Shown one piece after another: positions 1 to 64,000 of a stretch of 64,000 bases of DNA. The notes beneath the pieces are model-generated. The model was not told the origin of the DNA and made no database searches. It saw nothing but the letters and a program-made list of their open reading frames with translations. The DNA comes from Flavobacterium magnum (GTDB taxonomy: Bacteria; Bacteroidota; Bacteroidia; Flavobacteriales; Flavobacteriaceae): NCBI RefSeq assembly GCF_003055625.1, contig NZ_CP028811.1, positions 3,038,001-3,102,000 of the forward strand, read 5' to 3'. Each line of letters opens with the position of its first letter. Positions within the stretch are counted from its first letter, which is position 1. The position numbers were made by a program, and so were the translations under genes.

Positions 1-2
1 TT

Positions 3-920
3 TACCATTCCAAAAAAGAATCCATACAGTGGAACGACGACTTTGATTCTTATGCAAAGGCGATGCTGGACTTCAACTACTACTCCAAGAAGGAAATTTA
101 TCCTGTCGTACACGAAATGCGCACCGGCGTGGCCATGAAAAGAAAACTGCCGGGCAATTATTATGCACACCGGAAGACCATCAATTACAATGATGCCAGG
201 CTGACCGAGTTCTCTCCGTACGTAAAATACCTGACGTACATGCTCAACAATATGGCGTTGCAGAAAGACCTGCCCAATGCCACCGAAGCCGATAAATCTT
301 TGGAAATGCATGTACGCAAAATGCACATCGCCGATTCGCTGTTCCAAAACCGCGCCATTAAGAACACCATCCTGAACAACATCGCCTTTACGTATTTGCT
401 GGAAGACCAGAATATCGTTAACAACAAGAAATTCCTGGACCAGTACCACCGGCTGTCGACTGATAAAAGCAAACACAACGAAATCCTGAAAATCGGCGAT
501 GCCATCCAAAACCTCAGGGAAGGCAACGAACTCCCCACAGTGGGCCTCGTAAACCTGAACAATGAGCAGGTCGATTTCAAATCGCTCATCCACAAGAAAA
601 CGGTGCTGTTTTTCTGGACGCGAAATCTGGAATCGCATGTGATTGCCGCGCACAAGATTATTTTGGAGCTGATCAGGAAACATCCGGATTACCAGTTCAT
701 CGCCATCAATGTTGACCGCGACCAGGAAGAATGGCGCAAAGACATGGCCAATTATAAATTTGACGGCATACAGGAATACCGTGCCGCAGATTTCGAACTT
801 ATGAAGGAGAAATGGGTCATCAATAAGATCCACCGTACGATGATCCTGAACGCCGATGGCACCATAAATAACGCGTTCGTAAGCTTGTTCGATGCGAAGT
901 TTGAAGACCACCTGCGGTAA
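3..920 (+). CDS. Thioredoxin-fold (TlpA-like) protein, 5' end missing
   Basis: The reading frame is open from the first bases of the window, so the gene starts upstream and only its C-terminal part (about 305 residues) is seen. The last 140 residues read like a TlpA/AhpC-type thioredoxin fold: a 'GNELPTVGLVNLNNEQVDF' entry strand, then 'KTVLFFWTRNLESH', 'FIAINVDRDQEEWRK' and 'RTMILNADGTI'. The usual CxxC redox pair after the FW motif is replaced by TRNLE, so this copy is probably not a disulfide reductase. The preceding helical region has no family I recognise. A Rho-independent terminator follows directly. Family assignment is from visible motifs only. Confidence 0.7.
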   Translation, partial: YHSKKESIQWNDDFDSYAKAMLDFNYYSKKEIYPVVHEMRTGVAMKRKLPGNYYAHRKTINYNDARLTEFSPYVKYLTYMLNNMALQKDLPNATEADKSLEMHVRKMHIADSLFQNRAIKNTILNNIAFTYLLEDQNIVNNKKFLDQYHRLSTDKSKHNEILKIGDAIQNLREGNELPTVGLVNLNNEQVDFKSLIHKKTVLFFWTRNLESHVIAAHKIILELIRKHPDYQFIAINVDRDQEEWRKDMANYKFDGIQEYRAADFELMKEKWVINKIHRTMILNADGTINNAFVSLFDAKFEDHLR

Positions 921-945
921 TCCGACCCGACAAAAAGAAATAAAA

Positions 946-976
946 AATCCCGACGATTGTGTCGGGATTTTTTTAT
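946..976. terminator. Rho-independent terminator, probably bidirectional
   Basis: A stem of AATCCCGAC and GTCGGGATT around a six-base loop, preceded by an A-run and followed by a T-run. It lies between two convergent genes and can serve both. Confidence 0.85.
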
Positions 977-1021
977 GTTCATCTCAGCGAGGTGGTTTCA
1001 CTGATTTCGTAGTTGTTCGGT

Positions 1022-1678
1022 TTATTGGTTTCCCTTCTGATAGTCGGCGATAAACTGCGCCAGGCCAATATCCGTCAACGGGTGCTTCAACAATCCAAGG
1101 ATCGCGGAAAGCGGACCGGTCATCACATCGGCACCGATCTTCGCACAGTTTACGATATGCATCGTGTGACGCACCGAAGCGGCAAGGATTTCGGTTTCGT
1201 AGCCGTAGTTGTCATAAATGCCACGGATTTCCTCAATCAGGTTCAGTCCGTCAGTCGACACATCATCGAGACGCCCGATAAACGGGGAAACATAACTCGC
1301 GCCGGCTTTCGCAGCCAATAATGCCTGCCCCGCCGAGAATACCAACGTGACATTCGTCCTGATGCCTTTTTCAGAGAAATATTTACAGGCTTTCACGCCG
1401 TCTTTGGTCATCGGGAGTTTCACGACGATCTGGTCATGCAGGTCGGCCAGCTCCTCGCCTTCCTTCACCATACCGTCGAAATCTGTCGCAATCACTTCAG
1501 CGCTCACATCGCCATCGACAATATTACAAATGTCCACATAATGCTTCAGGATGTTGTTTTTCCCGGTGATGCCTTCTTTGGCCATCAGTGACGGATTGGT
1601 GGTTACGCCATCCAAAACACCCAATGCCTGTGCTTCCCTGATCTCGTTCAGATTGGCGGTGTCGATAAAAAATTTCAT
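1022..1678 (-). CDS. fsa: Fructose-6-phosphate aldolase / small transaldolase-like protein
   Basis: 218 residues, the normal length for the short transaldolase/FSA family (TalC-type). The protein begins [10 protein letters not shown] and carries 'DGVTTNPSL' (residues 23-31) and the Schiff-base lysine in 'IVVKLPMT' (K87), followed by '[12 protein letters not shown]' and '[11 protein letters not shown]', all diagnostic of the family. It catalyses aldol cleavage or transfer on sugar phosphates in the cytosol; whether it is an aldolase or a true transaldolase cannot be told from sequence alone. It stands alone, convergent with the upstream gene. Confidence 0.9.
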
Positions 1679-1708
1679 GTTTAAATATTTAAAGAGTTGT
1701 GTTATTTA

Positions 1709-1848
1709 TCCGGGCGTTCCGCTTCGTAACTCGCGGCGGGCTTTTCGCTGCAATCTTTTTTTGCCATCAGCTCATGCCGCTGATTTTGAAAACCGGCAGG
1801 CAAAAAAAGGATTTCCGCTGCAATCCCTAACGCGGACGCGCGGCGAAA
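1709..1848. repeat. Intergenic inverted-repeat element
   Basis: Two imperfect arms each contain TTTC(C)GCTGCAATC and surround a central inverted repeat (ATCTTTTTTTGCC at 1753-1765 against GGCAAAAAAAGG at 1799-1810). The outer parts read 'GGGCTTTTCGCTGCAATC' and 'GGATTTCCGCTGCAATCC'. It looks like a dispersed palindromic intergenic repeat; only one copy is seen in this window, so repeat status is inference from its structure. Confidence 0.45.
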
Positions 1849-1951
1849 TTACGATTATACTTTTAAGTGACAAAGTCGCAAAGTAACAAAGTTTTAAAGT
1901 CCGCTCAGACCAAAGGGTCTTTGCTGTTTCGCCATTGCGTACGGTATCCAG

Positions 1952-2755
1952 CTACAGTTTATAATGCCGCATCAGCATCTTTTCATACATCCTGTCCGGC
2001 AAAACACGCTTCAGGATAATTGAAAAACGCTGCATAAAAGTGCCCACCTTATAATGGATTCCGGGATCTTGCTTTTGCATAATCGCATAAACGGCCAATC
2101 CCATTTCGTGCGGATTGGCACCGCTGTCAACGTGCTCGTTCATGGTTTTCAGGATATTTCCGTATGAAGTTTCATACGCTGAACCCGGAATCAACGGCGA
2201 ATGAAAACGCCCGGCAGCGATATTCGTCGCGAAATCACCCGGAGCAATGTTTGTTATTTTGAGGCCAAACGATTTCACTTCCATCCGCAATGCTTCGGTA
2301 ATCAGTTCCAAAGCGCCTTTTGACGCAGAATAAATCCCGCGGTATGGCAATCCCATATACCCGGCAATCGAGGTGATGTTGACGATCAATCCTGATTTTT
2401 GTGAACGCATTTGTGGCAACACGGCTTTCATGACTGCAATCGGGCCAAAGAAATTCGTATCAAAATTGTTCTTCATCTCTTTCAAGGGCGTTTCCTCGAT
2501 CGGGCCGGTAATGCCTACACCGGCGTTGTTGACCAGCACATCGATACGGCCTTCTTTCGAAATCAGTTCGGAAACCGCATTTTGTATGCTTTGGGGATCA
2601 CGCACATCGAGTGCCAGTAAAGGAAAAACGGAATCTGTGACCTTTGCGGGATTGCGGCTGGTGCCATAGACTTTAAAATCTTTTGAATGGAGGAATTCGC
2701 CTATGGCTTTTCCAAGACCGGAGGAGCCACCGGTGATTAGGACAATTTTGTTCAT
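1952..2755 (-). CDS. SDR-family NAD(P)-dependent oxidoreductase
   Basis: 267 residues from the start MNKIVLITGG; a longer frame upstream adds a 12-residue stretch that does not fit the family. It has the classical short-chain dehydrogenase signature: TGGSSGLG (nucleotide binding, residues 7-14), 'DVLVNNAGVG', the catalytic Ser in 'NITSIAGYMG' and 'YSASKGAL' (Tyr and Lys). The C-terminal 'MQRFSIILKRVLPDRMYEKMLMRHYKL' is typical of the flavobacterial members. Substrate unknown. No operon partner is close. Confidence 0.88.
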   Translation of the reverse strand: MNKIVLITGGSSGLGKAIGEFLHSKDFKVYGTSRNPAKVTDSVFPLLALDVRDPQSIQNAVSELISKEGRIDVLVNNAGVGITGPIEETPLKEMKNNFDTNFFGPIAVMKAVLPQMRSQKSGLIVNITSIAGYMGLPYRGIYSASKGALELITEALRMEVKSFGLKITNIAPGDFATNIAAGRFHSPLIPGSAYETSYGNILKTMNEHVDSGANPHEMGLAVYAIMQKQDPGIHYKVGTFMQRFSIILKRVLPDRMYEKMLMRHYKL

Positions 2756-2860
2756 GTGTGGTCGGGGTTTTAGCCCTGATGGCAGCGGCATCCTTTTTCC
2801 TGCTTCTTTAGCAGGGAAAAGATACAGCGGACAGCAGGATTGGCTTCAAATCAATACAGC

Positions 2861-2890
2861 CCAAAAATAAAAAATCCCGATAAATCGGGA
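2861..2890 (-). terminator. Terminator of the SRP RNA gene
   Basis: On the minus strand TCCCGAT-TT-ATCGGGA is followed by TTTTTTATTTTT, just downstream of the RNA gene. Confidence 0.75.
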
Positions 2891-2910
2891 CCACAAAAAA
2901 AAGAAAAAAT

Positions 2911-3004
2911 GGCAAGCGACCTACATCGCACCGCTACAACCGCGTACCCTTGCTATGTTCCCATCCTGGGGGATTCTGCAGGAGCTGGTCGTGTAGGACT
3001 TGCC
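2911..3004 (-). ncRNA. ffs: Signal recognition particle RNA, small bacterial type
   Basis: On the minus strand the ends pair (GGCAAGTCCTACA against TGTAGGTCGCTTGCC) and the apical part reads CCCAGGATGGGAACATAGCA. This fits the SRP domain IV signature, CAGG and AGCA forming the symmetric loop around a GGAA tetraloop. It is transcribed from a strong flavobacterial promoter and ends before a terminator. It would bind Ffh and target membrane and secreted proteins. An open frame across the region is not used by any recognisable protein. Confidence 0.85.
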
Positions 3005-3008
3005 GTTG

Positions 3009-3038
3009 CAAATATACAATCTTTTTGTATTTTCGCAA
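3009..3038 (-). promoter_or_regulatory. Promoter of the SRP RNA
   Basis: Minus strand TTG (3036-3038), 19 nt, then TATATTTG (3009-3016), an exact match to the Bacteroidota consensus TTG-N19-TAnnTTTG. It ends 4 bp before the RNA's first base. Confidence 0.85.
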
Positions 3039-3092
3039 GGCCGTTGAAGAGAATCGTCGGCAACAATCCATTTTCCGATTTAAAAAAACACC

Positions 3093-4133
3093 ATGAAGAA
3101 ATATAACCTGCTCGCTGTCATTTCGTTAAACCTGATTATGCTTTCCTGCGGAGATGAAAATAAAACCCATTTTGCGTTTGATGAAACCAAAATCGAGGCA
3201 CATTACACCAATTCAGAGTCGGCGGCACTGACAATTTTAAACGCCGACAACAAGGAAATCGACAGCGTCGCCTATTTTGTAAATGACAAACGGGTGGCAG
3301 GCGCAAAAGACCTTAAGCCGGTAAACCTGCCATTGGCGGGTTATAAGCTCGGCTATCAGGAGGTGCTGGCGAAAATTTATTTTGGTGGAAAGACCGAAGA
3401 GATCACGAGCCGTGTGGAGGTGGTGTCTTCGATCACGCCGAAATTGCTCACCTATAAGGTATTGAATACCTACCCGCACGACATCAGCTCTTTTACGGAG
3501 GGATTGGAATTTTACCGCGACACGCTGCTTGAAGGCACCGGACAATATGGGTCGTCGAAACTGCTGAAAGTGGATTATAAGACGGGCAAGATCTTAAAAA
3601 GTGCCGATTTGCAAAGCCAGTATTTCGGCGAAGGGATTACGGTAATCAATGGGAAAATATACCAGTTGACCTATAAGGAGAAAACCGGCTTTATTTACAA
3701 CGCCGATACCTGGAAAATTGAAAAGACCTTTACCTTCGACAAGGACATAGAGGGCTGGGGCATGACGCATGACAACCAATACATCTACCAGACCGACGGT
3801 ACCGAGAAAATCTGGAAAATGGACCCGTCCACACAGAAAATGGTAGATTATATCAGTGTGTATTCGTCGTCGGATAAAATCAAATCGCTGAACGAACTGG
3901 AGCTCATCGACGGGGAAATGTACGGAAACATTTGGCAGAAAGACCTTATTGCCATCATCAACCCGGCTACGGGCGAGGTTACTGCAGCCATCGATCTGTC
4001 GGAGCTCAGGAAATCGCTGACAAATCCGGAAGCCGAAGTCTTGAATGGGATTGCTTACAATCCAAAAACAAAAACGATTTTCGTTACCGGGAAAAACTGG
4101 GATAAAATATTTGAAATCAGCGTGTTAAAATAA
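3093..4133 (+). CDS. Glutaminyl-peptide cyclotransferase, plant/bacterial propeller type, lipoprotein
   Basis: 346 residues with a lipoprotein signal (hydrophobic segment ending in LSCGD, Cys at about residue 19). The C-terminal 220 residues match the five-bladed-propeller glutaminyl cyclase family: 'YPHDISSFTEGL', 'LLEGTGQYGSS', 'FGEGITVINGKIYQLTYKEKTG', 'EGWGMTHD' and 'LNGIAYNPKTKTIFVTGK'. The family converts N-terminal Gln of exported proteins to pyroglutamate, so it should act in the periplasm or on the inner face of the outer membrane. The first 110 residues form an extra Ig-like beta region. Likely transcribed alone. Confidence 0.88.
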   Translation: MKKYNLLAVISLNLIMLSCGDENKTHFAFDETKIEAHYTNSESAALTILNADNKEIDSVAYFVNDKRVAGAKDLKPVNLPLAGYKLGYQEVLAKIYFGGKTEEITSRVEVVSSITPKLLTYKVLNTYPHDISSFTEGLEFYRDTLLEGTGQYGSSKLLKVDYKTGKILKSADLQSQYFGEGITVINGKIYQLTYKEKTGFIYNADTWKIEKTFTFDKDIEGWGMTHDNQYIYQTDGTEKIWKMDPSTQKMVDYISVYSSSDKIKSLNELELIDGEMYGNIWQKDLIAIINPATGEVTAAIDLSELRKSLTNPEAEVLNGIAYNPKTKTIFVTGKNWDKIFEISVLK

Positions 4134-4171
4134 GCTGTAGCGAACAGCGATTTACTGTCATTCCTTAAAAT

Positions 4172-4207
4172 ATAGTTAAATAACTATTTTTATAGTTGCA
4201 TAACTAG
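4172..4207. promoter_or_regulatory. Two palindromic operators in front of the BlaI-like gene
   Basis: ATAGTTAAATAACTAT (4172-4187, perfect palindrome) and ATAGTTGCATAACTAG (4192-4207), with a further half-site TATAGTTG at 4211. Tandem palindromes in front of a BlaI/MecI gene are the expected place for autorepression; binding itself is inference. Confidence 0.7.
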
Positions 4208-4243
4208 AAATATAGTTGTAAGTTTGGTTTCAAATTTACTGCT

Positions 4244-4600
4244 ATGCAAAATCTCACGAACAAGGAAGAAGAAATCATGCACATCTTATGGAAGCTTAAA
4301 AAAGCTTTTGTAAAGGACATCATGGCTGAAATCACCAACGAGCAGCCACACTACAACACACTCTCGACCATCGTACGCAACCTGGAAGAAAAAGGGTACG
4401 TGGCCCACACCGCTTATGGCAACACGCACCAGTACTTCCCTATCGTCGCATTGGAGGATTACAGGAAGAAATTCATGAATACGGCGATTGAGCATTATTT
4501 CAATAACTCGTATAAGAACATGGTGTCATTTTTTGCGCAGGAAGAAAAAATCTCTGCGAAGGAACTCCGTGAAATCCTGGACATCATCGAAAAGAAATGA
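4244..4600 (+). CDS. BlaI/MecI/CopY-family transcriptional repressor
   Basis: 118 residues, the usual length. Begins 'LTNKEEEIMHILWKL' and contains the winged helix 'NTLSTIVRNLEEKGYVAH' characteristic of BlaI/MecI. The family binds palindromic DNA as a dimer and is inactivated by proteolysis triggered by a membrane M56 peptidase. That peptidase is encoded immediately downstream with a 4-bp ATGA overlap, so the pair is co-transcribed and translationally coupled. The operators in front suggest autoregulation. The signal is unknown; nothing here points to beta-lactams. Confidence 0.92.
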   Translation: MQNLTNKEEEIMHILWKLKKAFVKDIMAEITNEQPHYNTLSTIVRNLEEKGYVAHTAYGNTHQYFPIVALEDYRKKFMNTAIEHYFNNSYKNMVSFFAQEEKISAKELREILDIIEKK

Positions 4601-6372
4601 TTATGGAAACGCTGCTGCTTTATCTGATCAAATCCGGCGCGTTGATGGCCTTGTTCTTCTGTGGCTACCAACTGTTGCTGCGGCGGGAGACCTTTTTTGA
4701 TGCAAACCGCTGGTATCTGCTGGCTGGTTTATTCGCCTCGGTATCGCTGCCGCTGCTGTATGTAAAAAAAATAGTCTGGATTGAAGCCCCGAAATTCACC
4801 GCAGCACAATTGACCGCCCTGTCGGAGTCAGTTGGGAAGCAAGCAATGCAACAGCCGGCAATGCAGGCGATTGACTGGGCAGCGATCACCTGGTACGTCT
4901 ACCTCGCGGTCTGTCTGGTGCTGACGGTAAAAGTCATGGCCAATATCATTTCGTTGTTCCGACTGCTTCACAGGCAGCGGGCCGTGAAAATGGGCACATT
5001 TACGCTCGTGGATCTCGACCGGGATGTGGCACCCTTTTCGTTCTTCAATTACATCGTTTACAATTCTGCCAGGTATTCTGACGACGAATTGCAAAGCATA
5101 CTGAACCACGAGAAGGTGCACAGCCGCGAACGGCATTCCATCGACGTACTGGTGATGAAGGTTTTCAGCATTATTTTCTGGTTCAATCCATTTGTCTGGT
5201 TGTACAAAAAGGCCGTTTTGCAAAATCTTGAATACATAGCCGACAGAAAGGCCGTGAGCCAGTTGCACGACAAACGCGCTTACCAGATGGCCCTGCTCCG
5301 GGCGGTCACCTTACCGAATTACTTATCAATTACCAATAATTTCAATCAATCACTAATCAAAAAACGAATCGTTATGCTAAACAAGAATCAATCCAAAAAC
5401 AGGAATTTGTGGAAATATGCCCTGATGTTGCCACTACTCGCTGCCTTTATGCTTTACTTTCAGGTGAAAGTGATTGCACAGCAAAAACAGGTACAGGTGA
5501 CCGCTGACCAGCCTTTTTCAGGGCAGCACAATGACCCCGACCATTTCAATTTTGTCATCGACCGAAATACTTCCGATGCTGAAATCAAACAGGAAATTCA
5601 ACGCCTCAAAGCGCTTGGCGCAACCCTAAAGATTTCACGGGTCAAACGCAACAGCAAAGGCGAAATTATTGCGGTAAAAATCAATTATAAGGATAAAAAT
5701 TCTTCCATAGAAAAATATGTGAACGGCACAGCCGCAATTGACCCGATTTACTTCAGCAAGAATGACGACTTCACCGGATTCGGCCAGCCGGAAAAACGAA
5801 TTGCCATAACTACACACCGTAGTGAAGACGAAGAGGATAACGGAATCTTTACGTTTTCCTTTAATGATGATGAGGCACCAGAAGCACCCGAACTGCCGGA
5901 AGCGCCCGAGGCCCCGGAAGCACCGGAACCGCTTGACCCATTGGACTTCAAATTCGATTTTGACCAGAATAACGTCATTGTAAAAAGCGTTACGGGCAAA
6001 GACGGCAAAACAGTGGTAACGGTCAATGGCAAAGTGGTCGCCGATGTGGATGTAGACAAAATCATGGCGGACATGGCGCCAATCATCATAGATGGTGAGA
6101 CCATTTCGCTGGGCGGCGGCGACAGTAAAGGCAAAAAAGCCATTATTATCAAAAGTAAGGAGATGAGGAACAAGGCGAAGCAAGCGATGGACTACGCCAA
6201 AATCCAAAGGGAGCAGGGCGATATCCAAAGGGAAGCCGCCGAGGAGATGCGGAGCAGCTTCGAGGAAATGAAGGTACAGCAACGCGAACAGATGCAGAAA
6301 ATGAAAGCCGAGATGGATGCTATGCGCGCCGAGCTTGAAAAAACCCGTGCCGAAATCAAGAAACAAAAATAA
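4597..6372 (+). CDS. M56-family (BlaR1-like) membrane metallopeptidase
   Basis: 591 residues. N-terminal hydrophobic helices (about 5-25, 35-50, 95-115) precede the zinc motif HEKVH in 'LNHEKVHSRERHSIDVLVMK', followed by 'FWFNPFVWLYKKAV' and 'EYIADRKAV', the standard M56 core; one more membrane helix ('YALMLPLLAAFMLYF') lies near residue 275. There is no penicillin-binding sensor domain. Instead the periplasmic part holds an acidic repeat (APEAPELPEAPEAPEAPEP, encoded around 5875-5935) and ends in a long charged coiled coil rich in E, K, Q and M. It should sense an envelope signal and inactivate its partner repressor. Confidence 0.88.
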   Translation: MIMETLLLYLIKSGALMALFFCGYQLLLRRETFFDANRWYLLAGLFASVSLPLLYVKKIVWIEAPKFTAAQLTALSESVGKQAMQQPAMQAIDWAAITWYVYLAVCLVLTVKVMANIISLFRLLHRQRAVKMGTFTLVDLDRDVAPFSFFNYIVYNSARYSDDELQSILNHEKVHSRERHSIDVLVMKVFSIIFWFNPFVWLYKKAVLQNLEYIADRKAVSQLHDKRAYQMALLRAVTLPNYLSITNNFNQSLIKKRIVMLNKNQSKNRNLWKYALMLPLLAAFMLYFQVKVIAQQKQVQVTADQPFSGQHNDPDHFNFVIDRNTSDAEIKQEIQRLKALGATLKISRVKRNSKGEIIAVKINYKDKNSSIEKYVNGTAAIDPIYFSKNDDFTGFGQPEKRIAITTHRSEDEEDNGIFTFSFNDDEAPEAPELPEAPEAPEAPEPLDPLDFKFDFDQNNVIVKSVTGKDGKTVVTVNGKVVADVDVDKIMADMAPIIIDGETISLGGGDSKGKKAIIIKSKEMRNKAKQAMDYAKIQREQGDIQREAAEEMRSSFEEMKVQQREQMQKMKAEMDAMRAELEKTRAEIKKQK

Positions 6373-6384
6373 AGTTAGTGCCTG

Positions 6385-6408
6385 GGCCCAGAAATGGGCC
6401 TTTTTTTA
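6385..6408 (+). terminator. Rho-independent terminator
   Basis: GGCCCA-GAAA-TGGGCC followed by seven T, directly after the M56 gene. The remaining bases up to the tRNA promoter show no convincing gene. Confidence 0.85.
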
Positions 6409-6635
6409 TTTTTCGGACAAAGCGACGACATGTCGTCCGATTGGGACCACGACCTTCAGCGGTCCGGAGCTGTGCAATGCGTGTCTACCTGCCCAACAGA
6501 CCGGATATTCAGATTGTAAGAGCAATCAAAACATGACAAACAGCGAGAGGACACAACAGAGACCTGACACAGAGCGGTTTGCAGATCAAAGGCGGATCGC
6601 ATGCATAAAATATTCAATAATTATCATTTGCCGAT

Positions 6636-6665
6636 TTGCAAATAATGTATTTTTGCCTATATTTG
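6636..6665 (+). promoter_or_regulatory. Promoter of tRNA-Arg
   Basis: TTG (6636-6638), 19 nt, TATATTTG (6658-6665): exact flavobacterial consensus, about 58 bp before the tRNA. Confidence 0.8.
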
Positions 6666-6723
6666 CACCCGCAAACAAGTTCACCGAACTGCTGTATAAT
6701 AACAAAGGACGGTGAAATAATGA

Positions 6724-6797
6724 GGCCTCGTGGCGCAACTGAATAGCGCATCTGATTACGGCTCAGAAGGTTACTGGTTTGAATCCAGTCGAGGTCA
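6724..6797 (+). tRNA. tRNA-Arg (anticodon ACG)
   Basis: The acceptor arms GGCCTCG and CGAGGTC pair, the anticodon stem TCTGA/TCAGA encloses the loop TTACGGC with anticodon ACG, and the T arm ACTGG-TTTGAAT-CCAGT is canonical. CCA is not encoded. A34 would normally be edited to inosine. Confidence 0.95.
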
Positions 6798-6835
6798 CGA
6801 ATTTTGATAGTCAATGACTACAAGCGATAACAAAA

Positions 6836-6858
6836 GCCCAGTATTTACTGGGTTTTTT
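6836..6858 (+). terminator. Terminator after tRNA-Arg
   Basis: CCCAGTATTTACTGGG followed by six T. The stretch from here to the palindrome at 7006 holds no gene I can support. Confidence 0.8.
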
Positions 6859-7005
6859 CGTTTTAAGTCGTATCTCTTCCCGTTTCTTTTTCGGGCATCC
6901 TGCATTCGCAGCCCTGAATACCGTCAAACCTCTCGACCGCAAGGCCTCTTACTATTTTTCGACGACAGGCACAAACACATATCCATTTTAATTTAGTTCA
7001 AAATA

Positions 7006-7037
7006 ACTGAAGTTCAGTGTGTTTGTACTTATATTTG
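7006..7037 (+). promoter_or_regulatory. Promoter with overlapping palindrome for the P-type ATPase
   Basis: ACTGAA-G-TTCAGT (7006-7018) is a palindrome around one central base, and TATATTTG (7030-7037) matches the -7 element. The palindrome sits where the -33 element would be, so a repressor or activator could act there. A leader of about 165 nt precedes the coding start; it contains a small inverted repeat CCATG...CATGG near 7110. Confidence 0.5.
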
Positions 7038-7209
7038 TTAACGGCGACCGACAGTAGCCGCTGCGCGATTGAAATACAAAAGAAATACCGTTCCAATGGT
7101 GTCAGAGACCATGGTGCTGCAGCATGGGAGCTGATATCCAAGCAGCTGTCTTTAAAAAGCGAAGCAATGAGTAGCTTGCTCTTCTTACAACACATCAATA
7201 CAAATCAAG

Positions 7210-9744
7210 ATGCCTGAAAACAAATTCAATACCAACGGACTGACTGACGCTGAAGTACTGATCTCGAGGCAGAAATATGGCCAAAACCTGCCCGCTTACA
7301 AAAAAAGCAACAGGTTCCTCGATACGCTGATCGGAATGGTGAAAGAGCCAATGATAGTCCTGCTGTTGGCTGCATCCATCATTTATTTTATCAGCGGAAA
7401 GAGTTCGGATGGTATATTCCTGGTTTCGGCCATTGTTTTGATTGCACTCATTTCATTGTTCCAAAACGCCAGGAGCCACAATGCGCTGGAACAATTGAAA
7501 GATATTATCAAACCCAAATGTACTGTCATCCGGAATGGAATGGCACTCGAAATTAAAACAGAGGAAATCGTCATTGGAGACAGCCTGATGGTAGAAGAAG
7601 GCACTTTTATTGCCGCCGATGGCACCATCACGCAATTGAATGATTTTTCTGTTAATGAGTCCATCCTGACCGGCGAATCGATTGCAGTAAGTAAAGACAA
7701 AGCTTCGGATGACAACAAGATTTATCAGGGCACCACTGCGGTTGGGGGCCTGGCCATTGCGACCGTTACTGCGATCGGCAGTCAAACGAAACTGGGAAAA
7801 ATCGGGAGAAGTCTTGAGGGGATTGCTGAAGAAAAAACACCACTGGAAGTCCAGATTGGAAATTTCGTAAAGAAAATGGCCGTGGCCGGCGCGTTGGTTT
7901 TCCTCGTCGTCTGGGCGATCAATTTCTTCCATTCCTATAATGTATACGACAGCCTGCTCAAAGCGCTGACGCTCGCCATGAGCATCCTTCCGGAAGAGAT
8001 TCCAGTGGCCTTTGCGACTTTTATGGCGATTGGCGCATGGCGGATGATGAAGGAAGGCATCGTAGTGAAACAGATGAAAACAGTCGAAACTTTAGGCAGT
8101 GCCACTGTGATCTGTGTCGATAAGACAGGTACCATAACAGAAAACAAAATGAGCCTGGATAAAATCTTTAGTTTACGATCCGGCAAGATCACCGACCTGA
8201 GCGCCTCATTATCCATCGATGAAAAATACCTGATTACAATGGCCATGTGGGCAAGCGAACCGATTCCGTTCGACCCGATGGAAATTGCGCTGCACCACGC
8301 CTATCAGACAACAGCTAAAAAAGACGAGCGCCCCGATTTCAAGTTGGTGCACGAATATCCGCTGTCAGGAAAACCGCCCATGATGACCCATATTTTTGAA
8401 GGACCATCAGGTGCGCGGATCATTGCAGCGAAAGGGGCTGCGGAATCTATCATGGTAAACGCCGCGCTTACTGAGGATGAAAAGCGCTCGGTGATGCAAG
8501 CCATCAAAGATTTTTCAGCCGACGGATATCGGATATTGGCGGTTGCAGAAAGTCATGCCAGTAGTCAAAACTATCCGAAAACACAACAGGAACTGCCTTT
8601 TGAATTCATTGGATTGCTGGCTTTCCATGATCCACCAAAAAAAAATATCGCGTTGGTGTTTCAACATTTTTACAAAGCAGGAATCGATGTGAAGATCATC
8701 ACGGGCGACAATGCGGAAACGACTGCGGCCATCGCGAAACAAATCGGGTTTGCAGGCTATGAAAAAAGCATTTCGGGAGAGGCACTGATGCAGCTTTCCG
8801 AACAAGAATTAAAAATCAGGGTTTCCGATACCAACCTGTTTACACGCATGTTCCCGGAAGCCAAACTAAAAATCATCAATGCGCTCAAAGCCAATAACGA
8901 GATTGTCGCCATGACCGGTGATGGTGTCAATGACGGGCCGGCGTTAAAATCAGCGCACATCGGTATAGCGATGGGTAAAAAAGGGACGGAAATTGCCAAA
9001 CAGGCCGCCTCCTTAATCCTGATCAATGACGACCTTTCAAAAATGGCAGACGCTATCGGGATGGGCAGAAAAATTTATACCAACCTTAAAAAAGCCATAC
9101 AGTTCATCATTTCAATCCACATCCCAATCATTCTGACAGTATTTATTCCGCTGGCATTGGGATGGCTTTATCCGAATATCTTTTCGCCCGTCCATATTAT
9201 CTTCCTTGAGCTCATTATGGGCCCAACCTGCTCTGTAGTATATGAGAACGAGCCGATGGAACAAAACACCATGTCACAAAAGCCAAGGCCGTTCACGACG
9301 ACATTTTTCAATTGGAAGGAGCTTTCAACCAGCATCATTCAAGGGTTGATGATCACCATCGGCACGTTATGCATCTATCAATTCTGTGTTCACCAGGGTT
9401 ACCATGAGACGATGACGAGAACGATGGTGTTCCTTACGCTGATCAGTGCCAATGTGTTCCTGACGTTCGAAAACCGTTCCTTTTACTACTCGGTTGCGAC
9501 GACCATAAAATACAAGAACAATCTCGTTTTACTGGTCACCGTTGTTACGATTGTGACTACCGCGCTGATGTTGTATGTTGAGCCGGCAGCCGATTTTTTT
9601 GCGCTGGAACCACTGAATTTCCGTCAGGCATCAATATCGGTCGGGATGGGCGGCATCTCGGTACTGTGGTATGAATTGGTCAAGGCGGGAAAACGAAACG
9701 CAGCACAGAAACATAACCAACGTACGAATGAACCGCCCGCGTAA
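7210..9744 (+). CDS. Cation-translocating P-type ATPase (P2 type)
   Basis: 844 residues. Carries an N-terminal cation-ATPase domain, 'LTGES' in the actuator, the membrane motif 'ILPEEIPVA', the phosphorylation motif DKTGT in 'ICVDKTGTITENKM', the hinge 'MTGDGVNDGPALKSAHIGIAMG' and a C-terminal group of transmembrane helices. The PEEIP motif and overall layout fit P2-type pumps (calcium or manganese-like) rather than heavy-metal P1B pumps: there is no CPC and no N-terminal metal-binding domain. Located in the inner membrane. The exact ion cannot be read from the sequence. Confidence 0.88.
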   Translation: MPENKFNTNGLTDAEVLISRQKYGQNLPAYKKSNRFLDTLIGMVKEPMIVLLLAASIIYFISGKSSDGIFLVSAIVLIALISLFQNARSHNALEQLKDIIKPKCTVIRNGMALEIKTEEIVIGDSLMVEEGTFIAADGTITQLNDFSVNESILTGESIAVSKDKASDDNKIYQGTTAVGGLAIATVTAIGSQTKLGKIGRSLEGIAEEKTPLEVQIGNFVKKMAVAGALVFLVVWAINFFHSYNVYDSLLKALTLAMSILPEEIPVAFATFMAIGAWRMMKEGIVVKQMKTVETLGSATVICVDKTGTITENKMSLDKIFSLRSGKITDLSASLSIDEKYLITMAMWASEPIPFDPMEIALHHAYQTTAKKDERPDFKLVHEYPLSGKPPMMTHIFEGPSGARIIAAKGAAESIMVNAALTEDEKRSVMQAIKDFSADGYRILAVAESHASSQNYPKTQQELPFEFIGLLAFHDPPKKNIALVFQHFYKAGIDVKIITGDNAETTAAIAKQIGFAGYEKSISGEALMQLSEQELKIRVSDTNLFTRMFPEAKLKIINALKANNEIVAMTGDGVNDGPALKSAHIGIAMGKKGTEIAKQAASLILINDDLSKMADAIGMGRKIYTNLKKAIQFIISIHIPIILTVFIPLALGWLYPNIFSPVHIIFLELIMGPTCSVVYENEPMEQNTMSQKPRPFTTTFFNWKELSTSIIQGLMITIGTLCIYQFCVHQGYHETMTRTMVFLTLISANVFLTFENRSFYYSVATTIKYKNNLVLLVTVVTIVTTALMLYVEPAADFFALEPLNFRQASISVGMGGISVLWYELVKAGKRNAAQKHNQRTNEPPA

Positions 9745-9867
9745 TCACACCGAATGCCCAAGCAAGCCACTGATTCCCTATCCTCTTCACCCTTTCTGTG
9801 ATGACGCAAAATAACAAAACCCGAAGCCGCATGCCGTCAATCCGGATTGATACACCAGCGGAGTTTC

Positions 9868-10467
9868 CTAATGCAGTCGGTTCGAAATCAGGCTGATGAA
9901 TTCCTTTCGCGTCTTATCCTTTTCAAATGCCCCATTAAAAGATGAGGTCGTCGTGACACTGTTCTGCTTCTGGATGCCGCGCATCTGCATGCACATGTGC
10001 TGGCACTCCATGACCACCGCAACACCTAACGGGTCCAATGCTGCCTGGATGCAATCCTTAATCTGGTCGGTCAGCCTTTCCTGCACCTGCAATCTTCGGG
10101 CAAACGCCTCGACTACCCTTGGAATCTTGCTCAGCCCGACAATCTTCCCGTTGGGGATATAGGCCACGTGCACTTTGCCGAAGAATGGCAGGAGGTGGTG
10201 TTCGCACATTGAATACACCTCAATATTCTTGACAACTACCATTTGTTTATGGTCTTCTGCGAAAAGCGCCGCCTTTAGGATTTCCAACGGATCGATTTCG
10301 TAGCCCTGCGTCAGGAATTGGTACGCTTTGCCGGCGCGTTCCGGCGTTTTTTCCAGTCCTTCCCTAGTCACATCTTCCCCTAAAATCGACAGTACACCCT
10401 TCAGATGGACGGCCAATTGCACCGTTTTCTCTTCGTCATACTGTTCGATTTTTCTGTAATTACTCAT
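9868..10467 (-). CDS. folE: GTP cyclohydrolase I
   Basis: 199 residues from [11 protein letters not shown]; upstream in-frame codons are not family-like. It has the type I motifs '[14 protein letters not shown]', the zinc site '[20 protein letters not shown]' and '[10 protein letters not shown]' (second Cys), and '[23 protein letters not shown]'. It converts GTP to dihydroneopterin triphosphate, the first step of tetrahydrofolate (and queuosine precursor) synthesis, in the cytosol. Monocistronic by position. Confidence 0.96.
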
Positions 10468-10851
10468 ATAAATAAATTTTTGTTGAAGGTAATACAATAA
10501 ACAGAAAACAATTGTTAATTTTTGAATTGTTGTAAAAGGTCACCGCCTGCAATTTAAGTATCGAATATTTTCATGAAATAAGCTTCGAAAGCACATGATT
10601 ATTACGGAGGTGTAGCAATGGCCTGACGTCCAGCTGTGTCGAAGTGTGGAGCAAAGGCTAATGTTTCCGTAACGAAGGTTCTCTTTTTTTCGCTTTACTC
10701 TAGTTAATACACTACAATTGTCCGGCCGTCATGCCTTCAGTAGCTGACGGATGCAATATTTTTTTGATAAACCCGTCTCAAATCATGATTTGAAGCGATT
10801 GCCACTGACTGATACCTGACATTTGTCTCATATAACATTAAAATTCAAATC
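10468..10851. other. Intergenic region with a 16-bp perfect palindrome
   Basis: No coding sequence is supported between the divergent folE and DUF2807 genes. The only clear element is the perfect palindrome TCAAATCATGATTTGA at 10778-10793, 58 bp before the next start codon, a plausible dimeric regulator site. Confidence 0.5.
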
Positions 10852-11526
10852 ATGAAAACCACAATCCTTCCCTTTCTGCTGCTGCTTTGCACTTCCAGCA
10901 TCTTTTCCCAAATCAATGGTTCGGGCAACACTGTTTCCAAATCGTACGACTTTACCGATTTTGACAAGGTCAGCTTAAACGACTTAGATGGCGAGGTCAC
11001 TATCGACATCGGCAAAACCTGGTCGGTTACGGCCACAATTGATGACAATCTTTCAGACTTGCTGCAGGTCAGGCTCGATGCCCGGGAGCATTTGCTGGAC
11101 CTCTCCCTTAAAGGGAATAAGGACAACAGGCTGTATATCGAAAATACACACATCAGGATTGCGATTACCATGCCGGAAGCCTCCGTCATCAGGCACGATG
11201 GCAACAGCCATGTTACCCTATCACATGTCAACGGAAAATATTTACGGATCGAAAACGTCTCCAATGGCCATTTGACCGCGTCGGGCAAGGTCGACCAGCT
11301 TGATATCGTGCATGCCGGCAACGGTAACATCGATGCACGCCAGCTCAACTGCGGGCAGGCTGGGATACAAAGTGATGGAAACGGCCAGGTCATCGTTTGT
11401 GCCGAGGGTAAGCTAGCTGCCACAGGGTCAGGTAACGGTGATATCCTGAATACGGGCAAAGCCGCTTTTTCAGGCTCGTCGCGCCACCAGGGGAACGGCA
11501 AGCTTATCGTCAAGCCCAAATCCTAG
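10852..11526 (+). CDS. Head-GIN / DUF2807 family secreted protein
   Basis: 224 residues with a Sec signal peptide (MKTTILPFLLLLCTSSIFSQ). 'SKSYDFTDFDKVSLNDLDGEV' and repeating 'GNGNID', 'GNGQV', 'GSGNGDI' and 'GNGKLIV' turns are typical of the DUF2807 right-handed beta-helix family, common in Bacteroidota and often described as putative auto-transporter adhesin heads. Function unproven. The gene is followed by a strong terminator. Confidence 0.85.
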   Translation: MKTTILPFLLLLCTSSIFSQINGSGNTVSKSYDFTDFDKVSLNDLDGEVTIDIGKTWSVTATIDDNLSDLLQVRLDAREHLLDLSLKGNKDNRLYIENTHIRIAITMPEASVIRHDGNSHVTLSHVNGKYLRIENVSNGHLTASGKVDQLDIVHAGNGNIDARQLNCGQAGIQSDGNGQVIVCAEGKLAATGSGNGDILNTGKAAFSGSSRHQGNGKLIVKPKS

Positions 11527-11566
11527 ATGGCGCGAAATGCCCTGATTATGTCAATACACCACATAC

Positions 11567-11607
11567 AAAAACCGGAACCGATAGCCTGTATCGATTCCGG
11601 TTTTTTC
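11567..11607. terminator. Bidirectional terminator between convergent genes
   Basis: Long stem: AAAACCGGAA(c)CGATA against TATCGATTCCGGTTTT, flanked by A-run and T-run. Confidence 0.88.
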
Positions 11608-11649
11608 TGTTATCCGCTATTGCAATATCGTCGGTTGACAGCCATAAGC

Positions 11650-12819
11650 CTAACTCCACGGGTCAAGCACTACTTTTACGCAACCGTCGACCCGTTTTTT
11701 GAAAATGTCATAGGCATGGGCAATGTCAGAAAGCGGCAGTCGGTGCGTGATGATGTCATCAAGCTGCACCTTGCCCTGCACAACATACTCCAGCAGTTTG
11801 TCGATGTGCTTGTGCGCCGGTGCCTGTCCGCCTCGCAATGTAATTCCTTTGTCAAAGAACTGGCCCAGCGGGAAGTTATCATAATTCACGCCATAGACGC
11901 CCAATACCGATACGATCCCGCTACGGCGTACGGCGCTCATACAGGCTTCCAGCACCTTGGTTGAGCCTTTTTCGAAATTGATCGTGGCCTTTACCCGGTC
12001 GATCAACCCGCGATCCGGCTCAAAGCCTACGGCGTCGATGCAGACATCAGCCCCGCGACCCTGGGTGAGCGCGCGGATCTGCTCCACGACCTCCTTCGGA
12101 CCGTCCTCCCACAAAATGGTCGTGCAGCCGGTGCTTGCCGCGGCCTTGTCCAATCGGTACTGCACGGTATCTACAACGATCACCTGTGCCGCGCCACGCA
12201 ATACGGCACTTTTTGCCGCCATGATTCCCACTGGCCCGGAACCAAAAATGGCTACAGTTTCCCCTCCTTTTACCTCACCCCAGTCGACACCTGTGTATCC
12301 TGTAGGAAATATGTCGGTGAGGAATAGTACTTGTTCGTCGGTCAGATTCTCTGGCACCACGCGCGGTCCGAAATTCGCATACGGAACGCGCACATACTGT
12401 GCCTGTCCGCCGTCGTAACCGCCGTAAAGGTCAGTGTATCCAAACAACGCACCACCTTTCTCTGTGAGGATGCCGCCTTCAGGCCCATAGTGCTCCGGGT
12501 TGCTGTGTTCGCAGTTGCCGGGCACGTCGTGGTTGCAGAAAAAGCAGTTTCCGCAAGCTATCGGAAATGGCACCACTACACGGTCGCCGGGCTTCAGGTG
12601 CTTTACGTCAGGGCCGACTTCCTCGATTATGCCCATGAATTCGTGACCAAGCACCATAGGACGCGGCTGCGGGAATCCCCCTGAATAAATGTGAAGGTCA
12701 GAGCCGCAAATGGCTGTGGACGTCACCTTCAGGATAATGTCATCCCTTTGTTTCAATTTCGGATCTTCGACGGTGTCATATTGTATCGACCCCGGTCCAT
12801 GGATTACGGCTGCTTTCAT
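11650..12819 (-). CDS. Zinc-dependent alcohol / formaldehyde-type dehydrogenase
   Basis: 389 residues from MKAAVIHGPGS; 36 upstream residues in the open frame are not family-like. Catalytic zinc ligands in 'AICGSDLH' and 'VLGHEFMG', four structural-zinc cysteines in 'CGNCFFCNHDVPGNC', and a Rossmann motif 'IFGSGPVGIMAAKSA'. The long loop and overall layout resemble the glutathione-independent formaldehyde dehydrogenase-like branch of medium-chain dehydrogenases. NAD(P)-linked oxidation of an alcohol or aldehyde hydrate is expected; the substrate is not known. Confidence 0.88.
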   Translation of the reverse strand: MKAAVIHGPGSIQYDTVEDPKLKQRDDIILKVTSTAICGSDLHIYSGGFPQPRPMVLGHEFMGIIEEVGPDVKHLKPGDRVVVPFPIACGNCFFCNHDVPGNCEHSNPEHYGPEGGILTEKGGALFGYTDLYGGYDGGQAQYVRVPYANFGPRVVPENLTDEQVLFLTDIFPTGYTGVDWGEVKGGETVAIFGSGPVGIMAAKSAVLRGAAQVIVVDTVQYRLDKAAASTGCTTILWEDGPKEVVEQIRALTQGRGADVCIDAVGFEPDRGLIDRVKATINFEKGSTKVLEACMSAVRRSGIVSVLGVYGVNYDNFPLGQFFDKGITLRGGQAPAHKHIDKLLEYVVQGKVQLDDIITHRLPLSDIAHAYDIFKKRVDGCVKVVLDPWS

Positions 12820-13139
12820 AATAATTGATTTAAATAATTGGCGCCAAGTTCCGAATACGCGGCGGCGGAAGGTTACACCATTGCCAAAAAAAATTGCAAT
12901 ATCTGCCGCGACATCCCATATTCCCATAACTTCCTAAAACTATAAAAGATGCACGTTATACTGTAAAACCAATCGCACATTGATGTTGAAATTTGCAGTA
13001 AACATCAGCACATGAGAACTAAATTGTATCAAAAGGTTTTGCCCACCGCTTGGCAATGCGTGACATACTTGACACAGATTGTTCGGGCCTACTACGTTTA
13101 ATGACATCGGAACACACTAATTTTACAAGCGCATGAGTT
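12820..13139. other. Intergenic region, no gene seen
   Basis: Divergent promoter region between the dehydrogenase and the response regulator. I see no convincing consensus promoter, RNA or small gene. Confidence 0.5.
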
Positions 13140-13520
13140 ATGAAATACAATAAAATTTTAGTCATCGACAACGATTGGGATGATATTGATATATTTCGAA
13201 AGGCGGTATTGGCGGTGTCTCCGGCGATACGATGTACATTTAAGTCAGACGCACAGCTCGCGCTAGACTATCTAAGGGAAAAGCGTCTTGTGCCTAAAGC
13301 CATTTTCCTCGATATCGAAATGGAAAAGCTCAACGGCCACGAATTCCTCAAACTCGTAAAAGAAGACGAGACCATTAGCCACATCCCGGTTTTTATCCTT
13401 TCAAACCATTCGGCTGACACAATCAAATCGCAGACAATTGCTGCCGGTGCCGCTGGTTTTATTACCAAGCCGTCTACCTTTCCCGAGCTCGTATCAATCC
13501 TGCGTGACGTATTGCTGTGA
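13140..13520 (+). CDS. Single-domain response regulator
   Basis: 126 residues forming only a receiver domain: acidic pocket 'VIDNDWDD' (10-15), phospho-acceptor D58 in 'AIFLDIEM', the switch Ser in 'FILSNHS' and Lys in 'FITKPS'. There is no output domain, so it probably relays signal to a partner kinase or protein. This receiver type is common in Bacteroidota. No kinase gene is adjacent. Confidence 0.9.
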   Translation: MKYNKILVIDNDWDDIDIFRKAVLAVSPAIRCTFKSDAQLALDYLREKRLVPKAIFLDIEMEKLNGHEFLKLVKEDETISHIPVFILSNHSADTIKSQTIAAGAAGFITKPSTFPELVSILRDVLL

Positions 13521-13681
13521 TATACCTGTCGGCTACCCAACACCTTTCTTCCCTATCGGAATGAAACAAGGTTTTTTCTGCAACACGCTCTGGTTAACCA
13601 CAAATTTCCGTTGTAATTTAACAATTGTCAAATCACGAATGCCGGCGGATGTCAGTAATTTTAAGCACTAACAAAATTGCT

Positions 13682-13969
13682 ATGGCATTACTCCTTAAAG
13701 AATTTTCGCCGGCGGAACTCGACCGTATTATTGAAATGGCCTGGGAAGACCGCACGCCTTTTGAGGCAATCCGGCACCAATTCGGACTCACTGAAGAATC
13801 GGTAAAAGCGACAATGAAAGCGCAACTGAAGTTCAGCAGCTACAAACGCTGGAGACAACGCGTCGAACATTGCAGGACCAAACACCTCAAGAAGCGTGAT
13901 GACAGCATCACCCGATTCAGGTGCAGCCGGCAGCGCGCGATTTCAGGCAACAGGATTTCTAAACGGTAA
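13682..13969 (+). CDS. TIGR03643 / DUF2805 family protein
   Basis: 95 residues starting MALLLKEFSPAELDRIIEMAWEDRTPFEAI, the recognisable N-terminus of this small family, whose members typically sit next to DUF2256 and photolyase genes. The segment 'FGLTEESVKATMKAQL' looks like a helix-turn-helix. Function unknown. It ends in TAA and the next small gene resumes in the same frame four bases later. Confidence 0.85.
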   Translation: MALLLKEFSPAELDRIIEMAWEDRTPFEAIRHQFGLTEESVKATMKAQLKFSSYKRWRQRVEHCRTKHLKKRDDSITRFRCSRQRAISGNRISKR

Positions 13970-13972
13970 ATC

Positions 13973-14128
13973 GTGCGGTCCGTTAAAAAACAACACCTCC
14001 CTCAGAAAATATGCGCGGCATGCGGGCGGCCGTTTACATGGCGAAAAAAATGGGAAAAGGACTGGGAACAGGTGAAATATTGCAGCGAACGTTGTAAAAG
14101 AAACAAAAATGGCACAGCAAACCCTTAG
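13973..14128 (+). CDS. DUF2256 family small zinc-ribbon protein
   Basis: 51 residues from a GTG start. Reads '[20 protein letters not shown]' then '[14 protein letters not shown]': two Cys pairs (CxxC and CxxxC) for one metal and the WRKKWE motif of DUF2256. It lies in the same frame as DUF2805, separated only by TAA and one ATC codon, and overlaps the photolyase start by 20 bp, so the three genes are one operon. The conserved linkage suggests a role with the photolyase, not yet defined in what I know. Confidence 0.85.
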
Positions 14129-15647
14129 GCTCATCCTGGGCGACCAGTTGCATCACGCCCATTCGTGGTTTGCACAGGTGAATCCGTCGGTGCATTATGT
14201 CATGATGGAAACCCGCAGCGAAACCGATTATACCGTACATCACATCCAGAAAATAGCCGCGTTCTTTACTGCGATGCGACGTTTTGCTGACGAACTGCGT
14301 TCGAACGGCCACGACGTGATTTACTTCAAGCTTAATGACAAAAACAACCGGCAGGCTTTCGCCACAAATCTCGCAGAAATCATCAGCCGCTACGGCATCA
14401 CGCATTTTGAGTATCAGCATCCGGACGAATACCGATTACGCCGGCTTTTGGAAGCATTCACCGAAACCCTGACGATCACCACTGCTGTTTATGACAGTGA
14501 ACACTTTTTGTGTACGCCAGAAGCATTCAGTGATTTTGCGAAAGGAAGCAAAAGCCTGCTGATGGAGAATTTTTACCGGGAGATGCGCCGGAAGCACCAC
14601 ATCCTGATGCGTAATAGCCTGCCAGAAGGTGGACAATGGAATTTTGACAGCGAAAACAGGAAGAAACTGCCCAAGGGCCACCGCCCTCCCGCCCCACTGC
14701 TCTTTGATACAGATGTCTCTGAAGTGCTGACGGATCTTGCACAGCATCCCATTACCACGATGGGATCAATCGACGGAAAACATTTCATCTGGCCGACCAC
14801 GCGGGCCGAATCGCTGCAATTGCTTGCGTTTTTTACACGGCACTGCCTGCCGCTGTTCGGTACCTTCCAGGACGCGATGGCACCGGCAGAATGGTCGCTG
14901 TACCACTCGCGGCTGTCGTTTTCAATGAACACCAAAATGCTTTCCCCGGCAGAGGTCATCAGCACGGCCGTATCAGAATGGGAAGCGCGCCCTGAAGACA
15001 TCGGGCTGAACCAGCTCGAAGGATTTGTTCGTCAGATTGTGGGTTGGCGCGAATACATGCGCGGCATTTACTGGCTAAAAATGCCGGAATTTGCGACGCT
15101 CAACTTTTTCAACCATAAGACCGATCTGCCTGCATTCTACTGGACCGGCCGTACAAAAATGCACTGTGTGAGGGATGCGGTGCAGCAGTCGCTTACGCAG
15201 GCTTATGCGCACCACATACAGCGGTTAATGATCACCGGTAACTTTGCGCTGCTGGCGGGCATCGACCCGGATCAGGTTGACGATTGGTACCTCGGCATTT
15301 ACATCGACGCCATAGAGTGGGTTGAAATCACCAATACCCGCGGCATGAGCCAGTTTGCAGATGGCGGACTAATTGGCACCAAGCCTTATGTAAGCTCCGC
15401 GGCATATATTGATCGCATGAGCCACTATTGCGGAACCTGTTTCTACGACAAGTCCAAAAAAACCGGACCCCGCGCCTGCCCTTTCAATAGCCTGTATTGG
15501 AATTTCTACGACAGGCACCGGGAGAAACTTTCGAAAAATCCGAGGATCGGTATGGTATACAGCCTTTGGGACAAGATGACGCCGAACGACAAATCCGCGA
15601 TCCTTGAGCAGGCAGCTCATTATCTGGAACACCTCGACGCGCTGTAA
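14109..15647 (+). CDS. Iron-sulfur cryptochrome/(6-4) photolyase (FeS-BCP / PhrB type)
   Basis: 512 residues, the family's usual length. N-terminal '[16 protein letters not shown]' is the DPRP domain start. The C-terminal FAD domain has '[14 protein letters not shown]', '[15 protein letters not shown]' and '[12 protein letters not shown]'. Four cysteines for a 4Fe-4S cluster are present: 'MHCVRDAV', 'HYCGTCFYD' (two) and '[12 protein letters not shown]'. The family repairs (6-4) photoproducts using light, with FAD and often a lumazine antenna. Third gene of the DUF2805-DUF2256 operon. Confidence 0.92.
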
Positions 15648-15651
15648 AAGG

Positions 15652-15822
15652 CTAGTCAGCGGGATGAAGCTGTGACTCCATAAACTTTCCGGTCAGCGTG
15701 TTTCCCAGATCATCTTCCCATTTCGTGATGACGTTCTCAATGAGATCAGGCTCAAAGCCGATGATTTCCATTACCTGCGTGCCAAATTCCTGTTGTACTT
15801 TCTGTCCGATACGTAAATTCAT
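15652..15822 (-). CDS. Small conserved hypothetical protein
   Basis: 56 residues from MNLRIGQKVQQEFG; an alternative in-frame start lies eight codons upstream. Soluble and acidic. 'GFEPDLIENVITKWEDDLGNTLTGKFME' shows no motif I recognise. It converges on the photolyase gene, with 4 bp between the stop codons. Coding status is plausible from the regular amino acid use, but no function is proposed. Confidence 0.5.
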   Translation of the reverse strand: MNLRIGQKVQQEFGTQVMEIIGFEPDLIENVITKWEDDLGNTLTGKFMESQLHPAD

Positions 15823-16047
15823 GTGTCCTATTTTTCTTGTGCACAATTTGGCAAAAAAAGTCCTTCCCGATTTACATTTTCAGTGCTTGTTTTTACAGAA
15901 TTCTTATCGCCAAAATCTTGTAAATACAGTGGGAAAATTCATAATTGGAATTGTTCCCTGACGCCCGAAATTTAGGATTAGTGAAAGTTTCCCAATGAAG
16001 CCTTGACCAAACGTTTTGAAGAACCACCCACAATGTAAAAAACCGAG

Positions 16048-17124
16048 ATGACAACAATGAACGATATTGCCCGACGTTTCCCCGAAAACCCGCTGCTGAT
16101 GCCTAAAGACCTCCGGCCCTGCAGCGCTGACATGCAGATTATCAGCCTGCTGAACCCCGGCGTATTTACTTTCGAAGGCAAAATCTGGCTGCTCGTGCGG
16201 GTTGCTGAAAGCATCGCCCAAAAGGAGGGCGTCATTTTTTTTCCTGTCGTCAACGCGCTCGGGAAGGTCGAAATCATCGAGATCCCGCTCAACGACCCGG
16301 ACCTCGTTGCCGATGACCCGCGCGTCATCAACTACAAAGGGCTGGATTACCTTACGACGCTCTCACACCTGCGAATCATGTGCAGCGATGACGGCGTCCA
16401 TTTTTACGAACCTGAGGACTGCAATTCAATTATGGGCATTGGGGTACACGAGCAATATGGCATCGAGGATTGCAGGGTGAGCCGCGTTGGCGACACCTTT
16501 TACCTTACCTACACGGCGGTTTCTGACAAGGGCGTCGGCGTGGGTTTGCGAACAACGAAGGACTGGAAGGCGTTTGAACCGAAAGGGATGATTTTTCCCC
16601 CACACAATAAGGACTGCGCCATTTTTGAGGAACTCATCGACGGAAGGTTCTACGCACTGCACCGCCCGACGAGTCCGCAGATTGGCGGGAACTACATTTG
16701 GATATCTGACTCTCCCGACGGCATTCATTGGGGAAACCACCAGTGCATCCTGAAGACACGTCCCGGAATGTGGGACAGCGCCAGAATAGGTGCAGGTGCC
16801 GCGCCGATAAAGACCGACAAAGGCTGGCTCGAAATTTACCACGGCGCAAACCCGGAACACCAATACTGCCTGGGCGCATTCCTGATGGACCTGCAGGAAC
16901 CTGCAAAAGTCATTGCGCGCACCGTCGATCCGATTATGGTACCCACAGAAAACTATGAACTCAGCGGTTTCTTCGGCTATGTGGTATTTACCAACGGACA
17001 CATCGTTGAAGGGGACAAACTCACGATTTACTATGGGGCAGCCGACGAATTTGTATGCGGCGCGCATTTCTCTATTAAAGAAATCCTGTTGCTGCTGCAA
17101 TACGGAGAGCCTTCCGGGATTTGA
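16048..17124 (+). CDS. GH130 family glycosidase / mannosyl phosphorylase
   Basis: 358 residues, five-bladed propeller length. 'ARRFPENPLLMPKDLRP', 'NPGVFTFEGKIWLLVRVAES', 'GIEDCRVSRVGDTFYLTYTA' (catalytic-site Asp region), 'KDCAIFEELIDGRFYALHRP', 'WDSARIGAGAAPIKTDKGWLEIYHG' and 'LSGFFGYVVFTNG' are all family landmarks. GH130 enzymes phosphorolyse or hydrolyse beta-mannosides; the exact linkage is unknown. No signal peptide is seen, so it is probably cytosolic and acts on short oligosaccharides. No polysaccharide-utilisation genes are nearby. Confidence 0.92.
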   Translation: MTTMNDIARRFPENPLLMPKDLRPCSADMQIISLLNPGVFTFEGKIWLLVRVAESIAQKEGVIFFPVVNALGKVEIIEIPLNDPDLVADDPRVINYKGLDYLTTLSHLRIMCSDDGVHFYEPEDCNSIMGIGVHEQYGIEDCRVSRVGDTFYLTYTAVSDKGVGVGLRTTKDWKAFEPKGMIFPPHNKDCAIFEELIDGRFYALHRPTSPQIGGNYIWISDSPDGIHWGNHQCILKTRPGMWDSARIGAGAAPIKTDKGWLEIYHGANPEHQYCLGAFLMDLQEPAKVIARTVDPIMVPTENYELSGFFGYVVFTNGHIVEGDKLTIYYGAADEFVCGAHFSIKEILLLLQYGEPSGI

Positions 17125-17203
17125 GAAATGACACATTCGCTCCGCTTTCACCTGCAGACGCGGCAACAGCCATTTTGAGAGCATATGGCCGAAGAAATCC
17201 TGC

Positions 17204-18715
17204 CTAAACCGCGTTTTGCTGCCTGTTCCGCAAACGGTACAATTTCGGGATCAGCGTATCAAGCCGCTGCATATAATCCGCAAGCAGCCAATCCTTATAA
17301 CTTTTACTGGCGTTTCCGATGCATTTCACGTATGACTTCACGCGCCATTCGATTTCTGGCTGCAGTGCCGAGGCGAGTTTGAGCGCCTCCGTAACCGTAT
17401 CCGCATTGTCAAGGCACATTAAGGCCTGCTGCCGTAGCGAATCCTGAATCACCGTTTTCGGCTTTTTGTGATGTTCAACAGCTTCCTCGTAATGCGCGGC
17501 GACGTCAAACGCAAATTCGAGCGTATTGGGAAACTGCGTCCTGATTTCGGCTGGTATCCGATGTGACTCTCCTGCCGTGGCGGTGGCGCTGTAATTCAAC
17601 TGCGCGGCATATGCTGCGGGATTCTCAAACACATGCTGCCAGTCCATGGGTGCGTCCCAGTCGCCGAACCGTTTCATGTTATTGCCCAGATCGATGATCC
17701 GAAACGTTTTCTTTGCAGGAAGACGCCGTGCGCCGCGCCCGATCATCTGGTGATAGAGTGTCACGGAAGTGGTCGCTCTGTTCAGGATGACGGCCTGGAC
17801 CGTGGGCTCGTCAAATCCTGTGGTCAGGATAGAAACCGACGTAAGGACGGCCCCTTTCGTTTTGCGGAACCACTGCAGGATGGCCTTCCTGTCTTCAGCG
17901 CCGGTGTTGTTGTCGAGGTGCCTGATCGGGATACCGGCTTCGGTAAAGGCGGCGTGCACCTTCAGCGAGGTGTCGATCCCATTGTTGAAAATGAGCGTTT
18001 TCCTGCCATCGGCATGGCTATGGTACGCATCGAGCAGCAACTGAAGCATCGCCGGCGAACCGTATAAGGCGTTTGACGAACTGATGGTGAAGTCGCCATG
18101 AATGCCCGTTGTTAACGAGTTGAGCTCTACATCATAAGCCACCGACTGGGGTTTGGCCAAAAACCCACCGGCAATAAGATCCGCAATGCTGTCGCCCGAA
18201 ATCAGTGCATGGTAATGGGCATTCATGGGTTTGCTGATGTCTGAACTGAATGGCGTAGCCGTCACCCCGATCACATACGAATGCCTGAATTTCTTCAGTA
18301 ATTTACGGAACGCATTGTGGTGGGCTTCATCGATGATGACCAGGCCGACGTCTGCCGTGCTTATCTTTCCCTCCTTGATCCGGTGTTTCAGCGTTTCGAC
18401 CATGGCAATAGCACAATCGCTGCTCAAATCGGGTAATTTGGTTGCACTCTCAATGACGTCATTCGGTACCCCGAAATGCGTAAGCGTTGCCGATGTCTGG
18501 CTGCACAACTCGCTGCGGTGCGTGAGGATGGCCACTTTCCTGCTATATTTTGCAATGAAGCGCCTGGCAATTTCAGAAAATATGACCGTTTTCCCACCGC
18601 CTGTCGGCAGTTGGTAAAGGAGCCTGCGGTCCGGAGTTGACGTCTCGAGCTCGCGGAAGAGGTAAGCGATATCGCGCTCCTGGTAAGGATAAAGCGTGGT
18701 GCTGATTTTCGGCAT
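17204..18715 (-). CDS. DEAD/DEAH-box helicase, SF2
   Basis: 503 residues. Walker A 'QLPTGGGKTVIFSEIA' (residues 35-50), Walker B/DEAH in 'GLVIIDEAHHNAF', motif III-like 'IGVTATPF', and the second RecA domain with 'VLTSVSILTTGFDEPTVQAVILNRATTSVTLYHQMIGRGAR' (motifs V and VI). It is the RadD/YejH-like type of stand-alone helicase common in genomes. It probably acts on DNA in repair; no nuclease partner lies beside it, so a restriction system is unlikely. Confidence 0.9.
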   Translation of the reverse strand: MPKISTTLYPYQERDIAYLFRELETSTPDRRLLYQLPTGGGKTVIFSEIARRFIAKYSRKVAILTHRSELCSQTSATLTHFGVPNDVIESATKLPDLSSDCAIAMVETLKHRIKEGKISTADVGLVIIDEAHHNAFRKLLKKFRHSYVIGVTATPFSSDISKPMNAHYHALISGDSIADLIAGGFLAKPQSVAYDVELNSLTTGIHGDFTISSSNALYGSPAMLQLLLDAYHSHADGRKTLIFNNGIDTSLKVHAAFTEAGIPIRHLDNNTGAEDRKAILQWFRKTKGAVLTSVSILTTGFDEPTVQAVILNRATTSVTLYHQMIGRGARRLPAKKTFRIIDLGNNMKRFGDWDAPMDWQHVFENPAAYAAQLNYSATATAGESHRIPAEIRTQFPNTLEFAFDVAAHYEEAVEHHKKPKTVIQDSLRQQALMCLDNADTVTEALKLASALQPEIEWRVKSYVKCIGNASKSYKDWLLADYMQRLDTLIPKLYRLRNRQQNAV

Positions 18716-18907
18716 CGTGGTTTTTTGGTAAAATTACACGCCCCGCCGGCTTCACTTGTTACGATATTTGGCGTTGTTTTTACAGAAATCGACAGGATGT
18801 CCAAGAGCGCTGTCACCGGTCGTTATGCTGCGGCCGCGATAAATATGATGGCCGTCATTTTCTATTGGTGGGATATGAGTGATTTTTGTGTAAAATACCA
18901 TCCGTAC

Positions 18908-19564
18908 ATGAAAAGTGACAGCAACATAAGGCAACAGGTTGTCAAGGCGCTTGAAGCGAACACGCTTTTGCAGGCGCCTGAAATTGCCGTGGAAGTGCAT
19001 GATGGCCATGTGACACTGACCGGATTTGCTGATAAATTCTATAAAAAAGACCTCGCAAAAAAAACGGCCAGGGAGGTCGAAGGCATCAAATCGGTTCATG
19101 AGGACATCCGCATTGTCATCGCCGATGCATCTCGTATCAGCGACGACGAAATCCAGAACCGTATCGCTCGCCAGTTTGTGAAAAATTTCGGCAATGCCCA
19201 CCATGACATCAAATCGATTGTCAAAGACGGCTGCATATGGCTGGAAGGGCGCCTGAAATGGAAATACCAGAAAGACCTTGCCGGCGAGTGTATCAGCGGC
19301 ATCGATGGCATCAAAACGATTGAGAATAACATCACCGTCCCGGACACGATAGATGCGGCAATTAGCGAGAAAGACGTGTTCGCAGCCATTTATGGCGACC
19401 ATTCCATCACGAGCGACATCAGGATTGAAATTGTGGGGAACCGCGTCATCCTGAAAGGTTCCGTAGAAAACGTAGACCAGAAAAACCTGGTCACCCGACT
19501 TGTGCGCACGGTGCCCGGGGTAAAAGAGATTGAAAATTTCCTGTTCGCACAACGCGCTTCTTAA
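18908..19564 (+). CDS. BON-domain protein (three BON domains)
   Basis: 218 residues from MKSDSNIRQQVVKAL; an upstream extension of the open frame is not conserved-looking. Three successive BON repeats, each with 'I.VEV.DG.VTLTG' or 'I.NRVILKGSV' and a 'VPGVKEIEN'-type ending (about 5-70, 75-145, 148-216). BON domains bind membranes or phospholipids, and members such as OsmY are induced by osmotic stress. No signal peptide is visible. Followed 10 bp later by a membrane protein gene, likely co-transcribed. Confidence 0.88.
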   Translation: MKSDSNIRQQVVKALEANTLLQAPEIAVEVHDGHVTLTGFADKFYKKDLAKKTAREVEGIKSVHEDIRIVIADASRISDDEIQNRIARQFVKNFGNAHHDIKSIVKDGCIWLEGRLKWKYQKDLAGECISGIDGIKTIENNITVPDTIDAAISEKDVFAAIYGDHSITSDIRIEIVGNRVILKGSVENVDQKNLVTRLVRTVPGVKEIENFLFAQRAS

Positions 19565-19574
19565 AACCACTATT

Positions 19575-20126
19575 ATGACATCAAACCATCAACCACAAAG
19601 TCCGAACAACAACAACCGCCGTCCCAGGATGGGATTTTTGCACTGGTTCCTGGTGTTCCTGCTTTTTATGGCAGTCGCACTGCTGGATAAGTTCAGTTCG
19701 GTATACATCAATACGATGTATGTAAAGCTAATCGTATGGTTGGTCCCGCTTACGCTGCTCTCATTCTGGCTCGGATGGATACTGTTCGGTTATCGGTCTG
19801 TAAGGCTGCGGCCCGTGATCTTTCTGGGCGTGCTGCTGCTGTGCTGGGGAAATGCGTTCCTGCGATGGGGCGCCGACTGGAAAACGCAAAACATACTCTA
19901 TGAGAGCCTGTCAAACCCAAAACTGGCTATTGAGTACCAGATGCGTGGCGACCGTTTTTCATTCGGGTACAAAGAGCGGATTGTGAAACGGGAGAAAATC
20001 ATGCCTTTCGTAGACTACATAAACGATATCGACACCTCAGCACTTCAACACAGCGCGTGGCGGCGCGTGGATCGGGTCGTAAACGAATTACGGCTAAAAG
20101 ATTACCAGGACATTCCTTCCTACTGA
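19575..20126 (+). CDS. Membrane protein of unknown function
   Basis: 183 residues from MTSNHQPQSPNNNNRR; an N-terminal polar tail is followed by three hydrophobic helices ('FLHWFLVFLLFMAVALL', 'LIVWLVPLTLLSFWLGWILFG', 'PVIFLGVLLLCWGNAFL') and a soluble, charged C-terminal third. I do not recognise a family. It follows the BON gene closely and converges on the two-component genes downstream. Confidence 0.7.
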   Translation: MTSNHQPQSPNNNNRRPRMGFLHWFLVFLLFMAVALLDKFSSVYINTMYVKLIVWLVPLTLLSFWLGWILFGYRSVRLRPVIFLGVLLLCWGNAFLRWGADWKTQNILYESLSNPKLAIEYQMRGDRFSFGYKERIVKREKIMPFVDYINDIDTSALQHSAWRRVDRVVNELRLKDYQDIPSY

Positions 20127-20129
20127 GAT

Positions 20130-21176
20130 CTAATTTCGGATCTTTTCTAATTTACCGACATCGAGGATCCTGATTGTACTGCCTTTTTTTTCAATGAGTC
20201 CTTCTTCCTTAAAATCGCTGAGCGTCCTGCTGACGGTTTCGGGCGCCGTGCCTGAAAGTGACGCGAGGTCAGTGCGGCTCGCATTAAAACTGTCGGATGT
20301 GGATTGCTGGCGGTACATGCGCAACACAGCCTCTGAAATCCTTTTGCGTACCGACTGGTAGGCGAGCTGCATCAGTTGTTCTTCCTGCTGCCGGATCTGG
20401 TTTGAAAGGATGCGTATGAATTTTTCGGCGACATCAGGATATAAGCTGATAAACGACTCGAATTGCTCTTTGGGAAAATTGCACAAATGGCTGTCAGTTG
20501 CAGCGGTCGCAGTATCTGAATACATCCCATCGGAAAAAAGTATATTGATACCCACGAAATCATCGGCCTCGAATATGCCGGTGAGCAATTCACGGCCGTC
20601 CTCCGCCATTTTTGCCGTTTTGACGCGGCCGTCAAGTACTAGCCAGACATTACCTGCGCGGTCACCTTCATAATAAATGACCTGATTCTTTCGGAAAGGC
20701 CTCACCTTGCGCTCCTCAAGCGCCGTATAAAGGACACTCAAGCCGTCTTTTGCCGAAACAATATCGGACAGTTTCTTGATTGACTGGCTGTAAAATTCCT
20801 GCTGTACCTGTTTCTTTTTCAGGCGCGTCTCTATGGCGCTGAGCAGTTCGGTGTCGTCAAAAGGTTTGGTGAGGTAGTCATCGGCACCGAGTTCCATCCC
20901 TTTCCTGATATCGGAACGTTCCGATTTAGCGGTCATGAAAACAAACGGTATGGCCCTGGTCTGGGCATGTTTGTTGAGCAGGTGCAGTACACCATACCCG
21001 TCAAGGTCGCCCATCATAATATCGCATAATATAAGGTCGGGTAAATGCTGTATGGCCAACTCTGCACCGGCTTTTCCGTTATTGGCTTCATACACCTTAT
21101 ACCCGGCGAGTGCCAGGATTTCGGACACATTTTCACGGATGTCATCGTTGTCTTCAATAATCAGTATGGTGGTCAT
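20130..21176 (-). CDS. Response regulator fused to a CRP/FNR-type DNA-binding domain
   Basis: 348 residues. Receiver domain 1-120: 'IIEDNDD', D52 in 'LILCDIMMGD', Lys in 'YLTKPFDD'. A linker is followed by a cyclic-nucleotide-binding-like beta barrel (about 150-265) and a winged helix 'TDLASLSGTAPETVSRTLSDFKEEGLIEKKG'. The ETVSR recognition helix matches FNR, which reads TGA half-sites. There is no N-terminal Cys cluster, so it does not sense oxygen with an Fe-S centre itself. It overlaps the kinase gene by 4 bp. Probable target genes are the neighbouring hemN and cco genes (inference). Confidence 0.92.
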   Translation of the reverse strand: MTTILIIEDNDDIRENVSEILALAGYKVYEANNGKAGAELAIQHLPDLILCDIMMGDLDGYGVLHLLNKHAQTRAIPFVFMTAKSERSDIRKGMELGADDYLTKPFDDTELLSAIETRLKKKQVQQEFYSQSIKKLSDIVSAKDGLSVLYTALEERKVRPFRKNQVIYYEGDRAGNVWLVLDGRVKTAKMAEDGRELLTGIFEADDFVGINILFSDGMYSDTATAATDSHLCNFPKEQFESFISLYPDVAEKFIRILSNQIRQQEEQLMQLAYQSVRKRISEAVLRMYRQQSTSDSFNASRTDLASLSGTAPETVSRTLSDFKEEGLIEKKGSTIRILDVGKLEKIRN

Positions 21177-22360
21177 GCTTTAGGGAATTTGAGTGTGAAT
21201 ATCGTACCGCGCCGGGCATCGCCTGTGAAAGAAACGGAGCCGCCCATCAGGGCCACGTGCCGTGCAACGATATTGAGTCCGAGGCCCGTACCCGGAATGT
21301 TCCCGGTATTCTGTGCCCTGAAAAATGCACCGAACAGGTATTTCCGGTCTTCTTCGGGAATACCGATTCCATTGTCCTGCACTTCAATCGTACAACCGTC
21401 GGCAGCCGTTTTTGTATGGAAACCGATGCGTCCGTCGTCTCCGGAATATTTTATTGCATTGGTGAGCAGGTTGATGATGCAGTTTCTGACGAGGTATTTA
21501 TCCAATGTGACCATTGCATAATCCCCCTCGTGCGTATAGCGGATAACCTGCTTTGTTTTCGCCAGTTGCTGCATTTCCTCGGTGATTTCGACCGCGAGCT
21601 CCCTGAGGTCGAAAGGCGCGTTGGCCGCCGTGATATTGCCGCTTTCGAGGCGTTCCATCTGCAGGAAATTGTTCAGGATGGCTGTAAGGCTCGTTACAGA
21701 AGCCTTAATTTTTCCTGCGTGTTTACTGATTTCCTTTACCCCGGCAGATTCGCCGTATTTTTCAGCCAGCGACGCTGACAGTTGGATTGTGCTTAACGGT
21801 GTCCGGAACTCGTGTGAGGCCATCGAGATAAAACGGCTTTTCAGTTTCCCGAGCTCCTTTTCGCTCTCCAGGGAATGTGAAATCTGCTCCTTGGCCACTT
21901 CGAGTGCCCTTATGGTATCGTTGAGCGACTGGGTACGTGTTTCAACCAGTTCTTCAAGATGCAACGCATAATCCTTTAATTGTTCTTCAGCCTGTTTCTG
22001 CTGTGTGAGGTCATGGATGAAGCCTACATAAAAAGTCTGCTCGTTGTAATGAACCTCACTTACACCCAGGCGCATCGGGAAAAGGCTGCCGTCCCTGCGC
22101 CGCCCGGTAACTTCGCGCCCTATCCCGATAATCCGCGGTTTGTGCGTCACCTGGTAGCGTCTCAGGTAATGGTCGTGCTGTCCCTTATCCGGCGCAGGCA
22201 TCAGTATGGAAATGTTGTTCCCGATCACTTCTTCAGGCTCATAACCGAAAAGCGCGCAGGCTGATGGGTTGATACTTTCCACAATACCATAGGCATCAAT
22301 CGAAATGATCCCGTCGATGGCATTCTGGACGATGGCATGAAGCAATTCAGAATTTTTCAT
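21173..22360 (-). CDS. FixL-like PAS sensor histidine kinase, predicted heme binding
   Basis: 395 residues from MKNSELLHAIVQN. The PAS domain (about 5-115) follows FixL closely: 'QHDHYLRRY' and 'RIIGIGREVTGRRRDGSLFPMRL'. Aligned to Bradyrhizobium FixL, H62 matches the heme ligand His200, R68 matches Arg206 and R82 matches Arg220; His214 is replaced by Arg. The kinase part has the H box 'SHEFRTPLS', N box 'NLLTNAIKYS', and 'DNGIGIP' and 'GTGLGL'. No membrane helices, so cytosolic. It should sense oxygen and phosphorylate the REC-FNR regulator with which it overlaps. Confidence 0.88.
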   Translation of the reverse strand: MKNSELLHAIVQNAIDGIISIDAYGIVESINPSACALFGYEPEEVIGNNISILMPAPDKGQHDHYLRRYQVTHKPRIIGIGREVTGRRRDGSLFPMRLGVSEVHYNEQTFYVGFIHDLTQQKQAEEQLKDYALHLEELVETRTQSLNDTIRALEVAKEQISHSLESEKELGKLKSRFISMASHEFRTPLSTIQLSASLAEKYGESAGVKEISKHAGKIKASVTSLTAILNNFLQMERLESGNITAANAPFDLRELAVEITEEMQQLAKTKQVIRYTHEGDYAMVTLDKYLVRNCIINLLTNAIKYSGDDGRIGFHTKTAADGCTIEVQDNGIGIPEEDRKYLFGAFFRAQNTGNIPGTGLGLNIVARHVALMGGSVSFTGDARRGTIFTLKFPKA

Positions 22361-22575
22361 GTTATGGCAGCGGTTGGTGCCCAAAATTAAAAATTTTAGC
22401 GCTGCAAATCGTGCGCGCCGTCACATTTCGCAGCCTATTCGCTATTTATGCCGGAAATCATGTCCTGACGTGTTTAAAATCATTCCGCAACTATAAACGA
22501 TGGTGCAAATTTGTCTTGTTATCCGGATCGGGATTTCGCTTCCGCAGAACAACAAAACCTTAAAAATATTAATAA

Positions 22576-22800
22576 ATGAAGAAGAATGTTGGCACGAAAG
22601 ACAGCCTTGCGAGAATCCTTATCGCCGTCGCCATATTATACAGCATGGATGGTTTTACAGATACGACTAAAGTAATTTTGGGCTGTGCCGCTGCAGCTTT
22701 GCTCCTGTCGGCGCTGAGCAGCTATTGCCTGATATATCTGCCATTCGGGATCAACACGGTGCAGCGGAAAACGAGTCAAGGAAAACACATGAAGCGATAG
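22576..22800 (+). CDS. DUF2892 family small membrane protein
   Basis: 74 residues: 'MKKNVGTKDSLARILIAVAILY' then 'VILGCAAAALLLSALSSYCLIYLPFGINT', which is the DUF2892 pattern (two short helices, 'N.G..D...R' start and 'CP.Y...GI.T'-like end). Homologues are often fused to rhodanese domains or sit beside redox genes. It lies divergent to the kinase gene. Role unknown. Confidence 0.8.
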   Translation: MKKNVGTKDSLARILIAVAILYSMDGFTDTTKVILGCAAAALLLSALSSYCLIYLPFGINTVQRKTSQGKHMKR

Positions 22801-23041
22801 CTGAAGCACTGATTGTTGCAAAAATTCTCAGGATTCCTGAACTGGCCCATGACTGTCTGATTGTTAACTCCATCCGATCAGAAGTGACATTAGCGCCACA
22901 GGTTACTGTAACACCCCACGCACATCCTGTGTAAATGTCCATGGGCAAAGCGGGCCCGCGCCTTTGCGGAAACAGTGCGCAATAACCGAGCTGCAGTATA
23001 TTAAAGTAATTGATGAATATTAAAAATATAAAATACTGGAT

Positions 23042-23233
23042 ATGTTATCCTTAGTAGCAATTATAATATTAATTATATTGATTATCCTATGGACACTCGC
23101 TGTGTCCGTACAACGCTTTGACGAAGGACTAAAAAAACGCGCTGACGGGAAGGACACAGCAACCAACCAGCACGACGCAGTTGAATCTGGTAGGGAAAAT
23201 GCATCCGGTTCCCGGAACGGTGCCGACAAGTAG
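23042..23233 (+). CDS. Possible small single-pass membrane protein
   Basis: 63 residues: one hydrophobic helix (residues 2-22, rich in Ile and Leu) and a polar, charged tail. I do not recognise it. It is kept because the helix starts right at the ATG, which is the usual layout of small membrane proteins, and because it lies between DUF2892 and hemN on the same strand. Could be spurious. Confidence 0.35.
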   Translation: MLSLVAIIILIILIILWTLAVSVQRFDEGLKKRADGKDTATNQHDAVESGRENASGSRNGADK

Positions 23234-23308
23234 TCATACCGCCTGCTGCTAAAGCCCGGAAACCGTAACAGGATAGTGTGTGATCCAAAAGTTTTGGGTA
23301 AGTCGTTG

Positions 23309-23320
23309 TGACCAATATCA
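23309..23320. promoter_or_regulatory. FNR-like motif upstream of hemN
   Basis: TGACCAATATCA, fitting TGAC-N4-(A/G)TCA, 48 bp before the hemN start. The same pattern occurs at 33391, 33423 and 34831 near other genes of this region. Confidence 0.45.
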
Positions 23321-23367
23321 TTTTCCGTCTTAGCAAAGTGCCCTAATTTAGCGGAAAATCAGACCCT

Positions 23368-24723
23368 ATGTCACCATCATTTATACACAAATACAATGTG
23401 CCCGGGCCACGCTACACAAGCTATCCGACTGTTCCGTACTGGGACAATGATTTTTCACCTGCACAGTACATAGACAGTGTCCGGGATGCTTTCAGGCTTT
23501 CTGACGAAGGCATCAGCATCTACATCCACCTGCCGTTTTGCGAGAGCATGTGTACCTTCTGCGGATGCCATAAACGGATTACCAAAAATCATCAGGTCGA
23601 GGCACCGTACATTAATGCACTGATTACGGAATGGAAACTGTATTGCAGCCTCTTTGAATCAAAACCCGTGATACGTGAACTGCACCTTGGCGGCGGCACC
23701 CCTACATTCTTTGCCGTAAAAAACCTTGAAGACCTCATCAACGGAATATTTTCGTGCGCACAAAGGGCTGAAAATTTTGAAATGGGCTTTGAAGGGCACC
23801 CGAACAATACCACGCGCCCGCACCTGCAGACATTGTATGAGCTTGGATTCCGACGCGTCAGCTTTGGTGTTCAGGATTATTCAGATCGCGTGCAGCGTGC
23901 CATCAACCGCATACAACCGTTTGAGAATGTGAGCAAAGTGACGGCCTGGGCACGTGAAATCGGTTACACTTCAATAAGTCACGACCTGGTATTTGGACTG
24001 CCGTTCCAGACTACTTCCGATGTTGTTGATACCGTGACCAAAACGGTGTCGTTGCTTCCCGACCGGATCTCATTTTACAGTTACGCCCATGTGCCCTGGA
24101 TACCGGGGAATGGACAACGCGGATTCTCCGACGCAGATATTCCTAAGGATGAGGACAAGCGCAGGCTGTATGAAACAGGCCGGGCTATTTTTGAAACCCA
24201 CGGATACCGTGAAATCGGCATGGACCATTTTGCCTTAACCGGCGACCCGCTGCTCGAAGCGGCGGAAAACCAAAGCATACACCGGAATTTTATGGGCTAT
24301 ACGCCAAACCGTACAAGGTTATTGATCGGACTCGGCGTTTCGTCGATTGGCGACAGTTGGACGGGATTCGGGCAAAATGCCAAGAGCCTTGAAGATTATT
24401 ACCAAATGCTCGAATGGGGACAGCTGCCGCTCTCAAAGGGCCACATGCTAACCAAAGAGGACCTGATTGTACGGCAACACATCCTGGACCTGATGTGCCG
24501 GATGCAGACGCATTGGACGGATGATGCATTTTATTTTACCGAAGTACCTGAAATATTGGCGTCGCTGAGTGAAATGCTTGCCGACGGACTCGTAGCCGCC
24601 ACGCCCGGCGGGCTGATCGTTACCCCGGAAGGGAAACCTTTCCTGAGAAACATCTGTATGGCGTTTGATTTGCGGCTGCGGCGAAAACGCCCTGATACAC
24701 CACTGTTCTCCATGACCGTCTGA
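23368..24723 (+). CDS. hemN: Oxygen-independent coproporphyrinogen III oxidase
   Basis: 451 residues. 'KYNVPGPRYTSYPTVPYWD' is the HemN start, 'HLPFCESMCTFCGCHKRI' contains CxxxCxxC for the radical-SAM 4Fe-4S cluster plus the extra Cys, and 'LHLGGGTPTFF', 'SFGVQDYSDRVQRAINRIQPFE' and 'RNFMGYTPNRTRLLIGLGVSSIGD' follow. It decarboxylates coproporphyrinogen III for heme synthesis without oxygen, in the cytosol. Its position next to an oxygen-sensing pair and the cbb3 operon fits low-oxygen expression. Confidence 0.96.
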   Translation: MSPSFIHKYNVPGPRYTSYPTVPYWDNDFSPAQYIDSVRDAFRLSDEGISIYIHLPFCESMCTFCGCHKRITKNHQVEAPYINALITEWKLYCSLFESKPVIRELHLGGGTPTFFAVKNLEDLINGIFSCAQRAENFEMGFEGHPNNTTRPHLQTLYELGFRRVSFGVQDYSDRVQRAINRIQPFENVSKVTAWAREIGYTSISHDLVFGLPFQTTSDVVDTVTKTVSLLPDRISFYSYAHVPWIPGNGQRGFSDADIPKDEDKRRLYETGRAIFETHGYREIGMDHFALTGDPLLEAAENQSIHRNFMGYTPNRTRLLIGLGVSSIGDSWTGFGQNAKSLEDYYQMLEWGQLPLSKGHMLTKEDLIVRQHILDLMCRMQTHWTDDAFYFTEVPEILASLSEMLADGLVAATPGGLIVTPEGKPFLRNICMAFDLRLRRKRPDTPLFSMTV

Positions 24724-24821
24724 TAATCCGGAAACGAGCGGAATCCAAAGAAAACTACATTTTGACATACCCGCCCTGAACGCGCACGGGTGGGTGCTGC
24801 TCAGATAAAAACCGACGCTGA

Positions 24822-25535
24822 CTATTTACAGTTGGGCACCGCCTTGATGAAAAGGCTCAGCCCCGATGGTGAAACATGACAGATGTCGAGCAGCATACCA
24901 CGAAGCACCAGAAGAATCCCAATGCAGACCAATGCAGCCGGAATAACGCGTTGCAGCCGGTTGCGCCACGGCAGCGTCAGGAATTGGTGCAGGTAGGTCA
25001 CCGTACCCATCAGCGGCACCGTACCGAGTCCGAACAAAGCCATAAAGGCCATACCGGAAATAAGCGACTGGGTGGACAGCGCGCCGAACAAAGCCGCATA
25101 CACCATCGCGCAAGGCAGGAATCCATTCAATAATCCGATCAAGAAAATCGCTGTAAGTGACTGTTTATTAAAGTGTTTTAAAAGAAATCCTTTTGATCCG
25201 GAAGTCGCCTTGTATGCCGCCAAAACCAATCCGATTTTCCCAAATGACCGCTGCGGCAGCAACGCAATGGTGACCATCATCAACCCGGAGAATATGGCGA
25301 CGTATTGCTGTATGGCGCTCAGCGAAAGGGCCCTGCCGAAAGCCCCGAACAGGAATCCGAGAACGGCATACGTAGAAATCCGGCCCGCATGGTAGGCCAC
25401 AAGCTGTATGGCTTTTCTTCGTGGATTGTTCCTTGCCAGAGGCAGCATCATCGCTATAGGACCGCACATCGCCACGCAATGCAGGCTGCTGATTACGCCC
25501 AGCAAGGTGGCGGCAAGTATCACATCAATCGACAT
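24822..25535 (-). CDS. SafE/TauE-like membrane protein of the cco cluster
   Basis: 237 residues, six or more hydrophobic helices. The N-terminal 'GVISSLHCVAMCGPIAMMLPL' (CxxxCGP) and 'LLNGFLPCAMVYAALFGAL' are the DsbD_2/UreH-type signature, with Cys and Pro in membrane helices suited to metal or electron transfer. Members regularly end cbb3 oxidase operons and are thought to help copper delivery or oxidase assembly. Its start overlaps the end of ccoH by 11 bp, so it is the last gene of this operon. Confidence 0.82.
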   Translation of the reverse strand: MSIDVILAATLLGVISSLHCVAMCGPIAMMLPLARNNPRRKAIQLVAYHAGRISTYAVLGFLFGAFGRALSLSAIQQYVAIFSGLMMVTIALLPQRSFGKIGLVLAAYKATSGSKGFLLKHFNKQSLTAIFLIGLLNGFLPCAMVYAALFGALSTQSLISGMAFMALFGLGTVPLMGTVTYLHQFLTLPWRNRLQRVIPAALVCIGILLVLRGMLLDICHVSPSGLSLFIKAVPNCK

Positions 25536-25974
25536 ACAGTGGCTTTTTTATAAGGTAGGATTTGCCTTCAAAGGTCCATTCAAGCGTCACGTCCCAACGG
25601 CCGCCGGTCAGGTCAGCAGCCGGGACGAGCATTGACCCGTTGCTGAGCTTCAGCGGTCGGCTGAAATCCAGTTTTTTGGCCGACGGCCTGTATAGGGACA
25701 AGTTGCCGGAAATACTGCCTTGGGAAAAACTGTCAGGATAAGAGACAAGAATACCCTCCCGCACCAGCCGGATGGCGGGCGGCTGACTCAGCTGCGCGGC
25801 ATTGCGAAGTTTTGCAAATTCCTCGCCGAAACGCGCGTCGTGCTTGTAATATTCCTCGACGACCAACTCGTTGTCGTATCGCGAATTGCCCTGCACCGTA
25901 AATACAAAATACATGATAAATGCCACAAACAGCGCAAAACTGATAACGATGGAAGTACCCCAGTTGATTTTCAT
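25525..25974 (-). CDS. ccoH: FixH / CcoH family protein
   Basis: 149 residues: one N-terminal membrane helix ('GTSIVISFALFVAFIMYFVF'), then 'YYKHDARFGEEFAKLRNAAQL' and a beta-rich periplasmic domain ending 'GRWDVTLEWTFEGKSYLIKKPLYV', the FixH layout. The family is needed for cbb3 oxidase maturation. Encoded 8 bp after ccoG and overlapping the SafE-like gene. Confidence 0.88.
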   Translation of the reverse strand: MKINWGTSIVISFALFVAFIMYFVFTVQGNSRYDNELVVEEYYKHDARFGEEFAKLRNAAQLSQPPAIRLVREGILVSYPDSFSQGSISGNLSLYRPSAKKLDFSRPLKLSNGSMLVPAADLTGGRWDVTLEWTFEGKSYLIKKPLYVD

Positions 25975-25982
25975 AATAATTT

Positions 25983-27404
25983 TTAATTAAATGTCCTTGG
26001 TCCCAAAAAATTGGTCGTCAGTGTCTGCAGTCGCCTGTGCCCGCTGTACACCCCGATCCTGAGCTTCGTTTTGTCTCCACTGAGCAGCGATCTGTTGATT
26101 TCTATAAATAATGTGCCCTGCATAATGCCTTGCGGCTGCAAATCCTGAGTGGTGTGGCCCACAACAGTGACTGTACCTTTCCCGGAGAGTAGCTTAAACG
26201 CGATGTGTGTCAATCGCGATGCCGTTTTGTTAACCACCCTGTAGGTATAAACATTGCTTATATTCTCTCCCTTATGCTGAAACAATTGCCCAGGCACGCG
26301 GAACAACGCAGCGTCGACGTCGCTTCTGAAAAAAAGCAGTCCGGAAACCAACCCCGCAAGCAGGACCAACACTGCGGTATACGCTTTCATCCTTGTCGTA
26401 AACCGGAACGGCTGACGGTTTTCAATCTCATCTTCGGTGGCATATCGGATCAACCCTTTCGGAAGCCCTACGCCGGCCATCATCGCATCGCACTCGTCAA
26501 TGCACGCGGTACAGTTGATGCATTCGAGTTGGGTGCCGTTCCGGATATCAATTCCTGTAGGGCAAACATTGACGCACTGCAGGCAGTCGATACAATCGCC
26601 TTTACCCGTTGCGGCCCGATTTTCCTTTTTATTGAATTTGGCCCGCCCTGCTGTCTTTTCCCCGCGCACGAAGTCATAGGCCACGTTAATCGACTTGTTA
26701 TCAAGCAGCACGCCCTGCAGGCGGCCATAAGGGCAAACAATCAGGCAAACCTGCTCGCGGAACCACGCGTAAACGAAATAAAACACGAGCGTGAACAAGA
26801 CCAGCGCAATAAATGTACCCGATTCTTTTACCGGTCCATTCTCGATAATCCGCAGCAGTCGATCGCTGCCAATCAGGTAAGCCAGGAATACATTGGCAAT
26901 CCCGAACGACAGGATAAAGAACAGGGTCCATTTGAGCAGCCTTTTCCTTATTTTTTCGGCATTCCATTCCAACTTATCGAGCCGAAGCTGTGCACCACGG
27001 TCGCCATCAATCCAGTATTCGATGCGCCGGAATACCATTTCCATGAAAATCGTCTGCGGGCAGATCCACCCGCAAAAAATCCGGCCAAAGATGACAGTGA
27101 AAAGAATCACAAACACCACGCCCATGATCATCACCAGCACAAACAGGTAAAAATCCTGCGGACCAAATACCGCCCCGAAAATATTGAATTGCCTCTCCAG
27201 TACATTGAACATCATAAACTGGTTGCCATTGATCCTTATAAACGGATTAGCGACCAATATGAGCAACAGGATGTAGCTGACGTATTTGCGGTAGCGGTAA
27301 AGCGTCCCGCCGGGCTTTTTTGGGAACAGGAACTTCCGTTTTCCTGCTTCATCCAATGTACCTATACGATCGCGGAAACCGTCCTGTCTGGTCTGGTATT
27401 GCAT
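25983..27404 (-). CDS. ccoG: Cytochrome c oxidase accessory protein (FixG / RdxA)
   Basis: 473 residues. Several membrane helices, the periplasm-side 'CGWICPQTIFMEMVFRRIEYWIDG' and 'CLIVCPYGRLQGVLLD', and two ferredoxin-type clusters 'CIDCLQCVNVCPTGIDIRNGTQLECINCTACIDECD'-like spacing (two sets of CxxCxxC...CP). C-terminal Ig-like domain. CcoG reduces copper during CuB insertion into the cbb3 oxidase. It starts 6 bp after the end of ccoP. Confidence 0.95.
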   Translation of the reverse strand: MQYQTRQDGFRDRIGTLDEAGKRKFLFPKKPGGTLYRYRKYVSYILLLILVANPFIRINGNQFMMFNVLERQFNIFGAVFGPQDFYLFVLVMIMGVVFVILFTVIFGRIFCGWICPQTIFMEMVFRRIEYWIDGDRGAQLRLDKLEWNAEKIRKRLLKWTLFFILSFGIANVFLAYLIGSDRLLRIIENGPVKESGTFIALVLFTLVFYFVYAWFREQVCLIVCPYGRLQGVLLDNKSINVAYDFVRGEKTAGRAKFNKKENRAATGKGDCIDCLQCVNVCPTGIDIRNGTQLECINCTACIDECDAMMAGVGLPKGLIRYATEDEIENRQPFRFTTRMKAYTAVLVLLAGLVSGLLFFRSDVDAALFRVPGQLFQHKGENISNVYTYRVVNKTASRLTHIAFKLLSGKGTVTVVGHTTQDLQPQGIMQGTLFIEINRSLLSGDKTKLRIGVYSGHRRLQTLTTNFLGPRTFN

Positions 27405-27410
27405 GGCAGC

Positions 27411-28325
27411 CTATTTGACGGTTGGTTTGTCCATCGACGCTTTCGCCTCAGGCCTTACCCAAAGATCGCCATCAGGCGCTTTCGGGTCTTTAGGATGGGT
27501 GCCCTGCAACGACAGGATGTAGCTTGCGGCCTGCTGTATTTGTGTGGGTTTGAGCGTGCCTTTCCACGAAACCATGCCTTTGCCGTCACGGCCGCCATTG
27601 GTGATCGTATGGAAAAGATTCCTGATATCACCACCGAAAATCCAGTGGTCGTCTGTGAGGTTCGGCCCGATTTGCCCGCCGCCATCCGCACGGTGGCATG
27701 CTGCGCAGTTGGTTTGGAAGATGGCCTTTCCTTTATCCAGCGAGGGACCGTCGGTGAGCTGGGTGACGCTTTCCTCATCCATCAAATCCGGTGCGTGCCT
27801 GCGATATTCGGCGATATCAATTGTTGCCTGTGCCATTTCTTTGCTGAATTCGGCTTCCTGGTCATCAGCGCCCAGGATTTCATACCTTACAAGATAAAAT
27901 GCCCCGAAAATTATGCCGCCATAGAACAGGTAGAGCCACCAGGGCGGCAATTTGTTGTCGAGTTCCCTGATGCCGTCATAATTGTGATCCAGCAAAAGCA
28001 GCGCATTGTTCTCAACCGGTTCAGAACGCGTAAGGCGTTTCATTAGTCTTTTAAACCATTTGCGTTGCGTGAGCGGCACGACATCTTCAGCGACGAATGC
28101 GTTGCGTTTGTCCTCGGGCGTAATGTGGTAAATCAGGTTGTTGACCGCGCTCACCATGTACTCGACTGCAATCTGGATGACCAGGAATACAAAAAGTATC
28201 AGGATGATGATCGGATATTTTACAAAAGCGGGCCTGTTTCCCGAATCGACGAAAAACTCAATCAATCCGAAGAAGCCAAAGAAAATTAAAGGGCCGCGGA
28301 CGTATATGGGAAAGAACTTTTTCAT
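27411..28325 (-). CDS. ccoP: cbb3-type cytochrome c oxidase subunit III (mono-heme CcoP)
   Basis: 304 residues. Two N-terminal hydrophobic stretches, then 'LPPWWLYLFYGGIIFGAFYLV' (the FixP N-terminal domain), and one cytochrome c domain with 'NCAACHRADGGGQIGPNLTDD' (CxxCH) and a Met ligand in 'GMVSWKG'. Proteobacterial CcoP has two heme motifs; only one is present here, as expected for Bacteroidota. It passes electrons to the CcoNO core. Overlaps ccoQ by 4 bp. Confidence 0.93.
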   Translation of the reverse strand: MKKFFPIYVRGPLIFFGFFGLIEFFVDSGNRPAFVKYPIIILILFVFLVIQIAVEYMVSAVNNLIYHITPEDKRNAFVAEDVVPLTQRKWFKRLMKRLTRSEPVENNALLLLDHNYDGIRELDNKLPPWWLYLFYGGIIFGAFYLVRYEILGADDQEAEFSKEMAQATIDIAEYRRHAPDLMDEESVTQLTDGPSLDKGKAIFQTNCAACHRADGGGQIGPNLTDDHWIFGGDIRNLFHTITNGGRDGKGMVSWKGTLKPTQIQQAASYILSLQGTHPKDPKAPDGDLWVRPEAKASMDKPTVK

Positions 28326-28510
28326 TGCTCCTGAATTTTTAAGTTGTCGTTCAACGGAATGTCACTCAGGTACCTAAGCCGTTCTTTGCTGTAAAAAATC
28401 ACCCAAATCCCGAGTATGAGGAAGAAAAGGAAAAAGATGACCAATGACATAATCGGGTAAATTCCCACTCCGGTAATGGTCTCCATACTGTGTTTTATCT
28501 GTTCAAACAT
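28322..28510 (-). CDS. ccoQ: CcoQ-like small oxidase subunit
   Basis: 62 residues with a single membrane helix ('IYPIMSLVIFFLFFLILGIWVIFY') followed by a charged tail 'SKERLRYLSDIPLND'. Position between ccoNO and ccoP and the overlap with ccoP identify it; sequence conservation of this subunit is always low. Confidence 0.8.
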   Translation of the reverse strand: MFEQIKHSMETITGVGIYPIMSLVIFFLFFLILGIWVIFYSKERLRYLSDIPLNDNLKIQEQ

Positions 28511-28514
28511 AACG

Positions 28515-30704
28515 TTATTGTTTAGGGTTGTCTTTGACTTTTATATCGGTGCCGAGTCGTTGTATGTAGGCAATCAGTGCGGTGATTTCGCGCCGGCGCA
28601 TCGGGATGAACGGCTTGCCCTGTGCCGTCGCTGCCTCACGGCTGTCTTCATAACTTTTTACAAAATCAGGATCCTGGTACAGTGCTTTCTCAATTTGCAT
28701 CCCCTGCATCTCGATAGATTGGCCTGCGTTTCTGATATCGCTGTCACTGTAGGGCACGCCGAGCCGGCGCATGACTTTCATCTTGGATTGGATGTCCGAA
28801 TAGTCCATCGGCTTATTGTCAAACAGCCATTTATATCCGGGCATGATTGAGCCCGCCGAAGTGCTTTGCGGATCCCAGAGGTGGTTGAAATGCCAATTGT
28901 CATTGTATTTTCCGCCTACGCGGAGCAAATCGGGCCCTGTCCTTTTGGAACCCCAAAGGAATGGGTGGTCGTAAACGAATTCGCCTGCCTTCGATTGTGG
29001 CCCATACCGTTCGACCTCACTGCGGAACGGCCGAACCATCTGAGAGTGGCAGCTCACGCAGCCTTCCCTGATGTACAGGTCCCTGCCTTCGAGTTCCAGC
29101 GGCGTGTAAGGCTTGACGCTCGCAATCGTAGGAATGTTAGACTTGACCATAATCGTCGGGACAATCTGGATGATCCCGCCAATCAGTATGGCCACGGTTG
29201 CCAACAGGGTAAGCTGGACCGGCCTTCTTTCAAGCCACGGGTGAAATTTCTCTCCCCTGACACGGGCACGCCCGACTTTCTCCAATGCAGGCGCTTCGGC
29301 CAGTTCGTCTTCAACGGCGGCATTGGCCGTTACGGTTTTGTAAATGTTATATACCAGGATCAGCGTCCCTACAAGGTACAGCGTTCCGCCGATGGCGCGC
29401 ATCCAGTACATCGGGATGATCTGCTGTACCGTTTCAAGGAAATTACCGTAGGTGAGTGTGCCGTCCGGATTGAATTGCTTCCACATAGACGCCTGCACAA
29501 AACCAGCGACATACATCGGCAGGGTGTACATAATAATTCCAAGTGTTCCCAGCCAAAAGTGAACATTGGCGAGCTTTGTGGAAAACAATGGGCCTTTGGT
29601 CATCCTCGGCACCAGCCAGTAAATGACGCCAAATATCAGGAAACCGTTCCATCCCATGGCCCCTACATGCACGTGTGCGATAATCCAATCGGTAAAGTGC
29701 GCGATGGCATTTACATTTTTAAGCGACAGCATCGGTCCTTCAAATGTAGCCATCCCATATGCGGTAATGGCCACGACGAAAAACTTCAGTACGGGCTCGA
29801 CCCGCACCTTATCCCATGCGCCACGCAGCGTAAGCAAGCCGTTGATCATCCCGCCCCATGAAGGCGCAATCAGCATGACCGAAAAGACCACACCAAGATT
29901 CTGTGCCCAGGTAGGCAAGGCAGAATACAGCAGGTGGTGCGGTCCCGCCCAGATGTAAATAAAGATCAGCGACCAGAAATGCACAATGGATAAGCGGTAA
30001 GAGTACACCGGACGGTTTGCCGCCTTGGGTACAAAATAATACATCAGTCCGAGGAAAGGCGTGGTCAGGAAAAAAGCCACGGCATTGTGCCCGTACCACC
30101 ATTGCACTAGCGCATCCTGTACGCCTGCATAGGCCGAATAACTCTTAAGCGCCGAAACGGGCAGTTCAATGCTGTTGAAGATGTGCAGCACGGCGACCGT
30201 AACGAATGTCGCGAGGTAAAACCAGATGGCCACATACAAATGCCGTTCGCGACGCCGCAAAATGGTACCGATCATATTGATCCCGAAAATGACCCAAACC
30301 AGCGCAATGGCAATGTCAATGGGCCATTCCAGCTCGGCGTATTCTTTTGAGGTAGTGTAGCCCAGCGGCAGCGAAATAGCCGCCGAAACGATAATGAGCT
30401 GCCATCCCCAGAAATGCAGGTTGCTCAGCAAATCACTGTACATCCTCGCTTTAAGCAGCCGCTGTAACGAGTAATAAATCCCGGCAAACATCGCATTACC
30501 TACAAATGCAAAAATTACGGCATTGGTATGCAATGGCCTGAGCCTGCCGAAACTAAGCCACGAAATGCCGTCGGTCAGGTTTGGGAAAAGGAACAGGATG
30601 GCGAGCAGCAGTCCGACGGCCATACCCACCACGCCAAATAGGATTGTGGCATAGAGGAACTTCTTTACAATGCGGTTGTCGTAATAAAATTGTTGTATTT
30701 CCAT
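28515..30704 (-). CDS. ccoN: Fused cbb3 cytochrome c oxidase subunits I and II (CcoNO)
   Basis: 729 residues from MEIQQFYYDNRIVKKF, chosen because this start is one base after the ccoS stop. Residues 1-480 are the heme-copper core: 'LRPLHTNAVIFAFVGN' (low-spin heme His), 'WWYGHNAVAFFLTTPFLG' and 'WAGPHHLLYSALPTW' (CuB ligands), 'AHVHVGAMGWNGF'. The C-terminal 200 residues are CcoO with heme c motif 'EGCVSCHSQMVRPF' and Met in 'SIMPGYKWLF'. The gene fusion is typical of Bacteroidota. The enzyme reduces oxygen with high affinity and pumps protons. Confidence 0.96.
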   Translation of the reverse strand: MEIQQFYYDNRIVKKFLYATILFGVVGMAVGLLLAILFLFPNLTDGISWLSFGRLRPLHTNAVIFAFVGNAMFAGIYYSLQRLLKARMYSDLLSNLHFWGWQLIIVSAAISLPLGYTTSKEYAELEWPIDIAIALVWVIFGINMIGTILRRRERHLYVAIWFYLATFVTVAVLHIFNSIELPVSALKSYSAYAGVQDALVQWWYGHNAVAFFLTTPFLGLMYYFVPKAANRPVYSYRLSIVHFWSLIFIYIWAGPHHLLYSALPTWAQNLGVVFSVMLIAPSWGGMINGLLTLRGAWDKVRVEPVLKFFVVAITAYGMATFEGPMLSLKNVNAIAHFTDWIIAHVHVGAMGWNGFLIFGVIYWLVPRMTKGPLFSTKLANVHFWLGTLGIIMYTLPMYVAGFVQASMWKQFNPDGTLTYGNFLETVQQIIPMYWMRAIGGTLYLVGTLILVYNIYKTVTANAAVEDELAEAPALEKVGRARVRGEKFHPWLERRPVQLTLLATVAILIGGIIQIVPTIMVKSNIPTIASVKPYTPLELEGRDLYIREGCVSCHSQMVRPFRSEVERYGPQSKAGEFVYDHPFLWGSKRTGPDLLRVGGKYNDNWHFNHLWDPQSTSAGSIMPGYKWLFDNKPMDYSDIQSKMKVMRRLGVPYSDSDIRNAGQSIEMQGMQIEKALYQDPDFVKSYEDSREAATAQGKPFIPMRRREITALIAYIQRLGTDIKVKDNPKQ

Positions 30705-30705
30705 A

Positions 30706-30885
30706 TTATTCTTGTTTTGCTGGATTTGCAGGTTCTTCATCCCGGAGTTCATCGTCGAAAAGCATTCTTACAGAAGGGGTGTAATCATCGTCATACTGGC
30801 CCTTCCTTACCGCCCTGATGAAGGCGCTGAAAAAAACAATGGCCACGAGGATGCTGATCGATATTAAAAGATAGATGACACTCAT
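30706..30885 (-). CDS. ccoS: cbb3 oxidase assembly protein CcoS
   Basis: 59 residues. 'MSVIYLLISISILVAIVFFS' (one helix), then 'AFIRAVRKGQYDDDYTPSVRML', where 'G.FDD...P..R.L' is the CcoS signature. Starts within the end of ccoI (4-bp overlap) and stops one base before ccoN. CcoS is needed for cofactor insertion into CcoN. Confidence 0.93.
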   Translation of the reverse strand: MSVIYLLISISILVAIVFFSAFIRAVRKGQYDDDYTPSVRMLFDDELRDEEPANPAKQE

Positions 30886-33338
30886 ACGGTGGTTTTCATT
30901 TTCAAAATTATATTGGCATCGGCAGGTAAAATATGATGTGTATCACGCTTTGGGCTGACGGTCCTTACTTTAAGCCCGCGCGCGGCGTAATTGCCTGCAA
31001 CGGTGACGAAGCTGATGATGGTAATCGTACTCAATGGCATGATGATGGCCGCGACGATCGGCAGCAGGTTTCCGGTCACGGCAAAGTAAAGTCCGACCAC
31101 ATTGTAAGCCAGCGACAGGCCGAAGCTCATCCGGATGATCGTAATCGCCTTTTTTGAAAGTTTCAGGAATTTTTCCAGTCTGCCGAATTCCAACGCGTCG
31201 AGGATCGCATCGCAGGCGGGCGAAAATACATTGGTGTTTTCGGAAATTGCCACCCCAACATGGCTTTGCATCAGCGCACCGGCGTCGTTGAGTCCGTCAC
31301 CCACCATCATCACCCTATGACCCTGAAGCTGCAACGATTCAATATAGGAAAGCTTTTCCTGCGGCTTCCTGTTGAAAATCACCTCTGTCCCTGTCGGCAC
31401 GAGTTGTTCAAGATACGGGCGCTCGCCTTCGTTATCACCTGACAGGATTTTGAGATTGTAGTTTTTGCCGAGCGAAGCGAACAGCGCGGCGGCTTCAGGA
31501 CGGTATTGGTTACGGATGGTGAATTTCCCGAAGTAGCTGCCGTCTACAGCAATACAGACGACGCTTTGCAGGCTGTCTTCATTTTCATCCAAACCCACAT
31601 AGGCAGGCGACCCTATTTGTATTGTGCAGCCCGCCACCCTGCCTGAAATCCCCCTACCCGGAATTTCCTCATAACCCTCAACGGAAAGATTGGCGCCTTT
31701 GCCAAGATGGTCGTACAGCATCCTGCTGAACGGATGTCCCGATTGCCTGAGCAGGCTTGCAACCGCAACCGTATGCGGTGCCAACGGATTCCCGCTGTAA
31801 ACGATGGCCGCTTTGGTTGTGGTAATCGTGCCGGTCTTATCAAAAACGATGGTATCTATTTTCGACAACTGCTCTATCGCCATCGTATTTTTGAGGTAGA
31901 ATTTATGCCGGCCCATAATCCTGAGGATATTTCCCAATGTAAACGGGGCAGTAAGCGCCAGTGCACACGGACAGGCGACAATCAGTACAGCCGTAAATAC
32001 GTTAAATGCTGTATCACTATCCAACCTGATCCAGTAGCCCCATCCGGATAACGCGATCAGCAGCAGCACCGGGGTAAAATAGTGGCTGATGCGGTTTGTG
32101 ATGGTCTCAAAATCATGGCTTTGCTGTTTGGAAAATACCTTGTTGCCCCACAATTGGGTAAGATAACTTTGCGATACGGGCTTAATGACTTCCATTTCCA
32201 CCATCGCTCCTGAGAGCCTCCCGCCGGCAAACAGACGGTCGCCGGACGACTTGGACACCGGCAAGGCCTCACCCGTCACAAAACTGTAGTCGATGGCGGC
32301 GCTTTCGGAAATCAAAATGCCGTCAGCCGGAATGATTTCATGATTTCTTATCAGCAGCCGGTCTCCCTTACCCAGATCGTACACGGGTACATTTTCCTCC
32401 CCACCCCTTTCGGATTTCCTGGTTACCGCAATCGGGAAGTACGATTTAAAGTCGCGCTCGAAATTCAGGAATTTGTACGTTTTTGCCTGAAACATCTTTC
32501 CAAGCAGCATAAAAAATATCAGGCCCGTCATGCTGTCGAAAAATCCCGGACCGTGATCTGAAATGAGATCGGCGACGCTTCTGACAAACATTACGATGAT
32601 GCCCAGGGCAATCGGTACCTCGATATTGAGCATCTTAGCCCGCAGGCTTTGCCAGGCCGCCCGGTAGTAGCCGCTCGCCGAATAGAGGAAACTGGGCAGC
32701 GACAACAAAAATATCAGCCAACGGAAGAAACTGCGGTAACGGTCGAGCCAGAATTCATGGTGCTCAAAATACTCAGGAAATGACAGCAGCATGATGTTCC
32801 CAAAACAAAAAAAGGCGATGCCCAGCTTATAGGTAAGGCTGCGGTCTGCTGTTTTGCCCGGGTTGTCGTAATCCCCGAGGCTGATATTGGGTTCGTAGCC
32901 GATCGTCGACAGCAGTGTCACGACTTCCTTTAAGGAGATGTCAGCCGAATGAAAATGCACCCTCACTTTCTTTTCATGGAAATTGACCTGGGACGACAGT
33001 ATTCCAGGCCTCAGCTTCCTAAGATTTTCCAAAATCCAGATGCAGGAACTGCAATGGATATGCGGGATATGCAGCGATACGATGCAGCTGCCGGATTCAT
33101 TGAACTCGAGCAGTGTTTCGACAATCGCCTCGTTAGCAAGAAATTCATATTTGGACGTATCGGACAAGGGCACGGCGCCGGGCGTCTTCTGGAAATCATA
33201 GTAGTGGGAAAGTCCGCCCGCAGTAAAAATCTCATAGACTGTCCTGCAGCCGTTGCAGCAAAAAGATTTACCGTCCAGATGCAGCGTATCCCGCGCCGAA
33301 ACCTGCAGTCCGCAGTGAAAGCATTGATTGTCGCTCAT
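30882..33338 (-). CDS. ccoI: Copper-translocating P-type ATPase of the cbb3 operon (CcoI/FixI)
   Basis: 818 residues from MSDNQCFHCGLQV. N-terminal zinc-ribbon-like 'CFHCGL' and 'KSFCCNGCRTVYEIF', a heavy-metal-associated domain with 'CSSCIWILENL', eight membrane helices, the metal site CPC in 'IVACPCALALTAPF', 'DKTGTIT' phosphorylation site and 'MVGDGLNDAGALMQSHVGVAI'. CcoI exports copper for assembly of the oxidase. It is the first gene of the ccoI-S-N-Q-P-G-H-safE operon; two FNR-like motifs lie upstream. Confidence 0.95.
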   Translation of the reverse strand: MSDNQCFHCGLQVSARDTLHLDGKSFCCNGCRTVYEIFTAGGLSHYYDFQKTPGAVPLSDTSKYEFLANEAIVETLLEFNESGSCIVSLHIPHIHCSSCIWILENLRKLRPGILSSQVNFHEKKVRVHFHSADISLKEVVTLLSTIGYEPNISLGDYDNPGKTADRSLTYKLGIAFFCFGNIMLLSFPEYFEHHEFWLDRYRSFFRWLIFLLSLPSFLYSASGYYRAAWQSLRAKMLNIEVPIALGIIVMFVRSVADLISDHGPGFFDSMTGLIFFMLLGKMFQAKTYKFLNFERDFKSYFPIAVTRKSERGGEENVPVYDLGKGDRLLIRNHEIIPADGILISESAAIDYSFVTGEALPVSKSSGDRLFAGGRLSGAMVEMEVIKPVSQSYLTQLWGNKVFSKQQSHDFETITNRISHYFTPVLLLIALSGWGYWIRLDSDTAFNVFTAVLIVACPCALALTAPFTLGNILRIMGRHKFYLKNTMAIEQLSKIDTIVFDKTGTITTTKAAIVYSGNPLAPHTVAVASLLRQSGHPFSRMLYDHLGKGANLSVEGYEEIPGRGISGRVAGCTIQIGSPAYVGLDENEDSLQSVVCIAVDGSYFGKFTIRNQYRPEAAALFASLGKNYNLKILSGDNEGERPYLEQLVPTGTEVIFNRKPQEKLSYIESLQLQGHRVMMVGDGLNDAGALMQSHVGVAISENTNVFSPACDAILDALEFGRLEKFLKLSKKAITIIRMSFGLSLAYNVVGLYFAVTGNLLPIVAAIIMPLSTITIISFVTVAGNYAARGLKVRTVSPKRDTHHILPADANIILKMKTTV

Positions 33339-33390
33339 GATTTGGTCGTTTACCAGTGGCAAATGTCTGTTGCGATGGCGCCGCCTGAAA

Positions 33391-33434
33391 TGACTGAAAT
33401 CATTTTTACTGACGGCATTAAGTGACGCGCGTCA
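33391..33434. promoter_or_regulatory. Two FNR-like motifs between ccoI and the stress protein gene
   Basis: TGACTGAAATCA (33391-33402) and the perfect palindrome TGACGCGCGTCA (33423-33434), both TGAC-N4-(A/G)TCA, in the divergent promoter region of ccoI and the universal stress protein. Confidence 0.5.
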
Positions 33435-33487
33435 TATTCCGTGCCGAGGCCCGAAGGTAATTTTGTGGGGAATCAACAATCGATCGC

Positions 33488-34321
33488 ATGAAAAAAATAC
33501 TCTGCCCCACTGATTTTTCGAAGGCATCACTTAACGCCTTTGTGTATGCCGTCAATCTGGCCAAACGGGTTGGCGCAGAAATCGTTACGATACATGTATA
33601 CGACCTTCCCGCGGCAATAATCGATGCGTCTTTAGAAAACCTTTCGGAAATCCGGGATATAACCGAATGGGATCACTTCGAACAGTACAAAAGCGCCATC
33701 GCAAAACTCAGGGTGATCGCGGAAGAAAACCATGCGTCGCACCTGACGCTGACGCATATACTCGAGCAAGGCAACACCGTTGATACTGTGCTTCAGGCCG
33801 CTGCTAACAACCACGCCGACCTCATCATTATGGGAACGCACGGTGCTTCCGGCGTTACCGAAGCATTATTCGGATCGAATACCGAAAAAATCATGAACCG
33901 CGCGAATTGCCGCGTGCTCGCGATTCCGGCCGCGTGCGGGTACAGCCCACTTTCCCGGATCCTGTTCCTGAGTCGGTATGAGGAACGCGACAAAGCCACA
34001 TTGCGCGAACTGCTTGCATTTGCAGCACTCTTCCACGCGCGAATTGACGTACTCTATATTACCGCCAGGCATACGGACGACGAAGCCGACACCATCCGGG
34101 AATGGAAAAGGATTTTTTCCGGCGACGCTGTCGACTTCTATACCATCGCCAGTGACAGCCCCGAGGAAACAATTTTGGATTTCAGCGAAGTACACCATTC
34201 CAACCTGATTGCGTTGACCGTGAGGCACAAAGGCCTGCTCGAGCGGCTGTTCCTGTACAGCGTGGCACGTAAAATGGTGTTTCACTCAGTCTTGCCGGTG
34301 TTGTCTGTAAGTCATCGCTGA
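33488..34321 (+). CDS. Universal stress protein, two tandem UspA domains
   Basis: 277 residues. First domain 'KKILCPTDFSKASLNAFVYAVNLAK' to 'LIIMGTHGASGVTEALFGSNTEKI', which includes the ATP-binding G-x2-G-x9-G(S/T) pattern. The second domain (about 150-277) is degenerate ('ILFLSRYEERDKATLRELLAFA ... LIALTVRHKGLLERLFLYSVARKMVFH'). Tandem UspA proteins are frequently induced by low oxygen. Divergent from ccoI. Confidence 0.9.
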   Translation: MKKILCPTDFSKASLNAFVYAVNLAKRVGAEIVTIHVYDLPAAIIDASLENLSEIRDITEWDHFEQYKSAIAKLRVIAEENHASHLTLTHILEQGNTVDTVLQAAANNHADLIIMGTHGASGVTEALFGSNTEKIMNRANCRVLAIPAACGYSPLSRILFLSRYEERDKATLRELLAFAALFHARIDVLYITARHTDDEADTIREWKRIFSGDAVDFYTIASDSPEETILDFSEVHHSNLIALTVRHKGLLERLFLYSVARKMVFHSVLPVLSVSHR

Positions 34322-34388
34322 GAACGGCCGGTGACCTGGATGCCCGATAGTGGCAATGCCTGCTTAATGTATCGCGCGATGGCAGTAA

Positions 34389-34430
34389 AAATCCCAAAGT
34401 AAGCCTGTATTTCAGGGTACTTTGGGATTT
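34389..34430. terminator. Terminator-like hairpin between convergent genes
   Basis: AAATCCCAAAGTA pairs with TACTTTGGGATTT around a 16-nt loop. On the minus strand it is followed by TTTTTACTGCC. Confidence 0.65.
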
Positions 34431-34483
34431 CCAAATGTGCTGCTGTCTTTCGTTAAAACCGCAAACCTTTTATCGATGAGCGG

Positions 34484-34774
34484 TTAAAGCCATTGGAAGA
34501 AATTTGCCACTATAAGCAAAAAGCATATCGCCTGTGCGCCTACGAGCAGGTTGAATACGGTTTTCGGCGATTGCACCGAAATGATTGCGCCGTTCACTGC
34601 CAGCGAGGCAATAACGACTACAAACAATTGCAGCATCTGTGACAGTCCGGCGCCATGCTGAAGGATTTTCATCGCGGTGATCCCACCCACACAGCTCTGC
34701 AGCAATACGGAAAGCACACAGCTTCCGAGAAATCCTTTTTCGAATTGGCGGTATACATGTTGGTACGTACTCAT
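34484..34774 (-). CDS. Small membrane protein of unknown function
   Basis: 96 residues from MSTYQHVYRQFEKGFLGS; the longer open frame adds 23 residues with no start context. Three hydrophobic helices: 'GFLGSCVLSVLLQSCVGGITAM', 'LFVVVIASLAVNGAIISV' and 'LLVGAQAICFLLIVANFFQWL'. I do not recognise the family. An FNR-like motif 57 bp upstream suggests it is part of the low-oxygen group. Confidence 0.65.
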   Translation of the reverse strand: MSTYQHVYRQFEKGFLGSCVLSVLLQSCVGGITAMKILQHGAGLSQMLQLFVVVIASLAVNGAIISVQSPKTVFNLLVGAQAICFLLIVANFFQWL

Positions 34775-34830
34775 GATCAATCTTTTTAAAATTATAATGT
34801 AAAAGTACCCTGTTGTCGCGCCCGGAAATA

Positions 34831-34842
34831 TGACGGAAGTCA
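34831..34842. promoter_or_regulatory. FNR-like motif
   Basis: TGACGGAAGTCA, the fourth copy of TGAC-N4-(A/G)TCA in this region, upstream of the minus-strand membrane protein gene. Confidence 0.45.
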
Positions 34843-34888
34843 CGTTTGGGCATTTGCTTCGTCACAAATCACGTCAATAAACAAAAAT

Positions 34889-34928
34889 ATACCGATTGGT
34901 ATTATATTAATACTTTTTTGTATATTCG
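34889..34928 (+). promoter_or_regulatory. tetR promoter with overlapping operator
   Basis: ATACCGATTGGTAT (34889-34902) is an inverted repeat containing the TTG of the -33 element (34896-34898); 22 nt later TATATTCG (34921-34928) is one base off TAnnTTTG. A second palindrome GTATTA-TAT-TAATAC lies at 34899-34913. The 14-bp operator recurs at 35564. Confidence 0.7.
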
Positions 34929-34948
34929 CCAAACAATTATCTAATATC

Positions 34949-35545
34949 ATGAGCCAATCCAAAGCCGAAAAAACCAGACAGTTCATCATCGAGAAATCCG
35001 CACCTGTGTTTAATGCGAAGGGTTTTGCAGGGACTTCGATCAATGATCTTACAGAAGTTACCGGGCTAACGAAAGGCAGCATCTATGGTAATTTTGCAAA
35101 CAAGGATGCTGTGGCGCTGGCCGCATTTGATCACAACTTCGGTAAAGTGGTGTCGTTTATCAAACAGCAGATTGAATCAAAAACGACGGTGATCGACAAA
35201 CTGCTGGTCTATCCGCAGGTGTACCGCAATTTCCTTGACATTCCTTTCCTGGAGGCGGGCTGCCCGGTGCTCAACACGGCGACGGAGGCAGATGATACGC
35301 ATCCGATGCTGCGAAAGAAAGTCGTGGCGGCACTGCAACTTTGGAAAAGGTCGATTGAAAACCTCCTGAATCATGGGATCGATACAGGTGAAATTAAGAA
35401 CGATACGCCCGTCGCCGAGTTTACCGCAGTGCTGATGTGCCTGATCGAGGGTGCCGTGATGCAATCAAAAGCATATGGCGCTCCGGCGATGCTCCAACAT
35501 ACTATGGATTACCTCGAGCGTGGCATCGTAAATCTCAAAACCTGA
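34949..35545 (+). CDS. TetR/AcrR-family transcriptional regulator
   Basis: 198 residues. The N-terminal helix-turn-helix 'KTRQFIIEKSAPVFNAKGFAGTSINDLTEVTGLTKGSIYGNFANKDAVALAAF' is clear. The C-terminal part, with 'MLRKKVVAALQLWKRSIENLLNHGIDTGEIKNDTPVAEFTAVLMCLIEGAVMQSKAYG', fits the YcdC/AcrR-type ligand domain. The same 14-bp palindrome precedes this gene and the following thioesterase gene, suggesting autorepression and control of the thioesterase. Inducer unknown. Confidence 0.92.
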   Translation: MSQSKAEKTRQFIIEKSAPVFNAKGFAGTSINDLTEVTGLTKGSIYGNFANKDAVALAAFDHNFGKVVSFIKQQIESKTTVIDKLLVYPQVYRNFLDIPFLEAGCPVLNTATEADDTHPMLRKKVVAALQLWKRSIENLLNHGIDTGEIKNDTPVAEFTAVLMCLIEGAVMQSKAYGAPAMLQHTMDYLERGIVNLKT

Positions 35546-35563
35546 TATTTTTTGTCATAAAAT

Positions 35564-35577
35564 ATACCGATTGGTAT
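35564..35577. promoter_or_regulatory. Second TetR operator
   Basis: ATACCGATTGGTAT, identical to 34889-34902, in front of the thioesterase gene. A 17-codon open frame at 35614-35667 between operator and gene is probably not a gene. Confidence 0.7.
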
Positions 35578-35729
35578 TATTAATGTTCCGATGTCTCACT
35601 TAAACGTTATCTTATGAAAAACGCGAAATTACCCTTATCCGTACTATGCGCCGAACGGCCATCATAAGGGCAGCCCGGAAACGCTGAGCCGAAATTTAAT
35701 GTTCAAATCAACTGAAAAACCAACATAAC

Positions 35730-36224
35730 ATGGAAAAATTACCTTCATCAACTTATAAAATACGTTTTAATGATTGCGACCTTTTTGGTCACCTCAACAA
35801 CTCCCGATACCTGGACTACCTGATCAATGCCCGGGAAGACCACCTGTCAGAACACTATGCGCTCGACCTCACTACGTATTACAAAAATGGATTCGGCTGG
35901 GTTGTGGGCAGCCATGAAATCGCCTATGTGAGTCCGGCGGTGTACAACGAAACCGTCCGAATTCAATCGGCACTGCTGCGCGCTGACGAGCAATCGCTGC
36001 ACGTCGAAACCGTCATGACCAATACCAATGGGACAGCGGTTAAGGCCGTAATGCGAACGCGGCTTATTCCCATCAACACAAAAACCGGGCGTCGCGAAAC
36101 CCATGACGCAGCATTTCTGGCTTGGGCGAAAACCATCGAGAACCATGGCATCGCAGCAGATATCCCGTTGCAGCAACGCGTTCAGGAGCTGCGGCAGGAA
36201 TTAACCGCAGAAAAAAGACCGTGA
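35730..36224 (+). CDS. Acyl-CoA thioesterase, 4HBT hot-dog fold
   Basis: 164 residues. 'YKIRFNDCDLFGHLNNSRYLDYLINAREDHL' is the 4-hydroxybenzoyl-CoA thioesterase type signature with the catalytic Asp in 'DCDLFGHLNN'; 'WVVGSHEIAYVSPAVYNETVRIQSALLR' continues the hot-dog strand order. It hydrolyses an acyl-CoA or acyl-ACP; the chain is unknown. Probably regulated by the adjacent TetR protein. It is the last conventional gene before the integrase. Confidence 0.88.
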   Translation: MEKLPSSTYKIRFNDCDLFGHLNNSRYLDYLINAREDHLSEHYALDLTTYYKNGFGWVVGSHEIAYVSPAVYNETVRIQSALLRADEQSLHVETVMTNTNGTAVKAVMRTRLIPINTKTGRRETHDAAFLAWAKTIENHGIAADIPLQQRVQELRQELTAEKRP

Positions 36225-36331
36225 CGTGCGACTGAATCTTTAAAATTCAGCACACCACCATTTTAGATATTTATTTTTTTGTAATTTGCATCGCATATTG
36301 ATACACGCCAAAATGATAATGATCTGCCGAA

Positions 36332-37381
36332 ATGAATTGGAAAGCCGTTACCACAACCCATAAGGGCGCCGCCAGGATTGTACTCTATGCTGATAAAGAT
36401 CCTGTATTGGTGCAAAAGATACGATCCATTGAAGGATGCCTTTGGAGCCGCACACTGCAGGCCTGGCATGTGCCGGACACGCCTGAAAACCGTAGACTGC
36501 TTGAAGCTAGAAGCAATGGTAAGTCGGTGCTGTCGCGTATCTGTCCCGTCAACCAGCCGGTCCTTGAGCGTTTTGTCGAACAATTGTCGCTGCACGGATA
36601 CAGCGTCCACACGATCAGGAAGTACAGGGGTGACTTTGGCGATTTTCTGTATTGGCTGCAGGAAATACCTGCCTATCAATGCCATCAGGAACAGGTTCGC
36701 TCCTATATCCTGCAATGCATCATCCAAAGACTCAGCAGTGACGCGCTGATACACAGCCGGCTGAACGCCCTGACGTTTTATTATGTCAGGATGCTCCGGC
36801 GCGAACAATTTTTTGTCGACATCCCCAGACCCAAAAAGCCGCGGAAACTGCCAAAGGTCATTCCTGTTGACGTCATCAGGAAACTTTTTGCCGCAACGAC
36901 CAACCTGAAGCACAATACCATATTGAAATTGTGTTACGGCATGGGCCTCCGCGTGTCAGAAATCTGCGCCCTTAAGATTTCAGATGTTGACAGCCAGAAC
37001 ATGCAGGTTCTTATCGAATGCGGCAAGGGTAAAAAGGACCGTTATGCGAACCTGCCGCAAAGCATCCTGAAGCAACTGCGGGCCTATTACCTGCAATACA
37101 AGCCGAAGCGTTACCTTTTCGAGGGAAAGGACGGTGGCCCATATGCCATCCGGACAATCCAGCTAATTTTTCATGAGGGCATGCAGAAAACGGGGTTTAA
37201 CCGAAAACTGGGCATACACAGCCTCAGGCACAGTTTTGCGACCCATTTGCTTGAACAGGGCACCGACGTGCGGTTCATACAGGAATTGCTGGGACACACA
37301 AACATCAAGACGACGCTACTTTACACCGAAGTAAGTGACAATAATATCCGCAAAATCGTGAGCCCTTTAGACAACCTGTAA
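36332..37381 (+). CDS. Tyrosine recombinase next to the cassette array (candidate array integrase)
   Basis: 349 residues with all catalytic residues: R207 ('GMGLRVSEIC'), K232 or K234 in 'GKGKKDR', H296 and R299 ('HSLRHSFATH'), H322 ('LLGHTNIKTT') and nucleophile Y331 ('LLYTEV'). Residues 75-165 are the SAM-like core-binding domain. The first 60 residues ('IEGCLWSRTLQAWHVPDTPENRR') form an extra N-terminal module often seen in Bacteroidota recombinases. The segment between 'KKDR' and 'HSLRH' is short and lacks the roughly 16-residue helix-containing insert specific to integron IntI. The gene runs in the same direction as the cassettes and stops 205 bp before the first one. A TAATTTG at 36282 may be part of its promoter. 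That it moves the cassettes is inference from position. Confidence 0.9.
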   Translation: MNWKAVTTTHKGAARIVLYADKDPVLVQKIRSIEGCLWSRTLQAWHVPDTPENRRLLEARSNGKSVLSRICPVNQPVLERFVEQLSLHGYSVHTIRKYRGDFGDFLYWLQEIPAYQCHQEQVRSYILQCIIQRLSSDALIHSRLNALTFYYVRMLRREQFFVDIPRPKKPRKLPKVIPVDVIRKLFAATTNLKHNTILKLCYGMGLRVSEICALKISDVDSQNMQVLIECGKGKKDRYANLPQSILKQLRAYYLQYKPKRYLFEGKDGGPYAIRTIQLIFHEGMQKTGFNRKLGIHSLRHSFATHLLEQGTDVRFIQELLGHTNIKTTLLYTEVSDNNIRKIVSPLDNL

Positions 37382-37586
37382 ATAGAATGGCGGCGGCACG
37401 GCACAACTCCATCCCTTTCCGGCGCCTACCCCTGCAATTCATACATTCAAAACCATGATTATAAATTTAAAAAGCACTATATTTGGACATCAGACACGCC
37501 TCGTAACACATTTTTGCGCAATGCGCATTCTTGTATATCACCTTTTATTACAGGATGATTTTGATTTTACTGCGTGTATTTGATTG
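37382..37586 (+). other. Lead-in region with putative attI-like insertion site
   Basis: No gene. The first cassette joins at 37586/37587 in GTGTATTTGATTG|TTATGGGC; the bases left of the junction do not resemble attC, whereas the other copy of this cassette (63667) is preceded by CCGCCGGACG. The left side is therefore the best candidate for an attI-type primary site. It also holds a TATATTTG promoter element. Confidence 0.6.
37478..37485 (+). promoter_or_regulatory. Putative cassette promoter (Pc-like) -7 element
   Basis: TATATTTG matches TAnnTTTG exactly and points into the array, about 100 bp before the first cassette. The -33 position carries ATG (37455-37457, 20 nt away) instead of TTG. 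Confidence 0.5.
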
Positions 37587-37632
37587 TTATGGGCAAGCGC
37601 GGCGCAACGAACACGAAATCAACACTTAAAAC

Positions 37633-37965
37633 ATGATCGAAAGCTTAGAAATAGAAGAACTTGACAATTACTTATCTTATATTCGTCCGAGCGAAGAACT
37701 GAGATCAAAAATTGACATTGCTTATAGGATTGAAAAGCAAAGCGTGATAATTTTTGAGGTTACGCCGCATTGGAAAGATCCAAAACAGAAAATTGAAAGT
37801 AATGTTGCAAAGGCAACTTTCGTAAAAAAAGATAATCATTGGAAAGTCTTTTGGCGTCGTGCTGATTTGAAATGGCACTCTTACAAACCAATGCCTATAG
37901 TTGAAAATCTTCTTGACTTTACTAGATTAATCGAAAAGGATGAATATAATTGCTTTTGGGGATAA
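37633..37965 (+). CDS. Cassette 1: DUF3024 family protein
   Basis: Cassette 37587-38102. 110 residues: 'RSKIDIAYRIEKQSVIIFEVTPHWKDP', 'VAKATFVKKDNHWKVFWRRADLKWHSY' and the ending 'DEYNCFWG' are the DUF3024 pattern. Soluble, function unknown. The same gene starts again at 63713 near the end of the window with three base differences over the 334 bp that can be compared, so the cassette exists in two copies, one of them in the first array position. Confidence 0.85.
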   Translation: MIESLEIEELDNYLSYIRPSEELRSKIDIAYRIEKQSVIIFEVTPHWKDPKQKIESNVAKATFVKKDNHWKVFWRRADLKWHSYKPMPIVENLLDFTRLIEKDEYNCFWG

Positions 37966-37972
37966 TTGCGCC

Positions 37973-38108
37973 AGCCCATAACAGCGGTTTCACGCAATTG
38001 CTGCTTCTCTTGTAAAATGAACCGCCTTTTTCCATAACTTCGTCTTGTCCAGCCGAGAATACTCAGTTCCAAAAGCCGCAACTGACGTGAAGCCGCCGGA
38101 CGTTATCA
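37973..38108 (+). repeat. attC-like site 1
   Basis: Left arm AGCCCATAAC pairs with the cassette start GTTATGGGC at 37586. Cut inferred after G38102. Confidence 0.9.
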
Positions 38109-38147
38109 GAGATTTTAGACCGACCGTAATCAAAACTTCGATTCAAA

Positions 38148-38663
38148 ATGAAAAAAAAATTACTCTTACTATTTTTATTTTCAAGCTTTTTTATTTCTGC
38201 TCAGAATTTATCAATGGCACAAATACTTGATATAAAAAAGAAAACCCTCGGAAATGCCGAAGAGTTTTTAACTGAAAAAGGATGGGAATTCTCGGAAGCA
38301 CAAGAGCCTACAGATGAACTTATGGGGAGTGCAGTATTCACATATAGAAAAAGTGATGTATCAGACGGAGCAGAATCTTTTTTGTCATTTGTCTACAGTA
38401 GCTTTTCTGATGTAACAAGAATAACTATCCAAATTAGTAAAAAAGAGAAATACATAGAATATCTAAATTCAATTAAGGGATATGGTTGTAAACAACTATC
38501 GTCAAAAGTAGAAGATGGAAAGATAGTGAAAGTCTATCAAGGAGTTACAACAACGTTTGTTATAAAATCCGCAACTACTTCAAACTATTACGATCAGGAA
38601 GTTGTTACTTGGATTTTATCTGTTTTTTCTAATGAAGATTACAAACTAAATTTTGGCGAATAA
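38148..38663 (+). CDS. Cassette 2: secreted protein of unknown function
   Basis: Cassette 38103-38800. 171 residues with a Sec signal peptide (MKKKLLLLFLFSSFFISAQ). The mature part is polar with 'LGNAEEFLTEKGWEFSEAQEP' and several short beta-prone stretches. I do not recognise a family. Base use is A+T-rich like the other cassettes. Confidence 0.8.
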   Translation: MKKKLLLLFLFSSFFISAQNLSMAQILDIKKKTLGNAEEFLTEKGWEFSEAQEPTDELMGSAVFTYRKSDVSDGAESFLSFVYSSFSDVTRITIQISKKEKYIEYLNSIKGYGCKQLSSKVEDGKIVKVYQGVTTTFVIKSATTSNYYDQEVVTWILSVFSNEDYKLNFGE

Positions 38664-38670
38664 TAAAAAC

Positions 38671-38806
38671 CTCTGATAACAGCGGTTTCACGCAATTGCT
38701 ACCCACTTTGTAAAATGAACCACCTTTTTCCATAACTTCGTTCTGTCCAGCCGAGAGTACTCAGTTCCAAAAGCCGCAACTGACGTGAAGCCGCCGGACG
38801 TTGTGC
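38671..38806 (+). repeat. attC-like site 2
   Basis: Left arm CTCTGATAAC pairs fully with the cassette 2 start GTTATCAGAG. Cut after G38800. Confidence 0.92.
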
Positions 38807-38842
38807 GACAGCAATGTTGGAGCGTATAAAAATCCTGTGTAA

Positions 38843-39568
38843 ATGAACGTAATTGATGAAATAAATTCTGAAGGTTTTACAATAATTGAAAATGTTTATT
38901 CAGCTGACGAAATCGACAAATTGATTTCTAATATTGAAAATGTTGGTATTCAAAATCAGCACAAAAATACTTACCGAAAATCTGATGATTTGTTTGCTGT
39001 AAGACAATTTTTCAATGAGTTTCCACAAGCATTGGAAATAGTATTCAATAGCAGTTTAAAGCAAATCATCAAAACTAATTTTGGTGATAACTATTTTGTC
39101 ACAAAATCTATATACTTTGACAAACCAGAAAAGTCTAATTGGTTTGTTTCTTATCACCAGGATTTGACAATCTCAGTAAATCAAAAATTAGAGCTTGACG
39201 GGTTTGAAAATTGGACAGTAAAACAAAATCAATTCGCTGTCCAACCTCCGGAAAATATTTTGAAGAATTGTTTTACTATCAGAATTCATTTGGATAATAC
39301 GTCTAAAGAAAATGGCGCGTTGAAAGTCATCAATAAATCTCATTCTAAAGGAATTGTCAGACTTGATAATTTTACTTCGAAAACTGGAAATGAAAGCATT
39401 TGCGAAGTTGAAAAAGGTGGAATTATGATTATGAAACCTTTACTATTTCATGCGTCAAACAAAACCACTAATAATGAAAGACGGAGAGTTATCCATATTG
39501 AGTTTTGCAATCAACAATTACCTAACGGATTAAATTGGAATGAGAAAGTGGAATTCAATTTAAACTAA
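38843..39568 (+). CDS. Cassette 3: PhyH-type Fe(II)/2-oxoglutarate dioxygenase
   Basis: Cassette 38801-39708. 241 residues. N-terminal 'INSEGFTIIENVYSADEIDKLISNI' is the usual phytanoyl-CoA dioxygenase opening. Iron ligands H105 and D107 ('SYHQDLTI') and H203 ('PLLFHASNKTT') are present, with arginines 213-215 near the 2-oxoglutarate site. Substrate unknown; the family hydroxylates many small molecules. One of few cassettes encoding a recognisable metabolic enzyme. Confidence 0.85.
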   Translation: MNVIDEINSEGFTIIENVYSADEIDKLISNIENVGIQNQHKNTYRKSDDLFAVRQFFNEFPQALEIVFNSSLKQIIKTNFGDNYFVTKSIYFDKPEKSNWFVSYHQDLTISVNQKLELDGFENWTVKQNQFAVQPPENILKNCFTIRIHLDNTSKENGALKVINKSHSKGIVRLDNFTSKTGNESICEVEKGGIMIMKPLLFHASNKTTNNERRRVIHIEFCNQQLPNGLNWNEKVEFNLN

Positions 39569-39578
39569 TATTTTGCCG

Positions 39579-39714
39579 ATCGCACAACAGCGGTTTCACG
39601 CAATTGCTGCTTACCTTGTAAAATGAAACATCTTTTTCCATAAATTCGTTTCGTCCAGCCGAGAACACTCAGCTTCGAAAGCCGCAACTGACGTGAAGCC
39701 GCCGGACGTTATGC
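39579..39714 (+). repeat. attC-like site 3
   Basis: Left arm TCGCACAAC pairs with GTTGTGCGA. One bulged A restores pairing further out, including the usual C-A mismatch. Cut after G39708. Confidence 0.9.
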
Positions 39715-39762
39715 GACAGCTTGCCGCGGACGTGAAAAATCCTCGTAATAGAATACATCATT

Positions 39763-40188
39763 ATGCGAATCTTAATTAATAAATCTAGTTTTTTCTTTAT
39801 AAGTCTAATCTTACTTGCTTGTTCCTCAAAAAAATTTCGTGATGACAAAAAACTGATATTTCTTAATTTTGGATCACCATATGAAAATGTAAAAGTTTCA
39901 TCGCTTTCAATTAATGATTCTATTTATTTCAGTGATAAAAATTTGGTTACGGGCATATTTGGAGTCGATAGTGATTTTTCTATTCAATTAAAAACTGACA
40001 CAGTTTCAATTAAAGGAACTTTCGTTAATACACTTGATCCAGACTTAGGTGAAAATTTTATTAAGGAAATAAAAATAGATACTGTTTTGTATAAAAGAAA
40101 TGGCAATCTTATATCAATTGGCATTGGTTTTGACAAATATGGCGTGAATCAAAGAAAGATGCGTCGAAAAAAAGTAAAAGTTGATTGA
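39763..40188 (+). CDS. Cassette 4: lipoprotein of unknown function
   Basis: Cassette 39709-40329. 141 residues; a lipoprotein signal ends in LLACSSKKF. The mature domain alternates hydrophobic and polar residues as in a small beta-sandwich ('VKVSSLSINDSIYFSDKNLVTGIFG', 'DTVSIKGTFVNTL'). No known motif; ends in a basic tail. Confidence 0.78.
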   Translation: MRILINKSSFFFISLILLACSSKKFRDDKKLIFLNFGSPYENVKVSSLSINDSIYFSDKNLVTGIFGVDSDFSIQLKTDTVSIKGTFVNTLDPDLGENFIKEIKIDTVLYKRNGNLISIGIGFDKYGVNQRKMRRKKVKVD

Positions 40189-40199
40189 CCTAATAAGCC

Positions 40200-40335
40200 G
40201 TCGCATAACAGCGGTTTCACGCAATTGCTACTTACCGTGTACAATGAACTTCTTTTTTCCATAACTTCGTTTTGTCTAGCCGAGAGTACTCAGTTCCAAA
40301 AGCCGCAACTGACGTGAAGCCGCCGGACGTTATGC
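40200..40335 (+). repeat. attC-like site 4
   Basis: Left arm GTCGCATAAC pairs with GTTATGCGAC at the start of cassette 4. Cut after G40329. Confidence 0.92.
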
Positions 40336-40365
40336 GATATTTTGCTGCGAACGTAAACCAACATC

Positions 40366-40776
40366 ATGAAATTTTTAAAAATCATTTTGCTTTTCCTAAT
40401 TTGTATTGTATTTCATGCGTGCGATACGTCTTCATTTGCAGAAATCATTAACAAAACTGATAAAGAAATTACTGTTGAAATATTTTATAATCGATCAGAA
40501 TTAGAAAAAGTTCCTGGATTGAAATCTATCAAACCTTATTTCAATAATGATGCACAACTTATAAATTTTGATTCAGTGTCCATGATCGGAAGACTAAAAA
40601 TAAATCCAAATGACACTTTAATTATTGATTCAAACCGTGGCTCAAATCCTCGATTTAAATTTATCAGAACGCTGAAAATTTTTGCTGATGATACGATCAA
40701 GTTGAATAATCAAAATGAAATTTCTAAATCATTTAAAGAAACTTCTCCTGGAATTTTCGCTTTCGAATTTAAATAA
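40366..40776 (+). CDS. Cassette 5: lipoprotein of unknown function
   Basis: Cassette 40330-40909. 136 residues with a lipoprotein signal ending in FHACDTSSF. The region 'EIINKTDKEITVEIFYNRSELEKVPG' suggests a small beta-rich domain. No family recognised. Starts 27 bp after the cassette boundary sequence. Confidence 0.78.
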   Translation: MKFLKIILLFLICIVFHACDTSSFAEIINKTDKEITVEIFYNRSELEKVPGLKSIKPYFNNDAQLINFDSVSMIGRLKINPNDTLIIDSNRGSNPRFKFIRTLKIFADDTIKLNNQNEISKSFKETSPGIFAFEFK

Positions 40777-40779
40777 AAC

Positions 40780-40915
40780 ATCGCATAACAGCGGTTTCAC
40801 GCAATTGCTGCTTCCCTTGTAAAATGAACCGCCTTTTTCCAAAACTTCGTTTTGTCCAGCCGAGAGTACTTAGTTCCAAATGCCGCAACTGACGTGAAGC
40901 CGCCGGACGTTAGCG
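40780..40915 (+). repeat. attC-like site 5
   Basis: Left arm ATCGCATAAC pairs with GTTATGCGAT. Cut after G40909. Confidence 0.92.
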
Positions 40916-40976
40916 GTAATGCTGCCGCGAATGAGCGAAAATAAAGACATTTAGGTTATAGATAGTAAAAATACTT

Positions 40977-41483
40977 ATGGAATTACCAATATTTAAATAC
41001 AATCCAAACGCATACAAACTGGATATCATTGTTAAAGAAAACATTCTCTGTGAATGTTGTGGAGAAAAGCGTGAATATCGCTACGATGGACCATTTTACG
41101 CTGAAGAAGAAATAGAAAATATTTGTCCTTGGTGTATTAAAAATGGAAAAGCTTCTGAAAAATTTGAAGGAGAATTTCAAGATTCTGCAAGCGTGGATGA
41201 TGTTGAAAATGAGTCTGCAATTACTGAAATTTCGCAACAAACTCCAGGATTTTGTGCAATTCAACAAGAAAACTGGTTAGCTCATTGTGATGATTTATGT
41301 GCATTTATTGGCTATGCAAAACCAGAATTAGTTAAACCAATCATTGATGACTTAATCGAGGATATTGAAGATAGCGGATTCGATGTAGATGAAGTTGTCA
41401 AAAGCTTAAAAAAAGAAGAACTTGACGGTTACGTATTTCAATGTTTACATTGTGGCAAACACAGAATTTATTTTGACGATTAG
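40977..41483 (+). CDS. Cassette 6: CbrC family (UPF0167) protein
   Basis: Cassette 40910-41616. 168 residues: 'LPIFKYNPNAYKL', 'CECCGEKREYRYDGPFYAEEE', 'ICPWCIKNGKASEKFEGEFQD', 'TPGFCAIQQENWLAHCDDLCAFIG' and a last Cys pair 'FQCLHCGKHRIYFD'. This Cys-pair order is that of CbrC, which in E. coli is linked to colicin E2 tolerance. Probably metal-binding and cytosolic. Role here unknown. Confidence 0.88.
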   Translation: MELPIFKYNPNAYKLDIIVKENILCECCGEKREYRYDGPFYAEEEIENICPWCIKNGKASEKFEGEFQDSASVDDVENESAITEISQQTPGFCAIQQENWLAHCDDLCAFIGYAKPELVKPIIDDLIEDIEDSGFDVDEVVKSLKKEELDGYVFQCLHCGKHRIYFDD

Positions 41484-41486
41484 CAC

Positions 41487-41622
41487 TACCGCTAACAGCG
41501 GTTTCACGCAATTGCTGTTTGTCTTGTAAAATGAACCGCCTTTTTCCATAACTTCGTTCTGTCCAGCCGAGAATACTCAGTTCCAAAAGCCGCAACTGAC
41601 GTGAAGCCGCCGGACGTTAGCA
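41487..41622 (+). repeat. attC-like site 6
   Basis: Left arm TACCGCTAAC pairs with GTTAGCGGTA. Cut after G41616. Confidence 0.92.
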
Positions 41623-41789
41623 GAAATTAAACCGCACCATCACGAATCCGACTCAAATTAGCTTAGGAAAAATTGATTATTACAGCTAACAATATTTAAT
41701 AAAATCATTATGTTTGTAATCAATCACTACTAATAGTAATCCAAAAACTCGAAATAGCAATCCAAAAACATAAATTAACTGTTGAAATT

Positions 41790-42200
41790 ATGAAAAAAGC
41801 CTATTATTCTTTGATTATTTTTATCTTCTTTGTGTGCAATCTCCACGCTCAAGATATTAAGTTTGATGATAATAAAGTGTTAGTTGATAAAACTGAAAGA
41901 TTCGATTTTGTTAGGAAAAGTATGGGGACTGAGTTCTCGCTATATAAATTAAATACCAAAGATGAAATCATATACATGACTTCTGAAAGAAATGGTACCG
42001 ATAGATATTTTGATGACGATTTTAGGAGAATTACTTTTGTTGAACAAAAAATTACAATTGAATCTAGCAGGCTTAAATTTGACAGTTGGAAAGCGATAAT
42101 TAAGCTTTTATTGGAAGATAAAGTTATAGATTTTGAAGGTAATATTGATGCAGAGAGGTTAGAAAGATTTTCAGCTAAATATAATGATGTGAAGCGTTAA
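41790..42200 (+). CDS. Cassette 7: secreted protein of unknown function
   Basis: Cassette 41617-42332. 136 residues, Sec signal peptide (MKKAYYSLIIFIFFVCNLHAQ). The mature part is charged and mixed alpha/beta, with 'FRRITFVEQKITIESSRLKFDSWKAIIKLLLEDKVID'. No family recognised. It has an unusually long leader of 170 bp containing TATGTTTG at 41709, a possible own promoter. Confidence 0.75.
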   Translation: MKKAYYSLIIFIFFVCNLHAQDIKFDDNKVLVDKTERFDFVRKSMGTEFSLYKLNTKDEIIYMTSERNGTDRYFDDDFRRITFVEQKITIESSRLKFDSWKAIIKLLLEDKVIDFEGNIDAERLERFSAKYNDVKR

Positions 42201-42201
42201 C

Positions 42202-42338
42202 TTCTGCTAACAGCGGTTTCACGCAATTGCTGCTTTCCTTGTAAAATGTAACCGCTTTTTCCATAACTTCGTTTTGTCCACGCCGAGAATACTCAGTTCC
42301 AAATGCCGCAACTGACGTGAAGCCGCCGGACGTTAGCT
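42202..42338 (+). repeat. attC-like site 7 (121-bp type)
   Basis: Left arm TTCTGCTAAC pairs with GTTAGCAGAA. Contains GTCCACGCC. Cut after G42332. Confidence 0.92.
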
Positions 42339-42372
42339 GTCAGTTTTCGGCGAACCTAGAAAAATCACGTAA

Positions 42373-42849
42373 ATGAGTAAAATCTATTTCATTTTATCGG
42401 TTATACTTTTGTTAGTTTTCGTTAGCTGTAAAAACGAAACGCAAAAATATATTCCTAATAAGTTTGAAAGAATATGGTACTCAATAGATGGGCGCTTAAA
42501 AATTGATTCTTCGCATGCTTTTGAGTATGTTAAGTATACTTGTGTCTCTCAATCAATCTCAAAAGGGAAATGGAATATAGTCAATGACACTATATTTCTC
42601 AATAGTTTTTCTCCATATGGATGCTATTTTGAAGAAGAATTTGGAATTCCACCATCAGCTGACACAACTCAGTTTACACCACTTAAAACGACCGAAAAGA
42701 ATTGCGAACCAAATAGCGGTTATGTAAATTTTAGAAATGAAAAATTCTATATAAAAGATTCGATACTCATATCGAAAAAATCTACCTATTATGAAAATGG
42801 GGAATTTAATCTTCATACCAACTTTAAAATGAAAAACTACTACGAATAA
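42373..42849 (+). CDS. Cassette 8: lipoprotein of unknown function
   Basis: Cassette 42333-42983. 158 residues; the lipoprotein signal ends in FVSCKNETQ. Mature part: 'ERIWYSIDGRLKIDSS', 'SISKGKWNIVNDTIFLNSF', 'YVNFRNEKFYIKDSILISKKS', which looks like a lipocalin-like or META-like small beta barrel fold, but without a decisive motif. Three further cysteines may pair. Confidence 0.78.
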   Translation: MSKIYFILSVILLLVFVSCKNETQKYIPNKFERIWYSIDGRLKIDSSHAFEYVKYTCVSQSISKGKWNIVNDTIFLNSFSPYGCYFEEEFGIPPSADTTQFTPLKTTEKNCEPNSGYVNFRNEKFYIKDSILISKKSTYYENGEFNLHTNFKMKNYYE

Positions 42850-42853
42850 AACC

Positions 42854-42989
42854 GTCAGCTAACAGCGGTTTCACGCAATTGCTGCTTCCTTTGTAAAATG
42901 AACGACCTTTTTCCATAACTTCGTTCTGTCCAGCCGAGAGTACTCAGCTTCGAAAGCCGCAACTGACGTGAAGCCGCCGGACGTTATGC
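42854..42989 (+). repeat. attC-like site 8
   Basis: Left arm CGTCAGCTAAC pairs with GTTAGCTGTC except one T-T mismatch. Cut after G42983. Confidence 0.9.
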
Positions 42990-43029
42990 ATAATGCGGCA
43001 GTGCGTGTGGAAATCCTGACATTAATCAT

Positions 43030-43037
43030 TATATTTG
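43030..43037 (+). promoter_or_regulatory. Own promoter (-7 element) of the toxin-antitoxin cassette
   Basis: TATATTTG, exact consensus, 16 bp before the mntA-like ATG. The -33 position is not convincing. Confidence 0.55.
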
Positions 43038-43052
43038 AATCAAATTAAAAAA

Positions 43053-43352
43053 ATGAGTTTTTTAGAAAACCATATATCGGACATTTCTAAACTTTGTAAA
43101 AATCACAAAGTAAAAGCGTTGTATGCGTTTGGTTCTGTACTTACAGAAAAATTCAATGAAGAAAGTGATGTTGATCTTGTTGTTGATTTTCAACCGCTTG
43201 ATGTTTTAGATTACGCTGATAATTATTTCGATTTAAAATTTTCTCTTGAGGACATTTTAAAAAGGCCGATAGATCTGTTGGAAGAAAAAGCTATTAAAAA
43301 TCCTTACTTCAGAAAAAATCTTAATGAACAACGTCAGCTGATTTATGGATAA
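43053..43352 (+). CDS. mntA: Cassette 9, gene 1: MntA-type minimal nucleotidyltransferase antitoxin
   Basis: Cassette 42984-43819. 99 residues from ATG (a TTG six codons upstream is less likely because it overlaps the promoter element). The motif G27-S28-x10-D39-x-D41 in 'YAFGSVLTEKFNEESDVDLVVDF' is that of MNT-fold adenylyltransferase antitoxins. In the known system the enzyme adds AMP to a Tyr of the HEPN toxin and silences it. It overlaps the toxin gene by 8 bp. TA pairs with their own promoter are typical stabilisers of integron arrays. Confidence 0.92.
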   Translation: MSFLENHISDISKLCKNHKVKALYAFGSVLTEKFNEESDVDLVVDFQPLDVLDYADNYFDLKFSLEDILKRPIDLLEEKAIKNPYFRKNLNEQRQLIYG

Positions 43353-43680
43353 CGATATTAAAACCTGGCTTTTTGATATTCTCAATTCTATTAATGAGAT
43401 TGATTTTTACATCGGCCAACCGAGGATTTTTCAAAACTATGAAAATGACATGCGTACCAAAAGAGCTGTGGAAAGGAATATAGAAATCATCGGTGAAGCC
43501 ATGAGCAGGATTTTGAAAAGAAGTGATCAAATCAAAATTACGGATTCACGTAAAATCGTAGATGTGAGAAACAGAATTATCCACGGATATGATTCGGTTT
43601 CTGACGACGTCGTTTGGGGAATTGTAATTAAGCAGTTGCCTGTTTTGAAAACCGAAGTGGAGAAATTACTTGCCGAATAA
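43345..43680 (+). CDS. hepT: Cassette 9, gene 2: HepT-type HEPN toxin (RNase)
   Basis: 111 residues, DUF86/HEPN. The catalytic motif R-x4-H-x-Y is complete in 'DVRNRIIHGYDSVSDD' (R75, H80, Y82); Tyr82 is the residue expected to be AMPylated by the partner. 'KRAVERNIEIIGEAMSRI' is the conserved helix before it. The toxin would cleave RNA when free of the antitoxin. Confidence 0.93.
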   Translation: MDNDIKTWLFDILNSINEIDFYIGQPRIFQNYENDMRTKRAVERNIEIIGEAMSRILKRSDQIKITDSRKIVDVRNRIIHGYDSVSDDVVWGIVIKQLPVLKTEVEKLLAE

Positions 43681-43689
43681 TATTTGCAC

Positions 43690-43825
43690 TATGCATAACA
43701 GCGGTTTCACGCAATTGCTACTCACTTTGTAAAATGAACCACCTTTTTCCATAACTTCGTTTCGTCCAGCCGAGGGTACTCAGCTTCGAAAGCCGCAACT
43801 GACGTGAAGCCGCCGGACGTTAGCC
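43690..43825 (+). repeat. attC-like site 9
   Basis: Left arm TATGCATAAC pairs with GTTATGCATA. Cut after G43819. Confidence 0.92.
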
Positions 43826-43852
43826 GTAATTCTCGAGAAAATTGAAACGCAA

Positions 43853-44293
43853 ATGAAATATCTGAAAATAATAATACCGTTAGCAATTTTCGCCCTAATT
43901 TGTTTTGAAGTGAATAATGCCGAGAATAGTTTTTCGGAATATGAAGATAAAGTATTGCATAATAATGTGAATATAAAAGGTGTAATTAGTTCAGTAAAGC
44001 GTTCAAATAATCATTGTTTTGCGGTATGGAAAATCGACAATGTTAAAAGCAATATTGCTTATTTTCGTTCCAATACTAACGAGCAATATTTTCCTTATGT
44101 AATAAAAAATAAGAAAGCTGAGATTTATCTAGAACTTTGTGACACTCTGGTAATTGGAGACAGCATTGAATTAGATTCGAATAATCTTTTGGTGAAAATT
44201 ACGGGGAAAAATAATATTGAACGAAGTATTGGACTGGTTACTGAAAGCTATAATATTTCATTTATAAAAAAGAATACTCAGTTTCCAAATTAG
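43853..44293 (+). CDS. Cassette 10: membrane-anchored or secreted protein, unknown
   Basis: Cassette 43820-44426. 146 residues, one N-terminal hydrophobic segment (residues 4-19, 'LKIIIPLAIFALICFE') acting as signal or anchor. The rest is beta-rich: 'NVNIKGVISSVKRSNNHCFAVWKIDN' and 'LCDTLVIGDSIELDSNNLLVKITG' resemble an OB-like small barrel. Family unknown. Confidence 0.77.
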   Translation: MKYLKIIIPLAIFALICFEVNNAENSFSEYEDKVLHNNVNIKGVISSVKRSNNHCFAVWKIDNVKSNIAYFRSNTNEQYFPYVIKNKKAEIYLELCDTLVIGDSIELDSNNLLVKITGKNNIERSIGLVTESYNISFIKKNTQFPN

Positions 44294-44296
44294 AAC

Positions 44297-44432
44297 TACG
44301 GCTAACAGCGGTTTCACGCAATTGCTCCTAACCTTGTGAAATGAAATTCTTTTTTCCATACCTTCGTTCTGTCCAGCCGAGAGTACTCAGTTCCAGAAGC
44401 CGCAACTGACGTGAAGCCGCCGGACGTTAGCA
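44297..44432 (+). repeat. attC-like site 10
   Basis: Left arm TACGGCTAAC pairs with GTTAGCCGTA. Cut after G44426. Confidence 0.92.
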
Positions 44433-44466
44433 GCAATTCATCCGCAGATTCAAGAATTTACTATAC

Positions 44467-44973
44467 ATGAAAGAGTTTCAAGACACAATTTTCATAAGCG
44501 AAATTTTGTTGCAATCAAAGATTGCATTAAGAGCATTTGAAAGATTGCATGCTACACATGAAAATTTCGATCGATTAGAAGTTTGGTGCTCAATTCAATC
44601 CATACTTGTTTCAACAGGGAATATATCCAAGATTCTATGGTCAGGTAAATATAGATTGCGTAGTAAAAGATTGCGAGAAGTGCTTAAAGTACAAACAGAT
44701 AATATTCTTTTAGACCGAGAATTTCGAAATTACTTCGAACATTATGATGAAAAAATTGAAGAGCGATTTGAAAATGGTGCAAACGGTGTTTATATAGATT
44801 TGGCTATGAATCCATCTTTTAGAGGAGATTTTGGCGGCAATGATAATCGTGGATATAACTCATTTGATAATTCACTTGTATTTCGCGGTAAAAGATTGGA
44901 TTTAAATAAGGTATTTGGTGCTCTTATAGAAATTCGTAATAATTGTAAGCGACATGTTTTGGACTTCCCTTGA
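44467..44973 (+). CDS. Cassette 11: HEPN-like protein, possible RNase
   Basis: Cassette 44427-45105. 168 residues, mostly helical. 'LLDREFRNYFEHYDEKIEERF' contains R-N-x3-H, the R-x4-H form of HEPN ribonucleases. The long helices before it ('EILLQSKIALRAFERLHATHENFDRLEVWCSIQSIL') fit a HEPN bundle. Helix count and motif position are suggestive only; there is no adjacent antitoxin in the cassette. Confidence 0.6.
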   Translation: MKEFQDTIFISEILLQSKIALRAFERLHATHENFDRLEVWCSIQSILVSTGNISKILWSGKYRLRSKRLREVLKVQTDNILLDREFRNYFEHYDEKIEERFENGANGVYIDLAMNPSFRGDFGGNDNRGYNSFDNSLVFRGKRLDLNKVFGALIEIRNNCKRHVLDFP

Positions 44974-44975
44974 AC

Positions 44976-45111
44976 TGCTGCTAACAGCGGTTTCACGCAA
45001 TTGCTGCTTCTCTTGTAAAATGAACGACCTTTTTCCATAACTTCGTTTTGTCCAGCCGAGAATACTCAGTTCCAAAAGCCGCAACTGACGTGAAGCCGCC
45101 GGACGTTAGCA
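44976..45111 (+). repeat. attC-like site 11
   Basis: Left arm TGCTGCTAAC pairs with GTTAGCAGCA. Cut after G45105. Confidence 0.92.
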
Positions 45112-45133
45112 GCAATAAATCAACCCAATCCCT

Positions 45134-45847
45134 ATGAAATGGAACGATACAGATAACAGATTCGTAGCTTTTTTTGATATTATGGGCTTTAAAAATTTGG
45201 TGCAAACAAAAAGCCATGCAAATATCCTTAAACAAATGAGACAGCTCGCAGCGATTGTAAATTATATTGATTCTCAGGAAATCGTATCTAAAAATTCTCA
45301 GTCGGTTCTGAAGTCAACTATTTTTTCAGATTCTATAATTTTAATTTCAAATAATAATACTGTTTCATCTGCTGCAAATATAATGTTGCATTCTTCTTTA
45401 TTAATGACTGTAGCTATTCGCTTAGGAATTCCGATGAAAGGATGTATAGCACATGGGAAATTTACCGCTGATTTTGAAAACTCTATCTTTTTTGGTCAGC
45501 CTTTGATTGACGCATATTTACTAGAAGAAGAACTGAGCCTATACTCAATCGTTTTACACAACTCATTCGAAAATCATTTGATTAATAAGTATTACGGCGG
45601 GTATAAATTTAGAGATAATATCAGATGGTTCAAATATCTCACTCCGTTAAAAGTGGGTAAAAGTCAACATTATCATTTAAATTGGATTTTCTATGGTTTT
45701 TTGTTGAACGAAAAGGTTGATAACTCAACAAAAATTGAAGAGTTTAGAAAATTGATAAATAATTTTTACTTAACTGTTAGTGGTAGAACGAGATCGTATG
45801 TTGATAATACTGTGGACTTTTTCGAACAACTAGTAGCTTACAAATAA
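45134..45847 (+). CDS. Cassette 12: class III nucleotidyl-cyclase-like protein
   Basis: Cassette 45106-45988. 237 residues. 'RFVAFFDIMGFKNLVQ' and 'STIFSDSIILISNN' place two Asp as in the metal-binding pair of class III cyclases, followed by 'RLGIPMKGCIAHGKFT' in the position of the conserved beta hairpin. This order also occurs in Pycsar cyclases (PycC). No effector gene shares the cassette, so it may be an orphan or inactive member. Confidence 0.6.
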   Translation: MKWNDTDNRFVAFFDIMGFKNLVQTKSHANILKQMRQLAAIVNYIDSQEIVSKNSQSVLKSTIFSDSIILISNNNTVSSAANIMLHSSLLMTVAIRLGIPMKGCIAHGKFTADFENSIFFGQPLIDAYLLEEELSLYSIVLHNSFENHLINKYYGGYKFRDNIRWFKYLTPLKVGKSQHYHLNWIFYGFLLNEKVDNSTKIEEFRKLINNFYLTVSGRTRSYVDNTVDFFEQLVAYK

Positions 45848-45858
45848 CATACTTTTAC

Positions 45859-45994
45859 TGCTGCTAACAGCGGTTTCACGCAATTGCTGCTTTCCGTGTA
45901 AAATAAACTTCTTTTTTCCATAACTTCGTTCTGTCCAGCCGAGAGTACTCAGTTCCAACAGCCGCAACTGACGTGAAGCCGCCGGACGTTATGG
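45859..45994 (+). repeat. attC-like site 12
   Basis: Left arm TGCTGCTAAC pairs with GTTAGCAGCA. Cut after G45988. Confidence 0.92.
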
Positions 45995-46021
45995 GCAACA
46001 TGTACCCCAACTTGAACGTAA

Positions 46022-46591
46022 ATGACTAATATGAAAATCATTTTATCTGCTTTCGTAATACTATTTTCGAGCATTAGTTTCGGACAAAATGATTTATTAA
46101 ATACTCCGGAAAAGTTGTGGGCCAAAGTAAATAGTGAGTCATACAATAAATTACTTGATAGCTTAAATACTTATTACGATGAAACAAGGAACGACATAAA
46201 ATTACATGATTCTATTAAAAAAGAAGAACTTAAATCTTTAGCGATTTGTGATCAACTTATTCAAGAATTTCCAGGTTCAGATTTAGTTTTCGATGCGATG
46301 TATAGAAAAGCTCTTATAACTTACGAATATTTGAATATCGATATAGCTCAAGAATTTTTTTTTAAAGTCGTCAATTTTAATACTACAAAAACTGCTTACA
46401 AACGAAAGGCCTATCGTTTTCTAGCATCAATAGAAATCGATAAAAGTAACTACAACCAAGCAATATTATATTTGGACGAGAGTTCAAAATATAAAGTGAC
46501 CTATTTTTGCGGAAACGAATGGGATACTGATACAAGACAGCTTAGAAATATGTATACAATCTGTTTCGACGGATTGTGCGAAAAGAGATAA
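46022..46591 (+). CDS. Cassette 13: secreted TPR-like protein
   Basis: Cassette 45989-46728. 189 residues with Sec signal peptide ('MKIILSAFVILFSSISFGQ'; ATG at 46022 or 46031). Mature part is helical with repeats such as 'DLVFDAMYRKALITYEYLNIDIAQEFFFKVV' and 'YKRKAYRFLASIEIDKSNYNQAILYLDES', which read as two or three TPR-type hairpins. Probably a periplasmic protein-binding protein; partner unknown. Confidence 0.75.
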   Translation: MTNMKIILSAFVILFSSISFGQNDLLNTPEKLWAKVNSESYNKLLDSLNTYYDETRNDIKLHDSIKKEELKSLAICDQLIQEFPGSDLVFDAMYRKALITYEYLNIDIAQEFFFKVVNFNTTKTAYKRKAYRFLASIEIDKSNYNQAILYLDESSKYKVTYFCGNEWDTDTRQLRNMYTICFDGLCEKR

Positions 46592-46598
46592 TTCATGC

Positions 46599-46734
46599 TG
46601 CCCATAACAGCGGTTTCACGCAATTGCTGCTTCCTTTGTAAAATGAACTTCTTTTTTCCATAACTTCGTTCTGTCCAGCCGAGAGTACTCAGTTCCAAAA
46701 GCCGCAACTGACGTGAAGCCGCCGGACGTTAGCA
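46599..46734 (+). repeat. attC-like site 13
   Basis: Left arm TGCCCATAAC pairs with GTTATGGGCA. Cut after G46728. Confidence 0.92.
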
Positions 46735-46768
46735 GTAATTTGTAAAAAATCACAGTCACAAAACGAGC

Positions 46769-47122
46769 ATGTCCAAAAGTTTCACAAGCAAAAGAAAATT
46801 TAGAGTTTGGATTTATACACCAAGTCATAAAACATTAATCATAAGAAGCGAAAAACAATATCATGATGTTGACTATTACGTTGCTAAATACGACGATCCA
46901 GAGATAACTATTGATTTGGAGTTTACTGGTGTTAATTTTATTTCGGTACCTGAATATTTTAATGAAATTACAATCAAAAAAATAGGAGATAAATTTATTT
47001 TTAATGATAATGAAAATTGGTTTGTAGAAGCCTTTTCTTGTGTTGTAGGGAAAAGCAATTGGAATTATAATCAAGATGTTTTCTCAGGCTTAAAGTATAA
47101 TGACTCTATCGTAATCAAATAG
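46769..47122 (+). CDS. Cassette 14: hypothetical soluble protein
   Basis: Cassette 46729-47259. 117 residues without signal peptide or membrane helix. Alternating pattern 'FRVWIYTPSHKTLIIRSEK' and 'EITIDLEFTGVNFISVP' points to a beta-rich fold, with Trp residues near the C-terminus ('NENWFVEAFSCVVGKSNWNYN'). Unrecognised; size and acidity would fit an immunity protein, but nothing supports that directly. Confidence 0.7.
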   Translation: MSKSFTSKRKFRVWIYTPSHKTLIIRSEKQYHDVDYYVAKYDDPEITIDLEFTGVNFISVPEYFNEITIKKIGDKFIFNDNENWFVEAFSCVVGKSNWNYNQDVFSGLKYNDSIVIK

Positions 47123-47129
47123 TTCAAAC

Positions 47130-47265
47130 TACTGCTAACAGCGGTTTCACGCAATTGCTACTTTCCTTGTAAAATGAACTTCTTTTTTCCATAACTTAGT
47201 TTCGTCCAGCCGAGAGTACTCAGTTCCAAATGCCGCAACTGACGTGAAGCCGCCGGACGTTATAT
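47130..47265 (+). repeat. attC-like site 14
   Basis: Left arm TACTGCTAAC pairs with GTTAGCAGTA. Cut after G47259. Confidence 0.92.
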
Positions 47266-47291
47266 GCCATTTTTAACGAATCGAACGTAAA

Positions 47292-47810
47292 ATGACCAGC
47301 CGAATTATATGCGTTGTCTTTATTATGCTACTTACAAGTTGTAAGTCGAAAACACCAATGGAGCAAGTTCTTACTGACATGAATAAAAAGAATTCTTTCT
47401 TTGACTTGTACTATTTATCCAGCAGTAATTTCTACATTACTACAAAATTCAGCGAGTGCGGAGAATGGGGCGGTCATAAAGAAGGTATGAAAATCTTTTC
47501 TGATGCAAAAAGAAAACAATATAAACTTGATTATTACAAACTCTCTTTTGACTGCGAAAACGTGCAAAACGCAAACATCGATACTTTATTTCATAAAACA
47601 ATCTTATTAAACCGCCATAGCCAAAACGCCATAAATAAATACTTGCAAGAATTAGTAATTGCGAAAGTCAGGTCAAAATTTCCGGGTCATTCCGGCAATT
47701 ATTTTACCGCTGCGAGTGCTGATTCGACATTTCGAATTGAGCTTTATGATGCTGAAAAAAAGAATTTAAAAAGCTATAGTCATCTGTTGAAAAAATTGCG
47801 CCTGAATTAA
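47292..47810 (+). CDS. Cassette 15: lipoprotein of unknown function
   Basis: Cassette 47260-47944. 172 residues, lipoprotein signal ending in LLTSCKSK. 'NFYITTKFSECGEWGGHKEGMKIF' has a Cys-Gly-Glu-Trp-Gly-Gly-His cluster that could bind a metal. The latter half is basic and helical ('LQELVIAKVRSKFPGHSGNYF'). No family recognised. Confidence 0.78.
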   Translation: MTSRIICVVFIMLLTSCKSKTPMEQVLTDMNKKNSFFDLYYLSSSNFYITTKFSECGEWGGHKEGMKIFSDAKRKQYKLDYYKLSFDCENVQNANIDTLFHKTILLNRHSQNAINKYLQELVIAKVRSKFPGHSGNYFTAASADSTFRIELYDAEKKNLKSYSHLLKKLRLN

Positions 47811-47813
47811 AAC

Positions 47814-47950
47814 GGCATATAACAGCGGTTTCACGCAATTGCTTCTTCCCTTGTAAAATGTAACCGCTTTTTCCATAACTTCGTTTTGTCCACGCCGAGA
47901 ATACTCAGTTCCAAATGCCGCAACTGACGTGAAGCCGCCGGACGTTACAG
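47814..47950 (+). repeat. attC-like site 15 (121-bp type)
   Basis: Left arm GGCATATAAC pairs with GTTATATGCC. Contains GTCCACGCC. Cut after G47944. Confidence 0.92.
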
Positions 47951-48422
47951 GCAATTGCTCCGTGTCCGAAATGACGATTTTCGTAATTGAATGGCTCGGC
48001 TTGTGTAATCACAAATTAACTCCTCTCCTACTTTTGAAAGAGCAACTTTGTGGTTCTGCTTTGAAACCTTAGCCGCGATTTCCAATCTCCATTTACTTTT
48101 CTTCTCGCCGAGAAATCTCTGCGAAGCTCAATTGGGCTGTATTGCTGCTTAAGTCTTTGTCAATTTCTTTGTCTTGAAAAATGCTGAAAATTTCCTTTTC
48201 AAAATTCTAAACTTTAACGTGGTTCTCAAAAAAACTATCGCAGTAGAAATTCTTTGTGGTTACTTTGCGTGATTTTGCGCTTGTGTCGCAACAGCCTGTA
48301 ACAGCGGCTTCACGCAATTGCTACTCACTTTGTAAAATGAATTTCTTTTTTCCATAACTTCGTTCTGTCTCGCCGAGAATACTCAGTTCCAAATGCCGCA
48401 ACTGACGTGAAGCCGCCGGACG
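47945..48422 (+). other. Cassette 16: apparently non-coding cassette
   Basis: 478 bp. The ATG at 47970 opens a frame of only 32 codons here, while in the second copy (cassette 37, 63188-63666) the frame runs longer with different residues, so no protein is conserved. The copies are clearly homologous yet differ at many positions. The 3' part, with 'TTTGTGGTTACTTTGCG', carries a TACTTTG one base short of the -7 consensus, so an RNA or promoter cassette is possible. Confidence 0.6.
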
Positions 48423-48428
48423 TTGTGC
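48293..48428 (+). repeat. attC-like site 16
   Basis: Left arm GCCTGTAAC pairs with GTTACAGGC; has GGCTTCACG rather than GGTTTCACG. Cut after G48422. Confidence 0.9.
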
Positions 48429-48503
48429 GCAAGCTTTCGTCACAATCGCGAATGAATACCGTGAAAATCTTGCGAATGAATTTAGATTATCGACATAATA
48501 AAA

Positions 48504-48797
48504 ATGGAGGCTGTACTTATTTTAATTTTTATAATTGGCGTATACATACTTAAACAATATGCTTTTGAAAAAGCCAGACAAGAACGCCAGGATTACTACA
48601 GAAATGATTATTTGAAATCTGAAGCTTGGCAACGTAAACGCTATGTCGCAATGAAACGAGATAATTGGCAATGTGTTTATTGTGGTGCACGCGCAACAGA
48701 AGTTCATCATAAAAGATACGCAAAAAACATTGGTAGAGAACCTATTCATTGGCTAGTCTCAATTTGTAAATCTTGCCACGAAAATCAACATAATTAA
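48504..48797 (+). CDS. Cassette 17: HNH endonuclease
   Basis: Cassette 48423-48938. 97 residues: an N-terminal hydrophobic helix ('MEAVLILIFIIGVYIL'), then the HNH module 'RYVAMKRDNWQCVYCGARATEVHHKRYAKNIGREPIHWLVSICKSCHENQHN' (read in parts: CxxC, HH, CxxCH). The zinc cysteines and catalytic HH are intact. A membrane helix in front of a small HNH domain is unusual and could place it at the membrane as a nuclease against incoming DNA (inference). Confidence 0.88.
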   Translation: MEAVLILIFIIGVYILKQYAFEKARQERQDYYRNDYLKSEAWQRKRYVAMKRDNWQCVYCGARATEVHHKRYAKNIGREPIHWLVSICKSCHENQHN

Positions 48798-48808
48798 ATT
48801 ATTAAGCC

Positions 48809-48944
48809 TTCGCACAACAGCGGTTTCACGCAATTGCTGCTCGCCTTGTAAAATGAAACATCTTTTTCCATAACTTCGTTCTGTCCAGCCGAGAGTACTC
48901 AGTTCCAAATGCCGCAACTGGCGTGAAGCCGCCGGACGTTATAT
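48809..48944 (+). repeat. attC-like site 17
   Basis: Left arm TTCGCACAAC pairs with GTTGTGCGCA with a mismatch at position 9. Right part has CTGGCGTG instead of CTGACGTG. Cut after G48938. Confidence 0.9.
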
Positions 48945-48985
48945 GCCATTTCTGAAGAACGTACTGAAACCAAATAACGAATCAT

Positions 48986-49516
48986 ATGAAAATAAAATTA
49001 TTTTGGATCACTATAATCAAAATTCTTGGACTTCTGCTGTTTTTTGAGTTTCTCGAAATTCTTTCACAATTAATTACTTCTTTGATTTATGTTTTCGTCC
49101 CAGACATGGAACAAAATATAGTTTGGGCAAGTTCATTGGTTTCTATTTTTATAATTCTATTATATCTTATGATAATCTATCTGTTAGTTTTCAAATCATC
49201 ATGGATTGTCGACAAACTAAAATTAGTTCGAGATTCTGAAATTGAAATAATCAATATTGGTCTAAAAATTTCTTCAATTCTTGTAATAGCTATTATAATT
49301 GTTGGAGGAGTTATTTTTATCAATAGTTTCGCACTTTTATCTAAAAATTTATATGATTATTTTCAGCAACAAAAAGCAAATAATTATAGCCCCACAATAG
49401 GTTGGATAATATTCAATTCTATTAAAACTTTACTAGGATATTTGTTAATGACAAACAGTAAAATCGTGGCTAACTATATTGGTAAGCAAAGTCAAATTAA
49501 TAGAAACGGCATATAA
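48986..49516 (+). CDS. Cassette 18: four-helix membrane protein, copy 1
   Basis: Cassette 48939-49637. 176 residues, hydrophobic helices around 6-25, 50-70, 90-115 and 145-160. No recognised family. Its stop codon TAA is formed by the left attC arm. A nearly identical copy is at 55714; the two proteins differ by a few substitutions and at the C-terminus (SQINRNGI here) through a single-base length change. Confidence 0.8.
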   Translation: MKIKLFWITIIKILGLLLFFEFLEILSQLITSLIYVFVPDMEQNIVWASSLVSIFIILLYLMIIYLLVFKSSWIVDKLKLVRDSEIEIINIGLKISSILVIAIIIVGGVIFINSFALLSKNLYDYFQQQKANNYSPTIGWIIFNSIKTLLGYLLMTNSKIVANYIGKQSQINRNGI

Positions 49517-49643
49517 CAGCGGCTTCACGCAATTGCTGCTTCCATTGTAAAATGAACTTCTTTTTTCCATAACTTCGTTCTGTCCAGCCGAGAGTACTCA
49601 GTTCCAAACGCCGCAACTGACGTGAAGCCGCCGGACGTTATAT
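49508..49643 (+). repeat. attC-like site 18
   Basis: Left arm GGCATATAAC pairs with GTTATATGCC; pairing continues for five more bases after the position-11 mismatch. Cut after G49637. Confidence 0.92.
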
Positions 49644-49688
49644 GCCATTTTTGACCGGCGAAATCGCATCCCAAATAATTGATACAAA

Positions 49689-50078
49689 GTGGAAGACAAA
49701 TTAAAAAATGCCGTTGAAAGCGAAAACGAACAAAAACTGATAGAGTGTCTTGAGTTTACAAATTCAGGCAAGATTAATAACAAATGTTACGAATATATTG
49801 AAAAAGCGCTTACCGGAACTTGGCATGAGCAACACGAAGACTTAGTGAACACAATTTACTTGGAGAATTTAATTGACGACCGCTTTGTAGATCCGATACT
49901 AAATATTGCATTAAGCAAAGATATCTTCAGGCTTTATGACGATGAATTGGAATCAACCTTGAGAAAATGTGTTCACGCTTTAAAAACTATAAACTCTGAA
50001 AATTCTAATCGAGCATTAAAACAATTGGAAAAGCTAAATAATGATAATGTGAAGATTACACTTGAGATGTATCAGTAA
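49689..50078 (+). CDS. Cassette 19: helical protein of unknown function
   Basis: Cassette 49638-50212. 129 residues from a GTG start; no ATG is available near the beginning. Entirely helical and acidic: 'LKNAVESENEQKLIECLEFTNSG', 'DDRFVDPILNIALSKDIFRLYDDELESTLRKCVHALKTI'. The pattern of paired helices resembles HEAT-like immunity proteins, but there is no partner toxin and no firm match. Confidence 0.68.
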   Translation: MEDKLKNAVESENEQKLIECLEFTNSGKINNKCYEYIEKALTGTWHEQHEDLVNTIYLENLIDDRFVDPILNIALSKDIFRLYDDELESTLRKCVHALKTINSENSNRALKQLEKLNNDNVKITLEMYQ

Positions 50079-50081
50079 AAC

Positions 50082-50218
50082 GGCATATAACAGCGGTTTC
50101 ACGCAATTGCTGCTTCCCTTGTAAAATGAAACAACTTTTTCCATAACTTCGTTTTGTCCACGCCGAGAATACTCAGTTCCAAAAGCCGCAACTGACGTGA
50201 AGCCGCCGGACGTTAGCA
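50082..50218 (+). repeat. attC-like site 19 (121-bp type)
   Basis: Left arm GGCATATAAC pairs with GTTATATGCC. Cut after G50212. Confidence 0.92.
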
Positions 50219-50225
50219 GCAATTT

Positions 50226-50858
50226 ATGAAAAACGGAACCTCAACAATATTACTTCTACTTTTTATGTTCTTCATTTCCTGTGAAAATAAAAAAGATGTC
50301 ATTGAGATATATTTGACTAAGAACAAAGTTGAAAGTTATGATGGAGTTCCTTTACGAACTGCAATAAAAGATACAGCCATTATAAAACAGGTCTTAGAAA
50401 GTTATAAAGAAGAAATAAGAATTGATACGATAAATGACAAACCAATCTATATGGGACATTTTTTGGTTGGAGCAAAAGATTTGGAAGAAAAACCATTTAT
50501 AAATGATTCCGAAATACTTGGCCTCGATTTCAAAAATTCTCAAATATACTTTAGCGAAACTGTTTCTAAAAAAATATACAATGCCATACCGCAATGGAGG
50601 AAAACTAATTATTTCGGAAAACAATTTGCTTTATGTCATAACGGAAAGATTGTTTTAAGTGGCTATTTATTTGGCTCAATGTCATCTTACTGGTCAAATA
50701 CTTACCAAATACGTTATCATAACTTTCCTGCTGTAAAGAGAAAAAATGGTATAAAAGCGGTTGCTTTTACGATCACAGATAGTTTGAATTTCGAGAACAA
50801 TAATTTGAAAAAAAATATTGAATTTTACAATACATTCAAAAATAGACTGATTGATTAA
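50226..50858 (+). CDS. Cassette 20: lipoprotein of unknown function
   Basis: Cassette 50213-50990. 210 residues; lipoprotein signal ends in FISCENKK. 'VESYDGVPLRTAIKDTAIIKQVLESYKEEIRIDTINDKPIYMGHFLVGAKDLEEKP' and later 'QFALCHNGKIVLSGYLFGSMSSYWSNTYQIRYH' look like a compact globular domain. ATG lies 13 bp after the cut, the shortest leader in the array. Unrecognised. Confidence 0.8.
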   Translation: MKNGTSTILLLLFMFFISCENKKDVIEIYLTKNKVESYDGVPLRTAIKDTAIIKQVLESYKEEIRIDTINDKPIYMGHFLVGAKDLEEKPFINDSEILGLDFKNSQIYFSETVSKKIYNAIPQWRKTNYFGKQFALCHNGKIVLSGYLFGSMSSYWSNTYQIRYHNFPAVKRKNGIKAVAFTITDSLNFENNNLKKNIEFYNTFKNRLID

Positions 50859-50860
50859 AC

Positions 50861-50996
50861 TGCTGCTAACAGCGGTTTCACGCAATTGCTATTTACCGTG
50901 TAAAATGAACTTCTTTTTTCCATAACTTCGTTCTGTCCAGCCGAGAATGCTCAACTTCGAAAGCCGCAACTGACGTGAAGCCGCCGGACGTTACCT
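50861..50996 (+). repeat. attC-like site 20
   Basis: Left arm TGCTGCTAAC pairs with GTTAGCAGCA. Cut after G50990. Confidence 0.92.
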
Positions 50997-51033
50997 GAAA
51001 GCGCACCTGTGACACACTTAAAAATAATGAATT

Positions 51034-51372
51034 ATGCAATTAATATTAAGCTCATCATTTATTACAACTTTACTTCTTGTTCCCTATTTCTTAGTGACAC
51101 TCTTGTACTCAAGGAATATTAATTTTGCCATTAATAAGACCCTGAAGTTTTTAAAATTTATTATTCCTGGTTTACTGGTTATTTGCTTATTAATATTGGC
51201 TATAACAAGATTAGGCGATTTTATTGGAATAAGTTATGATGATAAAATTGTAGATGAAGTTGGGGTGTTAATTTATTTCATAATCTTAACATTCCTGCCA
51301 GTACTCGTAAATTTCGTAAAACATAGGAGAGCAAAATTTAGTAATGAGAAAAAATCAAGCGCCATCAGGTAA
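51034..51372 (+). CDS. Cassette 21: small membrane protein
   Basis: Cassette 50991-51494. 112 residues with three hydrophobic helices ('FITTLLLVPYFLVTLLYS', 'FIIPGLLVICLLILAITRLG', 'VLIYFIILTFLPVLVNFV') and a basic C-terminal tail. The stop codon is inside the attC arm. No family recognised. Confidence 0.75.
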   Translation: MQLILSSSFITTLLLVPYFLVTLLYSRNINFAINKTLKFLKFIIPGLLVICLLILAITRLGDFIGISYDDKIVDEVGVLIYFIILTFLPVLVNFVKHRRAKFSNEKKSSAIR

Positions 51373-51500
51373 CATCGGTTTCACGCAATTGCTACTTTTC
51401 GTGTAAAATGTAACTGCTTTTTCCATAACTTCGTTCTGTCCACGCCGAGAGTACTCAGTTCCAAAAGCCGCAACTGACGTGAAGCCGCCGGACGTTGTGC
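51364..51500 (+). repeat. attC-like site 21 (121-bp type, variant)
   Basis: Left arm TCAGGTAAC pairs with GTTACCTGA; reads AACATCGG where other sites have AACAGCGG. Cut after G51494. Confidence 0.9.
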
Positions 51501-51535
51501 GTCATGCTAAACCACCTCACCTTAAATACCAAAAA

Positions 51536-52552
51536 ATGATAAAGATTCCATTAAATAGAGCAATCGAATTATTACAACAAAGGCTTACAGAAGTTGATAA
51601 TCCTCATGTTGATTTAAAAGCTTTACAAAGTAGAATAATGCAAGATATCGAGCGAATTTTTGGAAGAGGAACTACTCAATCTCTATCTGCAATTTCTCTT
51701 GAAACTTTGCATTTCGATAAGCCTGAAAAACTTGAGAAATGTAAAACAAATTTTAGACAAACTATTCAAGGCTGGATAGAATACATTAAAGATTTTAACT
51801 TAATTGAACAAGAACAAGTCGAAATAAGCGAACAACAATACAAAGAGAAATATTCCGACTTACTAACAAGATGGAATGATTTAGTTCCTGAATACAATGA
51901 GCTATTAAAAAACTATGAAAACATAATTAATAAATACGATGAGTCATTATCTGAAATCAAAATTCTCCAAGAAAAACTAACTGAAAAACAATACATTCCG
52001 GAAATGATAAAAATTTTGTTTTTAGGAGCAAGCCCAATTGACGAAGTAAGACTTAGAGTTGATGAAGAATTAAGAGACATAGAACATGGTCTTAAGTTGG
52101 CTACGCTAAGAGAACAATTCGAGCTAAAGTCACAATGGGCAATAACTACTAAGACGCTACAGCAAGCGATGTTAGATGAGGCGCCAACAATTGTTCATTT
52201 TTCGGGTCACGGAAGTACTTCAGGAATTGCAGTTGAAGATAGTTTAGGTAATGCTAAGCTAATTGAAAATGATGCTTTGGGAAGTCTATTTGAACTATTC
52301 TCAGACAAAATTGAATGTGTTGTATTGAATTCTTGTCATTCAGAATCGCAAGCTAAAGAAATTGCAAAACATATTCCTTATGTAATAGGAATGAAAAGTT
52401 CTGTAAATGACAAAGCTGCAATTGCATTTGCTGTTGGATTTTACACAGCATTAGGTGCTGGGAAAGACATTCCGTTTGCTTTCAAAATGGGAACAGTAGC
52501 TGTGAAATTAGAAGGAATATCAGGAAGTGATTTACCAATTTTGCTTGGATAG
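51536..52552 (+). CDS. Cassette 22: CHAT-domain (caspase-like) protease
   Basis: Cassette 51495-52691. 338 residues from ATG; the frame stays open upstream into the attC but without sense. A helical N-terminal region (1-85), a predicted coiled coil (about 90-152) and a C-terminal CHAT domain beginning 'IKILFLGASPIDEVRLRVDEE', with catalytic His225 in 'IVHFSGHG' and Cys267 in 'VVLNSCHS'. CHAT proteases are used as effectors in several bacterial immunity and cell-death systems. A single-gene cassette with sensor-like N-terminus and protease is possible; the target is unknown. Confidence 0.88.
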   Translation: MIKIPLNRAIELLQQRLTEVDNPHVDLKALQSRIMQDIERIFGRGTTQSLSAISLETLHFDKPEKLEKCKTNFRQTIQGWIEYIKDFNLIEQEQVEISEQQYKEKYSDLLTRWNDLVPEYNELLKNYENIINKYDESLSEIKILQEKLTEKQYIPEMIKILFLGASPIDEVRLRVDEELRDIEHGLKLATLREQFELKSQWAITTKTLQQAMLDEAPTIVHFSGHGSTSGIAVEDSLGNAKLIENDALGSLFELFSDKIECVVLNSCHSESQAKEIAKHIPYVIGMKSSVNDKAAIAFAVGFYTALGAGKDIPFAFKMGTVAVKLEGISGSDLPILLG

Positions 52553-52561
52553 TAAAGCACG

Positions 52562-52697
52562 AACGCACAACAGCGGTTTCACGCAATTGCTGCTTCCTTT
52601 GTAAAATGAACCACCTTTTTCCATAACTTCGTTCTGTCCAGCCGAGAATACTCAGCTTCGAAAGCCGCAACTGACGTGAAGCCGCCGGACGTTACCT
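52562..52697 (+). repeat. attC-like site 22
   Basis: Left arm ACGCACAAC pairs with GTTGTGCGT; a bulged A restores the outer pairing. Cut after G52691. Confidence 0.9.
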
Positions 52698-52788
52698 GCA
52701 ATTTACGATCGGTGCGTACTGAAAACTTTTTAGCACACCTTAAAAAAAAATATTATATTTAAATTTTTTAATCTTTAAACATATAAAA

Positions 52789-53184
52789 ATGAAACAATTA
52801 TCAAAGATCAATGAAGGTTTAAAACTCGAGAGCGAGAAATTAGAAAAAATTTCTATTGAAGAAATCTCTTTAGATACTTACACAATATATTTGTGTAATA
52901 TGTGTAACTGGCAAGCAACAAAACTAAAAAATTCGGCAGGACAAGTAGTTCCGATTTATCCTACAATTTCAAAAACTTGTAATAGCCAAGATAGTCAAAC
53001 GTGCATTAATCAAGGAGCGTATTTACCAATACTTAATTGTGGATGTAGTGACACATCATTTACTATTCAGTTATATCTTGTACACCCAAGAGGATACGGC
53101 GGTTGGACAAATCCAATTAATATCGTTCCTGATTGTGGACATGCTGGAGAAATAATCCCAATGAACATTCCTGATCCTGCATAA
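52789..53184 (+). CDS. Cassette 23: cysteine-rich protein of unknown function
   Basis: Cassette 52692-53384. 131 residues. A charged N-terminal helix ('MKQLSKINEGLKLESEKLEKISIEEI') is followed by a Cys-rich part: 'LCNMCNW', 'TCNSQDSQTC', 'NCGCSD' and 'DCGHAG' (seven Cys). No signal peptide. The leader-plus-core look recalls precursors of modified peptides, but no maturation gene is nearby and a metal-binding domain is as likely. An AT-rich leader has TATATTTA near the -7 consensus. Confidence 0.72.
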   Translation: MKQLSKINEGLKLESEKLEKISIEEISLDTYTIYLCNMCNWQATKLKNSAGQVVPIYPTISKTCNSQDSQTCINQGAYLPILNCGCSDTSFTIQLYLVHPRGYGGWTNPINIVPDCGHAGEIIPMNIPDPA

Positions 53185-53254
53185 AATTTCTTTCAAATTT
53201 CAAATTTTAAAATATTTAGTCATGAAAACATATGTCTTGTACGAAACAATAAAC

Positions 53255-53390
53255 TGCAGGTAACAGCGGTTTCACGCAATTGCTACTTCTCTTGTAAAAT
53301 GAAACATCTTTTTCCATAACTTCGTTCTGTTCTGCCGAGAATACTCAGCTTCGAAAGCCGCAACTGACGTGAAGCCGCCGGACGTTACCT
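53255..53390 (+). repeat. attC-like site 23
   Basis: Left arm TGCAGGTAAC pairs with GTTACCTGCA. Cut after G53384. Confidence 0.92.
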
Positions 53391-53424
53391 GCAAGTTTTG
53401 ACCAAAAATGACGTTACATCTCTT

Positions 53425-53835
53425 ATGAAACAACAATATTATCGAAATTCAGCAATTTCATTCTTATTAATCATTTTTTGGATTTTGTTCGGTATGTTCG
53501 ATTCTTATGACAGCCAAAGCACCAATTTCAGTAGTTTTTCACTTTATTTTTACTTTGGTGGGAGTTTGATTTTGTCTATTGCTATTGGATTTTTGGTTCT
53601 GGTCGCAAGACTAGTTTTCTCTAAAAAAATCAAACTTCAAAATACTTTTCTTTATACTTTCTTAGCATTCATAAATTTGACACTTTCTCTAATATGGCTG
53701 ACTACGTTGGCAATGCGCATTTTGTCCTTTGAATATAAATTAACTGAATATGCTATCGTTTGCTGCTTACTGTCAATTGTTATGATCGCTGATTTACATT
53801 TCCCTAAGAAGATTGTCCCAAAAGAAATTAATTAA
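53425..53835 (+). CDS. Cassette 24: membrane protein of unknown function
   Basis: Cassette 53385-53968. 136 residues from ATG (an in-frame TTG at 53398 would add nine). Four hydrophobic helices: 'ISFLLIIFWILFGMF', 'YFYFGGSLILSIAIGFLVLVARLVF', 'LYTFLAFINLTLSLIWLTTLAM' and 'YAIVCCLLSIVMIADL'. No family recognised. Confidence 0.75.
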   Translation: MKQQYYRNSAISFLLIIFWILFGMFDSYDSQSTNFSSFSLYFYFGGSLILSIAIGFLVLVARLVFSKKIKLQNTFLYTFLAFINLTLSLIWLTTLAMRILSFEYKLTEYAIVCCLLSIVMIADLHFPKKIVPKEIN

Positions 53836-53838
53836 ACC

Positions 53839-53974
53839 TGCAGGTAACAGCGGTTTCACGCAATTGCTACTTCTCTTGTAAAATGAACCGCCTTTTTCCA
53901 TAACTTCTTCCGGTCCAGCCGAGAGTACTCAGTTCCATAAGCCGCAACTGACGTGAAGCCGCCGGACGTTACCG
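53839..53974 (+). repeat. attC-like site 24
   Basis: Left arm TGCAGGTAAC pairs with GTTACCTGCA. Cut after G53968. Confidence 0.92.
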
Positions 53975-53998
53975 GCAATCTCTAAAAAAACCACCCTC

Positions 53999-54355
53999 AT
54001 GAGGAACTTTCTTATCAGCTTTTGTTTCTTTACTTTGATTTCTTGCGGCATCGGTGATTCGCTTAAAAAGCGAGATGAAATAGAAGCCGACTTGCAGAAA
54101 CGCTTTAATACGCAAGACATTGGGGTTACTGTTTCTTGGGGTACAGAGACCGAACAGAATTATGTGAATGTTGATTTTACTAATTATAATCTTAATTCTA
54201 GAAATCATAATTATTTAGATTCACTGTCAAAAACCGTTTTCAAAAGAATACGTGAAAAATTCCCAGAAATTCGTAACAGGAAGAAGATTGTTGTCCGGTT
54301 TACTGCTGAACAAAATGCTGATTCCGCAAAATCCGTAATATCGTTTCAAAATTGA
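53999..54355 (+). CDS. Cassette 25: small lipoprotein
   Basis: Cassette 53969-54489. 118 residues; signal 'MRNFLISFCFFTLISCGIGDS' with lipobox Cys. The mature part 'VTVSWGTETEQNYVNVDFTNYNLNSRNHNYLDSLSKTVFKRIREKFP' suggests two beta strands and a helix. No family recognised. Confidence 0.78.
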   Translation: MRNFLISFCFFTLISCGIGDSLKKRDEIEADLQKRFNTQDIGVTVSWGTETEQNYVNVDFTNYNLNSRNHNYLDSLSKTVFKRIREKFPEIRNRKKIVVRFTAEQNADSAKSVISFQN

Positions 54356-54358
54356 GAC

Positions 54359-54495
54359 TGCCGGTAACAGCGGTTTCACGCAATTGCTGCTTCCCTTGTA
54401 AAATGAACCACCTTTTTCCATAACTTCGTTTTGTCCACGCCGAGAGTACTCAGTTCCAAATGCCGCAACTGACGTGAAGCCGCCGGACGTTAGCA
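54359..54495 (+). repeat. attC-like site 25 (121-bp type)
   Basis: Left arm TGCCGGTAAC pairs with GTTACCGGCA. Cut after G54489. Confidence 0.92.
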
Positions 54496-54514
54496 GCAAC
54501 ATTATAACGCCCTC

Positions 54515-54991
54515 ATGAAAAAACACCTTATATTACTATTTATTTTTACTGCCATTGCATGTAAACAAATGCAGCAGAAGATTTCTGTAGCCAAACAAGC
54601 TGAATTTGTCTTAAATCTCGACAGTATTGAAAAAGCTAATTCGAAGCAAATGGAGATAGCCGGGAGTAATTTAAATAAATTAACCGTTTCTCGAATAGAT
54701 AGCACAATATGGATGAATTCTACTATGCCTATTAACAATAGGCACAGGATATTTGGATATGACAAACCAAACAAAAAATCTGAAAAATTACTCTTAATTT
54801 CGATTTTCACTTCGGATGTAGAAAGAAACCCTTTTGGATTTGCATTTGGGGCGTTTTATTTTACAGATTTTAACCATTACATGAAATATTTGAAATCAGA
54901 AGAAGATTTCATTCTTGCAAATTATATAGAATACGGAAAGTTAAAAGGTAAAATTTACATTCCTAAAGAAAATGTCGAGTTTAAATATTAA
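54515..54991 (+). CDS. Cassette 26: lipoprotein of unknown function
   Basis: Cassette 54490-55126. 158 residues; lipoprotein signal ends in AIACKQMQ. 'KLLLISIFTSDVERNPFGFAFGAFYFTDFNHYMKYL' gives a beta-hairpin and helix; the C-terminus is short and charged. No family recognised. Confidence 0.78.
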   Translation: MKKHLILLFIFTAIACKQMQQKISVAKQAEFVLNLDSIEKANSKQMEIAGSNLNKLTVSRIDSTIWMNSTMPINNRHRIFGYDKPNKKSEKLLLISIFTSDVERNPFGFAFGAFYFTDFNHYMKYLKSEEDFILANYIEYGKLKGKIYIPKENVEFKY

Positions 54992-54995
54992 ATGC

Positions 54996-55132
54996 TGCTG
55001 CTAACAGCGGTTTCACGCAATTGCTACTCACTTTGTAAAATGAAACATCTTTTTCCATAACTTCGTTTTGTCCACGCCGAGAATACTCAGTTCCAAATGC
55101 CGCAACTGACGTGAAGCCGCCGGACGTTAGCA
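54996..55132 (+). repeat. attC-like site 26 (121-bp type)
   Basis: Left arm TGCTGCTAAC pairs with GTTAGCAGCA. Cut after G55126. Confidence 0.92.
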
Positions 55133-55333
55133 GCAACCGCGGCGCGGCTGACTAAACATCACGTAAACCAAATCAGACTCAATAAATTTTTTGAGTATAA
55201 ATTGTTGAAAAGTCTTACTTGTAATGAGTAAGAAATAAATACTTCAAAAAAATAAAAAAGCTAACTTGCAAAAGGATTTTTAGAAAAAATTCTGTGAAAT
55301 CAATTTGTAAAATATCACATAACCCTATATAAC

Positions 55334-55528
55334 ATGGCAAAGAAAACAATATTTGTAGACGACGATAACAATGAAATGGAAGTGTTTGTAAATCAAAACG
55401 GCAAACTTTTTATCCAAGTTGGACAACTAAAAGAAGAACATTACAGTGGGTTTATTACTTTGGATAAAACCGATGTTGAAGAACTTATAAATATGTTGAC
55501 AGAACTAAAAGAAGAAGTTGAAGACTAA
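55334..55528 (+). CDS. Cassette 27: small acidic protein
   Basis: Cassette 55127-55666. 64 residues, soluble and strongly acidic: 'KTIFVDDDNNEMEVFVNQNGKLFIQVGQ' (beta hairpin) and 'DKTDVEELINMLTELKEEVED' (helix). No family recognised. The 200-bp leader is the longest relative to its gene and holds a hairpin CTTACT-AGTAAG at 55214-55232, so some regulation or a small RNA is possible. Confidence 0.7.
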   Translation: MAKKTIFVDDDNNEMEVFVNQNGKLFIQVGQLKEEHYSGFITLDKTDVEELINMLTELKEEVED

Positions 55529-55536
55529 ATTGCGGC

Positions 55537-55672
55537 AGCTGCTAACAGCGGTTTCACGCAATTGCTACTTTTCGTGTACAGTGAACTTCTTTTTTCCATA
55601 ACTTCGTTCTGTCCAGCCGAGAATACTCAGTTCCAAAAGCCGCAACTGACGTGAAGCCGCCGGACGTTATAA
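55537..55672 (+). repeat. attC-like site 27
   Basis: Left arm GCTGCTAAC pairs with GTTAGCAGC. Cut after G55666. Confidence 0.9.
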
Positions 55673-55713
55673 GCCATTTCTGAAGAACGTACTGAAACCA
55701 AATAACGAATCAT

Positions 55714-56232
55714 ATGAAAATAAAATTATTTTGGATCACTATAATCAAAATTCTTGGACTTCTGCTGTTTTTTGAATTTCTCGAAATTCTTTCACAATTA
55801 ATTACTTCTTTGATTTATGTTTTCGTCCCAGACATTGAACAAAATATAGTTTGGGCAAGTTCATTGGTTTCTATTTTTATAATTCTATTCTATCTTATAA
55901 TAATCTATCTGTTAGTTTTCAAATCATCATGGATTGTCGACAAACTAAAATTAGTTCGAGATTCTGAAATTGAAATAATCAATATTGGTCTAAAAATTTC
56001 TTCAATTCTTGTAATAGCTATTATAATAGTTGGAGGAGTTATTTTTATCAATAGTTTCGCACTTTTATCTAAAAATTTATATGATTATTTTCAGCAACAA
56101 AAAGCAAATAATTATAGCCCCACAATAGGTTGGATAATATTCAATTCTATTAAAACTTTACTAGGATATTTGTTAATGACAAACAGTAAAATTGTGGCTA
56201 ACTATATTGGTAAGCAAAGTCAAATTGAATAG
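55714..56232 (+). CDS. Cassette 28: four-helix membrane protein, copy 2
   Basis: Cassette 55667-56366. 172 residues; near-identical to cassette 18 (differences include PDIEQ for PDMEQ, and LFYLI for LLYLM). An extra base changes the C-terminus to SQIE. Its start GTTATAAGCC no longer matches its own arm GGCATATAAC at one position, which cassette 18 still does. Confidence 0.8.
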   Translation: MKIKLFWITIIKILGLLLFFEFLEILSQLITSLIYVFVPDIEQNIVWASSLVSIFIILFYLIIIYLLVFKSSWIVDKLKLVRDSEIEIINIGLKISSILVIAIIIVGGVIFINSFALLSKNLYDYFQQQKANNYSPTIGWIIFNSIKTLLGYLLMTNSKIVANYIGKQSQIE

Positions 56233-56236
56233 AAAC

Positions 56237-56372
56237 GGCATATAACAGCGGTTTCACGCAATTGCTGCTTCTGTTGTAAAATGAACCACCTTTTTCCATA
56301 ACTTCGTTTTGTCCTGCCGAGAATACTCAGTTCCAAAAGCCGCAACTGACGTGAAGCCGCCGGACGTTATGG
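56237..56372 (+). repeat. attC-like site 28
   Basis: Left arm GGCATATAAC pairs with GTTATAAGCC except position 7. Cut after G56366. Confidence 0.9.
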
Positions 56373-56388
56373 GCAATTTCAAACCAAA

Positions 56389-56769
56389 ATGAACGCATCA
56401 ACACTCAACAAATTTCTAAAAGATAAATCTAAAGTTTCGCTATTAAAAGCTGAGATCGATGCTGAAGTTTCAGAATATAAAAAACTCATGGAAAAAATCG
56501 GCTCATCAATAAGCATATATTTTCATGAAGATGAATCAACTTTTTTAAATACTTATGGCTTATTGAATTTGATTAATCAAACGATAAATGGTTATTTAAA
56601 GGACCCCGAATTAAATTACATATGTGATTGTTTGACTTTAGCAGAAAATGTTGAGTTTGAAAATGAAAAAATAAAAGAAATAGTTTTCGAAATTGCAGAC
56701 CAAGAAATATGGGGCAACTATAAATCTGTTGATGAATTAAAAGCAATAACCAAGATTCTTCAAAAATGA
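56389..56769 (+). CDS. Cassette 29: helical protein of unknown function
   Basis: Cassette 56367-56912. 126 residues, no signal, acidic and almost all helical ('VSLLKAEIDAEVSEYKKLMEKIG', 'LNYICDCLTLAENVEFENEKIKEIVFEIADQEIWG'). The composition fits small immunity-type proteins but I cannot place it in a family. Confidence 0.7.
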   Translation: MNASTLNKFLKDKSKVSLLKAEIDAEVSEYKKLMEKIGSSISIYFHEDESTFLNTYGLLNLINQTINGYLKDPELNYICDCLTLAENVEFENEKIKEIVFEIADQEIWGNYKSVDELKAITKILQK

Positions 56770-56782
56770 TAATATGAGAAAC

Positions 56783-56918
56783 TGCCCATAACAGCGGTTT
56801 CACGCAATTGCTGCTTCCCTTGTAAAATGTAATACCTTTTTCCATAACTTCGTCTTGTCCAGCCGAGAGTACTCAGTTTCAAAATCCGCAACTGACGTGA
56901 AGCCGCCGGACGTTAGCT
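56783..56918 (+). repeat. attC-like site 29
   Basis: Left arm TGCCCATAAC pairs with GTTATGGGCA. Right half has AATCCGCAACTG. Cut after G56912. Confidence 0.92.
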
Positions 56919-56963
56919 GTAATATCGTTGCCAATTGGGAGAATTCAATAACCTATGTAAGAA

Positions 56964-57524
56964 ATGAAAATTATAAAATTCCTATTAATCTTTGGTTGTA
57001 TCATATTCATATTTTTTTTGTTCTTCGGTTATGACAAAAATTATGGATTCTACTTTAAAGAAGACTTACATATTGAAGAAAAAGTTTCATCAATTTCGTA
57101 TATGGAGGATAACTACGAAATTTCTATAAAAGATCATGGGATAGGAATTAGTGGCAATAACTACTCAATAATTTTTAGTGGCTCAATTTTAAATAAATCA
57201 CCTCATACCTTAGAATCAATAATCGTAATTCCTAGACTGAATGTTGAATTAGAAGGAAAGAATGTTGAAGTAGATTTGAGTAATTTTGCTGTTATGAGTC
57301 CAGGTCAAAAATTGTCGCCACAAGAAAATCTAAAGTTTACAAAAGTACTAGATTTTAAAAACTTCAATTTAGATTATTTAAATTATAAAGCAACAAAGGC
57401 TACATTTAGTATAACTTTCGAGGGAAGTAATTCCTTGGATTATAAAATTTCTGATCATGCAAATGTTTACTGGTGGGGCACAGATTCGGATATAACGCTT
57501 GAATGGAATATGATCTCCAAATAG
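56964..57524 (+). CDS. Cassette 30: membrane-anchored beta-rich protein
   Basis: Cassette 56913-57658. 186 residues. One N-terminal helix ('IIKFLLIFGCIIFIFFLFFGY') anchors an extracytoplasmic part with repeated strands: 'NYSIIFSGSILNKSPHTLESIIVIPRLNVELEGKNVEVDLSNF' and 'YKATKATFSITFEGSNSLDYKI'. The pattern resembles an Ig-like or LEA-type beta sandwich. Family unknown. Confidence 0.77.
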   Translation: MKIIKFLLIFGCIIFIFFLFFGYDKNYGFYFKEDLHIEEKVSSISYMEDNYEISIKDHGIGISGNNYSIIFSGSILNKSPHTLESIIVIPRLNVELEGKNVEVDLSNFAVMSPGQKLSPQENLKFTKVLDFKNFNLDYLNYKATKATFSITFEGSNSLDYKISDHANVYWWGTDSDITLEWNMISK

Positions 57525-57528
57525 ATAC

Positions 57529-57664
57529 TACAGCTAACAGCGGTTTCACGCAATTGCTGCGTCTCTTGAAAAATGTAACACCTTTTTCCATAACTTCGTT
57601 CTGTCCAGCCGAGAGTACTCAGTTCCAAAAGCCGCAACTGACGTGAAGCCGCCGGACGTTAGCT
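57529..57664 (+). repeat. attC-like site 30
   Basis: Left arm TACAGCTAAC pairs with GTTAGCTGTA. Cut after G57658. Confidence 0.92.
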
Positions 57665-57753
57665 GTAATTTTTTGACGATCGGGAGTATTCATGAACTTA
57701 ACATACGAATCGAGATTAATTTTTTCGTATTATGAAATTGTAAAAAAAACGAA

Positions 57754-58035
57754 ATGATGCTTGAAGATAAAATTATTGGGTTTTGTAAGTTTATTTCGAA
57801 GGTTATTTTAGTCGCTTTCACATTGTTTATTTCTTATCTGTACTTTATTGCTTTGTCTGAAAAAATCGAACGACCAAACTTTAAAAACTTGTCAAATACC
57901 GAATTTGTAATTTTCGGGTTTATAATACTTACTCTTATTTTTTGGAATCTTGTAGTTTTCGGAATCTTAAATAGCAATAAAAAAAACAAAATAACTCTTA
58001 ATGGACCGATAGCAAAAAACAAAAACTACAGCTAA
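57754..58035 (+). CDS. Cassette 31: small two-helix membrane protein
   Basis: Cassette 57659-58156. 93 residues with helices 'VILVAFTLFISYLYFIAL' and 'FVIFGFIILTLIFWNLVVFGIL' and a basic tail. Its stop codon lies inside the attC arm. No family recognised. Confidence 0.72.
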   Translation: MMLEDKIIGFCKFISKVILVAFTLFISYLYFIALSEKIERPNFKNLSNTEFVIFGFIILTLIFWNLVVFGILNSNKKNKITLNGPIAKNKNYS

Positions 58036-58162
58036 CAGCGGTTTCACGCAATTGCTGCTTCTCTTGTAAAATGAACTTCTTTTTTCCATAACTTCGTTTT
58101 GTCCAGCCGAGAGTACTCAGTTCCAAATGCCGCAACTGACGTGAAGCCGCCGGACGTTAGCA
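58027..58162 (+). repeat. attC-like site 31
   Basis: Left arm TACAGCTAAC pairs with GTTAGCTGTA. Cut after G58156. Confidence 0.92.
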
Positions 58163-58182
58163 GCAATTGTAAAACGAACGCC

Positions 58183-58557
58183 ATGAATAAACTGACAATA
58201 ATGCTCTTTTTTATCTTACTAACGCAAATGAATTTTGCGCAGCCGGGCTCATTGATAACCAAAAATATTTCAACTGAATCTCAAATCACTGTCAAACAAA
58301 TTGGAAATAGAGGATTATTAAAAAATGGGAATGTTTATTTTGTAGAAGATGATTTACAAACTATATCGGGTTATAATAAAAATAAAAAAATTTGGCAAGT
58401 GAATATTATAAAGATTTTAGGCAAACCAAAAGCTGGAAGATCTGCTATTCATTACATAAAACTAAGTGATAAAAGCTTACATATAACTTACGGAAAGCAT
58501 AATTTTGCTGTGTTAAATATAGAAAACGGAGAAATAATTTCACATGGAGCAGAATAA
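58183..58557 (+). CDS. Cassette 32: secreted protein of unknown function
   Basis: Cassette 58157-58695. 124 residues from MNKLTIMLFFILLTQMNFAQ, a Sec signal peptide; an open frame continues upstream through the attC but is not a sensible start. Mature part has repeated strand pairs: 'GLLKNGNVYFVEDDLQTISGYNKNKKIWQVNIIKIL' and 'IKLSDKSLHITYGKHNFAVLNIENGEIIS', which read like propeller-type blades. Unrecognised. Confidence 0.77.
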   Translation: MNKLTIMLFFILLTQMNFAQPGSLITKNISTESQITVKQIGNRGLLKNGNVYFVEDDLQTISGYNKNKKIWQVNIIKILGKPKAGRSAIHYIKLSDKSLHITYGKHNFAVLNIENGEIISHGAE

Positions 58558-58564
58558 CAACAAC

Positions 58565-58701
58565 TGCTGCTAACAGCGGTTTCACGCAATTGCTGCTTCC
58601 TTTGTAAAATGAACCATCTTTTTCCATAACTTCGTTTTGTCCACGCCGAGAATACTCAGTTCCAAAAGCCGCAACTGACGTGAAGCCGCCGGACGTTATC
58701 T
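58565..58701 (+). repeat. attC-like site 32 (121-bp type)
   Basis: Left arm TGCTGCTAAC pairs with GTTAGCAGCA. Cut after G58695. Confidence 0.92.
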
Positions 58702-58750
58702 ACAAGCACCCAAAAATTGCGCATAAAGCGTGCTAATTAAATATGTAAAG

Positions 58751-59047
58751 ATGATTTTAACTGAGTTCATTGAAAACATTCATAATGTAAATAATGACTA
58801 TTCATTACTATTTGCAAAGAGAATTAATGGCCAATTCTTACATAATTCTGAAATAGCAATTCTAGACATTTCGGACGAAGAAAATAACGTTATGGCAAAT
58901 CGAATTGAAGCTTTAAAATCTTTGGGCTTTGATTATTTCCTGGAAACCTTTTTAATAAAAGAAATGCTTGAAGATTTATCAGAAAATTTCAGTAACGCAG
59001 ATCAAATTATAAATCATATCATTTCTTACGCTGAAAATGACGCATAA
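58751..59047 (+). CDS. Cassette 33: small hypothetical protein
   Basis: Cassette 58696-59189. 98 residues from ATG; a GTG seven codons upstream is possible. Soluble, mixed: 'MILTEFIENIHNVNNDYSLLFAKRINGQF' and 'IKEMLEDLSENFSNADQIINHIISYAEND'. Acidic. No family recognised. Confidence 0.7.
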   Translation: MILTEFIENIHNVNNDYSLLFAKRINGQFLHNSEIAILDISDEENNVMANRIEALKSLGFDYFLETFLIKEMLEDLSENFSNADQIINHIISYAENDA

Positions 59048-59059
59048 AGTTCAAGTGCC

Positions 59060-59195
59060 TGTAGATAACAGCGGTTTCACGCAATTGCTACTTTTCGTGT
59101 AAAATGAACTTCTTTTTTCCATAACTTCGTTATGTCCAGCCGAGAATACTCAGTTCCAAAAGCCGCAACTGACGTGAAGCCGCCGGACGTTATGC
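59060..59195 (+). repeat. attC-like site 33
   Basis: Left arm TGTAGATAAC pairs with GTTATCTACA. Cut after G59189. Confidence 0.92.
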
Positions 59196-59229
59196 GATAC
59201 CGCGGCGTGTGTTCCAAAATTGACGAAAA

Positions 59230-59622
59230 ATGAAAATTAGATATTTTATACTATTTTTTTTAATACTGATATCGGTTGGAATTTATGTTGCTTTTTTCTA
59301 TGAAAAACATCTTGATGAAAAAGTATATAAAAATGGTGATATAACTTTAAAGGTCTATAAAATAAGTAGAATTTCAACAGTACATGATTATATAGATCTT
59401 GAAAGATGGGGTTATTGCAAAAATATTTACGAGGCAAATACTGGAGGAATATACAATATCATCCTTAAAAAAGATATGGTCATTATTCAAACGTATAAAG
59501 CTGGTATTTACGAACTGGCTGCAAAAACTCTTGAAACTGAAATAAAAATAGATTCTTCTATAACCACTTATCGATACATGAAAAAATTTCAACCTCAAAA
59601 CGCAAAATATTATAAGCAATAA
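59230..59622 (+). CDS. Cassette 34: membrane-anchored protein of unknown function
   Basis: Cassette 59190-59763. 130 residues; N-terminal helix ('YFILFFLILISVGIYVAFFY') and a small extracytoplasmic domain, 'GDITLKVYKISRISTVHDYIDLERWGYCKNIYE' and 'GGIYNIILKKDMVIIQTYKAGIYEL'. A+T-rich. No family recognised. Confidence 0.76.
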   Translation: MKIRYFILFFLILISVGIYVAFFYEKHLDEKVYKNGDITLKVYKISRISTVHDYIDLERWGYCKNIYEANTGGIYNIILKKDMVIIQTYKAGIYELAAKTLETEIKIDSSITTYRYMKKFQPQNAKYYKQ

Positions 59623-59633
59623 TTATTTTCGGC

Positions 59634-59769
59634 ATCGCATAACAGCGGTTTCACGCAATTGCTCCTTCCCTTGTATAATTAACTTCTTTTTTCCATAACT
59701 TCGTTCTGTCCAACCGAGAGTACTCAGTTCCAAAAGCCGCAACTGACGTGAAGCCGCCGGACGTTGTGT
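59634..59769 (+). repeat. attC-like site 34
   Basis: Left arm ATCGCATAAC pairs with GTTATGCGAT. Cut after G59763. Confidence 0.92.
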
Positions 59770-59807
59770 GCTATTTTTCGAGCTACACCGAAACTTACAA
59801 TCAAAAA

Positions 59808-61574
59808 ATGAAATTATTTTTATTATTCAGTTTATTTATATTACAGGGTAATGTGTATTGCCAAGAGGATTTATCTCTCAATAATTTTGATGAAAACTTT
59901 TTAAAAATATTAATTAATGAAAAAGTTTTTTATAATTACGAAAATAATAAGTATGAGTACATTGATGAAAACGGAGACAATTTAATTCAAAAATCAGAAG
60001 CCGAAAAAGTTACAGTATTGCATCTAACTAAATTAAAAATAAATACGTCTTCTTTAAAAGGCATAGAAAATTTTACAAACTTAGAATACTTATCTTTTGA
60101 GAATTTAGATATTACAGATTTACACCTGACTAAACTTAATAAATTAGACGCCCTAAAATTTAATAATAGCAAAATTGTCAGTATCAAACTAAATGATTTA
60201 AAAAATCTGTCTTATATTGAAATTGGGGATAACAACCTAAACCTTAAAGAAATAAATCTAAACCAGTTAATAAAAATAAAAAAAATAGTGATTGGGAGTA
60301 ACAATTTAAGTCTCCAAAAAATTGATATCAAAAATATTAAAACCCTGTCTGACTTCATAATTGGAGGTAATAATGGTAAGCTTAAAATAATAAATTTTAA
60401 AGGTGTTAAAAACATTATCAATTTTTCTTGTATAAACAGAGAAACGAAAATAATAAATTTTGTTCCCGACAGTTTAAAATCTTTACATTGCCATTATAAT
60501 TTACTACAATCCATCGAATCTAAAATCAAAAAAAATCTAAAGGATTTGACTTTATATTCAGGTAATGATAAAATTAAAATTAGTGATTACAACAATCTTG
60601 AATATTTTAATGCAAGAAACAATGATTATTTCTATGATTCAGAAATAAAGAACATCAGTTATCTATATTTTGAAAACTTACCTAATTTACAAATAGTAAA
60701 TTGTTCTGATATTCATTTAAATAACCTCGATTTTAAAAATGTAAACAACTTATTAAGTTTAGATTGTAGTAAAAATAACTTAATGAGCTTGCCTGAGATA
60801 AATTTGAAAAGCATTAATTGTAGTTCTAATAAATTAACAACTTTACCCACTCAAGGTATGCTAAATTTAGAAAGTTTAGATTGCAGTAAAAACAATTTTG
60901 AAAGTATAAATTTTGATATTTTTGGAAATTTAAAAAATATTAATTGTAGCTCAAATAAATTAAAAAAAATTGATGTTAATCAATTAAAAAAAATAGAACA
61001 ACTCGATTGTAGCTCGAATAACATAACAAAAATACACCTAGAAGATCTCGAAAATCTAGTATATTTTAATTGTCGTTTTAATGACAGTCTTAAAAACCTA
61101 GTGTTAAAAAATATTTATTTAAAAGAACTCCTATTAAGCGAATCCGTTAGATATATTTGTGTAGATAATTTTTTCCTAAACAATATCAAATTTTCTGCGT
61201 CTTCACCAAATCTTTTGATTAATAGCGATTGTAATGAAAATAGCTTTGAAAAAACTAAAATAAAAATAGATCTTACAACAATAGAAAATGCTTTAATTGA
61301 ATTCGATAATGCTCTACAACACGAAGATATTTATAAGCTAAAATATATTTGTACTCGAGAAGGTTTTAATGAAATCACACCAATAAAAGATCTTTTTTTT
61401 GGTAAAACACTTTTAGAAAATTATAATAATGGCTTATTTAATATTCAAAATCAAAATACGCTTGCTATAGAAATAAATGTAGATAAATATAAAGTGTACT
61501 ACTATTTTTTTAAGCAACTTAGCGAGTGGAAATATTTTGGCTTACGAAATTTAAGTAATTTTCATAAATATTAA
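59808..61574 (+). CDS. Cassette 35: secreted leucine-rich-repeat protein
   Basis: Cassette 59764-61752, the largest (1989 bp). 588 residues from MKLFLLFSLFILQGNVYCQ, a Sec signal peptide. 'YIDENGDNLIQKSEAEKVTVLHL' resembles a calcium-loop lead-in, then about 18 irregular LRR units with N-rich consensus ('LKNINCSSNKLKKIDVNQLKKIEQLDCSSNNITKI', 'LDCSKNNL'). The C-terminal 100 residues are a separate alpha/beta domain. Internalin-like LRR proteins bind other proteins outside the cell. Extremely A+T-rich. Confidence 0.85.
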   Translation: MKLFLLFSLFILQGNVYCQEDLSLNNFDENFLKILINEKVFYNYENNKYEYIDENGDNLIQKSEAEKVTVLHLTKLKINTSSLKGIENFTNLEYLSFENLDITDLHLTKLNKLDALKFNNSKIVSIKLNDLKNLSYIEIGDNNLNLKEINLNQLIKIKKIVIGSNNLSLQKIDIKNIKTLSDFIIGGNNGKLKIINFKGVKNIINFSCINRETKIINFVPDSLKSLHCHYNLLQSIESKIKKNLKDLTLYSGNDKIKISDYNNLEYFNARNNDYFYDSEIKNISYLYFENLPNLQIVNCSDIHLNNLDFKNVNNLLSLDCSKNNLMSLPEINLKSINCSSNKLTTLPTQGMLNLESLDCSKNNFESINFDIFGNLKNINCSSNKLKKIDVNQLKKIEQLDCSSNNITKIHLEDLENLVYFNCRFNDSLKNLVLKNIYLKELLLSESVRYICVDNFFLNNIKFSASSPNLLINSDCNENSFEKTKIKIDLTTIENALIEFDNALQHEDIYKLKYICTREGFNEITPIKDLFFGKTLLENYNNGLFNIQNQNTLAIEINVDKYKVYYYFFKQLSEWKYFGLRNLSNFHKY

Positions 61575-61622
61575 TTAATTTTTAATTTAAAATAAATCCA
61601 CAGTAAGGGTGATTAAAAAAAC

Positions 61623-61758
61623 AGCACACAACAGCGGTTTCACGCAATTGCTGCTTCCCTTGTAAAATGTAACTGCTTTTTCCATAACTTCGTTTTGTCT
61701 CGCCGAGAGTACTCCGTTCCAAATGCCGCAACTGACGTGAAGCCGCCGGACGTTAGCT
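61623..61758 (+). repeat. attC-like site 35
   Basis: Left arm AGCACACAAC pairs with GTTGTGTGCT, continuing for five more bases beyond the mismatch. Cut after G61752. Confidence 0.92.
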
Positions 61759-61793
61759 GTTATGCCGCCTCGAACGCACTTAATAGACCCATC

Positions 61794-62594
61794 ATGAATC
61801 AAAAAAAGCAATTAATCTTTAGTGGTGTTTTTCTCTACATGAATGATGAAAAATTATTACCCGATATTTTTAAAGAAAAAATACCGCCAGGTCAATGCAC
61901 AAATGACACTGACACGAAAGTTCAAACATTTAATATAGTTTATGATGATAGGTACTTAAAACTTAGTTTCGGCGATGGAATGTTAGGTCCGAGAAATCCA
62001 AAAGTTTTTAATCTTGAAACACATGAAGAAGAGGAAAATCCAAGACAAAAGCATCAAATAGAGCCAAGGCAAACATTTGCTATAATTGATTTTAATACAA
62101 GTTTTTTATGGATAAGTAATTCAAAAAAAAGAAGTGCTCTAATTGAGCTATTAAAACATTATTTTCCAACTACTTTAATTACCGCTAAAGATATTTACGA
62201 CGAGACTCAATTTGTTGAAACTCTGCGAAGGCTTGATACAATAAAAGTTTCAGCGGTTCCAAATTTATTAAGTCAAACTGGAATATTAAGTGATAAACTT
62301 TGTGAAGAAATAAATGGTTATGAAGCCAATGTTGCAACACTTTCTCTATCTTATAATAATAGATACACGTCAGATTATTTGATAGAAAAAGTTAAATCTA
62401 TTTTTGGACAGAAAAATGCATTAAAAAGTATCGTAATTTCGGGAAGGGATAATAATAATTTAGGAATGCTTTTCAATACAGAAGGTTTTTCCAGAAAAAT
62501 TGAAGTCGAAGCAATTGTTGATGATGATGAAATGTTTGATCCAGAAGATGTATTTTTAAAATTACGAACAAAAATAGAAAGTGAAAATATTTAA
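61794..62594 (+). CDS. Cassette 36, gene 1: hypothetical protein of a two-gene system
   Basis: Cassette 61753-63187. 266 residues from MNQKKQLIFSGVFLYM. Soluble, mixed alpha/beta: 'QTFAIIDFNTSFLWISNSKKRSALIELLKHYFPTTLITAKDIYDETQFVETLRRLDTIKVSAVPNLL' and 'KSIVISGRDNNNLGMLFNTEGFSRKIEVEAIVDDDEMFD'. I do not recognise the family. It overlaps a membrane-protein gene by 14 bp; a soluble sensor plus membrane effector pair is common in anti-phage operons (inference). Confidence 0.78.
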   Translation: MNQKKQLIFSGVFLYMNDEKLLPDIFKEKIPPGQCTNDTDTKVQTFNIVYDDRYLKLSFGDGMLGPRNPKVFNLETHEEEENPRQKHQIEPRQTFAIIDFNTSFLWISNSKKRSALIELLKHYFPTTLITAKDIYDETQFVETLRRLDTIKVSAVPNLLSQTGILSDKLCEEINGYEANVATLSLSYNNRYTSDYLIEKVKSIFGQKNALKSIVISGRDNNNLGMLFNTEGFSRKIEVEAIVDDDEMFDPEDVFLKLRTKIESENI

Positions 62595-63051
62595 ATATTC
62601 TTTAGTAGTTGTCTTGTCCATTGGAATTATCTTGTGGATTGCATGTCGCTTGGAACTAAATAATGCTGCATTAGATGTTATAGCAACTTTTCTATCCATT
62701 ACTACTGGTTTCACAATTACCGCTTTATCAATCATTGCTACTTCTCCATTTTCAAAATTTCTATATTCCGTCGAATCCGCGAATGATAATTCAAAAACAC
62801 TTTTACACAAATTAGTTGATAATTTTAGAATTTCAACATTTCTTTTTATCACAACAATTGGACTAATAATTGCTTTTAATTTTTTGCCCAAAGAATTTAC
62901 CGGAAAAATATATCAATTCTATTTCTGTAGTTTTTCAACAGCAGACTTACTAAAGTCAATAATTTTCTACTTCACAATTTTATCTTTTCTTTCTTTCATT
63001 TTATTATTTCATACTTTTTCTAAATTTGTCACAAAATCAGCTACAAGTTAA
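62581..63051 (+). CDS. Cassette 36, gene 2: four-helix membrane protein
   Basis: 156 residues from a GTG inside the end of gene 1, so translation is coupled. Helices: 'YSLVVVLSIGIILWIACRL', 'LDVIATFLSITTGFTITALSIIA', 'ISTFLFITTIGLIIAFNFL' and 'SIIFYFTILSFLSFILLFHTF'. No family recognised; likely the effector or anchor of gene 1. Confidence 0.78.
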   Translation: MKIFKYSLVVVLSIGIILWIACRLELNNAALDVIATFLSITTGFTITALSIIATSPFSKFLYSVESANDNSKTLLHKLVDNFRISTFLFITTIGLIIAFNFLPKEFTGKIYQFYFCSFSTADLLKSIIFYFTILSFLSFILLFHTFSKFVTKSATS

Positions 63052-63057
63052 AGGCAC

Positions 63058-63193
63058 AACAGCTAACAGCGGTTTCACTCAATTGCTGCTTCTCTTGTAA
63101 AATGAACCACCTTTTTCCATAACTTCGTTCTGTCCAGCCGAGAATACTCAGTTCCAAAAGCCGCAACTGACGTGAAGCCGCCGGACGTTACAG
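63058..63193 (+). repeat. attC-like site 36
   Basis: Left arm AACAGCTAAC pairs with GTTAGCTGTT. Reads TTTCACTCAATTGC where all others have TTTCACGCAATTGC. Cut after G63187. Confidence 0.9.
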
Positions 63194-63666
63194 GCAATTG
63201 CTCCGTGTCCGAAATGACGATTTTCGTAATTGAATGGCTCGGCTTGCGTAATCACAAATCAACTTCTCTCCTATTTTTCAAAGAGCAACTTTGTGGCTCA
63301 GTTTTGAAACCTTGGCCGGGATTTTCTGATCTCCATTTACTTTTCTTCTTGCCGAGAAATCTCTGCGAAGCTCAATTGGGCTGTATTGCTGCTTAAGTCT
63401 TTGTCAATTTCTTTGTCTTGAAAAATGCTGAAAATCTCCTTTTCAAAATTCTAAACTTTAACGTGGTTCTCAAAAAAACTATCGCAGTAGAAATTCTTTG
63501 TGGTTACTTTGCGTGATTTTGCGCCTGTGTCGCAACAGCCTGTAACAGCGGCTTCACGCAATTGCTGCTTTCTTTGTAAAATGAACTTCTTTTTTCCATA
63601 ACTTCGTTTTGTCCAGCCGAGAGTACTCAGTTCCAAACGCCGCAACTGACGTGAAGCCGCCGGACG
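63188..63666 (+). other. Cassette 37: second copy of the non-coding cassette
   Basis: 479 bp, homologous along its length to cassette 16 but with many substitutions, more than seen between the other duplicate pairs. No conserved reading frame links the two copies. Confidence 0.6.
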
Positions 63667-63672
63667 TTATGG
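63537..63672 (+). repeat. attC-like site 37
   Basis: Left arm GCCTGTAAC pairs with GTTACAGGC; GGCTTCACG variant as in site 16. Cut after G63666. Confidence 0.9.
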
Positions 63673-63712
63673 GCAAGCGCGGCGCAACGAACACGAAATC
63701 AACACTTAAAAC

Positions 63713-64000
63713 ATGATCGCAAGCTTAGAAATAGAAGAACTTGACAATTACTTATCTTATATTCGTCCGAGCGAAGAACTGAGATCAAAAATTGACATTG
63801 CTTACAGGATTGAAAAGCAAAGCGTGATAATTTTTGAGGTTACGCCGCATTGGAAAGATCCAAAACAGAAAATTGAAAGTAATGTTGCAAAGGCAACTTT
63901 TGTAAAAAAAGATAATCATTGGAAAGTCTTTTGGCGTCGTGCTGATTTGAAATGGCACTCTTACAAACCAATGCCTATAGTTGAAAATCTTCTTGACTTT
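63713..64000 (+). CDS. Cassette 38: DUF3024 protein, second copy, cut by window end
   Basis: Starts MIASLEIEELDNYL and follows cassette 1 codon for codon to the window end (96 of 110 residues). Over the shared 334 bp (63667-64000 against 37587-37920) I count three base differences. It shows that the array continues beyond this window. Confidence 0.88.
   Translation, partial: MIASLEIEELDNYLSYIRPSEELRSKIDIAYRIEKQSVIIFEVTPHWKDPKQKIESNVAKATFVKKDNHWKVFWRRADLKWHSYKPMPIVENLLDF

What the first reader, a model, noticed from the sequence alone, without database searches (positions are those of the whole stretch)
36332..64000. Large integron-like cassette array in a flavobacterial chromosome
Seen: 37 attC-like sites, same orientation, AAC-to-GTT spacing of exactly 120 or 121 bp, separated by single unrelated genes all on one strand, next to a tyrosine recombinase. 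The conserved parts (AACAGCGGTTTCACG, CCGGACGTT) have the layout of integron attC sites and the overall length of the Vibrio cholerae repeats. Known: large sedentary integrons are best described in Vibrio and other Proteobacteria. Inference: this is a distinct, active or recently active cassette-capture system of Bacteroidota.
Basis: partly seen in the sequence, partly recalled or inferred. Interest (0 to 1): 0.95.

Follow-up and report, generated by a model that had tools for sequence, protein, structure and literature searches.

The report
Giant integron-like array without IntI
A bacterial chromosome, likely of Flavobacterium, carries a row of 253 gene cassettes next to a recombinase that lacks the hallmark domain of integron integrases and likely moves the cassettes, and the same layout recurs in several Bacteroidota families, so gene-capturing integrons likely come in a second form.

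Summary
All 37 sites are there, all on the + strand, 125-126 bp each, and the array runs on past the window: 253 sites over 177 kb, 5% of a 3.46 Mb genome. A cassette's first 12 bases are largely complementary to its own last 12, not to its neighbours', around one fixed A.C mispair at base 8 (243 of 253). A second fixed mispair lies in the inner stem at site position 18 (248 of 250 analysed). Divergent sites in relatives keep both mispairs while their arms covary, so selection likely acts on a folded strand, as in attC sites. The neighbouring tyrosine recombinase is not IntI: it lacks the IntI-specific block (42 alignment columns), as do all 55 family members aligned. Cassettes of this type follow the recombinase in 32 of 37 relatives tested (within 400 bp in 24), in several Bacteroidota families, and on plasmids. 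Cassettes 94-99.7% identical occur in species and families whose recombinase genes are only 51-71% identical. Best reading: an integron-like system run by a separate recombinase family. Recombination itself is untested.

The parts
36332..37381 (+). Tyrosine recombinase, 349 aa, catalytic R207-K232-H296-R299-H322-Y331; lacks the IntI-specific domain; N-terminal extension of about 70 residues; transcribed towards the cassettes
   Evidence: Pfam Phage_integrase 8e-38; TIGR02249 182 bits, cut-off 265; residues invariant in 36 aligned sequences; domain absent
37382..37586 (+). Leader between recombinase and first cassette: candidate cassette promoter and attI
   Evidence: sequence; in relatives the interval ends in a similar junction close to TATAAACAAG^TT (consensus by eye)
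37478..37485 (+). TATATTTG, candidate Bacteroidota -7 promoter element (TAnnTTTG, name recalled); inferred Pc
   Evidence: sequence; TAnnTTTG within 60 nt of the recombinase end in 21 of 42 relatives, 1.7 expected; in the query it lies about 100 nt after the stop, outside the interval of that test
37586..37588 (+). attI junction G^TT: start of cassette 1
   Evidence: complementary to the own end of cassette 1 at 37968-37982
37587..38102 (+). Cassette 1 (DUF3024 / PDC-S43 candidate defence gene 37633-37965), a 99% copy of cassette 38, which starts at 63667
37980..38104 (+). First attC-like site
37980..63668 (+). All 37 attC-like sites of the window, starting at 37980 38678 39586 40207 40787 41494 42209 42861 43697 44304 44983 45866 46606 47137 47821 48300 48816 49515 50089 50868 51371 52569 53262 53846 54366 55003 55544 56244 56790 57536 58034 58572 59067 59641 61630 63065 63544; each 125 or 126 bp
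37587..64000 (+). Cassette array; continues outside the window to genome position 3252608 (253 sites in all)
47945..48422 (+). Cassette 16, gene-less member of a repeated family of about 354 bp (11 copies in the array)
63188..63666 (+). Cassette 37, second copy of that family in the window

Best explanation
The locus is a 253-cassette integron-like array in which the adjacent tyrosine recombinase, which lacks the IntI-specific domain, likely cuts out and inserts single-gene cassettes. Shown: the array, the recombinase with all catalytic residues, own-end complementarity of the cassettes, two fixed mispairs in otherwise largely complementary arms, covariation of the arms across divergent sites, the recurring order recombinase - junction - cassettes, and near-identical cassettes in different species and families. 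Inferred: a cassette circularises by recombination between the sites on either side of it; its joined ends and the inner arms fold, as one strand, into a hairpin whose two recombinase-binding arms each carry one mispair (A.C on the top strand, a tolerated G.T wobble on the bottom strand), so that the bottom strand is the substrate; the recombinase then inserts it at G^TT of attI, where a promoter between recombinase and attI would express the first cassettes. The dyad arrangement of the two mispairs about the cleavage region would let each recombinase protomer read the same mark, in place of the extrahelical base that the alpha-I2 helix of IntI reads.
For: Own ends complementary: summed run 238 against at most 105 in 20,000 permutations; over 253 cassettes, positions 1-6 match in 95-99%, 7 in 68%, 9-12 in 90-95%, position 8 is A.C in 243, and the match stops at 13. 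In relatives a caller that asks nothing of position 8 finds 97 cassettes after the recombinase, 94 with A.C, against 1 in reversed sequence and 2 upstream. Inner mispair at site position 18: 248 of 250 query sites, 63 of 66 relatives' sites. Arms covary: own 3' arm is the best partner in 17 of 17 arm classes, summed score 186 against at most 113 in 20,000 permutations. Circular-form sites fold better on the bottom strand in 250 of 250 and in 93 of 100 in relatives. Rule cassettes follow the recombinase in 32 of 37 relatives with at least 700 bp of sequence, in 24 within 400 bp; 115 in 278 kb downstream against 0 in 81 kb upstream. Exchange: 99.6% and 95.9% identical cassettes in Flavobacterium sp. 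BFFFF1 and query (recombinase DNA 70.6%), 99.7% over 1218 bp between two families (recombinase DNA 54%), the latter match including the cassette's own attC and ending at G^TT. Catalytic residues invariant.
Against: No recombination was observed. Without the outer arms the relatives' sites show no strand preference in folding (bottom better in 35 of 67), so the strand choice rests on the outer wobble. Five of 37 recombinases with at least 700 bp downstream have no called cassette (G022, G029, G032, G346, G211), and in 8 the first called one lies beyond 400 bp, once at 11.8 kb. TAnnTTTG was found in 21 of 42 leaders only, and not within 60 nt in the query. Of 21 other same-genus genomes with matches to the site model, 9 have no relative of the recombinase at the threshold used (G002, G010, G012, G013, G014, G018, G021, G031, G036).
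Confidence: 0.9

Rival explanations
1. The recombinase family is a branch of true integron integrases that secondarily lost the IntI-specific domain, so this is an ordinary integron lineage with a trimmed enzyme rather than a separate origin.
For: The sites share AAC/GTT ends, folding, length and layout with attC sites; the query protein matches TIGR02249 on both sides of the gap; structurally XerA (5hxy) and IntI (2a3v) are about equally near.
Against: All 55 family members aligned lack the block and all 19 IntI aligned have it; the two groups fall on separate branches with 99/91 and 100/98 support; in NCBIfam the best hit is the XerA model, itself under its cut-off. The tree has two Xer rows as the only outgroup and long branches, so it cannot order the splits.
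Confidence: 0.35
2. The array is moved by another recombinase of the cell (for instance XerC/XerD) and the neighbouring gene is incidental.
For: The genome holds two further Xer-like genes; 9 of 21 same-genus genomes with site matches have no family member at the threshold used.
Against: Rule cassettes lie downstream of the recombinase in relatives across families and were not called upstream (115 against 0), and a similar junction follows it.
Confidence: 0.04
3. The array is a static relic; duplicates and shared cassettes come from homologous recombination and ordinary transfer.
For: The window's sites are 94% identical by mean column and could recombine homologously; four cassettes have unmatched ends as if fused.
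Against: The recombinase is intact; the shared cassettes checked have other neighbours, and the 1218-bp match ends at G^TT; cassette 1 is a 99% copy of cassette 38, placed at attI.
Confidence: 0.05
4. The sites are a dispersed repeat family (REP- or MITE-like) that happens to sit between genes.
For: Single scattered sites exist in some relatives (G012, G013).
Against: One orientation throughout, mostly one gene between, ends complementary to the own cassette, and a recombinase at one end.
Confidence: 0.01

Closest known systems
Sedentary chromosomal integrons of Vibrio (V. cholerae 179 cassettes, V. vulnificus up to 301, up to 3% of the genome; passages of PMC11023631)
   Different: No IntI; mispairs at fixed places as the conserved marks; recombinase transcribed towards the array; 5% of the genome; class Bacteroidia
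Treponema integrons (passages of PMC3607928)
   Different: Those have IntI; another phylum
IntI integrons of other classes of GTDB Bacteroidota; Salinibacter ruber M1 is the complete integron that PMC9024848 names for Bacteroidetes proper (passages); PMC8618304 and PMC2426708 also list Bacteroidota or Bacteroidetes/Chlorobi among integron carriers (passages)
   Same: Integron integrases in the same phylum; two sampled genomes (G060, G113) hold both an IntI and a member of this family
   Different: IntI over the TIGR02249 cut-off in 104 of 390 phylum genomes, only one of them in the query's class (G095) and none in its order, family or genus
XerA / XerC-like tyrosine recombinases (PDB 5hxy, 4a8e)
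   Same: Best sequence and fold matches of the enzyme
   Different: Xer proteins act at dif-type sites and have no cassette array (recalled); the query lies under the NCBIfam XerA cut-off (194 against 220 bits)

Membership tests
Integron (IntI type) | Integrase with the IntI-specific additional domain (used as selection criterion in PMC2426708; its alpha-I2 helix contacts the region of extrahelical base G20'' in 2A3V, PMC3053210; passages) | tested here: not met
   42 IntI-only columns: 42 residues in each of 19 IntI, at most 2 in each of 55 family members; TIGR02249 matches positions 1-176 and 241-315 only
Integron (IntI type) | Tandem cassettes in one orientation, each mostly one gene plus one site | tested here: met
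   253 sites, one strand; + ORF longest in 222 of 253
Integron (IntI type) | Site with AAC..GTT ends; cassette start complementary to its own end | tested here: met
Integron (IntI type) | attC recognised as a folded single strand, bottom strand preferred | tested here: inconclusive
   Covariation and folding energies (250 of 250; 93 of 100) agree; recognition itself not testable; no bias for the relatives' inner parts alone (35 of 67)
[quoted passage not shown]
   The query's folded bottom strand has an unpaired C (facing A) and, six bases on, a bulged T, on the arm next to GTT; the bulge is in 248 of 250 query sites but only 7 of 66 relatives' sites (6 more have another base there), whereas the mispair at position 18 is in 63 of 66
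Integron (IntI type) | attI next to the integrase | tested here: met
   First called cassette starts 70-130 bp after the recombinase in 18 of 32 loci, with a junction close to TATAAACAAG^TT in most of these (by eye); 205 bp in the query; use as attI inferred
Integron (IntI type) | Cassette promoter Pc | tested here: inconclusive
   TAnnTTTG in 21 of 42 leaders, 1.7 expected; no expression data
Integron (IntI type) | Cassettes exchanged between genomes and reordered | tested here: met
   13 cross-genome pairs among 442 cassettes; first cassette of BFFFF1 is number 214 of the query at 99.6%
Integron (IntI type) | Integrase-dependent excision and insertion | not testable with these tools
   needs a bench assay
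XerA recombinase (NF040815) | Score over the curated cut-off | tested here: not met
   194.1 against 220 bits
XerC/XerD | Score over the curated cut-offs | tested here: not met
   185 against 335 and 161 against 330 bits; the genome has two separate Xer-like genes

The most novel reading that the evidence does not exclude
Integrons arose twice: a Bacteroidota tyrosine recombinase, related to Xer and XerA proteins and never an IntI, independently evolved cassette capture from folded single-stranded sites, reading a dyad pair of mispairs instead of extrahelical bases, and spread through the phylum and onto plasmids.
Probability: 0.4. Interest if true: 0.93.

Novelty: new variant of a known kind. 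Interest (0 to 1): 0.87.

Why it matters
Surveys that require IntI with its extra domain would miss or misfile this system, although the array here lies in the size range of the giant Vibrio integrons and the layout recurs in several families of a phylum that is abundant in soil, water and gut. It opens a store of mostly unknown small genes, several of them defence-like. It also makes a mechanistic question testable: whether recognition of a folded strand needs the IntI-specific helix, or can be done by a Xer-like enzyme reading mispairs.

Tried and rejected
Canonical IntI elsewhere in the genome: none over the TIGR02249 cut-off. Rfam at gathering scores: no match inside the array. Viral contigs: no match to the recombinase patterns or to the site's 3' end. 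Plasmids: no match to one site by blastn; distant recombinases are there, followed by rule cassettes in 3 of 5 records checked. A link of the N-terminal extension to HARP or DUF5710 domains is a lead only: no significant match (DUF5710 at E 0.02-0.1; HARP recalled, never hit), the single-sequence model of it is too poor (pLDDT 52), and the full model shows a beta-beta-alpha-beta-beta-alpha order there at pLDDT 65-81. In one search the head of cassette 1 was read one base off; one search corrects it. In one search the residue printed as K 233 is the glycine next to the catalytic lysine K232, which one search shows invariant.

Rows dropped or misread before counts: 3 of 253 sites whose last three bases did not read GTT (left out); two cassettes (120, 197) listed as unmatched are shifted by one base for that reason; one redundant overlapping site of G005; one IntI locus, L161, without a recognised frame; 6 recombinases whose contig ends within 700 bp; cassette proteins cut by a stretch border or under 60 aa (179 kept of 185 groups). 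One search used stricter filters that lose weak matches. The cassette caller demands the A.C mispair; repeat it without that demand.

Literature: ten searches of the held open library, listings seen only; passages read of PMC9024848, PMC2426708, PMC8618304, PMC8352920, PMC3607928, PMC11023631 and PMC3053210. No listed title or abstract start, and no passage read, describes such arrays in class Bacteroidia. Preprints and most subscription journals are not held, so this does not show that the system is undescribed.
Full report
What is there. The 37 sites exist as described and are far beyond chance. They are 125 or 126 bp from AAC to GTT, with a mean column identity of 94%, and all point the same way. 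The window cuts the array: stretches taken from the same contig carry it on to 253 sites between genome positions 3075980 and 3252608, 177 kb or 5.1% of the 3,464,207-bp contig. Cassette bodies are 32.6% G+C, the sites 48.3%, the left flank 48.8%. In 222 of 253 cassettes the longest ORF is on the array's strand, in 7 on the other, and 24 have none of 60 aa.

Cassette ends. In an integron each cassette carries its own two half-sites, so its start should be complementary to its own end and not to its neighbour's. That is the case: in the window the summed run of complementarity is 238 against at most 105 in 20,000 permutations. Over all 253 cassettes, positions 1-6 after GTT match in 95-99%, position 7 in 68%, positions 9-12 in 90-95%, and the match stops at 13. 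Position 8 is complementary in only 3 of 253; head A and tail C stand there in 243. Four cassettes (195, 221, 231, 251) have truly unmatched ends, and three of them are 1.8 kb or longer, which suggests fusions after loss of a site.

The site itself. The inner arms of the site are complementary too, again with exceptions at fixed places: position 18 is A facing C in 248 of 250 sites, position 9 is T facing G in 233 of 250, and the 3' arm has one extra base opposite positions 15-16 in 248 of 250. Relatives carry quite different sites. Among 66 of them position 18 is A facing C in 63 and position 9 T facing G in 51, while the same extra base is found in 7. Grouped into 17 arm classes, each 5' arm fits its own 3' arm best (17 of 17), with a summed score of 186 against at most 113 in 20,000 permutations; 16 of the 17 classes keep the position-18 mispair. 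So the arms covary while the mispairs stay, which is best explained by selection on a folded single strand. The outer mispair (8 bases beyond GTT) and the inner one (position 18) lie at equal distances from a centre at about site position 5.5, with A on the 3' side of each strand; this dyad arrangement is my reading of the counts. On the bottom strand both become G.T wobbles. In line with that, the circular form folds better on the bottom strand in 250 of 250 query sites (mean -32.3 against -24.9 kcal/mol) and in 93 of 100 relatives' sites. For the inner part alone relatives show no preference (35 of 67). One query site folded on its own reached z-scores of only -2.2 (bottom) and -1.1 (top) against shuffles, so energy alone would not prove the fold; the covariation carries the argument.

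The recombinase. The 349-aa protein has the catalytic residues R207, K232, H296, R299, H322 and Y331 (roles recalled), all invariant in 36 aligned sequences. It matches XerA (194 of the needed 220 bits), XerC and IntI models, all under their cut-offs. Against 19 canonical IntI from other genomes of the phylum, 42 alignment columns are present in every IntI and hold at most 2 residues in any of 55 family members. By position and size these columns are the IntI-specific additional domain, which earlier work used to recognise IntI (PMC2426708, passages) and whose alpha-I2 helix contacts the region of an extrahelical base in the solved complex (PMC3053210, passages). Family and IntI sit on separate supported branches (99/91 and 100/98), but with only two Xer rows and long branches the tree cannot tell one origin from two. 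An AlphaFold2 model (mean pLDDT 83, pTM 0.55) matches XerA 5hxy and IntI 2a3v about equally.

Recurrence. With the covariance model of the window's sites, 22 of 60 genomes including its own have matches, all in the same genus (21 of 36 others), none of 23 in other families of the order. The recombinase has relatives in 19 of those 36 (E up to 1e-40), 12 of which also have site matches, and, at E up to 1e-65, in 25 of 395 genomes of the phylum, its own included, from 14 genera. Of 43 recombinase loci of relatives read, 37 have at least 700 bp downstream, and 32 of these show cassettes with the same end rule, 24 of them starting within 400 bp; 115 such cassettes lie in 278 kb downstream, none in 81 kb upstream, 4 on the opposite strand. 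Six contigs stop within 700 bp of the recombinase, as would be expected where repeats break assemblies. A caller that asks nothing of position 8 finds 97 cassettes downstream, 94 with A.C (1 in reversed sequence, 2 upstream). The same layout occurs on plasmids of Rufibacter tibetensis, Pontibacter kalidii and Chryseobacterium sp. SNU WT5, 3 of 5 records checked.

Leader. In 18 of 32 loci with a called cassette the first one starts 70-130 bp after the recombinase, mostly behind a junction close to TATAAACAAG^TT; 21 of 42 leaders have TAnnTTTG within 60 nt, against 1.7 expected. The name of that motif as a Bacteroidota promoter element is recalled. The query has TATATTTG at 37478-37485 and the junction at 37586, 205 bp after the gene. 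The recombinase is transcribed towards the cassettes, as in Treponema integrons and unlike typical ones (PMC3607928, passages).

Movement. Among 442 cassettes from query and relatives, 13 pairs are shared between genomes. The first cassette of Flavobacterium sp. BFFFF1 equals number 214 of the query at 99.6%, its fourth equals number 82 at 95.9%, although the recombinase genes are 70.6% identical. A 1218-bp cassette is 99.7% identical in two genomes of different families whose recombinase genes are 54% identical; the identity includes the cassette's own site and ends at G^TT. Within the array 98 of 253 cassettes belong to 30 multi-copy groups, and cassette 1 is a 99% copy of cassette 38, as if recently set at attI. 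This is strong indirect evidence of recent movement; the reaction itself was not observed, and strains of one species were not compared.

Content. Of 179 representative cassette proteins scanned in two sets (90 and 89), Pfam matched 31 and 32 families, of which 25 each were listed, nearly all with one member.

Verdict. It works like an integron and fails one defining feature of the IntI type, the integrase domain; the pattern of unpaired bases is different and its membership value is inconclusive. I file it as an integron-like system of its own recombinase family, a new variant of a known kind; whether it is an independent invention is open. A canonical IntI over the cut-off is present in 104 of 390 phylum genomes but in only one of the query's class, so in that class this family is probably the prevailing cassette system (inference).

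Noticed in passing
genome 3102185-3248374, 21 copies; for example L009:2185-2300: A 116-bp gene-less cassette in 21 copies at 98% identity, with a short inverted repeat GGAGC-TCC-GCTCC inside. Regulatory or selfish role unknown.
   Followed up: partly
window 47945-48422 and 63188-63666 (11 copies in the array): A gene-less cassette family of about 354 bp; a similar-looking gene-less pair (cassettes 121 and 182) is shared with Flavobacterium sp. BFFFF1 at 85-88%.
   Followed up: partly
L018:9099-9209 and 9849-9967: Degenerate attC-like matches (40 and 23 bits) upstream of the BFFFF1 recombinase, around one gene; perhaps remnants.
   Followed up: partly
genome 3253063: A degraded site just beyond the last intact one, at the far end of the array.
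   Followed up: no
G012, G013: Isolated sites and short cassette runs in genomes without a recombinase of the family at the threshold used.
   Followed up: partly
leaders of relatives, for example L133 and L135 after the recombinase: Long inverted repeats with an inner TACCCAAA..GGGT element between the promoter-like motif and attI; role unknown.
   Followed up: no
window 36332-36541: N-terminal extension of the recombinase, predicted beta-beta-alpha-beta-beta-alpha, with a GARWS..W..P motif in relatives faintly like DUF5710; possible reader of DNA structure.
   Followed up: partly
G060, G113: Genomes holding both a canonical IntI and a member of this family on different contigs.
   Followed up: no
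window 1730-1849 (-), 2768-2845 (+), 2906-3012 (-): Two Flavo-1 RNAs and the small SRP RNA (Rfam).
   Followed up: no
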